The notes under the pieces were generated by a model. The model was not told the DNA's origin. It saw only the letters and a list, made by a program, of their open reading frames with translations, and made no database searches. A program made the translations under genes and the position numbers. Positions 1 to 64,000 of a stretch of DNA of 64,000 bases are shown here, piece after piece (position 1 is the stretch's first letter; the number at the start of each line of letters is the position of its first letter). The DNA comes from Siphonodentalium dalli (taxonomy: Eukaryota; Mollusca; Scaphopoda; Gadilida; Siphonodentaliidae): NCBI GenBank assembly GCA_032622095.1, contig CP136062.1, positions 2,108,001 to 2,172,000 of the forward strand. Reading direction: 5' to 3'.

Positions 1-350
1 ATTGGGACAACAATTTTGACTGTTCCAAAAGACACATGAAATAATTGCTTATTATGTCTGACTACTGTTAGTCTGTAATACAGGTGTGTACAGAACATTT
101 ATTTTTATTCATTGACAACTTTCATTGGACTTCCGGTAAAGTTGTTGACAAATCGCTCCATTTTAATGTCCTTATAATATTCATTATTTCTCATTCATGT
201 GGCAATGTTACGTTTTCTAATGTGTCCCAAGTGAAGGAAGGAACGTTATTCGTTTCTAGTTGACGTTTCTAGCAAAACTCATTAACTGTGTTATCGTGTG
301 ACAATATTTGCGCACAGACTTATATCCTGTACGATTAATCCAGCAAAAGT
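1..350. other. Non-coding sequence upstream of the first reading frame
   Basis: No gene or repeat is recognisable. The sequence is AT-rich and precedes the ATG at 351. No clear core promoter can be assigned from sequence alone. Confidence 0.4.
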
Positions 351-1514
351 ATGGAAGGTATACTTACTGAATCAGATCGAATTCTGAATGGGACAGACGA
401 TCCAGGTGTTAACGACGTCGTTCCATCGTATGTTCATGATGACAGAGAGTGTCCGCCCATGCACAGGGATTCTGACTATGACGAAGTCCTGCACAAACTT
501 AATGACTTAGCGTCAATAAACTTAAATGAACCTGCAGACCTATCGATGTCTTTTGTAAAATTAACTGAATCTGGCCCACTGACGGTGGACTTCAGCACAT
601 ACCTCTTTGGGTGCTTGGATATGTTAGAAATACACCCAAAGGGATATTCGTCGATGTGCTTCTGAAATCAACAAATTGGCGCGCAGCAACTCTTAAAGAA
701 ATGCGCATCTCACTCTTCGATGAAATCATGAAGCTTGCAAAATCCGAAAAAATAGACATGAATCTAAATAGCACTCTAAAACAACGAAGATCAAATCGGG
801 AAATGTCCACGGATAGAGAATCGTCACTTGCTGTGAAATATTCTCATGATATCTACCAAATGATGTTATGTATACTTGATGAGAAAATTGAACATATGGC
901 TGACGTCCTCACTGCACCAAAAGTGAAAATCAACAGTCAGGCTATAAATGTTGTGCCCCTCTACAAAGAGAATTTCGAGACGCCAAAAGAAATGTTGGAT
1001 ACCATAGATGACACAAATAAATTCGGACCGATTCACAGTTTGGCAGACTTGTACAAAACAGTTCACGAGATGAAGGAACAGAATAGGAGCTACTCGGAAA
1101 AACTAGCCGCGACAATGAATAAACTTGTAGATAGAATGAATAATAATGACCAGATAATAAATCAGATGTCGGAAAAAATCGACAGAATTGAAGAAAAAAT
1201 CGAGACAATGGAGCTAGACATAGACCGCACAGCCGACGAGAGAAGTTCTGGCGTCTCAAAACTCAAAAACGATATTCGTGGAATTAAAATGGACAATGAA
1301 TCAACGAAAGACGACTTCAAATCACCCAGAAAACACGGGTTATATTGGAACTCTAAAAGCAAAAGGAAAACCCAAAAAGCAGATAAAAATTAACAAGAAC
1401 AACTCTGAAATAACGAAAGAACCCAGTGAAACAACAAATAAATCCAACGACACACCAAATGAAAATGAACATTTAAGTAATGAACCAGATAATATGGTAA
1501 TTGTTAATTGGTAG
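351..1514 (+). pseudogene. Frame-broken coiled-coil protein, possibly ORF1-like protein of a non-LTR retrotransposon
   Basis: Three consecutive plus-strand reading frames overlap and change frame twice: 351-665, then about 569-1393 in another frame, then the first frame again to 1514. The shift points lie near 605-620 and in the A-rich stretch near 1360-1390. The middle piece is 260 residues from a GTG codon at 611. Roughly residues 140-225 show a strongly charged heptad-like pattern (MSEKIDRIEEKIETMELDI), a predicted coiled coil. The C-terminal part is rich in Lys, Asn, Ser and Glu. Coiled coil followed by a basic tail is common in LINE ORF1 proteins, but no RRM, zinc knuckle or reverse transcriptase follows, so the family is not established. 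It could also be an unrelated host exon: a GTAATT donor-like site lies at about 1497. Two shifts argue for a decayed copy or sequence errors. Confidence 0.45.
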
Positions 1515-3285
1515 CAATGTGATCATTAAGGCCACACGGTGTTAATATGTTTGATCAATTCTTAGGGTGGATAGACACATGCATGTAATTTCGTATGTAA
1601 AAGCCATGCATTGTACATGGTCACACCAATCATTGATAGCATTAGTCGCCTGCGCGCGATCGGACAATTTCAACAGCCGAGACAATTGAGCAGTTATAAG
1701 CCATTATCAAACTAACTGCCATCAAGAAATTTCAGGCGAGTCATAAATTATTTCATGGATTCCGAAATGAATAAATCCTTCTGATATCTGGTGCTGTTTT
1801 TCACGAGTTTTAATTAATTTCGAAAAGTGGATTTGAGTCACCCCTCTATCCATTGATATCAGGAATCCGGCTTTAAACAGACGTGGAATCTTGGATCCAG
1901 TTTAAGTCCGTCGATGTTATACTTGATTTGTTTCTCGTCATTTCAGTGTCATTCAAAATAAAAATAAAATGTGCATAATTTGAAGCTCTTTTAGGGCGGT
2001 TGTGATACACGAGTTTTTAATGTCCCATTAACAATCGGATATGGTGCCTTGATTAACAGGCATTGGCAAATTAAGACAGACAATACCGGTTCGTTGAGAT
2101 TCTTCGAATAGTTTCAGAGCGAGCTCATGTGATAACATTAAATTGGGATTTACATGCAAATATCCATTACAGCGCCAAAAAATTAATGCAGGTACAGCGT
2201 TGAAAGTAAAAAGAGTGACACCCCCCCCCCCCAGTTTTCACTCAGAATTGACATAACAGTATATGTTTCTCAAACCAAAGGTTGAACAAGTTCCTAAAAG
2301 TTTCTGTCACACTTTTAGCTTTTGCACGTTTGAATTATAACCATAATCCATGATTGGGGGAGGGGGCTGATTCTCGAAAGCTTCGAATAACTAAGGGATT
2401 TAGTTGAATGTATCAGCCGGGACTATCTGGGCATGAATGTACAATATGTTTAACTTAAATATTCCATAGTTGTAAATTTTGCGTATACATATATAACACA
2501 AGAGAGGAAAGGTTCGTACATGTAGTTGGAAACTCTTGGAGCTAGACAACCCCTTTCCCGAAAGAATTAAGACACAAAACAGCACCACCTTCTGATTGTA
2601 CTCTCAAATTTAAAGCTGTAATACTATGTTTATAATTATATGAATAACATAAATTGCTGAATATTAGAATAATCACTTATAGCAAACAGACACTACAGAA
2701 ATGACCGTCAACTACAATATTTATAAGTCAGGAGTGGCTTCGTGGCTTCATGTGTGGTGGGGAAGGGGGACAGGACTCCGGGTGCTGCATGCCCCATCCC
2801 AGTCGACGTAAACATCTCCGTAATAATTATAATATTACGTCGACACGAATTCATGTAAAAACCCATTTCCAGGACAATGGGCTTCCCCCAATTTCGTGAC
2901 GTCATACTGACATTCCAAATAAGGAATAATTTATGCGGTTGTATTGGAATGTTACGAGAGGCAGAGATTTACTAGTACAGAACACTGAATAGAGGCATCG
3001 GTTATTTCGCCGCCGATCAGAATCATGCCATTTGTCAAAAGTGTTTTTCTTTAATAAAGCAGCTGGTCAAAATCAATACGACTATTAAAACTAACTTTAA
3101 ATCAGTGCCACATGACCGAGTTAAGCGACTATTGCATTCGCCGTATACAGACGACACCTGAGCTATTTTTACGGGACACGCGCAGCTGTTATCGGTTAGC
3201 CAATCGGGGCCAGCGCTTTCTGGTACCGCTTCCAATCAAAACAAGGAATTCCCTGGTATATCCCCAAGTCTGGAAATAGAATTCC
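1515..3285. other. Gene-free region
   Basis: I see no coding region here. Overlapping AATAAA signals lie at 1957-1968, about 450 bp beyond the broken reading frame, and could serve as a polyadenylation site. A poly-C tract is at about 2221-2232. A short inverted repeat (GTCGACGTAA with TTACGTCGAC) lies at about 2802-2852. Confidence 0.4.
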
Positions 3286-3350
3286 GGCCAGTCCTGTTCG
3301 ACTCAGATGAATTATATGATATACTGAGTCGAAATTTATGTCGACTGGCC
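3286..3350. repeat. 65-bp interrupted inverted repeat (cruciform-capable)
   Basis: GGCCAGTC (3286-3293) pairs with GACTGGCC (3343-3350). Inside it, TTCGACTCAG (3297-3306) pairs with CTGAGTCGAA (3324-3333). The two stem blocks are separated by short unpaired stretches and the loop is AT-rich. No mobile-element hallmark such as a target duplication was found. Confidence 0.6.
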
Positions 3351-4155
3351 CCATCCCACCCGTCGAGGAAATATGCCATGGTCAGTCCGGTATCTTCCGG
3401 GATAATATAGCCCCCCCGTGCTGGGATCATAGCCCCTTTGTTGGGTAAATCCTGGGGACCTCACTGGTATAAAAATCAAGGGGAGGCTGACAATGATTTA
3501 AACAGAAAGTCCAATATTTGGGTTATCGCGCGAACAATTATTTTAAGTGGCGTGACGACTTAGTTCAGACAACGGCTCTTGGGACGTTCAGCCCTTGGCT
3601 CACTATGTTCACACATAGACGCAATGATTGGATTGTCAGCGGACACATATTACATGGTCTGTATAATCCATGTAAAACGACATATACACGACATTTACAG
3701 ATATTACATGCAATATGTGTATCCATCCTTAGATAAAAAAAACATACAATTGTCTGACATGAGATTATCGATGACAAATGATCGCCAGAAATTGCCACGA
3801 ATAGCTCCCATTGGGGCAGAAAGGTTTGAATTCATGGAAGTGCTAAATCATCTCGTTGTCTGTAATGCCATCACCTCATCCAAACTTATGCAGGATGTGC
3901 AATAAATACATGAACATTGATAGATATCGCACTGAGACCACACATGGATCACTTCATAGAAGAGTCGTTCTCATAAAAATGCCTGTTTCCGGGCATGCAC
4001 GATAAGGATAAGTGGGAACAGGTGTCCATACATCAAATGAATTACCAAGAGGTCTTACTTGTAAATAGGTCCCGGTTTAATGTGAGACAGTCGGTCAGGG
4101 GTACGTACATTTGTAAATGGTTCCATGTATCTGTGGTCACAATAAATATGTTCAA
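3351..4155. other. Gene-free region
   Basis: Overlapping short reading frames occur on both strands around 3518-3905, but none has a recognisable domain or repeat relationship. I see no supported gene. Confidence 0.4.
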
Positions 4156-4597
4156 ACTATATCTCGACGTTATAACATAGCGACATACCCTACGAGCTCA
4201 ACCTAGAAAATGTTACTCACTCGCTCGTCTCCGGCCGGCGTTATTAACCCCGCAAATGCCAATATTGGTTAAGTGAGCCCGGGGGAGCCCGGGTGTCTTC
4301 GTGTGTTTTCGGACAGTATATTTTGGTGAAGCGTGGTAGTACAATAACTCCTGAGTGTGAGTTCCAAATATTGACTCGTTGACGCGTCCACGGCCGATGT
4401 TATTAACCCCTCAAAATCCGGTAAAATACCATATAAACAAAAAGAGCCCGGGACCGCCCAGGCGCCCCATAGGGCCGTGGACACTATATCTCGACGTTAT
4501 AACGTAGCGACATACCCCACGAGGTCAACATTGAATTCTACTCGCTCGCTCGACTCCGGCCGGTGTTATTAACCCCGAAAATGTCGATATTGGCTAT
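4156..4597 (+). repeat. Diverged direct repeat, two copies about 337 bp apart with a partial third between
   Basis: A block starting ACTATATCTCGACG at 4156 recurs at 4493. Both run about 105-115 bp through CTCGCTCG, CTCCGGCCGG and TTATTAACCCC to ATATTGG. A partial middle copy (GGCCGATGTTATTAACCCC, about 4392-4415) suggests an older tandem array. The sequence is more GC-rich than its surroundings. No coding potential is evident. Confidence 0.7.
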
Positions 4598-5397
4598 AAA
4601 AGATACGAATAAAAAGCGCCATTCCGCGAATTATAATTCGACTCTCTGACAGATTAGCTACTATTTACCGATCTGCAACCATTACCGCCCGTTTACCTAG
4701 CGTCTGAATTGGGACTCACACACCATCCATCCGAACCTTGCATTACGGAATTGTTCGCGACCCCCCCCCCCCGAATGTCTATAAAATATATTGACTCAAC
4801 TTCAGATTCAGTAGAGCAGACGGAACACGGAAACAGGACCAGTATGGAAGCGTGAATCGAATACGTGGTCGCATGATTTTGTATGTGTATATATATATGT
4901 GTGTGGATACTTCATAGAATCGAAAACGGCTGCGCGGATCTAGCTCAAATTCCGTATATAAGTGTAAAAACACACGGGGATCGTCGGCGTCGCATTTTGG
5001 ACAAGCTCTGAGCACTCCGTGACCCTTAAAGTGCGACCTTCGTTCGGATAAATGGGTTTTGCTATTGATTCGCTCACGATCAAAGAGGCGTAACTCTACA
5101 TTTGTTATATCTGTATATATGTATATTTTTATATCCATATTCACTTCAAACTGCTAAACCCGTTGAGCCAAAACTTGCTAATACCTCGCAAAATATAGAA
5201 TTTACATTTTCTGATATATACATTTTTTGTTACGGCTGATAATCTTACTCTATTTCCGATACATTCAGATTTTATAGCTATAAACATACACCCCTCAATT
5301 CGTGCTAACTCACGCAGCTTATATGGCTGCTGAAATTTAAGTAAATACGAGGCACTGTGATACGTCCCCGAATCTGACTGGACTTCCACTGCCCCAA
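4598..5397. other. Gene-free region
   Basis: Contains a poly-C tract at 4761-4772 and a short TA/TG microsatellite near 4880-4905. Minus-strand reading frames in 4779-5389 show no recognisable domain. Confidence 0.35.
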
Positions 5398-5720
5398 GCC
5401 ATGAATACCAACAACAACGACATTGTTTGCGAGAAAATAATTAGTTAAAATTACTAAATACACGCAATCCTATTTTCTCTTTACGGCAATGTCAGAATTT
5501 TCGGGGGGCCCCAAACCGTGAATGCCAACAACAACGACCGGAAGCCGTGAATGCCAACAACAACGACATTGTTGGCGAGAAAATAATTAGTTAAAATTAC
5601 TAAATACACGCAATCCTGTTTTCTCTTTACGGCAATGTGAGAATTTTCGGGTGGCCCACAAGCCGTGAATGCCAACAACGACCGAAGCCGTGAATGCCAA
5701 TAACAACGACATCGTTGGCA
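5398..5720 (+). repeat. Tandem repeat, about 146-bp unit, 2.2 copies
   Basis: Units start with GCC(A/G)TGAAT(A/G)CCAACAA at 5398, 5544 and 5687 (spacings 146 and 143). The body, from GCGAGAAAATAATTAG to TTTACGGCAATG and AATTTTCGG, is nearly identical in the first two copies. The third stops after about 35 bp. A short subrepeat, CCGTGAATGCCAACAAC, also occurs out of register at about 5515 and 5663, suggesting slippage. Confidence 0.85.
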
Positions 5721-6682
5721 TACTCTTTTAGGGACGGGTATTATAGCGCGTTGTTGCTTTCCAAGTTTAGGCTTGAATGACGTTATTAATTTTTAATGAA
5801 ACAGAATTTCGACGTGATGAAAATCCGGACAAGAAAAATGGGTTAAAAATCACGTGACTTCCGCCCCGATTTTGCGAAGTATCCTGTGAAAAATACCGAC
5901 TGAGCGATTTTTGTTTTAAGTTTTGAGGTGAGTCGATCAACAACTATTTCAGTTACTCAGGTTAATGTTAATGCCCCGGCCAAATGAACGGCATCATTCC
6001 ATTATGATTTAACAATAGCAGTAATTTGGAAACGACGCCATGACGAATCAATTTGGAGTTATATATCTGATTATATCGCATTTTTCGACACGAAACTTAT
6101 GGAATTTGACTCGAAAAGCGAAACTATAAAAAATTGAAAAACCGATCGATCATTCGATGGCGATGCAATAAATTGAATAGGCCTAATCAAACTCAAAGTT
6201 GAAAGTGCATAACATTTTCAACCACACCCACGAACCATTTTCTTCAACATTTCTGCAACTTGAATGATCATTCCATTACATATTCATATTGGCATTGTTT
6301 ACATTGTAATTTGTGAATCATTTGTGTGGTTTTCTGTCTGAATTAAAACCAGACTGCAGCTTGACTTGAGTCTGTTACAGTAGTGGCACTGGGTGTAGAA
6401 CCGAAAGGCACATATATGAGTATGATATACACAATAGACTACTACACTGACTGAGACAGAACAAAATAATTTTCATGCACGGCAAATGGCGGAAAATCTT
6501 CTGGAACTTGGAAGGAAAATAAATGCTACCACCGTACTAGTTCAGTCGTGAAGTTGACGTAGTGCGTATCATTGGGAGCAGCAATTTGCGAAATGGTCAT
6601 GTTGACCTACCACCGTACCTACTACCGGTAAGTCTAAGTGAATGTTCAGACGACCAGTCCACAATTCAATCATACTAGTAAC
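5721..6682. other. Gene-free region
   Basis: AT-rich sequence without a recognisable gene, RNA or repeat. Confidence 0.4.
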
Positions 6683-6960
6683 TAGGGCTGCAACAATACA
6701 ATTTGTCATTTATTTGACCAATGATACGATACGTAGCATGATACGCAAACAAAATGTTCTGGGAGGATTGTCTGCCTACATGTAAATTGCTAAAAAAAAC
6801 CAGTAAATATGGGTTATTTTCGCTCTCGATGACCTAACATTGTGAAATTTGTGTATGATTGTATCGTGATACACTTCACACAATACGATACACGTATCAT
6901 CACTATCATGTCAAAGCATATCGCAATACATCAAAATCACGATGAATCGTTGCAGATCTA
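6683..6960. mobile_element. Short inverted-repeat element (MITE-like)
   Basis: The left end TAGGGCTGCAACAAT is imperfectly repeated in inverse orientation at the right end (ATCGTTGCAGATCTA), giving a shared CTGCAAC core. The interior is rich in ATACGATAC and its complement. The right end abuts Mutator-like transposase coding sequence that starts at about 6946-6961, so the element may have inserted in or beside that gene. CTGCAAC ends resemble some hAT-type MITEs, but no 8-bp target duplication could be read, so the superfamily is not established. Confidence 0.45.
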
Positions 6961-7766
6961 ATCATCATAGATGTTGCTATTGACACAAGATACAACAACC
7001 TCCCTCAAACAGGGTATGAGGCAGGGACGCAAACTGTGTCAGTAGCAACAGAACATGTAACTTCAAAAAAAATTCCCTCATCACTTGATGTATGTACAAA
7101 ACTATGCAGTAAAAGAAATTGCACACATGATATGGGCGAAAATAAAGGATGCCGCAGAAAGTATTCAACATTGAAATCAATTTCTTCCAGTGAATCAGCA
7201 TCAATAAAAAATCATTTACAAAAAATAGCAGGAAAAGAAATCGTTGGAGTGAGATCAGTTACCACTGATTGCAGCACTCAAATGGGAAAAGCAATAAGAG
7301 AATATTCAAAACAATCTGGAAACAAAATAAAGCATTACCACTGCTATGTACATAAACTTCGAACATTGCAAAAACATATTAAAACAATCAAACTATGTAC
7401 GGCGATGAATGGAATTGACAAACCTATTTACATGGCCAAGCTGTCTGGAAGCTTCCGAAGGCGGATCCAGACAGAACTAGTTCGTACCAGAAGAACATTC
7501 CATACGGAAGATTCATTCATCAAAAGATTCATTGCAGCCACACAAAAAATGTTTTACCCTGTTTTTCCAATAACCACCAGAACTGTCGTCAATCATCATT
7601 GGTTTGCATTGCACACTTAAAATCATACAGTGCCAGCCATCTACCACACGGCAAACATCTAAATTTAGCGAAAAAGGATAATTTAAAGATCCAATGCATC
7701 ATAAATAAATTTGCAGTTCCCGACACCATCAGCAAACTTTCCAAACTCAATAGTTCAACAAGATGA
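6946..7766 (+). pseudogene. Mutator-like (MULE) transposase fragment, frameshifted
   Basis: A frame open from 6946 to the stop at 7620 reads through RYNN (about 6988) and VTSKK to LCSKR. It continues with the putative catalytic-region motif TTDCST, then CYVHKLRTLQKHIK. The reading then moves to another frame near 7570-7590 and resumes with SSLVCIAHLKSY and HLPHGKHLNL up to a stop at 7764-7766. This order resembles the invertebrate Mutator-like transposase domain: RYNN followed by a Cys-rich segment, TTD, then CxxHLxSY after the middle. Homology is judged from remembered family motifs, not a search. The N-terminal region, the C-terminal catalytic region and terminal inverted repeats were not found, and at least one frameshift is present, so this is a dead fragment. 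Its 5' side abuts an inverted-repeat element ending at 6960. Confidence 0.65.
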
Positions 7767-9000
7767 ACATTCATATGAAATAAATACAAGGATCAGGCCG
7801 TAGGATGTTTAATTTTGTTATTCAACATGGTTTTTTGTCATTATTCAATTGGAGTACCGTGTCATAGGACAATAATGCTGTGATGCATTAATCAGATAAT
7901 AGGTTACGTATCACTCTTTTTATTTAGATGAGCTCTATATGTATTTTCATACTGGTATTAATAAGAATCATGAGGTGTGTAATAAATACTGATGTCAACT
8001 TGGCATATCAGCGCATCAACATCACCGTGTTCTAACAATAGTGGGTACATTCTCGGGTTGATATTCACTGACGAATGTTCATGCAGTGGCCAGTGTCAGA
8101 TAATTTGTCATATTAATGCGCACCTCCCCCAGGGGCTGCACGAAGGCAATTCATAATTGGAAATATACCTATTTCACACACATGTTGACTCCATATATAT
8201 ATGAAAGTGGAATATGAGCAAGGAAACTTCCACTAAATTATTTAGTGAGGATACTGGATAGACACTAAGACAATAGTGATATTATTAGTCTTCTTCGGCA
8301 ACATCAATTGGAGATTTAATATCTGGATGTCGATTTTGGTGGAGCCGAGGGGTTCAAAAAGAGACATACAGGTTAATATATTAAATCCCCATGTACGCTA
8401 CAATGTTGCCAGAGATAACAGTAGCTGACCTAAGTATCCGGTATTAGGTGACATCAAATTCGGCATGCGAGAGCAACGTCATGATTGGCAGAAACGGCCA
8501 GTTCAACTTCATCTTCAATGGTCATTCATATACCCCCATGTTTCACGTGCTCATATATCCCCGATGTTAGCCGCACGTCCTCTTATACCTTGCTGTCAAG
8601 GAAGGGTGATGGGTGATTTATAAGTGGTGTTGTAGACAATCAGATTGCTCTAGTTACAACCGGATGTGGGGACAAATTGATTTATGAGTCATTATCCTTG
8701 AGCTTTAAGGTGACACCCGATCCCTTGAAAAACATGCATGGTGTAATTCAGGTGGCAACTTCAACAGCCATTTATTGTTATAAACCCATTAATATATATA
8801 TGTTTGCAATGCATGCATTGTGCCATTAACTGTTTTTAGTGTCGGTATCGAAAAATAGAGTTATGCCCCTTGATCTGCACAGCAAAAATTGCATTTTTCA
8901 TGCAAAAATCACTCCAAAATAGCCCAGTTTCTGACCATATAACATGAAGATCAGATTTGTTTGGCTTTACTAACCCAACAGTATCACAAAAATGCTGGCA
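7767..9000. other. Gene-free region
   Basis: No gene or strong repeat seen. The first 100-150 bp may hold further degraded transposase sequence but cannot be read reliably. Confidence 0.4.
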
Positions 9001-9095
9001 AAAGGTCGTTCCACACCGGGCGCGAGCGAGCGATTATAACGGCCGTTTTCTAACGTCCGTAGCAGTTCAAAGCGCGCGATTTTTGTGTTCACACC
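9001..9095 (+). repeat. Left terminal inverted repeat of the 1.6-kb transposon
   Basis: Pairs with 10531-10625, ending inward at GTTCACACC. About 91 of 95 positions match. Confidence 0.9.
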
Positions 9096-9205
9096 GCAAG
9101 CGACTGAAACGCTCCGTCGCGCGCGATAGTCAGGTTATTATTCTGTGTGTACGCTAATTTCAGGGAAGTTAGGTGGCTGCATGGGGGATACCCCCACCCC
9201 ACACA

Positions 9206-9976
9206 CTTATGACTAATGTGTAGGGTTTCTACACACAACGTGTAGCCCTGCTACACAACCATTATTCATTTTTTATCTTAAACATATTTTACACAATAAA
9301 TGGGTCAATTTATACACATTTATAAACACTGGTGTGCATAAAATCAACACATATGCCTTACACATTTTGTGTAAATTCTTACACATAAATATCGTAGACA
9401 AGAATGTAAAGTTCAGTATTCCGAACTGTGGGTATATAGTATTCATGGCAAATTAAATGGAGATTTATATGTTAAAACGTTCTTGGTGTACAATGGTACG
9501 TAATATTTTGCTCTGTCATGTGTGAGTTTTCGTTTTAAATGAACAAACCATGGTCGTGGCGTGGTTGCACGTGATTAGTATTAACGTATTACAACAATCA
9601 TATAAACAAGAGTAAGAGCAGTATTCTTCATGAAAGTTTTAACAAATATATCCTCATATATCATTAATACAATACTCACAAGTCGGAATTCTGAATTACA
9701 TTCCGTGTCTACAATTTGTTTATTCTCGTCACTCAAAATGACATGGGTATTGAGAAAACATATACTCAAACAATATCGCCGTCATGTAGCAGACTATGAA
9801 ACTGAACGCACGCAATGCGCACGCTCTACGTTTTTACACAAGAGTGTGTAATAAAATGTACACATTATGTGTAGAACGGCACTTGGTCAATGTATGTGTA
9901 TGTACAACTACACATTGCTATGTATATTAACCGGGTTTACACATTTGATGTGTAATCGTTTCTACACATTAGTTAT
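9206..9976. mobile_element. Inner inverted-repeat element with clustered TGTGTA/TACACA motifs
   Basis: The left end (TATGACTAATGTGTAG, from about 9207) and the inverse of the right end (TATAACTAATGTGTAG, to about 9976) match. Both ends then carry dense alternating TACACA and TGTGTA motifs (about 9219-9390 and 9835-9970), whereas the middle does not. Terminal clusters of short palindromic motifs are typical of transposase-binding subterminal repeats. Exact ends and target duplication are not resolved. It lies wholly inside the 95-bp-TIR transposon, so it is either nested or part of it. Confidence 0.5.
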
Positions 9977-10235
9977 AATAGTGCACCCACCCGGTAATAC
10001 GCGATTATTATTAGTTGATGAATGCATTGTCTCATATTTACCACAACGTCTTTTGGAATGAACTATATAGCCTCGTTATATTCTTTATCATTTCCCCTGA
10101 TTATACCAAAATATAATTCACCAGCCAATGGAGCAGATTATACGGTCCATGATGTTAGTTCTTTACAAGGAATAAACTGAATATAGTAATCTAAGGTGGA
10201 ATTTCAGTCACGAAAAATCATTTGATCATAGCGAT

Positions 10236-10342
10236 ATACAGTCATACAGACACACATGGCATACATACATACATACATCCATACAGTCATACAGACACAC
10301 ACAGTCATACAGACACACATGTGCCATACAGACACACATGGC
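10236..10342 (+). repeat. Degenerate microsatellite (CATACAGACACACA type)
   Basis: Repeated CATACAGTCATACAGACACACA blocks are interspersed with a run of CATA repeats. It lies in the right part of the 1.6-kb transposon. Confidence 0.85.
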
Positions 10343-10530
10343 GTTGTACTTCGATTATTAGCCTCTCGCTAAAGTCCTCCATTATCGCGGCGACAAATCA
10401 GTGTGCCGTCATCAAATAGAAAAATTACGGTCGTATAAACACTCTAGTTGAGAGCCGTCCAATTATCTCGCTAGTTTGCAACAAAGCGACAATTCGAGGA
10501 AGCATAGCATCACTGCTATAATCGCCTCGT

Positions 10531-10625
10531 GGTGTGAACATAAAAATCGCGCGCATTGAACTGATACGGACGTTGGAAAACGGCCGTTATAATCGCTCGC
10601 TCGCGCCCGGTGTGGAACGACCTTT
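10531..10625 (-). repeat. Right terminal inverted repeat of the 1.6-kb transposon
   Basis: Reverse complement of 9001-9095 with about 4 mismatches, ending in GGAACGACCTTT. Confidence 0.9.
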
Positions 10626-11322
10626 AGCTATGCACTATGAAAAAATTGAGGACTTTCGCCGTTAGAATTGAAATGTTTGGAGTTTTGAAAGCAGATGACA
10701 ATTTTTCAAGTGAAAAAACACGATTTCAATTTTACAGCCACTGTTTCCCGCAATGCCAAGTTGACCACTACACACCAAACCACGCCCCCTCTGGCTATAT
10801 TTATAAAAAAAACTTTAGGACACCTTGAACAAATTTAGCATTCCATAACCAAACTTCCCTTGGTCCATGGTCTATATACAAGGGGCCCAATATGGGTGAC
10901 TCTTTTTTACAAGAAATTCACCGCTGCTGATCATTCGAAACTGTGGAGTGTCACCTATAGAACAGGCCGACACAAGATACCTCTCACTACCCAAGCGCCA
11001 TAACTCTATCTCCAATTGTAATACGAAACGGAATGGTTTGTTGCCTGTGTCAAGCAAGCATTATGACCATAGTCGTACGGGTTCGGTGGTTGGGGTGGCT
11101 TGGGTGTGCGTTGCTTTGGTTTCGAGGGCTGGAGCCCCTCCCCCCCCCCCCAACCAGAAACGTTTTCAAACCACAAAATTCGGGCAAGTCGGAATTTATT
11201 TTTGGTCAAATTCGGGTCGTTTTGGGAGATTATAGTTTGATGGATTGAGCCGATAGTAGCAAAGTGTATGATATATGCCAGTATTTTTCAGCTTCTTTTA
11301 AAGAGTGATTTTTTTTAAAGGC
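10626..11322. other. Gene-free region
   Basis: No supported gene. A poly-C tract lies at about 11140-11151. Open frames around 10948-11248 overlap on both strands and show no domain. Confidence 0.4.
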
Positions 11323-11788
11323 TTAAAGGTACTCAACCCGATAAAACTCCTCTCAATTACTATTTCAATGGCTTCGGGGGTCAAAAATATTTGATTCGAG
11401 TCGAGGAAGTCACCCATCAAAGCTCAGATTTGTTAGATATCGATTTTATAAATCTATTATTTTTCATTATCGGGAATACTATCTGGCCCAGAACTCAGTC
11501 AAAATTGCCACTTGATTTTAGAGTTATTCATCCTTGTCTGTTTGAATAGATTTGAGGTACACATTCAGAGCAGATTACGGCAGTTATTGGTACTCATCTC
11601 GAGAACATAACAAATTTCAAAAATCAATATCTAATAACTCTGAGCTTTGTTTGATGGGTTCCTCGACTCGAATCAAATATTTTTTACCCCCAAAGCCAAA
11701 GAAATAGTAATATAGGACCCTCTGATCGGATTGTTGTTGTTGGAATCTGTTGAGATGGGGACCCTCTTTACGGGTTGAGTACCTTTAA
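11323..11788. mobile_element. 466-bp MITE with TTAA target duplication (piggyBac- or Kolobok-type)
   Basis: TTAA at 11323-11326 is followed by AGGTACTCAACCCG. The other end reads CGGGTTGAGTACCT followed by TTAA (11785-11788). Inverted similarity continues inward with indels: GGCTTCGGGGGTCAAAAATA on the left matches the inverse of the right around 11680-11700, and TTTGATTCGAGTCGAGGAA is shared on both arms. The arms are roughly 140-190 bp around a short centre, so the element can fold back. TTAA duplications are typical of piggyBac and Kolobok transposons. No coding sequence is present, so it is non-autonomous. Confidence 0.85.
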
Positions 11789-12182
11789 AGCTCTACTTTT
11801 TTCATGTAAAATACAAGATCTTCAACTCATTATGTTGGGATATCAGATGTTATGAAACTCGTTTCATAAATTTGATTAACAACTCGCCTACGACTCGTTG
11901 TGAAATTTATCAAACTCGTTTCACAAAATCTAATATCACAACATAATTCGTTGGGGATCTTCTGTATATCATATACCAAAAATGCCGACATATTCATCGA
12001 CGTACAAAGTTTAACTGACATAATATGGTTTATGAACTGCTCTCGTATACTCGTGCATGTAAGAGATGTTATTGTGGGGGGGCGGACAGCGGACATGCAG
12101 CAATTGGCCACGGGATAGCTTGCGAGTGCTTGGGGAACAGGCAAATCATCATTGAGACGCAATCAAACCATGATGCAATATC
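11789..12182. other. Gene-free region
   Basis: Short overlapping frames on both strands without domains. A duplicated AACTCGTTTCA segment lies at about 11857 and 11910. No gene supported. Confidence 0.35.
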
Positions 12183-12800
12183 TAATATATATGTTGGGAC
12201 TTCTGTACGTTTGATTAATGTTTGTATGTTAGCTATGGCCGGGAAAACTGCCGGACGGATTGAGCCCAAACTTCCTATCTAAGGGTAAAATACCAGATGG
12301 AGTGTCATCGCACCGCTTCTGAGAACGTCAGAGCACTCATTCTCCAATCCCCCGCCACCGCAATGGCAATTCATGGGTTAATCGCGTGATAGTTAAAGAG
12401 CGTTCGTGTCCGCAGTATCATTGATAAAGAGCATGTATGCGTCCAGACATGAGCGTGTTGTGTCTGTGTACAGACATGAGCGTGTTGTGTGATTCTTATG
12501 TCTGTTCGTACTTATGGGTTCCTGGGAGTGGGGGATATTTTCATCGGGTCAGTTTTTCCGCCCGAGGTGACCTTCACCTTGAAACAGGTACCCACAAATG
12601 ATATAATATATGCCGGGAAAACTGCTGGACGGATTTCGACGAAAGTTGACGGCTACCCACGCATGATCTAATATATGCCGGGAAAACTGCTGGACGGATT
12701 TCGACGAAATTTGATACCTACGGGTGATTTTGTCCGGGGAGTGTTTTGGACGGGTCAAATAGTGACTCCGACCTGACCTTCAAAATTGTCAATTTAAGGT
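12183..12800 (-). repeat. Minus-strand fragments of the Helitron-like element tail
   Basis: Read on the minus strand, 12800-12600 contains GACCCGTCCAAAACACTCC, CCGGACAAAA, TCAAATTTCGTCGAAATCCG and TCCAGCAGTTTTCC. These match, in the same order, the 130-bp tail repeats of element III at 44131-44475. The GTCCAGCAGTTTTCC block is present twice here, about 66 bp apart (12611 and 12677). A second fragment at about 12282-12183 carries the inverse of ACAGAAGTCCCAA and TATATATTA, again as in element III (about 44503-44527). A small direct repeat (GACATGAGCGTGTTGTGT) lies at about 12447-12491. No terminal CTAG hairpin was seen, so these are partial remnants in opposite orientation to the main concatemer. 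Confidence 0.75.
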
Positions 12801-13473
12801 CAAAGCCCGGACGAAGTCGGCTCACCTGCTAGCATATATATATACCAAGGAAAATGTCACATATAAGCAATTGGCTTATCGCCAAATCCTTTGCTCTATT
12901 GATAATTTTTTATTTCTTTATATTATGCCTTATATGTGCTAGTTCTTGAGAATAAAATATTGATTACTCTAACCATATTTTCAGTTATATGTACCTATTG
13001 AATGAGTATACAGTTATCACTTGGCTAACACTTTCTATACTAAAGCATCATTGGTGAGTTGTTATCCATAGGAAATGTTCATAAAATTTGTCAACAAAAC
13101 GAACATAGGCAGTTTGTGGAACTTATTATTTACAAATGTCCCTCAATAAATATGACCTCTTCTGCACTTTTATTTATCGGTCGTTTGCTTTTATCACCTT
13201 AACACCCTCCAATAATAGACAATTCCGATGTACAGTTTTTTTAACTGACTGGGATAATCCATTTGGTGGTGAAATCGTTAACCGTTCTAGATTTCTAATA
13301 AAATCACGTATCATGATAATTATGTTTAAATTGTATCAAGTTAGGAGAACTTTAATAACGACCATGCAAGGTATAAAATGTCTTCTCGGTAATCATATAT
13401 AACAACACAATACATATTTATAATAATAAGTATTGCCAATACTGCACAAGTTATAAAGTTTCGTAGTAATTAT
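12801..13473. other. Gene-free region
   Basis: AT-rich sequence without recognisable genes or repeats. Confidence 0.4.
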
Positions 13474-13750
13474 TAAGGGAAAGAATAAACAAGTGTTGCA
13501 CATCGGAAAACGGCGCTAGTCGAGTTTCTTTTGGCTGAAAGAGTGCATCTGCTGTAAAAGAATTATTTAAATGGGTCTCCAATTGTGTTTTAGTTGTCTG
13601 CCTAACAGTCTCAAAATTGTTAACAAGAAAATATATAAATTTACCCTCCACAGTTATAAGAATAAGCAAGGGGCGCAAATTGGAAAATGGCGCTCGTCGA
13701 TGAGTTTGTTTTGCACAAAAGAGTGGATCTTTCGCAAAAGATCGCAATAT
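13474..13750 (+). repeat. Imperfect direct duplication of about 80 bp
   Basis: AATAAACAAGTGTTGCACATCGGAAAACGGCGCTAGTCGAG at about 13484 and the equivalent block at about 13664 (GGGCGCAAATTGGAAAATGGCGCTCGTCGA) are related over about 80 bp and spaced about 185 bp apart. The second copy runs into a frame (MALVDEFVLHKRVDL, from 13687) that leads into the OTU-like segment below. Confidence 0.6.
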
Positions 13751-14187
13751 CTGTAAGCCTCACTTTTCGTCTAGTGCATACATTTATGGATTTAAGTATT
13801 TCTTTCGAGTTGTATATCTTCAAGAAAGAGAGTTTATATGATATCGTAGCCTCAATTTCTCAGAATGAGCAAATTTTATGGTGAAGTATTTTTTAAAAAC
13901 TAGGAAAATCAATGGCTTTTCCACTGTGTTGTCGAGTCTGCAGACCGTGGAAGTACACCCAACACATGAGCATCATCCGATGCGGTCGTACAAAAGGGAT
14001 CACTGTGCTACTCCTTTTTCCAACGTGGACGGACTTTGTTAGTATTGAGGTGAATGGCAACGGTAGTTGTATTTTAATGCCGTTTCTAGCTGCTGTTTCA
14101 AAAAGTTCAAATTGGACTGCACATATAAAAAAGACTTGCCATATATGCGATCATTTGTATGTTCCGGTAGCATGTTTTTCAATCTAG
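13687..14187 (+). pseudogene. Tandem unit copy 1: OTU-like protein fragment
   Basis: From 13687 a frame reads MALVDEFVLHKRVDLSQ and on to SLYDIVASISQNEQ, with a stop at 13882-13884. After a break, 13912-14187 reads on to IEVNGNGSC and AHIKK. The second copy (14587-15018) preserves more of the same protein. The segment IEVN-(G/D)NGxC followed by a helix-like stretch and HIRK resembles the catalytic Cys region of OTU cysteine proteases (V-x-G-D-G-x-C-L-F), but the Asp is replaced by Asn and no catalytic His was located. The assignment is therefore weak. The coding sequence is interrupted by stops and shifts. Confidence 0.35.
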
Positions 14188-14253
14188 AATTCCCAGATGG
14201 GCCGGACTAATCAGACACAGTTTTAAAGTATCGGATGCAACCTCTTCAAAAGA

Positions 14254-14514
14254 ATGTTTCCAGACGAATACTTATTCCCACATAACATTCGACCGAAGAG
14301 TATCATCAAGTCAGAAGAGGTTGATTTGAAGGGTATTCATCAAGTGTTTTGGTTCAAGGATATCAAGAGTGTAGACATTATGGTTGATTCTTCATTAGCG
14401 CTGGTAAATCATTACAGCATGGGCTGGTGGAGCTACATGTTCGAATACCACAATATGTTGGTTTCTAGAACAGAACATAAAGATCGAATCGTCAATAACG
14501 TCAGAGCCAGGTGA
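14254..14514 (+). pseudogene. Tandem unit copy 1: GT92-like C-terminal fragment
   Basis: An 86-residue frame contains FPHN-(I)RPKSIIKSEEV, GIHQVFWF and SLALVNHY, then a charged end (TEHKDRIVNNVRAR) and a stop. The order FPHNxRxKxIxxxxxV, GIHxV, (A)LxxHYR is that of the C-terminal part of GT92 (DUF23) glycosyltransferases as I remember them. These transfer galactose to glycans in the Golgi. The catalytic N-terminal part is absent. CTTCAAAAG just before the ATG could be a splice acceptor. In this copy the final Arg of HYR is replaced (HYSMGWW). A fragment of an expanded family, or a captured exon, is likelier than a working gene. Confidence 0.5.
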
Positions 14515-14586
14515 AACATTCTTTGTGATCCCGGAGCAAATCATAATGTGTACACATTCCTGTCGGTAAACCGTGAACCGTTAAGG

Positions 14587-15018
14587 ATTTCTTTCGAGTT
14601 GTGTATCTTCAAGAACGAGTTTATATGATTTCGTAACCTCAATTTCTCAGAATGAGCCAAATTCCGTATTTGATGGTGAAGTATTTAAAAAGACTATGAA
14701 AAAGCAATGGCATTTCCACTGTATTGTTGAGTCTGCAGATCGCGGAAGTCCTGTCTCAATACTCATGTACTTTTGAGTGAAGAAAATAAACAAAATGAAT
14801 TGGAAGTAAGCCTAACACATGAGCATCATCCGATGCGGTCGAAAAACAGGGATCACTATGCTACTTTGTTTCCATTGTGGAAGGACTTTGCTAATATTGA
14901 GGTGAATGACAACGGTCGTTGTCTTGTTAATGCTTTCTTTCAACTGTTTCAAAAAGAACAAATTGGACTGCACATAAGAAAAAACTTGCCACAAACACCT
15001 ATTTCTGATCGTCTGTAG
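14587..15018 (+). pseudogene. Tandem unit copy 2: OTU-like protein fragment
   Basis: Begins with TTTCTTTCGAGTTGTGTATC, as in copy 1 (13797). One frame reads SLYDFVTSISQNEPNSV then FKKTMKKQWHFHCIVESAD to a TGA at about 14774. The next frame (ATG-less start at 14773) reads SEENKQNELEVSLTHEHH, then DHYATLFPLWKDFANIEV, NDNGRCLVNAF and GLHIRKNL to a stop at 15016-15018. This is the best preserved copy. One frameshift plus stops make it non-functional as it stands. OTU relationship is tentative, as for copy 1. Confidence 0.35.
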
Positions 15019-15110
15019 GTTCCGTAGCCTATTTTTCAATCTAGAATTCCCAGATGGGCCGGACTAATCAGACAGAGTTTTAAAGTATCGGATGCAACCT
15101 CTTCAAAAGA

Positions 15111-15371
15111 ATGTTTCCAGACGAATACTTATTCCCACATAACATTCGACCGAAGAGTATCATCAAGTCAGAAGAGGTTGATTTGAAGGGTATTCATCAA
15201 GTGTTTTGGTTCAAGGATATCAAGAGTGTAGACGTTATGGTTGATTCTTCATTAGCGCTGGTAAATCATTACCGCATAGGCTGGTGGAGCTACATGTTCG
15301 AATACCACAATATGATGGTTTCTAGAACAGAACATAAAGATCGAATCGTCAATAACGTCAGAGCCAGGTGA
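15111..15371 (+). pseudogene. Tandem unit copy 2: GT92-like C-terminal fragment
   Basis: Lies 857 bp after the copy-1 fragment and is almost identical to it. It keeps HYR (ALVNHYRIGWW) where copy 1 has HYS. The copy ends 9 bp before a palindromic insertion at 15381. See copy 1 for family reasoning. Confidence 0.5.
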
Positions 15372-15380
15372 AACATTATT

Positions 15381-15530
15381 CAGTTGTCGCCCGTTGTCGA
15401 GGGAGACATTGAGATTTGTCACCCGCTCGAAGAACGGAATGTCTCCCGAGGAGCGAAGCTCCGATGGAGACATTCCGTTCTCGAGCGGGTGACAAATCTC
15501 AATGTCTCCCGAGAAGAAGGGCAACAACTG
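15381..15530. repeat. 150-bp near-perfect palindrome
   Basis: The left arm contains GAGGGAGACATTGAGATTTG, TCACCCGCTCGA and GAACGGAATGTCTCC. The right arm is its inverse (GGAGACATTCCGTTC, TCGAGCGGGTGA, CAAATCTCAATGTCTCCC). The centre, GGAGCGAAGCTCC, is itself palindromic. Arms are about 65-70 bp with few mismatches, so a long hairpin would form. Confidence 0.9.
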
Positions 15531-16472
15531 TTTTGTTATCCGATTATACCACAGAAAATATTCTTGCCATCCACACGCACGATGTTGCACTGAGTCACGA
15601 GTGCTTTCTTTCCCGATTATATATATTTTCAGTAACTACTTATCGTCCCATAACGATTTCCGTTCCATAAACAATAGTCAAGCCGTTAAGCGTGTGGTAA
15701 TCCCGGCGCGTTTATTTACGATTAATTTGGTGGTTAAATCGTCAATATATAGGTCAATTTAATTTAAACCAATACGCCATATAGGTGTGTTCTCGTTTTC
15801 TGCAATGTGGCATATTCAATGTCGTCTTGTATGCGAAATTTACTCTCTATGTTCGTTTCATAACGGTCTTCCCGAAAGCTATTGGGAAGTTGTCAACTTC
15901 ATTAATGTACATTCATATGTGTCAGTGCTCATGGCGATCCTCACATACAATACTTCTATGATCACATTGCAGACATCGCGGAGGATACGCGTACAGTACT
16001 ATTCATTCGCGACAAACGTATGCATTACGTTGCTACCAGCAAACATATATAACCAACCAACTTAAAGGGATCCTCTCTTTCAATCTTGCATCATAATGTC
16101 GACATGAACAAATTGAATCACCGAGATGTTTTGATGTAAAAAGTAAATAATAACACTTGTCCGATAAAAATATCAACTTAAAAGTTCGAATATTAGTGTT
16201 CACTAAATATATGCAAATTAGCAAACACCACAACTGGTGTGTATTGCGAATCCGTGGGGCATAAGATCTATGATTGTTTAGTACCTATAGTGATGTGAAA
16301 TAGATGAGTTACTGCAGTGTGTGTTTGGATATATTCTTGCAATATAGCATCAGGCGGGCGACAAAAACAATGTCTCCCGGGTCAGCGGGCGACAGTGAGA
16401 TTTGTCGCCCGGCACGTGACAGGACATGGGCCAATCAGAAGGGTGGAAAATAGGGAAGAGGATAACAATATA

Positions 16473-16544
16473 CAGTTGTTGCCCGATGTCGAGGGAGACA
16501 TGGTGACAAATCTCGATGTCTCCCGAGAAGAAGGACAACAACTG
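16473..16544. repeat. 72-bp palindrome, shorter relative of the one at 15381
   Basis: Starts CAGTTGTTGCCCGATGTCGA and ends in the inverse with GACAACAACTG. It shares GAGGGAGACAT and CAAATCTCGATGTCTCCC with the 150-bp palindrome but lacks most of its inner arms. Confidence 0.8.
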
Positions 16545-16857
16545 GGCCGGACTAATCAGACACAGTCTTAAAGTATCGGATGCAACCACTTCAAAATAAT
16601 GTTTCCAGACGAAATACTTATTCCCACATAACATTCGACCCAAGAGTATCATCAAGCCAGATTAGGTTGATTTGAAGGGTATTCATCAAGTGTTTGGTTC
16701 AAGGATATCAAGAGTGTAGACGTTATGGTTGATTCTTCATTAGCTCTGGTAAATCATTACAGCATAGGCTGGTGGAGCTACATGTTCGAATACCACAATA
16801 TGATGGTTTCTAGAACAGAACATAAAGATCGAATCGTCAATAACGTCAGAGCCAGGT
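16545..16857 (+). pseudogene. Tandem unit copy 3: GT92-like C-terminal fragment, frameshifted
   Basis: Homologous at DNA level to 14203-14514 and 15060-15371. Single-base indels (extra A after CCAGACGA near 16610, a lost T in the GTGTTTGG stretch near 16693) and substitutions break the frame present in copies 1 and 2. The end AACGTCAGAGCCAGGTGA is retained. Confidence 0.55.
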
Positions 16858-16931
16858 GAAACATTCTTTGTGATCCCGGAGCAAATCATAATGTGTACAC
16901 AATGTTCCTGTCGGTAAACCGTAAACCGTTA

Positions 16932-17275
16932 TGTATTTCTTTCGAGTTGTGTATCTTCAAGAACGAGTTTATATGATTTCGTAACCTCAATTTCTCAGAA
17001 TGAGCCAAATTCCGTATTTGATGGTGAAGTATTTAAAAAGACTATGAAAAAGCAATGGCATTTCCACTGTATTGTTGAGTCTGCAGATCGCGGAAGTCCT
17101 GTCTAAATACTCATGTACTTTTGAGTGAAGAAAATATACAAAATGAATTGGAAGTAAGCCTAACACATGAGCATCATCCGATGCGGTCGAAAAACAGGGA
17201 TCACTATGCTACTTTGTTTCCATTGTGGAAGGACTTTGCTAATATTGAGGTGAATGACAACGGTCGTTGTCTTCT
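16932..17275 (+). pseudogene. Tandem unit copy 3: OTU-like fragment, cut by the Helitron-like series
   Basis: Matches copy 2 from TTTCTTTCGAGTTGTGTATC to AATGACAACGGTCGTTGTC. It then switches at 17276 into the D-unit sequence (CTTAGTCCGAGGAAG). The D unit elsewhere has CCGTTGTCAGCTTAGTCC at this point, so GTTGTC is a short shared sequence at the junction. Confidence 0.5.
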
Positions 17276-18393
17276 TAGTCCGAGGAAGAAAATTTGACAG
17301 GGTTGGACATATATTTTTACACTGGGGTGGGGGCAATATTTTCGCAATTTTTTTTTATTATTGACATTCATCTATTTAAGTATGTAGATTCCCTGAACGA
17401 AAACAAACCCATACCGGAAAGGATTTTTGTAATCCGAGAAGAAATGCAAGAGTTACGGGCCCTCAAAGTTTGCAATTTGGTCCCATGTGCTTGTGACCCT
17501 ATCTCCTCCGAAGATGTCGAACTTTGGATGTCGTCTGATATCCCAGTGCGTGCGGTCTGAAGAGAGCACGCGATGGGCCAAATTTTGCCAGTGTCGGTTC
17601 AGTGTTGTGGGTCAGGGGAGGGGTGGTCCGGGGTACCAATTTTGTATTCTTCTCCGAATCGGATGAAACTTGGAATATAACATCCATACCGCCAACCGAT
17701 CTAGAAACTGAAAGAATTTCGAAAATCCATTGAAAAATGTCAGAGTTGTGGACCTTCAAACAATGCAAATTTGGCCCCATATGCTTGTGATCACATCTCC
17801 TCCGAAGATGTCAAACTTTGGATGTCAACTGATACGCCAATGCGTGCGGTCTGAAGAGAGCACGCGATGAGCCAAATTTTGCCAGTGTCGGTTCAGTGTT
17901 GTGGGTCAGGGGAGGGGTGGTCCGGGATACCAAAATTTATTTCATCTCCGAATCATATGAAACTTGATATATAACATATACCATACACGTTGATCATAAA
18001 ACTGAAAACAGATTGTAAATCCGTTAAAAAATGGCGGAGATTTGGGCCCTCAAACTTTGAATGTGGGCCCGTATTCTTTCCAATAAACAAAATGTTATTC
18101 GTCTCTGAATCAGACAAAATTTATAACAAATAATCAATGTAAGTAGCTGATCACAATACTCAAAACAATTTTTAAATCCATTGGAAAATAACGGAGTTAC
18201 GGGCTCTCAAAATTCGCATTTTGGGCCGGGTTTGACTATTTCCCAATCCCGTCACCCAATTTCGAGGCAGGGGTGGGGTCACTCCCAAACACTTGAGATC
18301 AACCCACACATGTTAAGGGAAAGATATAATCATCCTAATTCATATTTTCCGTCCCTTAACTGCGATTTATTGAGCTCATGATTTGCCCTATTA
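17276..18393 (+). repeat. Truncated D unit
   Basis: Colinear with 37766-38884 in element III (offset about 20,490 bp) with few differences. It contains two diverged internal copies of a roughly 300-bp subrepeat (CATCTCCTCCGAAGAT, GAGAGCACGCGATG, GGTCAGGGGAGGGGTGGTCC). It lacks the first half of the unit. Confidence 0.85.
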
Positions 18394-18604
18394 TTATACT
18401 TCCATGGTGTAACCAAGGAAGTATATTGTTTTTCTACTGCGGCCGTTTTCTGTTTAATTGGAAATACTCAGAAACTAATGGGAGGAGGACCGCGAAATCT
18501 CTAGCGAATGTAGGCATCTAAGGTCTACTAAAAATAATGCTATCCGGATGTTGGTCCAATATATTTTGACAGAGTTATGGCCCTTTTTCGATTATTTTTC
18601 ATTA
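18394..18604 (+). repeat. D mini-unit
   Basis: Starts with the D-type hairpin (TATACTTCCATGGT, GTA, ACCAAGGAAGTATA). It ends after GAGTTATGGCCCTTTTTCG in an ATT-rich stretch, 211 bp later, where array A begins. Similar mini-units precede the D2 and B arrays (40662-40890, 46223-46460). Confidence 0.85.
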
Positions 18605-21600
18605 TTATACTTCCATATTTTAATATGGGAGTATATTGTATTTCTGTTGACCCAGTTTTCCGTTTAATTGCAAGTATTCCGAAACTAATGACAGTAGGAA
18701 CGCAAAATTTTCAGGAAATGTAGGCACCTAAGAGTTACTGAAGTTATAGGTATCCCCAGTTCGGCCCAACTTTTCTTTAAGGGGTTATCGCACTTTTAAA
18801 TTTTTTTTTTTATTTTTCTCTATTATTATTCTTCTTCTTCCTAGTAAAAGCGTACCCTTATATCTCAGGAACCGCTAAATGTAGAACGCTGAAATTGTCT
18901 GGGTTTGTACAACTCCCACAGTAGACGGAAGTGTTTCTATTGCGAATTTTGTCCGTTCTTGATTTATGGAGTTATGGGCCTTAAACCGGCCTCTCGCATT
19001 TATCGACAACTGTAGGGTATATCTCGAACGCATTGAGGCAGTGGAACGGGACAAATGTTATGATGTAGAGAAACTTAAACGTGGTTCAGTTCCACAAAAT
19101 GGACGTTGTCCGATTATTAACCGTGGAGTGGGGGACGGTGTTCAAAGTCGTAAAAAATAAAGTCCCTTCGATTGCGACCATACTTACATGTCATAGTCTA
19201 CATTGTACACCGATAACGATGCCGTGAATATTTTGTAAATCGGTCGAAAATTGACAGAGTTACCGACCCCTGAATGTCCAAAAATGACGCAAAAATCCTT
19301 GTGTCCACAACTCCTCCCAGACCGATGCTCGGACAAAGGTTGTTGTTATCAATTAACGATCGGTATGCACGAATGAGCAGGCACGCGAAATTTGGGCATC
19401 ATCGGGCGAAAATTGGCTAGATGCATGCAGATTGAAGTGCTAACATTTGACACTTATACAAGTTTAGAACCCGTTAACGCAGATGAATGGGGTTGGTGTC
19501 ATTCGACGGGGATTATCGAGGCGAATACAATGATGTCAGATTGAAAATAATATTTCGGCGAATAGCTGAGATATGGTCATTTTTTCGAAGTTATGTGTGG
19601 ATATTCACACGCAAATATGCCTATCGTGTAGATCTCACGAAGACGAACTCAATGACACCAGTCGCAACACTCTAGCTTAAAAACCGACTGAGATAGAGAG
19701 GTTTTATCACCAAGTCACCTATTGTCGCGGTAATGGCATTTTCGCATAGAAATGGCTCCACTGAACTCAGAAATGCCAATATTACTTATGCTGACCATCA
19801 CAAACAATTTCAGCAGGTACATTATTATACTTCCATATTTTAATATGGGAGTATATTGTATTTCTGTTGACCCAGTTTTCCGTTTAATTGCAAGTATTCC
19901 GAAACTAATGACAGTAGGAACGCAAAATTTTCAGGAAATGTAGGCACCTAAGAGTTACTGAAGTTATAGGTATCCCCAGTTCGGCCCAACTTTTCTTTAA
20001 GGGGTTATCGCACTTTTAAAAAAAATATTTTATTTTTCTCTATTATTATTCTTCTTCTTCCTAGTGAAAGCGTACCCTTATATCTCAGGAACCGCTAAAT
20101 GTAGAACGCTGAAATTTTCTGGGTTTGTACAACTCCCACAGTAGACGGAAGTGTTTCTATTGCGAATTTTGTCCGTTCTTGATTTATGGAGTTATGGGCC
20201 TTAAACCGGCCTCTCGCATTTATCGACAACTGTAGGGTATATCTCGAACGCATTGAGGCAGTGGAACGGGACAAATGTTATGATGTAGAGAAACTTAAAC
20301 GTGGTTCAGTTCCACAAAATGGACGTTGTCCGATTATTAACCGTGGAGTGGGGGACGGTGTTCAAAGTCGTAAAAAATAAAGTCCCTTCGATTGCGACCA
20401 TACTTACATGTCATAGTCTACATTGTACACCGATAACGATGCCGTGAATATTTTGTAAATCGGTCGAAAATTGACAGAGTTACCGACCCCTGAATGTCCA
20501 AAAATGACGCAAAAATCCTTGTGTCCACAACTCCTCCCAGACCGATGCTCGGACAAAGGTTGTTGTTATCAATTAACGATCGGTATGCACGAATGAGCAG
20601 GCACGCGAAATTTGGGCATCATCGGGCGAAAATTGGCTAGATGCATGCAGATTGAAGTGCTGAAATTTGACACTTATACAAGTTTAGAACCCGTTAACGC
20701 AGATGAATGGGGTTGGTGTCATTCGACGGGGATTATCGAGGCGAATACAATGATGTCAGATTGAAAATAATATTTCGGCGAATAGCTGAGATATGGTCAT
20801 TTTTTCGAAGTTATGTGTGGATATTCACACGCAAATATGCCTATCGTGTAGATCTCACGAAGACGAACTCAATGACACCAGTCGCAACACTCTAGCTTAA
20901 AAACCGACTGAGATAGAGAGGTTTTATCACCAAGTCACCTATTGTCGCGGTAATGGCATTTTCGCATAGAAATGGCTCCACTGAACTCAGAAATGCCAAT
21001 ATTACTTATGCTGACCATCACAAACAATTTCAGCAGGTACATTATTATACTTCCATATTTTAATATGGGAGTATATTGTATTTCTGTTGACCCAGTTTTC
21101 CGTTTAATTGCAAGTATTCCGAAACTAATGACAGTAGGAACGCAAAATTTTCAGGAAATGTAGGCACCTAAGAGTTACTGAAGTTATAGGTATCCCCAGT
21201 TCGGCCCAACTTTTCTTTAAGGGGTTATCGCACTTTTAAATTTTTTTTATTATTTTTCTCTATTATTATTCTTCTTCTTCCTAGTAAAAGCGTACCCTTA
21301 TATCTCAGGAACCGCTAAATGTAGAACGCTGAAATTTTCTGGGTTTGTACAACTCCCACAGTAGACGGAAGTGTTTCTATTGCGAATTTTGTCCGTTCTT
21401 GATTTATGGAGTTATGGGCCTTAAACCGGCCTCTCGCATTTATCGACAACTGTAGGGTATATCTCGAACGCATTGAGGCAGTGGAACGGGACAAATGTTA
21501 TGATGTAGAGAAACTTAAACGTGGTAGAGTTCCACAAAATGGACGTTGTCCGATTATTAACCGTGGAGTGGGGGACGGTGTTCAAAGTCGTAAAAAATAA

Positions 21601-24600
21601 AGTCCCTTCGATTGCGACCATACTTACATGTCATAGTCTACATTGTACACCGATAACGATGCCGTGAATATTTTGTAAATCGGTCGAAAATTGACAGAGT
21701 TACCGACCCCTGAATGTCCAAAAATGACGCAAAAATCCTTGTGTCCACAACTCCTCCCAGACCGATGCTCGGACAAAGGTTGTTGTTATCAATTAACGAT
21801 CGGTATGCACGAATGAGCAGGCACGCGAAATTTGGGCATCATCGGGCGAAAATTGGCTAGATGCATGCAGATTGAAGTGCTAACATTTGACACTTATACA
21901 AGTTTAGAACCCGTTAACGCAGATGAATGGGGTTGGTGTCATTCGACGGGGATTATCGAGGCGAATACAATGATGTCAGATTGAAAATAATATTTCGGCG
22001 AATAGCTGAGATATGGTCATTTTTTCGAAGTTATGTGTGGATATTCACACGCAAATATGCCTATCGTGTAGATCTCACGAAGACGAACTCAATGACACCA
22101 GTCGCAACACTCTAGCTTAAAAACCGACTGAGATAGAGAGGTTTTATCACCAAGTCACCTATTGTCGCGGTAATGGCATTTTCGCATAGAAATGGCTCCA
22201 CTGAACTCAGAAATGCCAATATTACTTATGCTGACCATCACAAACAATTTCAGCAGGTACATTATTATACTTCCATATTTTAATATGGGAGTATATTGTA
22301 TTTCTGTTGACCCAGTTTTCCGTTTAATTGCAAGTATTCCGAAACTAATGACAGTAGGAACGCAAAATTTTCAGGAAATGTAGGCACCTAAGAGTTACTG
22401 AAGTTATAGGTATCCCCAGTTCGGCCCAACTTTTCTTTAAGGGGTTATCGCACTTTTAAAAAAAATATTTTATTTTTCTCTATTATTATTCTTCTTCTTC
22501 CTAGTGAAAGCGTACCCTTATATCTCAGGAACCGCTAAATGTAGAACGCTGAAATTTTCTGGGTTTGTACAACTCCCACAGTAGACGGAAGTGTTTCTAT
22601 TGCGAATTTTGTCCGTTCTTGATTTATGGAGTTATGGGCCTTAAACCGGCCTCTCGCATTTATCGACAACTGTAGGGTATATCTCGAACGCATTGAGGCA
22701 GTGGAACGGGACAAATGTTATGATGTAGAGAAACTTAAACGTGGTTCAGTTCCACAAAATGGACGTTGTCCGATTATTAACCGTGGAGTGGGGGACGGTG
22801 TTCAAAGTCGTAAAAAATAAAGTCCCTTCGATTGCGACCATACTTACATGTCATAGTCTACATTGTACACCGATAACGATGCCGTGAATATTTTGTAAAT
22901 CGGTCGAAAATTGACAGAGTTACCGACCCCTGAATGTCCAAAAATGACGCAAAAATCCTTGTGTCCACAACTCCTCCCAGACCGATGCTCGGACAAAGGT
23001 TGTTGTTATCAATTAACGATCGGTATGCACGAATGAGCAGGCACGCGAAATTTGGGCATCATCGGGCGAAAATTGGCTAGATGCATGCAGATTGAAGTGC
23101 TGAAATTTGACACTTATACAAGTTTAGAACCCGTTAACGCAGATGAATGGGGTTGGTGTCATTCGACGGGGATTATCGAGGCGAATACAATGATGTCAGA
23201 TTGAAAATAATATTTCGGCGAATAGCTGAGATATGGTCATTTTTTCGAAGTTATGTGTGGATATTCACACGCAAATATGCCTATCGTGTAGATCTCACGA
23301 AGACGAACTCAATGACACCAGTCGCAACACTCTAGCTTAAAAACCGACTGAGATAGAGAGGTTTTATCACCAAGTCACCTATTGTCGCGGTAATGGCATT
23401 TTCGCATAGAAATGGCTCCACTGAACTCAGAAATGCCAATATTACTTATGCTGACCATCACAAACAATTTCAGCAGGTACATTATTATACTTCCATATTT
23501 TAATATGGGAGTATATTGTATTTCTGTTGACCCAGTTTTCCGTTTAATTGCAAGTATTCCGAAACTAATGACAGTAAGAACGCAAAATTTTCAGGAAATG
23601 TAGGCACCTAAGAGTTACTGAAGTTATAGGTATCCCCAGTTCGGCCCAACTTTTCTTTAAGGGGTTATCGCACTTTTTAAAAAAATAATTTATTTTTCTC
23701 TATTATTATTCTTCTTCTTCCTAGTAAAAGCGTACCCTTATATCTCAGGAACCGCTAAATGTAGAACGCTGAAATTTTCTGGGTTTGTACAACTCCCACA
23801 GTAGACGGAAGTGTTTCTATTGCGAATTTTGTCCGTTCTTGATTTATGGAGTTATGGGCCTTAAACCGGCCTCTCGCATTTATCGACAACTGTAGGGTAT
23901 ATCTCGAACGCATTGAGGCAGTGGAACGGGACAAATGTTATGATGTAGAGAAACTTAAACGTGGTTCAGTTCCACAAAATGGACGTTGTCCGATTATTAA
24001 CCGTGGAGTGGGGGACGGTGTTCAAAGTCGTAAAAAATAAAGTCCCTTCGATTGCGACCATACTTACATGTCATAGTCTACATTGTACACCGATAACGAT
24101 GCCGTGAATATTTTGTAAATCGGTCGAAAATTGACAGAGTTACCGACCCCTGAATGTCCAAAAATGACGCAAAAATCCTTGTGTCCACAACTCCTCCCAG
24201 ACCGATGCTCGGACAAAGGTTGTTGTTATCAATTAACGATCGGTATGCACGAATGAGCAGGCACGCGAAATTTGGGCATCATCGGGCGAAAATTGGCTAG
24301 ATGCATGCAGATTGAAGTGCTGAAATTTGACACTTATACAAGTTTAGAACCCGTTAACGCAGATGAATGGGGTTGGTGTCATTCGACGGGGATTATCGAG
24401 GCGAATACAATGATGTCAGATTGAAAATAATATTTCGGCGAATAGCTGAGATATGGTCATTTTTTCGAAGTTATGTGTGGATATTCACACGCAAATATGC
24501 CTATCGTGTAGATCTCACGAAGACGAACTCAATGACACCAGTCGCAACACTCTAGCTTAAAAACCGACTGAGATAGAGAGGTTTTATCACCAAGTCACCT

Positions 24601-27600
24601 ATTGTCGCGGTAATGGCATTTTCGCATAGAAATGGCTCCACTGAACTCAGAAATGCCAATATTACTTATGCTGACCATCACAAACAATTTCAGCAGGTAC
24701 ATTATTATACTTCCATATTTTAATATGGGAGTATATTGTATTTCTGTTGACCCAGTTTTCCGTTTAATTGCAAGTATTCCGAAACTAATGACAGTAAGAA
24801 CGCAAAATTTTCAGGAAATGTAGGCACCTAAGAGTTACTGAAGTTATAGGTATCCCCAGTTCGGCCCAACTTTTCTTTAAGGGGTTATCGCACTTTTTAA
24901 AAAAATAATTTATTTTTCTCTATTATTATTCTTCTTCTTCCTAGTAAAAGCGTACCCTTATATCTCAGGAACCGCTAAATGTAGAACGCTGAAATTTTCT
25001 GGGTTTGTACAACTCCCACAGTAGACGGAAGTGTTTCTATTGCGAATTTTGTCCGTTCTTGATTTATGGAGTTATGGGCCTTAAACCGGCCTCTCGCATT
25101 TATCGACAACTGTAGGGTATATCTCGAACGCATTGAGGCAGTGGAACGGGACAAATGTTATGATGTAGAGAAACTTAAACGTGGTTCAGTTCCACAAAAT
25201 GGACGTTGTCCGATTATTAACCGTGGAGTGGGGGACGGTGTTCAAAGTCGTAAAAAATAAAGTCCCTTCGATTGCGACCATACTTACATGTCATAGTCTA
25301 CATTGTACACCGATAACGATGCCGTGAATATTTTGTAAATCGGTCGAAAATTGACAGAGTTACCGACCCCTGAATGTCCAAAAATGACGCAAAAATCCTT
25401 GTGTCCACAACTCCTCCCAGACCGATGCTCGGACAAAGGTTGTTGTTATCAATTAACGATCGGTATGCACGAATGAGCAGGCACGCGAAATTTGGGCATC
25501 ATCGGGCGAAAATTGGCTAGATGCATGCAGATTGAAGTGCTGAAATTTGACACTTATACAAGTTTAGAACCCGTTAACGCAGATGAATGGGGTTGGTGTC
25601 ATTCGACGGGGATTATCGAGGCGAATACAATGATGTCAGATTGAAAATAATATTTCGGCGAATAGCTGAGATATGGTCATTTTTTCGAAGTTATGTGTGG
25701 ATATTCACACGCAAATATGCCTATCGTGTAGATCTCACGAAGACGAACTCAATGACACCAGTCGCAACACTCTAGCTTAAAAACCGACTGAGATAGAGAG
25801 GTTTTATCACCAAGTCACCTATTGTCGCGGTAATGGCATTTTCGCATAGAAATGGCTCCACTGAACTCAGAAATGCCAATATTACTTATGCTGACCATCA
25901 CAAACAATTTCAGCAGGTACATTATTATACTTCCATATTTTAATATGGGAGTATATTGTATTTCTGTTGACCCAGTTTTCCGTTTAATTGCAAGTATTCC
26001 GAAACTAATGACAGTAAGAACGCAAAATTTTCAGGAAATGTAGGCACCTAAGAGTTACTGAAGTTATAGGTATCCCCAGTTCGGCCCAACTTTTCTTTAA
26101 GGGGTTATCGCACTTTTTAAAAAAATAATTTATTTTTCTCTATTATTATTCTTCTTCTTCCTAGTAAAAGCGTACCCTTATATCTCAGGAACCGCTAAAT
26201 GTAGAACGCTGAAATTTTCTGGGTTTGTACAACTCCCACAGTAGACGGAAGTGTTTCTATTGCGAATTTTGTCCGTTCTTGATTTATGGAGTTATGGGCC
26301 TTAAACCGGCCTCTCGCATTTATCGACAACTGTAGGGTATATCTCGAACGCATTGAGGCAGTGGAACGGGACAAATGTTATGATGTAGAGAAACTTAAAC
26401 GTGGTTCAGTTCCACAAAATGGACGTTGTCCGATTATTAACCGTGGAGTGGGGGACGGTGTTCAAAGTCGTAAAAAATAAAGTCCCTTCGATTGCGACCA
26501 TACTTACATGTCATAGTCTACATTGTACACCGATAACGATGCCGTGAATATTTTGTAAATCGGTCGAAAATTGACAGAGTTACCGACCCCTGAATGTCCA
26601 AAAATGACGCAAAAATCCTTGTGTCCACAACTCCTCCCAGACCGATGCTCGGACAAAGGTTGTTGTTATCAATTAACGATCGGTATGCACGAATGAGCAG
26701 GCACGCGAAATTTGGGCATCATCGGGCGAAAATTGGCTAGATGCATGCAGATTGAAGTGCTGAAATTTGACACTTATACAAGTTTAGAACCCGTTAACGC
26801 AGATGAATGGGGTTGGTGTCATTCGACGGGGATTATCGAGGCGAATACAATGATGTCAGATTGAAAATAATATTGCGGCGAATAGCTGAGATATGGTCAT
26901 TTTTTCGAAGTTATGTGTGGATATTCACACGCAAATATGCCTATCGTGTAGATCTCACGAAGACGAACTCAATGACACCAGTCGCAACACTCTAGCTTAA
27001 AAACCGACTGAGATAGAGAGGTTTTATCACCAAGTCACCTATTGTCGCGGTAATGGCATTTTCGCATAGAAATGGCTCCACTGAACTCAGAAATGCCAAT
27101 ATTACTTATGCTGACCATCACAAACAATTTCAGCAGGTACATTATTATACTTCCATATTTTAATATGGGAGTATATTGTATTTCTGTTGACCCAGTTTTC
27201 CGTTTAATTGCAAGTATTCCGAAACTAATGACAGTAAGAACGCAAAATTTTCAGGAAATGTAGGCACCTAAGAGTTACTGAAGTTATAGGTATCCCCAGT
27301 TCGGCCCAACTTTTCTTTAAGGGGTTATCGCACTTTTTAAAAAAATAATTTATTTTTCTCTATTATTATTCTTCTTCTTCCTAGTAAAAGCGTACCCTTA
27401 TATCTCAGGAACCGCTAAATGTAGAACGCTGAAATTTTCTGGGTTTGTACAACTCCCACAGTAGACGGAAGTGTTTCTATTGCGAATTTTGTCCGTTCTT
27501 GATTTATGGAGTTATGGGCCTTAAACCGGCCTCTCGCATTTATCGACAACTGTAGGGTATATCTCGAACGCATTGAGGCAGTGGAACGGGACAAATGTTA

Positions 27601-30600
27601 TGATGTAGAGAAACTTAAACGTGGTTCAGTTCCACAAAATGGACGTTGTCCGATTATTAACCGTGGAGTGGGGGACGGTGTTCAAAGTCGTAAAAAATAA
27701 AGTCCCTTCGATTGCGACCATACTTACATGTCATAGTCTACATTGTACACCGATAACGATGCCGTGAATATTTTGTAAATCGGTCGAAAATTGACAGAGT
27801 TACCGACCCCTGAATGTCCAAAAATGACGCAAAAATCCTTGTGTCCACAACTCCTCCCAGACCGATGCTCGGACAAAGGTTGTTGTTATCAATTAACGAT
27901 CGGTATGCACGAATGAGCAGGCACGCGAAATTTGGGCATCATCGGGCGAAAATTGGCTAGATGCATGCAGATTGAAGTGCTGAAATTTGACACTTATACA
28001 AGTTTAGAACCCGTTAACGCAGATGAATGGGGTTGGTGTCATTCGACGGGGATTATCGAGGCGAATACAATGATGTCAGATTGAAAATAATATTTCGGCG
28101 AATAGCTGAGATATGGTCATTTTTTCGAAGTTATGTGTGGATATTCACACGCAAATATGCCTATCGTGTAGATCTCACGAAGACGAACTCAATGACACCA
28201 GTCGCAACACTCTAGCTTAAAAACCGACTGAGATAGAGAGGTTTTATCACCAAGTCACCTATTGTCGCGGTAATGGCATTTTCGCATAGAAATGGCTCCA
28301 CTGAACTCAGAAATGCCAATATTACTTATGCTGACCATCACAAACAATTTCAGCAGGTACATTATTATACTTCCATATTTTAATATGGGAGTATATTGTA
28401 TTTCTGTTGACCCAGTTTTCCGTTTAATTGCAAGTATTCCGAAACTAATGACAGTAAGAACGCAAAATTTTCAGGAAATGTAGGCACCTAAGAGTTACTG
28501 AAGTTATAGGTATCCCCAGTTCGGCCCAACTTTTCTTTAAGGGGTTATCGCACTTTTTAAAAAAATAATTTATTTTTCTCTATTATTATTCTTCTTCTTC
28601 CTAGTAAAAGCGTACCCTTATATCTCAGGAACCGCTAAATGTAGAACGCTGAAATTTTCTGGGTTTGTACAACTCCCACAGTAGACGGAAGTGTTTCTAT
28701 TGCGAATTTTGTCCGTTCTTGATTTATGGAGTTATGGGCCTTAAACCGGCCTCTCGCATTTATCGACAACTGTAGGGTATATCTCGAACGCATTGAGGCA
28801 GTGGAACGGGACAAATGTTATGATGTAGAGAAACTTAAACGTGGTTCAGTTCCACAAAATGGACGTTGTCCGATTATTAACCGTGGAGTGGGGGACGGTG
28901 TTCAAAGTCGTAAAAAATAAAGTCCCTTCGATTGCGACCATACTTACATGTCATAGTCTACATTGTACACCGATAACGATGCCGTGAATATTTTGTAAAT
29001 CGGTCGAAAATTGACAGAGTTACCGACCCCTGAATGTCCAAAAATGACGCAAAAATCCTTGTGTCCACAACTCCTCCCAGACCGATGCTCGGACAAAGGT
29101 TGTTGTTATCAATTAACGATCGGTATGCACGAATGAGCAGGCACGCGAAATTTGGGCATCATCGGGCGAAAATTGGCTAGATGCATGCAGATTGAAGTGC
29201 TGAAATTTGACACTTATACAAGTTTAGAACCCGTTAACGCAGATGAATGGGGTTGGTGTCATTCGACGGGGATTATCGAGGCGAATACAATGATGTCAGA
29301 TTGAAAATAATATTGCGGCGAATAGCTGAGATATGGTCATTTTTTCGAAGTTATGTGTGGATATTCACACGCAAATATGCCTATCGTGTAGATCTCACGA
29401 AGACGAACTCAATGACACCAGTCGCAACACTCTAGCTTAAAAACCGACTGAGATAGAGAGGTTTTATCACCAAGTCACCTATTGTCGCGGTAATGGCATT
29501 TTCGCATAGAAATGGCTCCACTGAACTCAGAAATGCCAATATTACTTATGCTGACCATCACAAACAATTTCAGCAGGTACATTATTATACTTCCATATTT
29601 TAATATGGGAGTATATTGTATTTCTGTTGACCCAGTTTTCCGTTTAATTGCAAGTATTCCGAAACTAATGACAGTAAGAACGCAAAATTTTCAGGAAATG
29701 TAGGCACCTAAGAGTTACTGAAGTTATAGGTATCCCCAGTTCGGCCCAACTTTTCTTTAAGGGGTTATCGCACTTTTTAAAAAAATAATTTATTTTTCTC
29801 TATTATTATTCTTCTTCTTCCTAGTAAAAGCGTACCCTTATATCTCAGGAACCGCTAAATGTAGAACGCTGAAATTTTCTGGGTTTGTACAACTCCCACA
29901 GTAGACGGAAGTGTTTCTATTGCGAATTTTGTCCGTTCTTGATTTATGGAGTTATGGGCCTTAAACCGGCCTCTCGCATTTATCGACAACTGTAGGGTAT
30001 ATCTCGAACGCATTGAGGCAGTGGAACGGGACAAATGTTATGATGTAGAGAAACTTAAACGTGGTTCAGTTCCACAAAATGGACGTTGTCCGATTATTAA
30101 CCGTGGAGTGGGGGACGGTGTTCAAAGTCGTAAAAAATAAAGTCCCTTCGATTGCGACCATACTTACATGTCATAGTCTACATTGTACACCGATAACGAT
30201 GCCGTGAATATTTTGTAAATCGGTCGAAAATTGACAGAGTTACCGACCCCTGAATGTCCAAAAATGACGCAAAAATCCTTGTGTCCACAACTCCTCCCAG
30301 ACCGATGCTCGGACAAAGGTTGTTGTTATCAATTAACGATCGGTATGCACGAATGAGCAGGCACGCGAAATTTGGGCATCATCGGGCGAAAATTGGCTAG
30401 ATGCATGCAGATTGAAGTGCTGAAATTTGACACTTATACAAGTTTAGAACCCGTTAACGCAGATGAATGGGGTTGGTGTCATTCGACGGGGATTATCGAG
30501 GCGAATACAATGATGTCAGATTGAAAATAATATTTCGGCGAATAGCTGAGATATGGTCATTTTTTCGAAGTTATGTGTGGATATTCACACGCAAATATGC

Positions 30601-31483
30601 CTATCGTGTAGATCTCACGAAGACGAACTCAATGACACCAGTCGCAACACTCTAGCTTAAAAACCGACTGAGATAGAGAGGTTTTATCACCAAGTCACCT
30701 ATTGTCGCGGTAATGGCATTTTCGCATAGAAATGGCTCCACTGAACTCAGAAATGCCAATATTACTTATGCTGACCATCACAAACAATTTCAGCAGGTAC
30801 ATTATTATACTTCCATATTTTAATATGGGAGTATATTGTATTTCTGTTGACCCAGTTTTCCGTTTAATTGCAAGTATTCCGAAACTAATGACAGTAAGAA
30901 CGCAAAATTTTCAGGAAATGTAGGCACCTAAGAGTTACTGAAGTTATAGGTATCCCCAGTTCGGCCCAACTTTTCTTTAAGGGGTTATCGCACTTTTTAA
31001 AAAAATAATTTATTTTTCTCTATTATTATTCTTCTTCTTCCTAGTAAAAGCGTACCCTTATATCTCAGGAACCGCTAAATGTAGAACGCTGAAATTTTCT
31101 GGGTTTGTACAACTCCCACAGTAGACGGAAGTGTTTCTATTGCGAATTTTGTCCGTTCTTGATTTATGGAGTTATGGGCCTTAAACCGGCCTCTCGCATT
31201 TATCGACAACTGTAGGGTATATCTCGAACGCATTGAGGCAGTGGAACGGGACAAATGTTATGATGTAGAGAAACTTAAACGTGGTTCAGTTCCACAAAAT
31301 GGACGTTGTCCGATTATTAACCGTGGAGTGGGGGACGGTGTTCAAAGTCGTAAAAAATAAAGTCCCTTCGATTGCGACCATACTTACATGTCATAGTCTA
31401 CATTGTACACCGATAACGATGCCGTGAATATTTTGTAAATCGGTCGAAAATTGACAGAGTTACCGACCCCTGAATGTCCAAAA
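18605..31483 (+). repeat. Array A: 1220-bp satellite-like unit, 10.6 near-identical copies
   Basis: Units start at 18605, 19825, 21045, 22265, 23485, 24705, 25925, 27145, 28365, 29585 and 30805; the last is cut at about 31483. Every complete unit is exactly 1220 bp. Each begins with a hairpin (TATACTTCCATATT, TT, AATATGGGAGTATA; one T-G mismatch), followed by a T/A-rich and TTC-rich tract, then GAGTTATGGGCC and GAGTTACCGACCCC segments. Differences are few and mark subtypes. Short open frames of 62-66 codons recur only because the DNA is repeated. The sharp unit identity suggests recent amplification or homogenisation. Confidence 0.97.
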
Positions 31484-33011
31484 TAATAAATTTCTCTCCC
31501 TAATGAAGGAAAATGGCTGTTGGAGGAGCTAGAGCGCAGGAGAGTGTGAGACCAGCCCCGGAAAAGCGGTGGGACCAAGCAGGGGTTGTGAGACCAGACC
31601 GAGTGGTGAGACCAACCAGACCGGTGGCGGATGTAAACGGCAGATTTAGCAAAAAAAAAAACAAAAACAAAAAACAAAAAACAAGTCCAGCGCTGTCAAT
31701 TTTTTATTGCATGCTCCGAATTGGAAGAGTGATGCGGACCCGAATATACCACTTGTTAGTTTTTAGGTCGGACCGTTACCGACCTACGACCGGGACAAAA
31801 AATGATCTATTTATAGCATCAAATCTAAACAGGCTTATTATTGAGCAAGATTGATACGGTACCAGATACGGCGGTATCCAGTTGTTACAATTCCAAAGTT
31901 TGACCACTCTAGTATCAAAGCAACCTGTCCAAAAGCGACCTCGCTTCAGGTGGGTTCAAACTTTTGACAAATTTCAACGAAAATCAAAGGGGGGAAATTT
32001 TTCAAAAAATTAGACATCAAGATAAAAAAAATTTGATAAATGGATGTGATAGCTAATGATCATGCGCAACTTAGTCATGTCTGCTTCAATCGCCCTAAAG
32101 CCGAAGGTTTACTCTTGGCGAGGCTTTATAATCTAAATGAGAATAGTTAAGTGCTGTATCACTAACCTATTTTTCCTGCCAAATCGAAAAGGACTAACGA
32201 AAGAGCGAGCTAACGCAGGACCAGGTATTTTGATATACCGTAGATAATTTCCCAAACTTTGAGCGTTCTACTATATAAGCAACCTGCCCAGCAGAGAGCT
32301 CGCATTCGGGTGGGTCCAAATATGAAAATTCCACGGAAAACGAAAGGTGAGAAAATAATCCAAAAATCAAACATGGGGATATAACGTTTTTGATGAGTGG
32401 ATGTTATTAGGAGTATCAACGCGCCACTTGAGTGCGATTTCCTGAGTTTTGGAGCGAAATGTTTACTCATGACGACGCTATAATTATATCGTAAAACGTA
32501 CGTACCACTAACTTAATCGTATCTTGTATGTGATCATGCCAACAATATTTACCGTTTATATTCAAGACAAATAGTATGACTATTTGTGTACTCAATTGTC
32601 TTGTCCGCATTGTGATACAAATTACAATGTCTGTAATTTGGCAGACGTGTCTGTATTCTTTGTACGTGTACAGACATACCTAATGCTATTGAATTATTGA
32701 AGCAGTCTCATATTTCAGAAGTATAGGGCAATCACATGCTACTATTTAGTCACGTAAATTGAATTTTCCCAGATATAACTCGACTTCAAACATTCACTGG
32801 TAAAAGTACTTGTGCACAAATTACCAGAGAAACACAGTACCTGAGACTTTGGTCAACTACGGATGACAGTGAAAACAAACAAACAGGTGTACACCATAAA
32901 AATCAAAACATAAAAGTAGCATCAACGCGAGAAATGGGAAGAGGGAAGAAGAAATAGATAGTGGTGAAGCGCAATACATGTAAAACGAGAATCATTACAA
33001 ACCTTTAATTA
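31484..33011 (+). repeat. Tail module of element I
   Basis: Begins where the last A unit breaks off, with GTGAGACCAG repeats, GGCGGATGTAAACGGCAGAT, and an A-rich tract (31650-31682). It continues with a diverged repeat of about 360 bp: CAAATCTAAACAGGCTTATT at about 31820 and CCAAATCGAAAAGGACTAAC at about 32180. Each is followed by CGCTCTACTATA-like, GCAACCTGCCCA-like and GATAAAAAC-like blocks. From 32520 the sequence is unique and AT-rich. The module is homologous to 35097-36450 and 43146-44120. No gene is visible. Confidence 0.75.
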
Positions 33012-33057
33012 TATGGAAGTATACGAATTTCCCACCGGGAATTCGAAAAGCCGCTAG
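33012..33057 (+). other. 3' terminus of element I: arm, hairpin, CTAG
   Basis: TATGGAAGTATA (33012-33023) is the inverse of the left arm of the unit hairpins. A stem CGAATTTCCC/GGGAATTCG (33024-33045, one bulged T, loop ACC) follows, then 8 nt, then CTAG at 33054-33057. The next base is T, the start of element II. Confidence 0.8.
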
Positions 33058-35096
33058 TTATACTTCCATATTTTAATATGGAAGTATATTGTTATTCAAT
33101 TTATTATTTTTTTCCAATATTATTTATTATTATTATACTAAGCAATTTTATAACCCTTATATCTCAGGAAGTATGAGAGATAGAGCGCTGGATTTTGGTA
33201 TGTTTATAGCCCTATGATAGTTGTAGTGCATCGGGCTATATAGGATTTTGTCCTAACTTGATTTGCAGAGTTATCTCCCTTTATGTGTAAAACTGGGGGT
33301 TGCAGTATCTCGAAAAGTATGAACAGCAGCAACTTGAAATTTGGACCGTATGTACAACTCAGTAGGCCCTATTGTGTCCATGCTTTACAATTTATGTCCG
33401 AGCTTTCCCTACAGAGTTGTCGCCCATGATTCGCAAAATTCGATTTATTTCATATCCTGTGTCCGCCTATAACATTCAAGGTAGCCAGATATGAGGGCTT
33501 CTATGCAGTTACTTATTAGCAACTTGCTATGAAAATAAGTTTTGAACAGGAACGGACTTATATTTTTGGGGTTTGGGTGGGGGCAAAATTTTCGAAATAT
33601 TTTTTTTCGATGATTTCAACTACTTTTACTGTCGTGTATCTATAGGACGTACTAATGATCCTCCTGAAAGAATTTTGGAAATCGGTTCAGAATTGACCAA
33701 GTTACAGATCATCGAAAATTGTATTCATACATCAATTGAGGAGAAAGTGCTTGTCACTCTATCTCCTCCTAGACGACGCACATAAACTGGATTTGGTTTA
33801 TGTGAGCGTGTTATACACAGAGAGAACACGAGTTGGTAAAATTTTGACCAAGATCGAGTGAAATTTGTCCGCACTAGGGATGGGGTCAAAATTGATAATT
33901 TTTTTGTTGTCTCAGATTTGAACCAAAATTGTTGTGAAGTATCTATAATGTGTATTGAGGGCCATTATGAGTGAATTTTGTGAATCGGTTGCCAACTGTA
34001 GAAATTGTGGCCCCTTCCTTTTTTTCAAGTTTACAGAAAATGCACTATGAATTTAAATTTCTTCAACCGATCGTCACGTGTTTGGTGTCATTCGATGGGG
34101 AATTTCCAGTACTTCAAAACGATTACCTACTTGTGGTATTACGACGATGGAGGCCAGAGATATTCGAAAAGTATGTACTGAACAACATACATATTGGCCT
34201 ACATAGTAGAATATCACCACAGTACCTTACCAGAACCCTACTAAATATTAAAGAGACATCAAATACGAACACAATGACGCAAAAATTAGCTCGATATCGC
34301 GAAAATTGGCCGAGATATGGCGAATTTGCTATCCGCGTCACCAAATTTCGAGGCATGGGTGGGGGTCACACCAGAACGCTCCAACTGAACACAGAAATGT
34401 CAATAAACCATACTATCAACATTCCAATCAATTTTGTGCGATTCCCTTATTATACTTCCATATTTTAATATGGAAGTATATTGTTATTCAATTTATTATT
34501 TTTTTCCAATATTATTTATTATTATTATACTAAGCAATTTTATAACCCTTATATCTCAGGAAGTATGAGAGATAGAGCGCTGGATTTTGGTATGTTTATA
34601 GCCCTATGATAGTTGTAGTGCATCGGGCTATATAGGATTTTGTCCTAACTTGATTTGCAGAGTTATCTCCCTTTATGTGTAAAACTGGGGGTTGCAGTAT
34701 CTCGAAAAGTATGAACAGCAGCAACTTGAAATTTGGACCGTATGTACAACTCAGTAGGCCCTATTGTGTCCATGCTTTACAATTTATGTCCGAGCTTTCC
34801 CTACAGAGTTGTCGCCCATGATTCGCAAAATTCGATTTATTTCATATCCTGTGTCCGCCTATAACATTCAAGGTAGCCAGATATGAGGGCTTCTATGCAG
34901 TTACTTATTAGCAACTTGCTATGAAAATAAGTTTTGAACAGGAACGGACTTATATTTTTGGGGTTTGGGTGGGGGCAAAATTTTCGAAATATTTTTTTTC
35001 GATGATTTCAACTACTTTTACTGTCGTGTATCTATAGGACGTACTAATGATCCTCCTGAAAGAATTTTGGAAATCGGTTCAGAATTGACCAAGTTA
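33058..35096 (+). repeat. Array C: 1392-bp unit, 1.5 copies
   Basis: Units begin at 33058 and 34450; the second stops after about 647 bp (GACCAAGTTATAACC). The hairpin is perfect: TATACTTCCATATT, TT, AATATGGAAGTATA. The two copies are identical where I compared them. Unit C is clearly related to unit B of element IV (shared CGTACTAATGATCCTCCTGA, GGGTGGGGGTCACACCAGAA). Confidence 0.9.
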
Positions 35097-37313
35097 TAAC
35101 CAATCGAAAATTAAATAATTTGGCTAATGAAGGAGCATGGTAGAGGATGAAGCATAACCGGGGCGGCGACGAAACCATGCTGGGTAATGATACGAGGTCG
35201 GGGTGGTGAGACCAGGCCGAGGGTGGTGAGACCAGGCTGACGGGTGGCGGATGTAAACGGCAGATTTTGCAAAAAAAAAAAACAAAAAAAAAGTCCAGCG
35301 GTATAATATTTTTATAGCTTATTCCGAATGGGAAGAGTGATTCGAACCGGAATATACCATTTTTAAGTTTTTTTCCCGAACCGTTACCGATCTACGACAT
35401 CGACAATAAAAATGACTTATTTTTGGCGCCAAATCCAACGGGCTAATTGATGAGCAAGGTTAATGTAGGAGCAGGTACTGCATTATCCCGTAGGTAGCCC
35501 CCCAAAGTTTGACAGCTCTACTTTAACAGTAAACTATCAAACAGCGTGCTAGCTTCCGGTGAGTTCAGACTTTTTGCAATTTCCAACGAAAATCGAAGGG
35601 GGAAAAATTGTCTAAAAATCAAACATCGATATAACAAAATTTTGATTAGTGGATATGATAGATAGTATCCAAGCGCAACTTATCGATATCTGCTTAATTT
35701 GCCCTAAGGTAGAAGGTTTACCCGTGGCGAGGCTTTATAATGTTAACACGTATATTTAAGTGCTGTATCACTAAGCTATTTTTCTGGCCAAATCCTAAAG
35801 GGTTAATGAAGGAGCGAGGTAATGCAGGAGCAGGTACGTTGATATATTTTTGTTAATATCCCAAAGTTTGACCCCTCTACTCACAGAGCAACCTGACTAA
35901 CGGACAGCTTGTGTTCAGGTGGGTACATATTGGCAAATTCCAACAAAAACCAAAAGTCTAAAAATACTTGGAAAAATCAAATATGGAGATAAAATTTTGT
36001 TGACGTGTGGTTGTGATAAGGGATACCAACGCCCAACACTGGTGCGATTTCTTAAGTTTTAGAGCAAATAATTCACTCGTGGCGACGATATATAGCGTAA
36101 TACATACTACATGCATAGGAACACAGCCTACATCGATATGTGGCAAAAGTCGAATTTCAGGCAGGATAATGAAGGAGTGAGTGAAATGTATGAGCATCTG
36201 CATCAGTATACCATAGATACATCTTGAAAGTTTGACTGTGGTATAAAAGCCATCCGTCTAACGGAAAACACGCACCGGTTGGTCGAGGCTTTTGGCAACT
36301 TCAAGTTAAACTCGCAAAGAACAAAATGGAGAAATTGAGATAAAACAAATTGGATGTGGTCGGTACTATCCACGTGGAAATTCGGTGAATTTGTTTAACT
36401 TTTCAAATGAATGCCCAATGAGTTAATCAAGATTAAGTGCCCGATAGATATTACATGCATTCACTTATCATGTAGAAAAATACTCCCGGATGACAGTATA
36501 CAGTTATAAAATTTAATGTGAAGGGTTAAGAATATGACTAACTCTTTAAATAACAAGTTTGAAATAGTTTTGTGGATACAAAATGATAAATATGAATTAA
36601 AGACCCTTGTCCGGAAAGACTTCTATCAGCTCATATTGAATTTATTTCAAATATTTCATTATGAAATGAGATGTTTAATTGGGACAAGTTATTGATTTAT
36701 TTTTAGAACAGACCTGGTCACTGGTAACAGTAACTATTATTGTTCGTTAGCTGAACAACCACACATTTTTAGACCAGTAGATATTCGAAATGAAATCAAT
36801 ATTAATCAATAGAATAATTTCCGGTCAGAATTCTTCGACTCATATTTAATATGTTATACCCTGATGACTATATAATACATTAAGTATAAGATTATATATG
36901 TGTGTAGATCAGGGTTATGTTTAATGTTAAAGTTATGGACATGATGTGGTTTATAAATTGGGTTACAGTTGTGGATATTGTGAATGTCAAAATTGTGATG
37001 TTGTCAGTTTTACAAAGGATTTGGTTTTGGGTACGTGTATACGTATGACTAGGCTTGTCGAAAGGGTTATGGTAAGGTCAATGTATAGCTATGGATATGG
37101 TTTGCAGGAGGGTAATGAATATGTTCAGGGTATTTTATTGGGTTAGAGTTAAGTGCTGTAGATATGTCTATGGAAAGGGTTGTGATTATGGATCGGCTAC
37201 GACTAAGGCTGTTCTTATTGAAATATCAGGGTTATGAAGCGGTTTATGGGTAAGGATTGAATAGCGGTGGGTGGAGGATTGAATTATGGATGGTGATCGG
37301 GGATGGGGAATTT
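35097..37313 (+). repeat. Tail module of element II
   Basis: Same opening as in element I: GGTGAGACCAGGC repeats, GGCGGATGTAAACGGCAGAT, an A-rich tract (35270-35292), then AGTCCAGCG. Period of about 360 bp: repeat starts at about 35427, 35789 and 36149. From about 36450 the sequence is unique. At 36900-37310 one strand is conspicuously rich in G and T (GGGTTATGG-like phrases). No gene is visible. Confidence 0.75.
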
Positions 37314-37359
37314 ATATGGAAGTATCAAAATTCTGCAGGCCAGAATTTTAACCCTCTAG
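37314..37359 (+). other. 3' terminus of element II: arm, hairpin, CTAG
   Basis: ATATGGAAGTAT (37314-37325) is followed by a perfect 9-bp stem AAAATTCTG/CAGAATTTT (37327-37349, loop CAGGC), six bases, and CTAG at 37356-37359. The next bases are TTATTATT. Confidence 0.85.
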
Positions 37360-39092
37360 TTATTATTATTATTATTATACTGGACACTTTTGCAACCCTT
37401 ATTACTCGAAAAGTACCAGGAGTAGCACACTAAAACTTGGTACGTATCTTGGGATCAAAGAGTTGTATGCCATCGTCGCATAACGAATATTGTCCGCGTT
37501 TTCCCCGAGGAGTTATCTCCCTTTATTTGAAAAAATGTCATTTTATTATCTCGGAAATTATAAGAAGCAGAGCATCGAAAATTAGACCGTATGCACATCT
37601 CGATATGCACTACTGCACACGGGCATAAAAACTTGGGTCCGCCCTTTCCCTGAAGAGTTACCGCCCATAGTTGGCAAACCTCTATTTTATTGTACTCTGT
37701 TGTCCTCCCGTATCATTCCAGATAACTGTATTTGGTTTTTGTAGTCGTGTTGACCGTTGTCAGCTTAGTCCGAGGAAGAAAATTTGACAGGGTTGGACAT
37801 ATATTTTTACACTGGGGTGGGGGCAATATTTTCGCAATTTTTTTTTATTATTGACATTCATCTATTTAAGTATGTAGATTCCCTGAACGAAAACAAACCC
37901 ATACCGGAAAGGATTTTTGTAATCCGAGAAGAAATGCAAGAGTTACGGGCCCTCAAAGTTTGCAATTTGGTCCCATGTGCTTGTGCTCACATCTCCTCCG
38001 AAGATATCGAACTTAGGATGTCATCTGATATCCCAGTGCGTGCGGTCCGAAGAGAGCACGCGATGTGCCAAATTTTGCCAGTGTCGGTTAAGTGTTGTGG
38101 ATCAGGGGAGGGGCGGTCCGGGGTACCATTTTTTTATTCTTCTCCGAATCAGATGAAACTTGGAGTGTAACATCTACACCGCCAACCAATCTAGAAACTG
38201 AAACAATTTCGAAAATCCATTGAAAAATGACGGAGTTGCGGTCCTTCAAACAATGCAAATTTGGGCCCATGTGCCTGTGACCTCATCTCCTCCGAAGATC
38301 ACAAACTTAGGATGTCATCTGATATCGCAGTGCGCGCGGTCTGAAGAGAGCACGCGATGTGCCAAATTTTGCAAGTGTCGGTTCAGTGTTGTGGGTCAGG
38401 GGAGGGGTGGTCCGAGGTACCAAAATTTAGTTCGTCTCCGAATCATATGAAACTTGGTATATAACATCTACCTTATACGTTGATCATAAAACTGAAAACA
38501 GATCGTAAATCCGTTAAAAAATGGCGGAGATTTGGGCCCTCAAACTTTGAATGTGGGCCCGTATTCTTTCTAATAAACAAAATGTTATTCGTCTCTGAAT
38601 GAGACAAAATTTATAAAAAAATAATCAATGTAACTAGCTGATCACAATACTCAAAACAATTTTAAAATCCATTGGAAAATAACGGAGTTACGGGCTCTCA
38701 AAATTCGCATTTTGGGCCGGGTTTGACTATTTCCCAATCCCGTCACCCAATTTCGAGGCAGGGGTGGGGTCACTTCCAAACACTTGAGATCAACCCACAC
38801 ATGTTAAGGGAAAGATATAATCATCCTACTTCATATTTTCCGTCCCTTAACTGCGATTTATTGAGCTCATGATTTGGCCTATTATTATACTTCCATGGTG
38901 TAACCAAGGAAGTATATTGTTTTTCTACTGAGGTCGTTTTCCGTTTATTTCGAAATACTCAGAAACTGATTGCAGTAGGAACGCGAAATCTCTAGCGAAT
39001 GTAGGCATCGAAGGTTTACTAGATATAATGGTATCCGGATTTCCGCCCAATGTTTCTTGGTGGAGTTATGGCCCTTTTGCGATTATTTTTCA

Positions 39093-39137
<45 letters not shown>

Positions 39138-40661
39138 TTATTATTCTTATTATTATACTTGACACTTTTGTAATCACTATTACTCGAAAAGTACAAGAAG
39201 TAGGACACTAAAACTTGGTAAGTAGGTTGGGGTACATGAGTTCTATGCCTATGGCCCATAACGATTTTGTCCGCGCTTTCACCGAGGAGTTATCTCCCTT
39301 TATTTGAAAAAATGTCATTTTATTATCTCGGAAATTATAAGAAGCAGAGCATCGAAAATTAGACCGTATGCACATCTCGATATGCACTACTGCCCACGGG
39401 CATAAAAACTTGTGTCCGCGCTTTCCCTGAAGAGTTACCGCCCATAGTTGGCAAACCTCTATTTTATTGTACTCTGTTGTCCTCCCGTATCATTCCAGAT
39501 AACTGTATTTGGTTTTTGTAGTCGTGTTGACCGTTGTCAGCTTAGTCCGAAGAAGAAAATTTGACAGGGTTGGCCATATATTTTTACACTGGGGTGGGGG
39601 CAAAATTTTCGCAATTTTTTTTTTTTATTGACATTCATCTATTTAAGTATGTAGATTCCATGAACGAAAACAAACCCATACCGGAAAGGATTTTTGTAAT
39701 CCGAGAAGAAATGCAAGAGTTACGGGCCCTCAAAGTTTGCAATTTGGTTCCATGTGCTTGTGCTCACATCTCCTCCGAAGATATCGAACTTAGGATGTCA
39801 TCTGATATCCCAGTGCGTGCGGTCCGAAGAGAGCACGCGATGTGCCAAATTTTGCCAGTGTCGGTTAAGTGTTGTGGATCAGGGGAGGGGCGGTCCGGGG
39901 TACCATTTTTTTATTCTTCTCCGAATCAGATGAAACTTGGAGTGTAACATCTACACCGCCAACCGATGTAGAAACTGAAACAATTTCGAAAATCCATTGA
40001 AAAATGACGGAGTTGCGGTCCTTCAAACAATGCAAATTTGGGCCCATGTGCCTGTGACCTCATCTCCTCCGAAGATCACAAACTTAGGATGTCATCTGAT
40101 ATCGCAGTGCGCGCGGTCTGAAGAGAGCACGCGATGTGCCAAATTTTGCAAGTGTCGGTTCAGTGTTGTGGGTCAGGGGAGGGGTGGTCCGAGGTACCAA
40201 AATTTAGTTCGTCTCCGAATCATATGAAACTTGGTATATAACATCTACCTTATACGTTGATCATAAAACTGAAAACAGATCGTAAATCCGTTAAAAAATG
40301 GCGGAGATTTGGGCCCTCAAACTTTGAATGTGGGCCCGTATTCTTTCTAATAAACAAAATGTTATTCGTCTCTGAATGAGACAAAATTTATAAAAAAATA
40401 ATCAATGTAACTAGCTGATCACAAAACTCAAAACAATTTTAAAATCCATTGGAAAATAACGGAGTTACGGGCTCTCAAAATTCGCATTTTGGGCCGGGTT
40501 TGACTATTTCCCAATCCCGTCACCCAATTTCGAGGCAGGGGTGGGGTCACTTCCAAACACTTGAGATCAACCCACACATGTTAAGGGAAAGATATAATCA
40601 TCCTACTTCATATTTTCCGTCCCTTAACTGCGATTTATTGAGCTCATGATTTGGCCTATTA
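37360..40661 (+). repeat. D units: 1777-bp unit, about 1.9 copies
   Basis: The first copy starts inside the unit at (TTA)n-TACTGGACACTTTTGCAA. The second starts at 38885 with the D hairpin and includes a long TTA microsatellite at about 39096-39157. From CTTAGTCCGA onward the copies are nearly identical at a 1777-bp offset. Internally each holds diverged subrepeats around GAGTTACGGGCCCTCAAA, CATCTCCTCCGAAGAT and GAGAGCACGCGATGTGCC. Confidence 0.9.
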
Positions 40662-40890
40662 TTATACTTCCATGGTGTAACCAAGGAAGTATATTGTTTT
40701 TCTACTGAGGTCGTTTTCCGTTTATTTCGAAATACTCAGAAACTGATTGCAGTAGGAACGCGAAATCTCTAGCGAATGTAGGCATCGAAGGTTTACTAGA
40801 TATAATGGTATCCGGATTTCCGCCCAATGTTTCTTGGTGGAGTTATGGCCCTTTTGCGATTATTTTTCATTGTTATTATTATTATTATTA
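40662..40890 (+). repeat. D mini-unit of element III
   Basis: D-type hairpin followed by about 200 bp identical to the start of the D unit at 38885, ending in (TTA)n where D2 begins at 40891. Confidence 0.85.
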
Positions 40891-43145
40891 TTATACTTCC
40901 ATGGTGTAACCAAGGAAGTATATTGTTTTTGTACTGGTGCCGTTTTCCGTTTATTTGGAAATACTCAGAAACTAAGGGCAGTAGGAACGCGAAATCTCTA
41001 GCGATTGTAGGCATCCACGGTCTACTAAGTACAATGGTATCGGAAACTCGGCCGAATGGATTTTGACGGAGTTATGGCCCTTTTTCGATTATTTTTCATT
41101 ATTATTATTATTATACTCGACACTTTTACAACTCCCTAATATCTGAAAGTATAAGGAGTATGAATCTCAAATTGTGTACGTATGTTGGGGTCAAAGAGTT
41201 CTAACCTATCGACGTATAATGAATATTGTCCGCGTTTGCCCTGTGGAGTTATCTCCCTTTATTTGAAAAAATGTCATTTTATTATCTCGGAAATTATAAG
41301 GAGCAGAGCATCGAAAATTGGACCGTATGTACACCTCGGTATGCCCTACTGGCAACCGGCATCAAAACTTGTGTCCGCGCTTTCCCTGAAGAGTTACCGC
41401 CCATAAACAGGGGAACCTCTATTTTATTGTACTCTGTTGTTCTCCCGTATCATTCCAGATAACTGCATTTGGTTTTCATAGCCGTGATGACCGTTCTCAG
41501 TTTAGTCCGAAAAAGAAATTTTAACAGAGTCGGTCATATATTTTTACACTGATGTTGGGGGCAAAATTTTCTCAAAAATATTTTTTTGATCGATATTCAT
41601 CTATTTAAGTATATGCATTCCCTGAACGAAAACAAACCCAAACCAAGAAGGATTTTTGAAATCCGATAAGAATTGCAAGAGTTATAGGCCCTCAAATTTT
41701 GCAGTTTGGGACATGTGCTTGTGACCCTATCTCCTCCGAAGATGTCGAAGTTTGGATGTCAACTGATACACCAACGTGTGCGGACGAAATAGTGCACGCG
41801 GTGGGCCAAATTTTGCCAGTGTCTGTTCATTATTGTGGGTATGGGGAGGGGTGGTCCGTTGGTACCAATTTTTAATTCTTATCGGAATAAGATGAAACTT
41901 GGAATTTAACATCTACAACACCACCCGATCTAGAAACTGAATTTTTTTCGAAATTCCAGTGAAAACTGACAAAGTTAGGGGCCCTCAAATTTTGCAATTT
42001 TGGGCCCATGTGCTTGATAACACATCTCCTCCGAAGATGTCGAACTTTGAGTGTCATCTGATACGCCAATGTGTGAAGGCTGAAGAGAGCACGCGGTGTG
42101 CCAAATATTGCCAGTGTCGGTTCAGTGTTGTGGGTCAGGGGAGGGGTGGTCCGAGGTACCAAAATTTATTTCGTCTCCGAATTATATGAAACTTGGAATA
42201 TAACATCTACCATACACGCTAATAACAAATCTGAAAACAGATCGTAAATCCGTTAAAAACTGGCGGAGATTTTGGAACTCAAAATTTGAATATGGGCCCA
42301 TATTCTTTCCAATAACCAAAATGTTCTTCTTTTCCGAATCAGATGAAATTTATAATATGCAATCTCAGTAAGTAGCATATATCAAAACTGAAAACAATTT
42401 TTAAATCCATTGGAAAATCACGGAGTTATGGTCCTTCAAAAATTGCATTTTGGACCTGGTGTGACAATTTCCCAATCCCATCACCCAATTTCGAGGCAGG
42501 AGTGGGGTCAATTATAAACACTTGAGATCAACACACAAATGTTAAGGACAGTACACAATCATCTTACTTCATATTTTCCATCCCTAAACTGCGAATTGTT
42601 CAGTTCATGATTCGCCCTATTATTATACTTCCATGGTGTAACCAAGGAAGTATATTGTTTTTGTACTGGTGCCGTTTTCCGTTTATTTGGAAATACTCAG
42701 AAACTAAGGGCAGTAGGAACGCGAAATCTCTAGCGATTGTAGGCATCCACGGTCTACTAAGTACAATGGTATCGGAAACTCGGCCGAATGGATTTTGACG
42801 GAGTTATGGCCCTTTTTCGATTATTTTTCATTATTATTATTATTATACTCGACACTTTTACAACTCCCTAATATCTGAAAGTATAAGGAGTATGAATCTC
42901 AAATTGTGTACGTATGTTGGGGTCAAAGAGTTCTAACCTATCGACGTATAATGAATATTGTCCGCGTTTGCCCTGTGGAGTTATCTCCCTTTATTTGAAA
43001 AAATGTCATTTTATTATCTCGGAAATTATAAGGAGCAGAGCATCGAAAATTGGACCGTATGTACACCTCGGTATGCCCTACTGGCAACCGGCATCAAAAC
43101 TTGTGTCCGCGCTTTCCCTGAAGAGTTACCGCCCATAAACAGGGA
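40891..43145 (+). repeat. D2 array: 1732-bp unit, 1.3 copies
   Basis: Units start at 40891 and 42623; the second is cut at about 43145, after GAGTTACCGCCCATAAACAG. The hairpin is the same as in D, but the body is diverged from D (for example TGGTGCCGTTTTCCG and TATACTCGACACTTTTAC). The overlapping parts of the two copies appear identical. Confidence 0.9.
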
Positions 43146-44637
43146 CACACTATACACCGGGATGAATAAACCGAGGGTTTTTTTTAGTACAGAGCTCTAA
43201 AAATTTTATTGCATATTCCGAATTGGACGAAAGATTCGGACTCGAAGATACCGCTTAAAAATGTTTTTACCCCGGACTTTCCGCGTTACGGGGTATGGAA
43301 ATATTGCAACTATTTTTCCCGCCAAATCCAAAACCGGCTGATTAAAGAGCAAGATAATGTCGTAGCAAGAACGGTGACATACTTTATGTACGTGCCTGAA
43401 GTTTGACGGCTATACTGTAAATGTAACATGCCCAACGGAGAATGCGTGTCAGGGTGGGTTGAGACTTTAGGAAAATTCCACGAAAATTGCAAAGGGGGGA
43501 AAATTCAAACATCGAGATAATTGTTTTTGACGAGTCCATCTGATGGCTAGGGTTCACGCGCATCTAGAGCGCAATTTTCTAATTTTCAGATGGAACGGTT
43601 TACTCGTGACAACGCTATATATCATAAATGTGTATACTTATGTAGTCTATCACTAGCCGATTTTTAGCCCCAAATCCAAACGGGCTGATGTAGGAGCGAG
43701 TTTCACGCAGGAGCATGTAAGCCGGTATACTGTAGGCACGCCTACAAAATTTGACCGCTCTACTATAAACGCAACCTGCTCAAGGGAGTGTTTTTGTCGG
43801 TAGGGTTCAGATTTGGCAAATTCCACCGAAGATCAAATGGGGAGAAAATTACTCCGAAAATCAGATATTGAGATAAAAACTTTTCGACGAGTGGATGTGA
43901 TAAGTAGTATCTAAACGCAAGATTAGTACGCTTTTTAAAGATTTAGATTGGACGGTTTAACGCTGGTAGTGTATAACGTTGTAACGGGTGATATATATTA
44001 CTGAAAATCAAACCCTCTCTTCATGACGCAAATTCAAACGGACTTGTCAAGAAGCAAGGCAAATGCGATGAACATTCTCACCGATATACTATATAGGTAT
44101 GCCCGCTCTACTATAAAAGTAACCTATTGTCACGATTTGACCTGTCCAAAACACTCCCCGGACAAAAGTTTCGCTAGGTATCAAATTTCGTCGAAATCCG
44201 TTCGCTTTACTCGATTTTACCTTGAACTGACCATTTCGAAGGTCAATTTCAGGTCGGGGTCACGATTTGACCCACCCAAAAGACTCCCCAGACAAAAATA
44301 CTCCTAGGCATCAAATTTGGTTGAAATCCGTCTGTTTTACCAGATTTGACCTTGGATTGACATTTTTGAAGGTCAACGTCATGTCGCGGTCACGACTTGA
44401 CCCGTCCAAAACACTCCCTGGACAAAAGTACCAATATTTATCAAATTTTGTCAAAATCCGTCCAGCAGTTTTCCGGTCATATATTAACAGACAACCAAAC
44501 AGACAGAAGTCCCAAAATATATATTAAATTTAGAAATGTTAATGCAAGTGCACCATCAGATCATAAGACACCAATACGTTGTCGCATGAAGAGGAACACA
44601 CATATACGCATAGCACTCACATGGGATGGGATGGTAT
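43146..44637 (+). repeat. Tail module of element III
   Basis: Shares TTTTATTGCATATTCCGAAT and later blocks with the other tails but lacks the GTGAGACCAG opening. Period of about 350-360 bp with repeat starts at about 43322, 43671 and 44029. It then carries three 130-bp repeats (44131-44475), followed by CAGCAGTTTTCCGGTCATAT and unique sequence up to the terminus. Confidence 0.75.
44131..44475 (+). repeat. 130-bp tandem repeat in the element III tail, 2.7 copies
   Basis: Copies start with CACGA(T/C)TTGACC at 44131, 44261 and 44391, exactly 130 bp apart. Each continues with CCAAAA(C/G)ACTCCC, GACAAAA, ATCAAATTT and AAATCCGT blocks, and ends in AAGGTCAA. Minus-strand relatives lie at 12600-12800. 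Confidence 0.9.
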
Positions 44638-44678
44638 ACCATGGAAGTATATCTGATTCCATGGAATCTGACCTCTAG
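44638..44678 (+). other. 3' terminus of element III: arm, hairpin, CTAG
   Basis: ACCATGGAAGTATA (44638-44651) is the exact inverse of the D left arm TATACTTCCATGGT. A 14-bp palindrome GATTCCATGGAATC (44655-44668), six bases and CTAG (44675-44678) follow. The next bases are TTATTATT. Confidence 0.85.
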
Positions 44679-46222
44679 TTATTATTATTATTATTATTAT
44701 TATCTTATTATTATACTTGACACTTTTGTAATCACTATTACTCGAAAAGTACAAGAAGTAGGACACTAAAACTTGGTAAGTAGGTTGGGGTACATGAGTT
44801 CTATGCCTATGGCCCATAACGATTTTGTCCGCGCTTTCACCGAGGAGTTATCTCCCTTTATTTGAAAAAATGTCATTTTATTATCTCGGAAATTATAAGA
44901 AGCAGAGCATCGAAAATTAGACCGTATGCACATCTCGATATGCACTACTGCCCACGGGCATAAAAACTTGTGTCCGCGCTTTCCCTGAAGAGTTACCGCC
45001 CATAGTTGGCAAACCTCTATTTTATTGTACTCTGTTGTCCTCCCGTATCATTCCAGATAACTGTATTTGGTTTTTGTAGTCGTGTTGACCGTTGTCAGCT
45101 TAGTCCGAAGAAGAAAATTTGACAGGGTTGGCCATATATTTTTACACTGGGGTGGGGGCAAAATTTTCGCAATTTTTTTTTTTTTATTGACATTCATCTA
45201 TTTAAGTATGTAGATTCCATGAACGAAAACAAACCCATACCGGAAAGGATTTTTGTAATCCGAGAAGAAATGCAAGAGTTACGGGCCCTCAAAGTTTGCA
45301 ATTTGGTCCCATGTGCTTGTGCTCACATCTCCTCCGAAGATATCGAACTTAGGATGTCATCTGATATCCCAGTGCGTGCGGTCCGAAGAGAGCACGCGAT
45401 GTGCCAATTTTGCCAGTGTCGGTTAAGTGTTGTGGATCAGGGGAGGGGCGGTCCGGGGTACCATTTTTTTATTCTTCTCCGAATCAGATGAAACTTGGAG
45501 TGTAACATCTACACCGCCAACCAATCTAGAAACTGAAACAATTTCGAAAATCCATTGAAAAATGACGGAGTTGCGGTCCTTCAAACAATGCAAATTTGGG
45601 GCCCATGTGCCTGTGACCTCATCTCCTCCGAAGATCACAAACTTAGGATGTCAATCTGATATCGCAATGCGCGCGGTCTGAAGAGAGCACGCGATGTGCC
45701 AAATTTTGCAAGTGTCGGTTCAGTGTTGTGGGTCAGGGGAGGGGTGGTCCGAGGTACCAAAATTTAGTTCGTCTCCGAATCATATAAAACTTGGTATATA
45801 ACATCTACCTTATACGTTGATCATAAAACTGAAAACAGATCGTAAATCCGTTAAAAAATGGCGGAGATTTGGGCCCTCAAACTTTGAATGTGGGCCCGTA
45901 TTCTTTCTAATAAACAAAATGTTATTCGTCTCTGAATGAGACAAAATTTATAAAAAAAATAATCAATGTAACTAGCTGATCACAATACTCAAAACAATTT
46001 TAAAATCCATTGGAAAATAACGGAGTTACGGGCTCTCAAAATTCGCATTTTGGGCCGGGTTTGACTATTTCCCAATCCCGTCACCCAATTTCGAGGCAGG
46101 GGTGGGGTCACTTCCAAACACTTGAGATCAACCCACACATGTTAAGGGAAAGATATAATCATCCTACTTCATATTTTCCGTCCCTTAACTGCGATTTATT
46201 GAGCTCATGATTTGGCCTATTA
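44679..46222 (+). repeat. D unit at the start of element IV
   Basis: Nearly identical to about 39150-40661 of element III, with a few single-base indels (for example one A lost in GTGCCAATTTTGCC near 45404). It begins directly at the CTAG junction with a (TTA)n run. Confidence 0.9.
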
Positions 46223-46430
46223 TTATACTTCCATGGTGTAACCAAGGAAGTATATTGTTTTTCTACTGAGGTCGTTTTCCGTTTATTTCGAAATACTCAG
46301 AAACTGATTGCAGTAGGAACGCGAAATCTCTAGCGAATGTAGGCATCGAAGGTTTACTAGATATAATGGTATCCGGATTTCCGCCCAATGTTTCTTGGTG
46401 GAGTTATGGCCCTTTTGCGATTATTTTTCA

Positions 46431-46460
<30 letters not shown>
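46223..46460 (+). repeat. D mini-unit of element IV
   Basis: D-type hairpin plus about 200 bp, ending in an uninterrupted (TTA)n run at about 46433-46460, directly before array B. Confidence 0.85.
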
Positions 46461-46465
<5 letters not shown>

Positions 46466-49400
46466 CTTCCATGTTTTACCATGGAAGTATATTGTTTTTG
46501 TGATTTTTATTTTTCTCTATTATTATTATTCTTTATTCTTCTTAGCAATTTTATAATGAGCATAGCTCAGTCAATACAAGAGTTAGAAAGCTAAAACTTT
46601 GTATGTATATATATGTATACAAACTCTAGTGCTTAGGCCTATTGAGAATCATGTCCTCACTTGATTTGCAGAGTTATCTCCCTTTATGTGAACAATTGGT
46701 GTTTTCAGAACTCCGAAAATATAAGGAGTACAGCACTGAAATTTGGTCGATACATACATCTTGATATCCACTGAATCATGAGCACATCACAAACTCTGTC
46801 CGTCTTTCCTCTCCAGAGTTATCTCCCATATATATGTCAACCTCGAAATGTTCTGATCGCCTGTTCTCACATAGCAAGAAAGATAGCTGGATTTAGTTTC
46901 TATGGTAGTGCTGGCCGTTGTCAATATACTTCACAAAAATAATTTGGACAGGGTCGGACTTACATTTTTTGGTTAGGGTGGGGGCGAAATTTTCGCAATT
47001 TTATTTTTGCGATGATTTCAACCATTTTTACTACCATGTATCTTTAGGACGTACTAATGATCCTCCTGAAAGAATTTTGTAAATCGGTTGAGAAATGTCC
47101 AAGTTACAGACCATCGAATATTATATTCATACATTGGCTGAGGAGAAAGTGGTTGTGAGCACAACTCCTCCTAAACGACGCAAATGAGCAGGATTTGGTT
47201 TATGTGAGCGTGTTACTCATAGAGAGAAGACGAACTGGTGCAATTTTTACCAAGATCCAAAAATATTTGTCCCTATTAGGGAGGGGGCAAAAATTGTAAT
47301 TTTTTTGTCGTCTTCGATTCGAACCAAAATTGTTGTGAAGTATCTATAGGACGTTCTGGGAGTACTCCAGACAGAATTTTGTAAATCGGTTGAAAAATGT
47401 AGAAATTGTGGCCCATTAATTCTTATAAAGTTTACACAAGATACACTATGGATTTAAATTCCTACAACCAATCGTCACTTTTTTGGTGTCATTCGATGGA
47501 GAATTTCTAGTACTTCTAAATAATTACCTACTTACCGTATTATATTGATGGAAGCCAGAGATAATCGAAATGTATACACTGAACAGCATATATATAGGCC
47601 TACATAGTAGAATATTGCCACAATATCTTACTAAAACCCTACTATATAATAAAGGGGCATCAATTGCGAACACAATGCCGCAAAAATTAGCTCGATATCT
47701 CGAAAATTGGCCGAGATATGGTGACTTTTCTACCCGCGTCACCTAATTCCGAGGTATGGGTGGGGGTCACACCAGAAGGTTCCAACTGAACACAGAAATG
47801 TCAAGAAACCGTACTATGGACATAACAATCAATTCCGCGCGATTTCCTAATTATACTTCCATGTTTTACATGGAAGTATATTGTTTTTGTGATTTTTATT
47901 TTTCTCTATTATTATTATTCTTTATTCTTCTTAGCAATTTTATAATGAGCATAGCTCAGTCAATACAAGAGTTAGAAAGCTAAAACTTTGTATGTATATA
48001 TATGTATACAAACTCTAGTGCTTAGGCCTATTGAGAATCATGTCCTCACTTGATTTGCAGAGTTATCTCCCTTTATGTGAACAATTGGTGTTTTCAGAAC
48101 TCCGAAAATATAAGGAGTACAGCACTGAAATTTGGTCGATACATACATCTTGATATCCACTGAATCATGAGCACATCACAAACTCTGTCCGTCTTTCCTC
48201 TCCAGAGTTATCTCCCATATATATGTCAACCTCGAAATGTTCTGATCGCCTGTTCTCACATAGCAAGAAAGATAGCTGGATTTAGTTTCTATGGTAGTGC
48301 TGGCCGTTGTCAATATACTTCACAAAAATAATTTGGACAGGGTCGGACTTACATTTTTTGGTTAGGGTGGGGGCGAAATTTTCGCAATTTTATTTTTGCG
48401 ATGATTTCAACCATTTTTACTACCATGTATCTTTAGGACGTACTAATGATCCTCCTGAAAGAATTTTGTAAATCGGTTGAGAAATGTCCAAGTTACAGAC
48501 CATCGAATATTATATTCATACATTGGCTGAGGAGAAAGTGGTTGTGAGCACAACTCCTCCTAAACGACGCAAATGAGCAGGATTTGGTTTATGTGAGCGT
48601 GTTACTCATAGAGAGAAGACGAACTGGTGCAATTTTTACCAAGATCCAAAAATATTTGTCCCTATTAGGGAGGGGGCAAAAATTGTAATTTTTTTGTCGT
48701 CTTCGATTCGAACCAAAATTGTTGTGAAGTATCTATAGGACGTTCTGGGAGTACTCCAGACAGAATTTTGTAAATCGGTTGAAAAATGTAGAAATTGTGG
48801 CCCATTAATTCTTATAAAGTTTACACAAGATACACTATGGATTTAAATTCCTACAACCAATCGTCACTTTTTTGGTGTCATTCGATGGAGAATTTCTAGT
48901 ACTTCTAAATAATTACCTACTTACCGTATTATATTGATGGAAGCCAGAGATAATCGAAATGTATACACTGAACAGCATATATATAGGCCTACATAGTAGA
49001 ATATTGCCACAATATCTTACTAAAACCCTACTATATAATAAAGGGGCATCAATTGCGAACACAATGCCGCAAAAATTAGCTCGATATCTCGAAAATTGGC
49101 CGAGATATGGTGACTTTTCTACCCGCGTCACCTAATTCCGAGGTATGGGTGGGGGTCACACCAGAAGGTTCCAACTGAACACAGAAATGTCAAGAAACCG
49201 TACTATGGACATAACAATCAATTCCGCGCGATTTCCTAATTATACTTCCATGTTTTACATGGAAGTATATTGTTTTTGTGATTTTTATTTTTCTCTATTA
49301 TTATTATTCTTTATTCTTCTTAGCAATTTTATAATGAGCATAGCTCAGTCAATACAAGAGTTAGAAAGCTAAAACTTTGTATGTATATATATGTATACAA

Positions 49401-52400
49401 ACTCTAGTGCTTAGGCCTATTGAGAATCATGTCCTTACTTGATTTGCAGAGTTATCTCCCTTTATGTGAACAATTGGTGTTTTCAGAACTCCGAAAATAT
49501 AAGGAGTACAGCACTGAAATTTGGTCGATACATACATCTTGATATCCACTGAATCATGAGCACATCACAAACTCTGTCCGTCTTTCCTCTCCAGAGTTAT
49601 CTCCCATATATATGTCAACCTCGAAATGTTCTGATCGCCTGTTCTCACATAGCAAGAAAGATAGCTGGATTTAGTTTCTATGGTAGTGCTGGCCGTTGTC
49701 AATATACTTCACAAAAATAATTTGGACAGGGTCGGACTTACATTTTTTGGTTAGGGTGGGGGCGAAATTTTCGCAATTTTATTTTTGCGATGATTTCAAC
49801 CATTTTTACTACCATGTATCTTTAGGACGTACTAATGATCCTCCTGAAAGAATTTTGTAAATCGGTTGAGAAATGTCCAAGTTACAGACCATCGAATATT
49901 ATATTCATACATTGGCTGAGGAGAAAGTGGTTGTGAGCACAACTCCTCCTAAACGACGCAAATGAGCAGGATTTGGTTTATGTGAGCGTGTTACTCATAG
50001 AGAGAAGACGAACTGGTGCAATTTTTACCAAGATCCAAAAATATTTGTCCCTATTAGGGAGGGGGCAAAAATTGTAATTTTTTTGTCGTCTTCGATTCGA
50101 ACCAAAATTGTTGTGAAGTATCTATAGGACGTTCTGGGAGTACTCCAGACAGAATTTTGTAAATCGGTTGAAAAATGTAGAAATTGTGGCCCATTAATTC
50201 TTATAAAGTTTACACAAGATACACTATGGATTTAAATTCCTACAACCAATCGTCACTTTTTTGGTGTCATTCGATGGAGAATTTCTAGTACTTCTAAATA
50301 ATTACCTACTTACCGTATTATATTGATGGAAGCCAGAGATAATCGAAATGTATACACTGAACAGCATATATATAGGCCTACATAGTAGAATATTGCCACA
50401 ATATCTTACTAAAACCCTACTATATAATAAAGGGGCATCAATTGCGAACACAATGCCGCAAAAATTAGCTCGATATCTCGAAAATTGGCCGAGATATGGT
50501 GACTTTTCTACCCGCGTCACCTAATTCCGAGGTATGGGTGGGGGTCACACCAGAAGGTTCCAACTGAACACAGAAATGTCAAGAAACCGTACTATGGACA
50601 TAACAATCAATTCCGCGCGATTTCCTAATTATACTTCCATGTTTTACATGGAAGTATATTGTTTTTGTGATTTTTATTTTTCTCTATTATTATTATTCTT
50701 TATTCTTCTTAGCAATTTTATAATGAGCATAGCTCAGTCAATACAAGAGTTAGAAAGCTAAAACTTTGTATGTATATATATGTATACAAACTCTAGTGCT
50801 TAGGCCTATTGAGAATCATGTCCTCACTTGATTTGCAGAGTTATCTCCCTTTATGTGAACAATTGGTGTTTTCAGAACTCCGAAAATATAAGGAGTACAG
50901 CACTGAAATTTGGTCGATACATACATCTTGATATCCACTGAATCATGAGCACATCACAAACTCTGTCCGTCTTTCCTCTCCAGAGTTATCTCCCATATAT
51001 ATGTCAACCTCGAAATGTTCTGATCGCCTGTTCTCACATAGCAAGAAAGATAGCTGGATTTAGTTTCTATGGTAGTGCTGGCCGTTGTCAATATACTTCA
51101 CAAAAATAATTTGGACAGGGTCGGACTTACATTTTTTGGTTAGGGTGGGGGCGAAATTTTCGCAATTTTATTTTTGCGATGATTTCAACCATTTTTACTA
51201 CCATGTATCTTTAGGACGTACTAATGATCCTCCTGAAAGAATTTTGTAAATCGGTTGAGAAATGTCCAAGTTACAGACCATCGAATATTATATTCATACA
51301 TTGGCTGAGGAGAAAGTGGTTGTGAGCACAACTCCTCCTAAACGACGCAAATGAGCAGGATTTGGTTTATGTGAGCGTGTTACTCATAGAGAGAAGACGA
51401 ACTGGTGCAATTTTTACCAAGATCCAAAAATATTTGTCCCTATTAGGGAGGGGGCAAAAATTGTAATTTTTTTGTCGTCTTCGATTCGAACCAAAATTGT
51501 TGTGAAGTATCTATAGGACGTTCTGGGAGTACTCCAGACAGAATTTTGTAAATCGGTTGAAAAATGTAGAAATTGTGGCCCATTAATTCTTATAAAGTTT
51601 ACACAAGATACACTATGGATTTAAATTCCTACAACCAATCGTCACTTTTTTGGTGTCATTCGATGGAGAATTTCTAGTACTTCTAAATAATTACCTACTT
51701 ACCGTATTATATTGATGGAAGCCAGAGATAATCGAAATGTATACACTGAACAGCATATATATAGGCCTACATAGTAGAATATTGCCACAATATCTTACTA
51801 AAACCCTACTATATAATAAAGGGGCATCAATTGCGAACACAATGCCGCAAAAATTAGCTCGATATCTCGAAAATTGGCCGAGATATGGTGACTTTTCTAC
51901 CCGCGTCACCTAATTCCGAGGTATGGGTGGGGGTCACACCAGAAGGTTCCAACTGAACACAGAAATGTCAAGAAACCGTACTATGGACATAACAATCAAT
52001 TCCGCGCGATTTCCTAATTATACTTCCATGTTTTACATGGAAGTATATTGTTTTTGTGATTTTTATTTTTCTCTATTATTATTATTCTTTATTCTTCTTA
52101 GCAATTTTATAATGAGCATAGCTCAGTCAATACAAGAGTTAGAAAGCTAAAACTTTGTATGTATATATATGTATACAAACTCTAGTGCTTAGGCCTATTG
52201 AGAATCATGTCCTCACTTGATTTGCAGAGTTATCTCCCTTTATGTGAACAATTGGTGTTTTCAGAACTCCGAAAATATAAGGAGTACAGCACTGAAATTT
52301 GGTCGATACATACATCTTGATATCCACTGAATCATGAGCACATCACAAACTCTGTCCGTCTTTCCTCTCCAGAGTTATCTCCCATATATATGTCAACCTC

Positions 52401-55400
52401 GAAATGTTCTGATCGCCTGTTCTCACATAGCAAGAAAGATAGCTGGATTTAGTTTCTATGGTAGTGCTGGCCGTTGTCAATATACTTCACAAAAATAATT
52501 TGGACAGGGTCGGACTTACATTTTTTGGTTAGGGTGGGGGCGAAATTTTCGCAATTTTATTTTTGCGATGATTTCAACCATTTTACTACCATGTATCTTT
52601 AGGACGTACTAATGATCCTCCTGAAAGAATTTTGTAAATCGGTTGAGAAATGTCCAAGTTACAGACCATCGAATATTATATTCATACATTGGCTGAGGAG
52701 AAAGTGGTTGTGAGCACAACTCCTCCTAAACGACGCAAATGAGCAGGATTTGGTTTATGTGAGCGTGTTACTCATAGAGAGAAGACGAACTGGTGCAATT
52801 TTTACCAAGATCCAAAAATATTTGTCCCTATTAGGGAGGGGGCAAAAATTGTAATTTTTTTGTCGTCTTCGATTCGAACCAAAATTGTTGTGAAGTATCT
52901 ATAGGACGTTCTGGGAGTACTCCAGACAGAATTTTGTAAATCGGTTGAAAAATGTAGAAATTGTGGCCCATTAATTCTTATAAAGTTTACACAAGATACA
53001 CTATGGATTTAAATTCCTACAACCAATCGTCACTTTTTTGGTGTCATTCGATGGAGAATTTCTAGTACTTCTAAATAATTACCTACTTACCGTATTATAT
53101 TGATGGAAGCCAGAGATAATCGAAATGTATACACTGAACAGCATATATATAGGCCTACATAGTAGAATATTGCCACAATATCTTACTAAAACCCTACTAT
53201 ATAATAAAGGGGCATCAATTGCGAACACAATGCCGCAAAAATTAGCTCGATATCTCGAAAATTGGCCGAGATATGGTGACTTTTCTACCCGCGTCACCTA
53301 ATTCCGAGGTATGGGTGGGGGTCACACCAGAAGGTTCCAACTGAACACAGAAATGTCAAGAAACCGTACTATGGACATAACAATCAATTCCGCGCGATTT
53401 CCTAATTATACTTCCATGTTTTACATGGAAGTATATTGTTTTTGTGATTTTTATTTTTCTCTATTATTATTATTCTTTAATCTTCTTAGCAATTTTATAA
53501 TGAGCATAGCTCAGTCAATACAAGAGTTAGAAAGCTAAAACTTTGTATGTATATATATGTATACAAACTCTAGTGCTTAGGCCTATTGAGAATCATGTCC
53601 TCACTTGATTTGCAGAGTTATCTCCCTTTATGTGAACAATTGGTGTTTTCAGAACTCCGAAAATATAAGGAGTACAGCACTGAAATTTGGTCGATACATA
53701 CATCTTGATATCCACTGAATCATGAGCACATCACAAACTCTGTCCGTCTTTCCTCTCCAGAGTTATCTCCCATATATATGTCAACCTCGAAATGTTCTGA
53801 TCGCCTGTTCTCACATAGCAAGAAAGATAGCTGGATTTAGTTTCTATGGTAGTGCTGGCCGTTGTCAATATACTTCACAAAAATAATTTGGACAGGGTCG
53901 GACTTACATTTTTTGGTTAGGGTGGGGGCGAAATTTTCGCAATTTTATTTTTGCGATGATTTCAACCATTTTACTACCATGTATCTTTAGGACGTACTAA
54001 TGATCCTCCTGAAAGAATTTTGTAAATCGGTTGAGAAATGTCCAAGTTACAGACCATCGAATATTATATTCATACATTGGCTGAGGAGAAAGTGGTTGTG
54101 AGCACAACTCCTCCTAAACGACGCAAATGAGCAGGATTTGGTTTATGTGAGCGTGTTACTCATAGAGAGAAGACGAACTGGTGCAATTTTTACCAAGATC
54201 CAAAAATATTTGTCCCTATTAGGGAGGGGGCAAAAATTGTAATTTTTTTGTCGTCTTCGATTCGAACCAAAATTGTTGTGAAGTATCTATAGGACGTTCT
54301 GGGAGTACTCCAGACAGAATTTTGTAAATCGGTTGAAAAATGTAGAAATTGTGGCCCATTAATTCTTATAAAGTTTACACAAGATACACTATGGATTTAA
54401 ATTCCTACAACCAATCGTCACTTTTTTGGTGTCATTCGATGGAGAATTTCTAGTACTTCTAAATAATTACCTACTTACCGTATTATATTGATGGAAGCCA
54501 GAGATAATCGAAATGTATACACTGAACAGCATATATATAGGCCTACATAGTAGAATATTGCCACAATATCTTACTAAAACCCTACTATATAATAAAGGGG
54601 CGTCAATTGCGAACACAATGCCGCAAAAATTAGCTCGATATCTCGAAAATTGGCCGAGATATGGTGACTTTTCTACCCGCGTCACCTAATTCCGAGGTAT
54701 GGGTGGGGGTCACACCAGAAGGTTCCAACTGAACACAGAAATGTCAAGAAACCGTACTATGGACATAACAATCAATTCCGCGCGATTTCCTAATTATACT
54801 TCCATGTTTTACATGGAAGTATATTGTTTTTGTGATTTTTATTTTTCTCTATTATTATTATTCTTTATTCTTCTTAGCAATTTTATAATGAGCATAGCTC
54901 AGTCAATACAAGAGTTAGAAAGCTAAAACTTTGTATGTATATATATGTATACAAACTCTAGTGCTTAGGCCTATTGAGAATTATGTCCTCACTTGATTTG
55001 CAGAGTTATCTCCCTTTATGTGAACAATTGGTGTTTTCAGAACTCCGAAAATATAAGGAGTACAGCACTGAAATTTGGTCGATACATACATCTTCATATC
55101 CACTGAATCATGAGCACATCACAAACTCTGTCCGTCTTTCCTCTCCAGAGTTATCTCCCATATATATGTCAACCTCGAAATGTTCTGATCGCCTGTTCTC
55201 ACATAGCAAGAAAGATAGCTGGATTTAGTTTCTATGGTAGTGCTGGCCGTTGTCAATATACTTCACAAAAATAATTTGGACAGGGTCGGACTTACATTTT
55301 TTGGTTAGGGTGGGGGCGAAATTTTCGCAATTTTATTTTTGCGATGATTTCAACCATTTTTACTACCATGTATCTTTAGGACGTACTAATGATCCTCCTG

Positions 55401-58400
55401 AAAGAATTTTGTAAATCGGTTGAGAAATGTCCAAGTTACAGACCATCGAATATTATATTCATACATTGGCTGAGGAGAAAGTGGTTGTGAGCACAACTCC
55501 TCCTAAACGACGCAAATGAGCAGGATTTGGTTTATGTGAGCGTGTTACTCATAGAGAGAAGACGAACTGGTGCAATTTTTACCAAGATCCAAAAATATTT
55601 GTCCCTATTAGGGAGGGGGCAAAAATTGTAATTTTTTTGTCGTCTTCGATTCGAACCAAAATTGTTGTGAAGTATCTATAGGACGTTCTGGGAGTACTCC
55701 AGACAGAATTTTGTAAATCGGTTGAAAAATGTAGAAATTGTGGCCCATTAATTCTTATAAAGTTTACACAAGATACACTATGGATTTAAATTCCTACAAC
55801 CAATCGTCACTTTTTTGGTGTCATTCGATGGAGAATTTCTAGTACTTCTAAATAATTACCTACTTACCGTATTATATTGATGGAAGCCAGAGATAATCGA
55901 AATGTATACACTGAACAGCATATATATAGGCCTACATAGTAGAATATTGCCACAATATCTTACTAAAACCCTACTATATAATAAAGGGGCATCAATTGCG
56001 AACACAATGCCGCAAAAATTAGCTCGATATCTCGAAAATTGGCCGAGATATGGTGACTTTTCTACCCGCGTCACCTAATTCCGAGGTATGGGTGGGGGTC
56101 ACACCAGAAGGTTCCAACTGAACACAGAAATGTCAAGAAACCGTACTATGGACATAACAATCAATTCCGCGCGATTTCCTAATTATACTTCCATGTTTTA
56201 CATGGAAGTATATTGTTTTTGTGATTTTTATTTTTCTCTATTATTATTATTCTTTATTCTTCTTAGCAATTTTATAATGAGCATAGCTCAGTCAATACAA
56301 GAGTTAGAAAGCTAAAACTTTGTATGTATATATATGTATACAAACTCTAGTGCTTAGGCCTATTGAGAATCATGTCCTCACTTGATTTGCAGAGTTATCT
56401 CCCTTTATGTGAACAATTGGTGTTTTCAGAACTCCGAAAATATAAGGAGTACAGCACTGAAATTTGGTCGATACATACATCTTGATATCCACTGAATCAT
56501 GAGCACATCACAAACTCTGTCCGTCTTTCCTCTCCAGAGTTATCTCCCATATATATGTCAACCTCGAAATGTTCTGATCGCCTGTTCTCACATAGCAAGA
56601 AAGATAGCTGGATTTAGTTTCTATCGTAGTGCTGGCCGTTGTCAATATACTTCACAAAAATAATTTGGACAGGGTCGGACTTACATTTTTTGGTTAGGGT
56701 GGGGGCGAAATTTTCGCAATTTTATTTTTGCGATGATTTCAACCATTTTTACTACCATGTATCTTTATGACGTACTAATGATCCTCCTGAAAGAATTTTG
56801 TAAATCGGTTGAGAAATGTCCAAGTTACAGACCATCGAATATTATATTCATACATTGGCTGAGGAGAAAGTGGTTGTGAGCACAACTCCTCCTAAACGAC
56901 GCAAATGAGCAGGATTTGGTTTATGTGAGCGTGTTACTCATAGAGAGAAGACGAACTGGTGCAATTTTTACCAAGATCCAAAAATATTTGTCCCTATTAG
57001 GGAGGGGGCAAAAATTGTAATTTTTTTGTCGTCTTCGATTCGAACCAAAATTGTTGTGAAGTATCTATAGGACGTTCTGGGAGTACTCCAGACAGAATTT
57101 TGTAAATCGGTTGAAAAATGTAGAAATTGTGGCCCATTAATTCTTATAAAGTTTACACAAGATACACTATGGATTTAAATTCCTACAACCAATCGTCACT
57201 TTTTTGGTGTCATTCGATGGAGAATTTCTAGTACTTCTAAATAATTACCTACTTACCGTATTATATTGATGGAAGCCAGAGATAATCGAAATGTATACAC
57301 TGAACAGCATATATATAGGCCTACATAGTAGAATATTGCCACAATATCTTACTAAAACCCTACTATATAATAAAGGGGCATCAATTGCGAACACAATGCC
57401 GCAAAAATTAGCTCGATATCTCGAAAATTGGCCGAGATATGGTGACTTTTCTACCCGCGTCACCTAATTCCGAGGTATGGGTGGGGGTCACACCAGAAGG
57501 TTCCAACTGAACACAGAAATGTCAAGAAACCGTACTATGGACATAACAATCAATTCCGCGCGATTTCCTAATTATACTTCCATGTTTTACATGGAAGTAT
57601 ATTGTTTTTGTGATTTTTATTTTTCTCTATTATTATTATTCTTTATTCTTCTTAGCAATTTTATAATGAGCATAGCTCAGTCAATACAAGAGTTAGAAAG
57701 CTAAAACTTTGTATGTATATATATGTATACAAACTCTAGTGCTTAGGCCTATTGAGAATCATGTCCTCACTTGATTTGCAGAGTTATCTCCCTTTATGTG
57801 AACAATTGGTGTTTTCAGAACTCCGAAAATATAAGGAGTACAGCACTGAAATTTGGTCGATACATACATCTTGATATCCACTGAATCATGAGCACATCAC
57901 AAACTCTGTCCGTCTTTCCTCTCCAGAGTTATCTCCCATATATATGTCAACCTCGAAATGTTCTGATCGCCTGTTCTCACATAGCAAGAAAGATAGCTGG
58001 ATTTAGTTTCTATCGTAGTGCTGGCCGTTGTCAATATACTTCACAAAAATAATTTGGACAGGGTCGGACTTACATTTTTTGGTTAGGGTGGGGGCGAAAT
58101 TTTCGCAATTTTATTTTTGCGATGATTTCAACCATTTTTACTACCATGTATCTTTAGGACGTACTAATGATCCTCCTGAAAGAATTTTGTAAATCGGTTG
58201 AGAAATGTCCAAGTTACAGACCATCGAATATTATATTCATACATTGGCTGAGGAGAAAGTGGTTGTGAGCACAACTCCTCCTAAACGACGCAAATGAGCA
58301 GGATTTGGTTTATGTGAGCGTGTTACTCATAGAGAGAAGACGAACTGGTGCAATTTTTACCAAGATCCAAAAATATTTGTCCCTATTAGGGAGGGGGCAA

Positions 58401-61400
58401 AAATTGTAATTTTTTTGTCGTCTTCGATTCGAACCAAAATTGTTGTGAAGTATCTATAGGACGTTCTGGGAGTACTCCAGACAGAATTTTGTAAATCGGT
58501 TGAAAAATGTAGAAATTGTGGCCCATTAATTCTTATAAAGTTTACACAAGATACACTATGGATTTAAATTCCTACAACCAATCGTCACTTTTTTGGTGTC
58601 ATTCGATGGAGAATTTCTAGTACTTCTAAATAATTACCTACTTACCGTATTATATTGATGGAAGCCAGAGATAATCGAAATGTATACACTGAACAGCATA
58701 TATATAGGCCTACATAGTAGAATATTGCCACAATATCTTACTAAAACCCTACTATATAATAAAGGGGCATCAATTGCGAACACAATGCCGCAAAAATTAG
58801 CTCGATATCTCGAAAATTGGCCGAGATATGGTGACTTTTCTACCCGCGTCACCTAATTCCGAGGTATGGGTGGGGGTCACACCAGAAGGTTCCAACTGAA
58901 CACAGAAATGTCAAGAAACCGTACTATGGACATAACAATCAATTCCGCGCGATTTCCTAATTATACTTCCATGTTTTACATGGAAGTATATTGTTTTTGT
59001 GATTTTTATTTTTCTCTATTATTATTATTCTTTATTCTTCTTAGCAATTTTATAATGAGCATAGCTCAGTCAATACAAGAGTTAGAAAGCTAAAACTTTG
59101 TATGTATATATATGTATACAAACTCTAGTGCTTAGGCCTATTGAGAATCATGTCCTCACTTGATTTGCAGAGTTATCTCCCTTTATGTGAACAATTGGTG
59201 TTTTCAGAACTCCGAAAATATAAGGAGTACAGCACTGAAATTTGGTCGATACATACATCTTGATATCCACTGAATCATGAGCACATCACAAACTCTGTCC
59301 GTCTTTCCTCTCCAGAGTTATCTCCCATATATATGTCAACCTCGAAATGTTCTGATCGCCTGTTCTCACATAGCAAGAAAGATAGCTGGATTTAGTTTCT
59401 ATGGTAGTGCTGGCCGTTGTCAATATACTTCACAAAAATAATTTGGACAGGGTCGGACTTACATTTTTTGGTTAGGGTGGGGGCGAAATTTTCGCAATTT
59501 TATTTTTGCGATGATTTCAACCATTTTTACTACCATGTATCTTTAGGACGTACTAATGATCCTCCTGAAAGAATTTTGTAAATCGGTTGAGAAATGTCCA
59601 AGTTACAGACCATCGAATATTATATTCATACATTGGCTGAGGAGAAAGTGGTTGTGAGCACAACTCCTCCTAAACGACGCAAATGAGCAGGATTTGGTTT
59701 ATGTGAGCGTGTTACTCATAGAGAGAAGACGAACTGGTGCAATTTTTACCAAGATCCAAAAATATTTGTCCCTATTAGGGAGGGGGCAAAAATTGTAATT
59801 TTTTTGTCGTCTTCGATTCGAACCAAAATTGTTGTGAAGTATCTATAGGACGTTCTGGGAGTACTCCAGACAGAATTTTGTAAATCGGTTGAAAAATGTA
59901 GAAATTGTGGCCCATTAATTCTTATAAAGTTTACACAAGATACACTATGGATTTAAATTCCTACAACCAATCGTCACTTTTTTGGTGTCATTCGATGGAG
60001 AATTTCTAGTACTTCTAAATAATTACCTACTTACCGTATTATATTGATGGAAGCCAGAGATAATCGAAATGTATACACTGAACAGCATATATATAGGCCT
60101 ACATAGTAGAATATTGCCACAATATCTTACTAAAACCCTACTATATAATAAAGGGGCATCAATTGCGAACACAATGCCGCAAAAATTAGCTCGATATCTC
60201 GAAAATTGGCCGAGATATGGTGACTTTTCTACCCGCGTCACCTAATTCCGAGGTATGGGTGGGGGTCACACCAGAAGGTTCCAACTGAACACAGAAATGT
60301 CAAGAAACCGTACTATGGACATAACAATCAATTCCGCGCGATTTCCTAATTATACTTCCATGTTTTACATGGAAGTATATTGTTTTTGTGATTTTTATTT
60401 TTCTCTATTATTATTATTCTTTATTCTTCTTAGCAATTTTATAATGAGCATAGCTCAGTCAATACAAGAGTTAGAAAGCTAAAACTTTGTATGTATATAT
60501 ATGTATACAAACTCTAGTGCTTAGGCCTATTGAGAATCATGTCCTCACTTGATTTGCAGAGTTATCTCCCTTTATGTGAACAATTGGTGTTTTCAGAACT
60601 CCGAAAATATAAGGAGTACAGCACTGAAATTTGGTCGATACATACATCTTGATATCCACTGAATCATGAGCACATCACAAACTCTGTCCGTCTTTCCTCT
60701 CCAGAGTTATCTCCCATATATATGTCAACCTCGAAATGTTCTGATCGCCTGTTCTCACATAGCAAGAAAGATAGCTGGATTTAGTTTCTATGGTAGTGCT
60801 GGCCGTTGTCAATATACTTCACAAAAATAATTTGGACAGGGTCGGACTTACATTTTTTGGTTAGGGTGGGGGCGAAATTTTCGCAATTTTATTTTTGCGA
60901 TGATTTCAACCATTTTTACTACCATGTATCTTTAGGACGTACTAATGATCCTCCTGAAAGAATTTTGTAAATCGGTTGAGAAATGTCCAAGTTACAGACC
61001 ATCGAATATTATATTCATACATTGGCTGAGGAGAAAGTGGTTGTGAGCACAACTCCTCCTAAACGACGCAAATGAGCAGGATTTGGTTTATGTGAGCGTG
61101 TTACTCATAGAGAGAAGACGAACTGGTGCAATTTTTACCAAGATCCAAAAATATTTGTCCCTATTAGGGAGGGGGCAAAAATTGTAATTTTTTTGTCGTC
61201 TTCGATTCGAACCAAAATTGTTGTGAAGTATCTATAGGACGTTCTGGGAGTACTCCAGACAGAATTTTGTAAATCGGTTGAAAAATGTAGAAATTGTGGC
61301 CCATTAATTCTTATAAAGTTTACACAAGATACACTATGGATTTAAATTCCTACAACCAATCGTCACTTTTTTGGTGTCATTCGATGGAGAATTTCTAGTA

Positions 61401-64000
61401 CTTCTAAATAATTACCTACTTACCGTATTATATTGATGGAAGCCAGAGATAATCGAAATGTATACACTGAACAGCATATATATAGGCCTACATAGTAGAA
61501 TATTGCCACAATATCTTACTAAAACCCTACTATATAATAAAGGGGCATCAATTGCGAACACAATGCCGCAAAAATTAGCTCGATATCTCGAAAATTGGCC
61601 GAGATATGGTGACTTTTCTACCCGCGTCACCTAATTCCGAGGTATGGGTGGGGGTCACACCAGAAGGTTCCAACTGAACACAGAAATGTCAAGAAACCGT
61701 ACTATGGACATAACAATCAATTCCGCGCGATTTCCTAATTATACTTCCATGTTTTACATGGAAGTATATTGTTTTTGTGATTTTTATTTTTCTCTATTAT
61801 TATTATTCTTTATTCTTCTTAGCAATTTTATAATGAGCATAGCTCAGTCAATACAAGAGTTAGAAAGCTAAAACTTTGTATGTATATATATGTATACAAA
61901 CTCTAGTGCTTAGGCCTATTGAGAATCATGTCCTCACTTGATTTGCAGAGTTATCTCCCTTTATGTGAACAATTGGTGTTTTCAGAACTCCGAAAATATA
62001 AGGAGTACAGCACTGAAATTTGGTCGATACATACATCTTGATATCCACTGAATCATGAGCCCATCACAAACTCTGTCCGTCTTTCCTCTCCAGAGTTATC
62101 TCCCATATATATGTCAACCTCGAAATGTTCTGATCGCCTGTTCTCACATAGCAAGAAAGATAGCTGGATTTAGTTTCTATGGTAGTGCTGGCCGTTGTCA
62201 ATATACTTCACAAAAATAATTTGGACAGGGTCGGACTTACATTTTTTGGTTAGGGTGGGGGCGAAATTTTCGCAATTTTATTTTTGCGATGATTTCAACC
62301 ATTTTTACTACCATGTATCTTTAGGACGTACTAATGATCCTCCTGAAAGAATTTTGTAAATCGGTTGAGAAATGTCCAAGTTACAGACCATCGAATATTA
62401 TATTCATACATTGGCTGAGGAGAAAGTGGTTGTGAGCACAACTCCTCCTAAACGACGCAAATGAGCAGGATTTGGTTTATGTGAGCGTGTTACTCATAGA
62501 GAGAAGACGAACTGGTGCAATTTTTACCAAGATCCAAAAATATTTGTCCCTATTAGGGAGGGGGCAAAAATTGTAATTTTTTTGTCGTCTTCGATTCGAA
62601 CCAAAATTGTTGTGAAGTATCTATAGGACGTTCTGGGAGTACTCCAGACAGAATTTTGTAAATCGGTTGAAAAATGTAGAAATTGTGGCCCATTAATTCT
62701 TATAAAGTTTACACAAGATACACTATGGATTTAAATTCCTACAACCAATCGTCACTTTTTTGGTGTCATTCGATGGAGAATTTCTAGTACTTCTAAATAA
62801 TTACCTACTTACCGTATTATATTGATGGAAGCCAGAGATAATCGAAATGTATACACTGAACAGCATATATATAGGCCTACATAGTAGAATATTGCCACAA
62901 TATCTTACTAAAACCCTACTATATAATAAAGGGGCATCAATTGCGAACACAATGCCGCAAAAATTAGCTCGATATCTCGAAAATTGGCCGAGATATGGTG
63001 ACTTTTCTACCCGCGTCACCTAATTCCGAGGTATGGGTGGGGGTCACACCAGAAGGTTCCAACTGAACACAGAAATGTCAAGAAACCGTACTATGGACAT
63101 AACAATCAATTCCGCGCGATTTCCTAATTATACTTCCATGTTTTACATGGAAGTATATTGTTTTTGTGATTTTTATTTTTCTCTATTATTATTATTCTTT
63201 ATTCTTCTTAGCAATTTTATAATGAGCATAGCTCAGTCAATACAAGAGTTAGAAAGCTAAAACTTTGTATGTATATATATGTATACAAACTCTAGTGCTT
63301 AGGCCTATTGAGAATCATGTCCTCACTTGATTTGCAGAGTTATCTCCCTTTATGTGAACAATTGGTGTTTTCAGAACTCCGAAAATATAAGGAGTACAGC
63401 ACTGAAATTTGGTCGATACATACATCTTGATATCCACTGAATCATGAGCCCATCACAAACTCTGTCCGTCTTTCCTCTCCAGAGTTATCTCCCATATATA
63501 TGTCAACCTCGAAATGTTCTGATCGCCTGTTCTCACATAGCAAGAAAGATAGCTGGATTTAGTTTCTATGGTAGTGCTGGCCGTTGTCAATATACTTCAC
63601 AAAAATAATTTGGACAGGGTCGGACTTACATTTTTTGGTTAGGGTGGGGGCGAAATTTTCGCAATTTTATTTTTGCGATGATTTCAACCATTTTTACTAC
63701 CATGTATCTTTAGGACGTACTAATGATCCTCCTGAAAGAATTTTGTAAATCGGTTGAGAAATGTCCAAGTTACAGACCATCGAATATTATATTCATACAT
63801 TGGCTGAGGAGAAAGTGGTTGTGAGCACAACTCCTCCTAAACGACGCAAATGAGCAGGATTTGGTTTATGTGAGCGTGTTACTCATAGAGAGAAGACGAA
63901 CTGGTGCAATTTTTACCAAGATCCAAAAATATTTGTCCCTATTAGGGAGGGGGCAAAAATTGTAATTTTTTTGTCGTCTTCGATTCGAACCAAAATTGTT
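46461..64000 (+). repeat. Array B: 1389-bp satellite-like unit, at least 12.6 near-identical copies
   Basis: Units start at 46461, 47851, 49240, 50629, 52018, 53406, 54794, 56183, 57572, 58961, 60350, 61739 and 63128; the last runs off the window. Lengths are 1390 (first), 1388 (fifth and sixth, one T lost in ATTTTTACTACC) and 1389 otherwise. The hairpin is TATACTTCCATGT, TTT, ACATGGAAGTATA; the first copy differs by one extra C. Recurring 72- and 75-codon frames are by-products of the repetition. The unit is related to unit C. Confidence 0.97.

What the first reader, a model, noticed from the sequence alone, without database searches (positions are those of the whole stretch)
17276..64000. 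Four Helitron-like elements joined head to tail with exact CTAG|TTAT junctions
Three different palindromic hairpins are each followed, after 6-8 nt, by CTAG (33054-33057, 37356-37359, 44675-44678). In all three cases the very next base starts another element with TTAT. The signature of a hairpin before CTAG with T following is the known 3' end of Helitrons. Sharing the junction base for base, with no filler, is what rolling-circle read-through or repeated insertion at an existing end would give. About 47 kb of the window is built this way.
Basis: partly seen in the sequence, partly recalled or inferred. Interest (0 to 1): 0.9.

Follow-up and report, generated by a model that had tools for sequence, protein, structure and literature searches.

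The report
Nested Helentron-like elements in own microsatellites
This stretch of an animal genome is a pile of related rolling-circle jumping elements that landed inside one another, mostly in a short TTA repeat that the elements themselves carry, so the striking shared junctions mark a favourite landing site and not elements copied head to tail.

Summary
The three CTAG|TTAT junctions exist as described, each behind a short palindrome and an ATGGAAGTAT motif. The ends are real genome-wide: three different 3' ends recur 1071, 96 and 105 times, with 0 hits for each reversed control. But what follows CTAG is the target, not the start of another element. The near-invariant rule is CTAG|TT (100/100, 93/96, 98/100 listed copies); TTAT follows only 56/100, 26/96 and 42/100. 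At 37356 and 44675 the TTAT is the (TTA)n microsatellite of an older tandem array that resumes after the inserted element. The array's other half stands upstream, with matching subtype, and uninterrupted copies of the site exist. Only 33054 joins one element's end to another's start; among 100 listed copies of that 3' end no other does. The ends (5' subTIR + inverted repeat, microsatellite, 3' subTIR + palindrome, TT target) fit non-autonomous Helentrons (HINEs), with a CTAG terminus as reported for oyster intermediates. The partner enzyme is untested: the Rep/helicase search did not complete. Known kind, new families; the built-in landing pad is the interesting part.

The parts
17265..18385 (+). 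Host A array: body ('AM'), truncated on its left
   Evidence: 94.7% to AM 37378-38879
18396..18600 (+). Host A array: 5' head and left flank (LF, ATACTTCCATGG..CCAAGGAAGTAT), interrupted in its TTA microsatellite
18605..33057 (+). Inserted element 1: 1220-bp units x 10.6 (18600-31483 by TRF), each full unit with a 5' head, then 3' region E1 ending in palindrome-CTAG
   Evidence: E1 tail 105 copies genome-wide
33058..37359 (+). Inserted element 2: head TTATACTTCCATATTTTAATATGGAAGTAT, 1392-bp unit x ~1.5, 3' region E2 ending in palindrome-CTAG
37360..37377 (+). (TTA)n where the host A array resumes (the 'TTAT' of junction 37356)
37378..38879 (+). Host A array body
38887..39081 (+). Host A array head and left flank
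39082..39156 (+). Uninterrupted LF-(TTA)n-AM site: the empty form of the target site
39156..40885 (+). Host A array body, head and left flank, interrupted in its (TTA)n at about 40885
40886..44678 (+). Inserted element 3: complete two-unit A-type element of another subtype (ACTCGACAC), ending in palindrome-CTAG (E3)
   Evidence: E3 tail 1071 copies
44679..44713 (+). (TTA)n where the host A array resumes (the 'TTAT' of junction 44675)
44714..46460 (+). Host A array body, head, left flank and (TTA)n, interrupted again
46461..64000 (+). Inserted element 4: 1389-bp units x 17.3 continuing 6.5 kb past the window, 3' end E4 8355 bp past the window edge, followed by TTTTTCTC, not TTAT

Best explanation
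The region is a nest of non-autonomous Helentron-like (HINE-type) elements with CTAG 3' ends. An element starts with a head (TTATACTTCCAT-loop-ATGGAAGTAT) followed by a left flank with a (TTA)n microsatellite, and ends with ATGGAAGTAT, a palindrome and CTAG. Insertion puts the CTAG end directly in front of a TT in T-rich DNA, and (TTA)n is a favoured form of that target. Because the elements carry (TTA)n shortly behind their own head, new copies often land there. That splits an older element into LF-(TTA) | new element CTAG | (TTA)-body and produces the CTAG|TTAT junctions. Shown: the ends, the TT rule, the two-sided interrupted array, uninterrupted sites and dispersed copies. Inferred: rolling-circle transposition by a Rep/helicase supplied in trans; that the nuclease prefers TTAT-like sites because its own 5' cleavage site is |TTAT; and that the multi-headed 1.2-1.8 kb arrays arose by rolling-circle copying of templates that had lost the 3' terminator, or by unequal crossing-over.
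For: Two-sided interruption: in the window and L020-L023, 6 left flanks are interrupted by a head; 5 can be followed to a tail, and in 4 of these 5 the body resumed after CTAG has the subtype of the interrupted flank (window 18581/37375 and 40849/44711; L020 2248/6101; L021 3744/6310); 20 of 20 uninterrupted units there keep the same pairing. In two of the four the inserted element is of another A subtype. Empty sites: uninterrupted LF-(TTA)n-AM joints in the window and in L020-L023. Target: 100/100, 93/96 and 98/100 listed tails followed by TT; the 53 distinct E3 flanks that start with neither (TTA)4 nor a head still have TTATTATTnnTTTT as commonest letters. Left junctions exist: of 100 listed heads (of 5594) I read 12 as preceded by LF/(TTA)n, 3 by a CTAG tail, 83 as array-internal, 2 as other. 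A second family shows the same: three 65-bp heads in a row, then (TTA)n, body, tail | (TTA)n, body, tail. Two isolated copies whose left end I could see have T-rich DNA on both sides (L025, L027), but they were picked for a (TTA)n behind CTAG.
Against: One of the five interrupted flanks (46410) does not close: element 4 ends at L009:8355 and is followed by position 49 of another 1389-bp array, not by the A body. The sixth (L020 9541) runs off the stretch. For two further tails (L022 6155, L023 5772) the interrupted flank lies outside the fetched DNA. The host A array has no own 5' start at 17265 and switches subtype inside 37378-39081. In the C4 cluster heads and tails are unequal (6 tails between two heads in L015), so nesting alone does not explain it. 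In L031 three heads follow one another behind a tail, which nesting allows but does not prove. The E3 flank statistics come from the first 100 listed of 1071 places, all on contig C1. For E4 and E1 the preference for TTA beyond TT is weak. The subtype labels rest on a few letters, and the LF letter does not separate subtypes ACTGG and ACTCG. The partner enzyme is untested: the PF14214 searches did not complete.
Confidence: 0.83

Rival explanations
1. Rolling-circle read-through or concatemer integration: one transposition event copied past a 3' end, or around a circle, and laid down several elements head to tail.
For: In the C4:138.26 Mb cluster, 1428-bp units each run (TTA)7-body-CTAG in a row (four equal spacings in L016), and L019 has CTAG|head head (TTA)5 body units in tandem. 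Circles with precisely joined ends are documented for Helraiser (PMC4778049, passages).
Against: In the window two junctions resume an interrupted array, and the elements that meet at a junction are of different types. The only end-to-start junction (33054) is the only such case among 100 listed E1 tails.
Confidence: 0.08
2. Sequence-directed insertion right at existing element ends: the 5' nick site |TTAT (or the CTAG end) of a resident element is itself the target, so elements stack end to end. Not exclusive of the best explanation.
For: 33054 and 4 of 100 listed E3 tails are directly followed by a head TTATACTTCC; 3 of 100 listed heads follow a CTAG tail. The start TTAT fits the target consensus.
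Against: It accounts for a few percent of listed tails; more are followed by (TTA)n or other T-rich DNA.
Confidence: 0.07
3. The junctions are products of ectopic or unequal recombination between abundant (TTA)n and head sequences, not of insertion.
For: Element 4's end is joined to the middle of another array's left flank, the same E4|TTTTTCTCTATT joint occurs at three loci, and one A unit is chimeric between subtypes.
Against: Recombination between repeats would not put CTAG precisely before TT in 291 of 296 listed tails of three families, whose flanks are diverse (74 distinct 12-mers for E4, 74 distinct 14-mers for E1).
Confidence: 0.04

Closest known systems
HINEs / Cg_HINE of Crassostrea gigas (PMC7492417) and DINE-1/HINE of arthropods (PMC4067079)
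   Same: 5' subTIR with complementary inverted repeat, microsatellite in the left flank, 3' subTIR followed by a palindrome, internal tandem repeats, T-rich/TT insertion, no coding capacity found in the ORFs tested
   Different: Terminus is CTAG; the large repeat unit (1.2-1.8 kb) contains the whole head, while Cg_HINE central repeats are 140-180 bp (in a study limited to 100-500 bp) and lie behind the left flank; insertion into the element's own microsatellite is frequent here and is not described in the passages I read
CTAG-ended oyster Helitron/Helentron intermediates (PMC7992393, passages)
   Same: CTAG 3' end, 3' hairpin, subTIRs in 257 of 751, IR in a third of those
   Different: The oyster set is described with a 5' TC and (86%) A|T insertion, and only one had a microsatellite; here 5' TT(AT) and nearly invariant TT after CTAG
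Proto-Helentron of Phytophthora infestans (PMC4067079, section 11)
   Same: 5' TT and 3' CTAG
   Different: It is autonomous, about 14 kb; no coding partner is known here
Tandem truncated Helitrons with many 5' ends and one 3' end in plants (Xiong et al. 2016, seen only as described in PMC12628747 and PMC8268682) and multi-terminus Helitrons of maize (PMC3288121) and Fusarium (PMC5148889), passages read
   Same: Many 5' ends per 3' end; nesting proposed as a cause of multiple termini
   Different: Here the landing site is a microsatellite inside the element
Helitron-like elements of Lepidoptera that disrupt (GAAA)n microsatellites (Coates et al. 2010, seen only as a title in reference lists) and fly transposon dimers put down to insertion-site preference (McGurk and Barbash, seen only as described in PMC12628747)
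   Same: Insertion into a microsatellite by a Helitron-like element; tandem copies through target preference
   Different: Whether the microsatellite is carried by the element itself there I could not see

Membership tests
Helentron-associated non-autonomous element (HINE) | 5' subTIR with a nearby complementary inverted repeat | tested here: met
   ATACTTCCAT..ATGGAAGTAT-type hairpins at 33058, 38887, 46461; 0 of 200 shuffles fold as well in each
Helentron-associated non-autonomous element (HINE) | 3' subTIR (inverted copy of the 5' one) followed by a palindrome | tested here: met
   ATGGAAGTAT + palindrome + CTAG at all three window tails and E4
Helentron-associated non-autonomous element (HINE) | Microsatellite in the left flank | tested here: met
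   (TTA)n at the end of the left flank of A units and of the C4 family
Helentron-associated non-autonomous element (HINE) | Insertion at TT in T-rich DNA | tested here: met
   TT after the tail in 100/100, 93/96, 98/100 listed copies
Helentron-associated non-autonomous element (HINE) | No target-site duplication | tested here: inconclusive
   TT stands on both sides of the element, so a 2-bp duplication cannot be told from an element that begins with TT
Helentron-associated non-autonomous element (HINE) | Autonomous partner with Rep/Hel plus endonuclease sharing the ends | not tested
   PF14214 search of the own genome unanswered; 7 of the 20 ORFs of 90 aa or more that one search lists in 17276-64000 were scanned, 0 Pfam matches
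Canonical Helitron (Helitron1) | CTRR 3' end behind a hairpin | tested here: met
   CTAG
Canonical Helitron (Helitron1) | 5' TC end | tested here: not met
   Element start at 33058 is TTATAC; the 100 listed A heads are each preceded by TT (read by eye)
Canonical Helitron (Helitron1) | No terminal inverted repeats | tested here: not met
   subTIR pair ATACTTCCAT / ATGGAAGTAT

The most novel reading that the evidence does not exclude
The microsatellite that HINE-type elements carry behind their 5' end is a built-in landing pad: it mimics the element's own 5' nick site (|TTAT), so new copies are drawn into old ones. This nesting multiplies heads (and in some loci tails) and seeds the long head-containing arrays, which would give the long-noted HINE microsatellite a function and link transposon target choice to the birth of satellite arrays.
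Probability: 0.35. Interest if true: 0.6.

Novelty: new member of a known kind. Interest (0 to 1): 0.4.

Why it matters
The microsatellite next to the 5' end of HINE/DINE-type elements has been noted in flies, moths and oysters (PMC4067079, PMC4344730, PMC7492417) without, in the passages I read, a stated role. A genome with more than a thousand exact copies of one 3' end and about five times as many exact heads allows a direct test of whether that microsatellite is the target for self-insertion, and whether self-insertion is the first step from transposon to satellite array.

Tried and rejected
Considered and rejected: (1) four elements head to tail, as above. (2) CTAG|TTAT as a fixed bipartite junction: rejected by the flank lists. 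(3) Telling from the junctions whether TT belongs to element or target: not possible, TT is on both sides. (4) Finding the left partner of the E4|TTTTTCTC joint: not seen in the window or in L009-L014; a crossover between two nested loci would explain it but is untested. (5) Explaining the C4 cluster by nesting alone: heads and tails do not balance.

Led nowhere: Rfam scan of the window, 0 matches at gathering score; Pfam scan of seven ORFs of the region, 0 matches at E 0.1; paper search for at least four of Helitron, target site, TTAT, microsatellite, self-insertion, 0 papers; paper searches brought no paper that I recognised from its listing as describing insertion of such elements into their own microsatellite (I did not read them all).
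Full report
What was checked. The window is G000:C2:2108001-2172000 of an unnamed 2.23-Gb genome in nine contigs. The three CTAGTTAT junctions are at 33054, 37356 and 44675, + strand only. In all three the sequence before the junction is ATGGAAGTAT, a palindrome, 6-8 nt and CTAG. These hairpins are modest by energy (16, 3 and 6 of 200 shuffles fold as well; in the third the best fold is not the palindrome next to CTAG), while the hairpins of three 5' heads are strong (0 of 200 each).

Anatomy. Self-comparison shows that the region is made of long repeat units. The full units carry a head, ATACTTCCAT-loop-ATGGAAGTAT or close to it, the inverted partner of the ATGGAAGTAT before each 3' end. Four unit types occur: A (about 1.77 kb; head and left flank of about 195 bp, (TTA)n, body of about 1.5 kb containing a 294-bp dimer), B (1220 bp, 10.6 copies), C (1392 bp, about 1.5 copies) and Z (1389 bp, 17.3 copies, running to 6.5 kb past the window). 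Shifted by one unit, the B array is 99.6% and the Z array 99.9% identical to itself. The unit-to-unit joints printed carry no CTAG 3' end. Each array ends in a truncated unit followed by a 3' region (E1-E4) that ends in CTAG.

The order of insertions. Reading left to right: A body, A left flank | B array-E1-CTAG | C array-E2-CTAG | (TTA)n A body, left flank, (TTA)n, A body, left flank | complete two-unit A element of another subtype-E3-CTAG | (TTA)n A body, left flank, (TTA)n | Z array-E4-CTAG | second Z array from unit position 49. The A units before and after elements 1+2, and before and after element 3, read as one array that was cut in its (TTA)n. The uninterrupted joint at 39082-39156, and more in L020-L023, are the empty form of the site. 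One letter in the left flank and two in the body mark A subtypes. In the window and L020-L023, 20 of 20 uninterrupted units keep a regular pairing (15 T-ACTGG, 2 T-ACTCG, 3 G-ACTTG). Six left flanks there are interrupted by a head. Five could be followed to a tail, and in 4 of these 5 the resumed body has the subtype of the interrupted flank (window twice, L020, L021). In two of the four the inserted element is an A element of a different subtype. The fifth, before the Z array, does not close: the Z element's end is joined to the middle of the left flank of a second Z array. That joint is found at three loci and remains unexplained. The sixth runs off L020, and for two further tails (L022, L023) the interrupted flank was not fetched.

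Copies not chosen by their flank. I searched exact 3' ends with free bases behind. E3: 1071 places, reversed control 0; of the 100 listed (all on C1) 100 are followed by TT, 56 by TTAT, 32 by (TTA)4, 4 by a head. E4: 96 places, control 0, all listed; 93 TT, 26 TTAT, 9 (TTA)4. E1: 105 places, control 0; of 100 listed 98 TT, 42 TTAT, 17 (TTA)4, and one head, which is the window's own 33054 junction. The pattern demanded a non-G last base, which drops some copies. The E2 request did not complete. TT has a frequency of about 0.10 and TTAT 0.009 in the window. So the near-fixed rule is CTAG|TT, and TTA-rich DNA is preferred: the 53 distinct E3 flanks that start with neither (TTA)4 nor a head have TTATTATTnnTTTT as commonest letters. 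For E4 and E1 the preference beyond TT is weaker and mainly AT-rich. Of the first 20 E3 loci I judged by eye that 17 are followed by other elements of this group and 3 (L029, L047, L048) by other DNA; all lie in the first 14.3 Mb of C1. Of four copies picked for a (TTA)n behind CTAG (L025-L028), the left end was seen in two, with GTTAATT and AAAAAATTATTATT before the head.

Heads outnumber tails: 5594 exact A heads against 1071 exact E3 tails. The ratio of about 5 is rough, because the two patterns may not have equal sensitivity and other tails may serve A heads. Among the 100 listed heads I read 83 as array-internal, 12 as following a left flank or (TTA)n, 3 as following a CTAG tail and 2 as following other DNA. 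In L031 three heads with left flanks follow one another behind a tail.

A second family. At C4:138.24-138.31 Mb an element with a 65-bp left flank (head ATACTTCAATGTG..) and 318-bp internal repeats shows three heads in a row, (TTA)n, body, tail | (TTA)n, body, tail and so on, and elsewhere tail | two heads (TTA)n body tail. Nesting into the own microsatellite explains the pattern of heads and tails in kind but not in number; tandem duplication or rolling-circle copies of headless circles must be added.

Mechanism. Shown: ends, target rule, interruption with empty sites. Inferred from published models: copying from a 5' end to a 3' end by a HUH Rep/helicase acting in trans (Helraiser, PMC4778049, passages read). 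Multi-headed elements are explained in Fusarium and maize by nesting followed by transposition between an outer and an inner terminus (PMC5148889 and PMC3288121, passages read), and arrays of 5' parts by loss of the terminator from a circular template (Xiong et al. 2016, known to me here only through PMC8268682 and PMC12628747, passages). Insertion of Helitron-like elements into microsatellites, and transposon dimers through target preference, are in print (Coates et al. 2010, title only; McGurk and Barbash, as described in PMC12628747). What I add is that the (TTA)n carried by the element resembles both its own start TTAT and the target consensus, and so acts as its landing site. The resemblance is measured; that one nuclease specificity underlies it is a guess.

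Classification. By ends and target these fit HINEs (PMC4067079 passages and section 11; PMC7492417 abstract, sections 7 and 9 and part 1 of section 10), with CTAG as in the oyster intermediates (PMC7992393 passages) and TT...CTAG as in the proto-Helentron. They fail two features of canonical Helitrons (5' TC, no inverted repeats). The partner enzyme was not tested. The host looks like a mollusc by a recalled motif (GAGTTATCTCCCTTT) and by the resemblance to oyster elements; no call established it.

Limits. One assembly, no reads; arrays of 99.9% identity depend on that assembly. The odds given for the explanations are not strictly exclusive.

Noticed in passing
L009:8355 (8.4 kb past the window) and C1:252162654, C3:299137992: The E4 3' end is joined to TTTTTCTCTATT, position 49 of the Z unit, at three loci; the missing first 48 bases of that unit were not seen upstream in the window.
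   Followed up: partly
G000:C4:138236000-138315999 (L015-L019, five 10-kb stretches of it): Cluster of a second family with 1428-bp tail-to-(TTA)n units and multiple 65-bp heads; candidate for rolling-circle concatemers of headless circles.
   Followed up: partly
G000:C5:86817281-86839994: Four E1 tails with the same flank, spaced 6.7-8.0 kb: local duplication of an insertion together with its target.
   Followed up: no
14198-17277: 95-aa ORF stretches repeated two to three times at 91-97% identity just left of the A array; weak glycosyltransferase family 92 similarity below the Pfam cut-off.
   Followed up: partly
6946-7620: Fragment with a Mutator-like transposase match, E 1.9e-11.
   Followed up: no
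C1:0-0.35 Mb and 5.3-5.6 Mb: Dense runs of A heads with a period of about 1.73 kb near the start of contig C1, suggesting regional (perhaps subtelomeric) build-up of these arrays.
   Followed up: no
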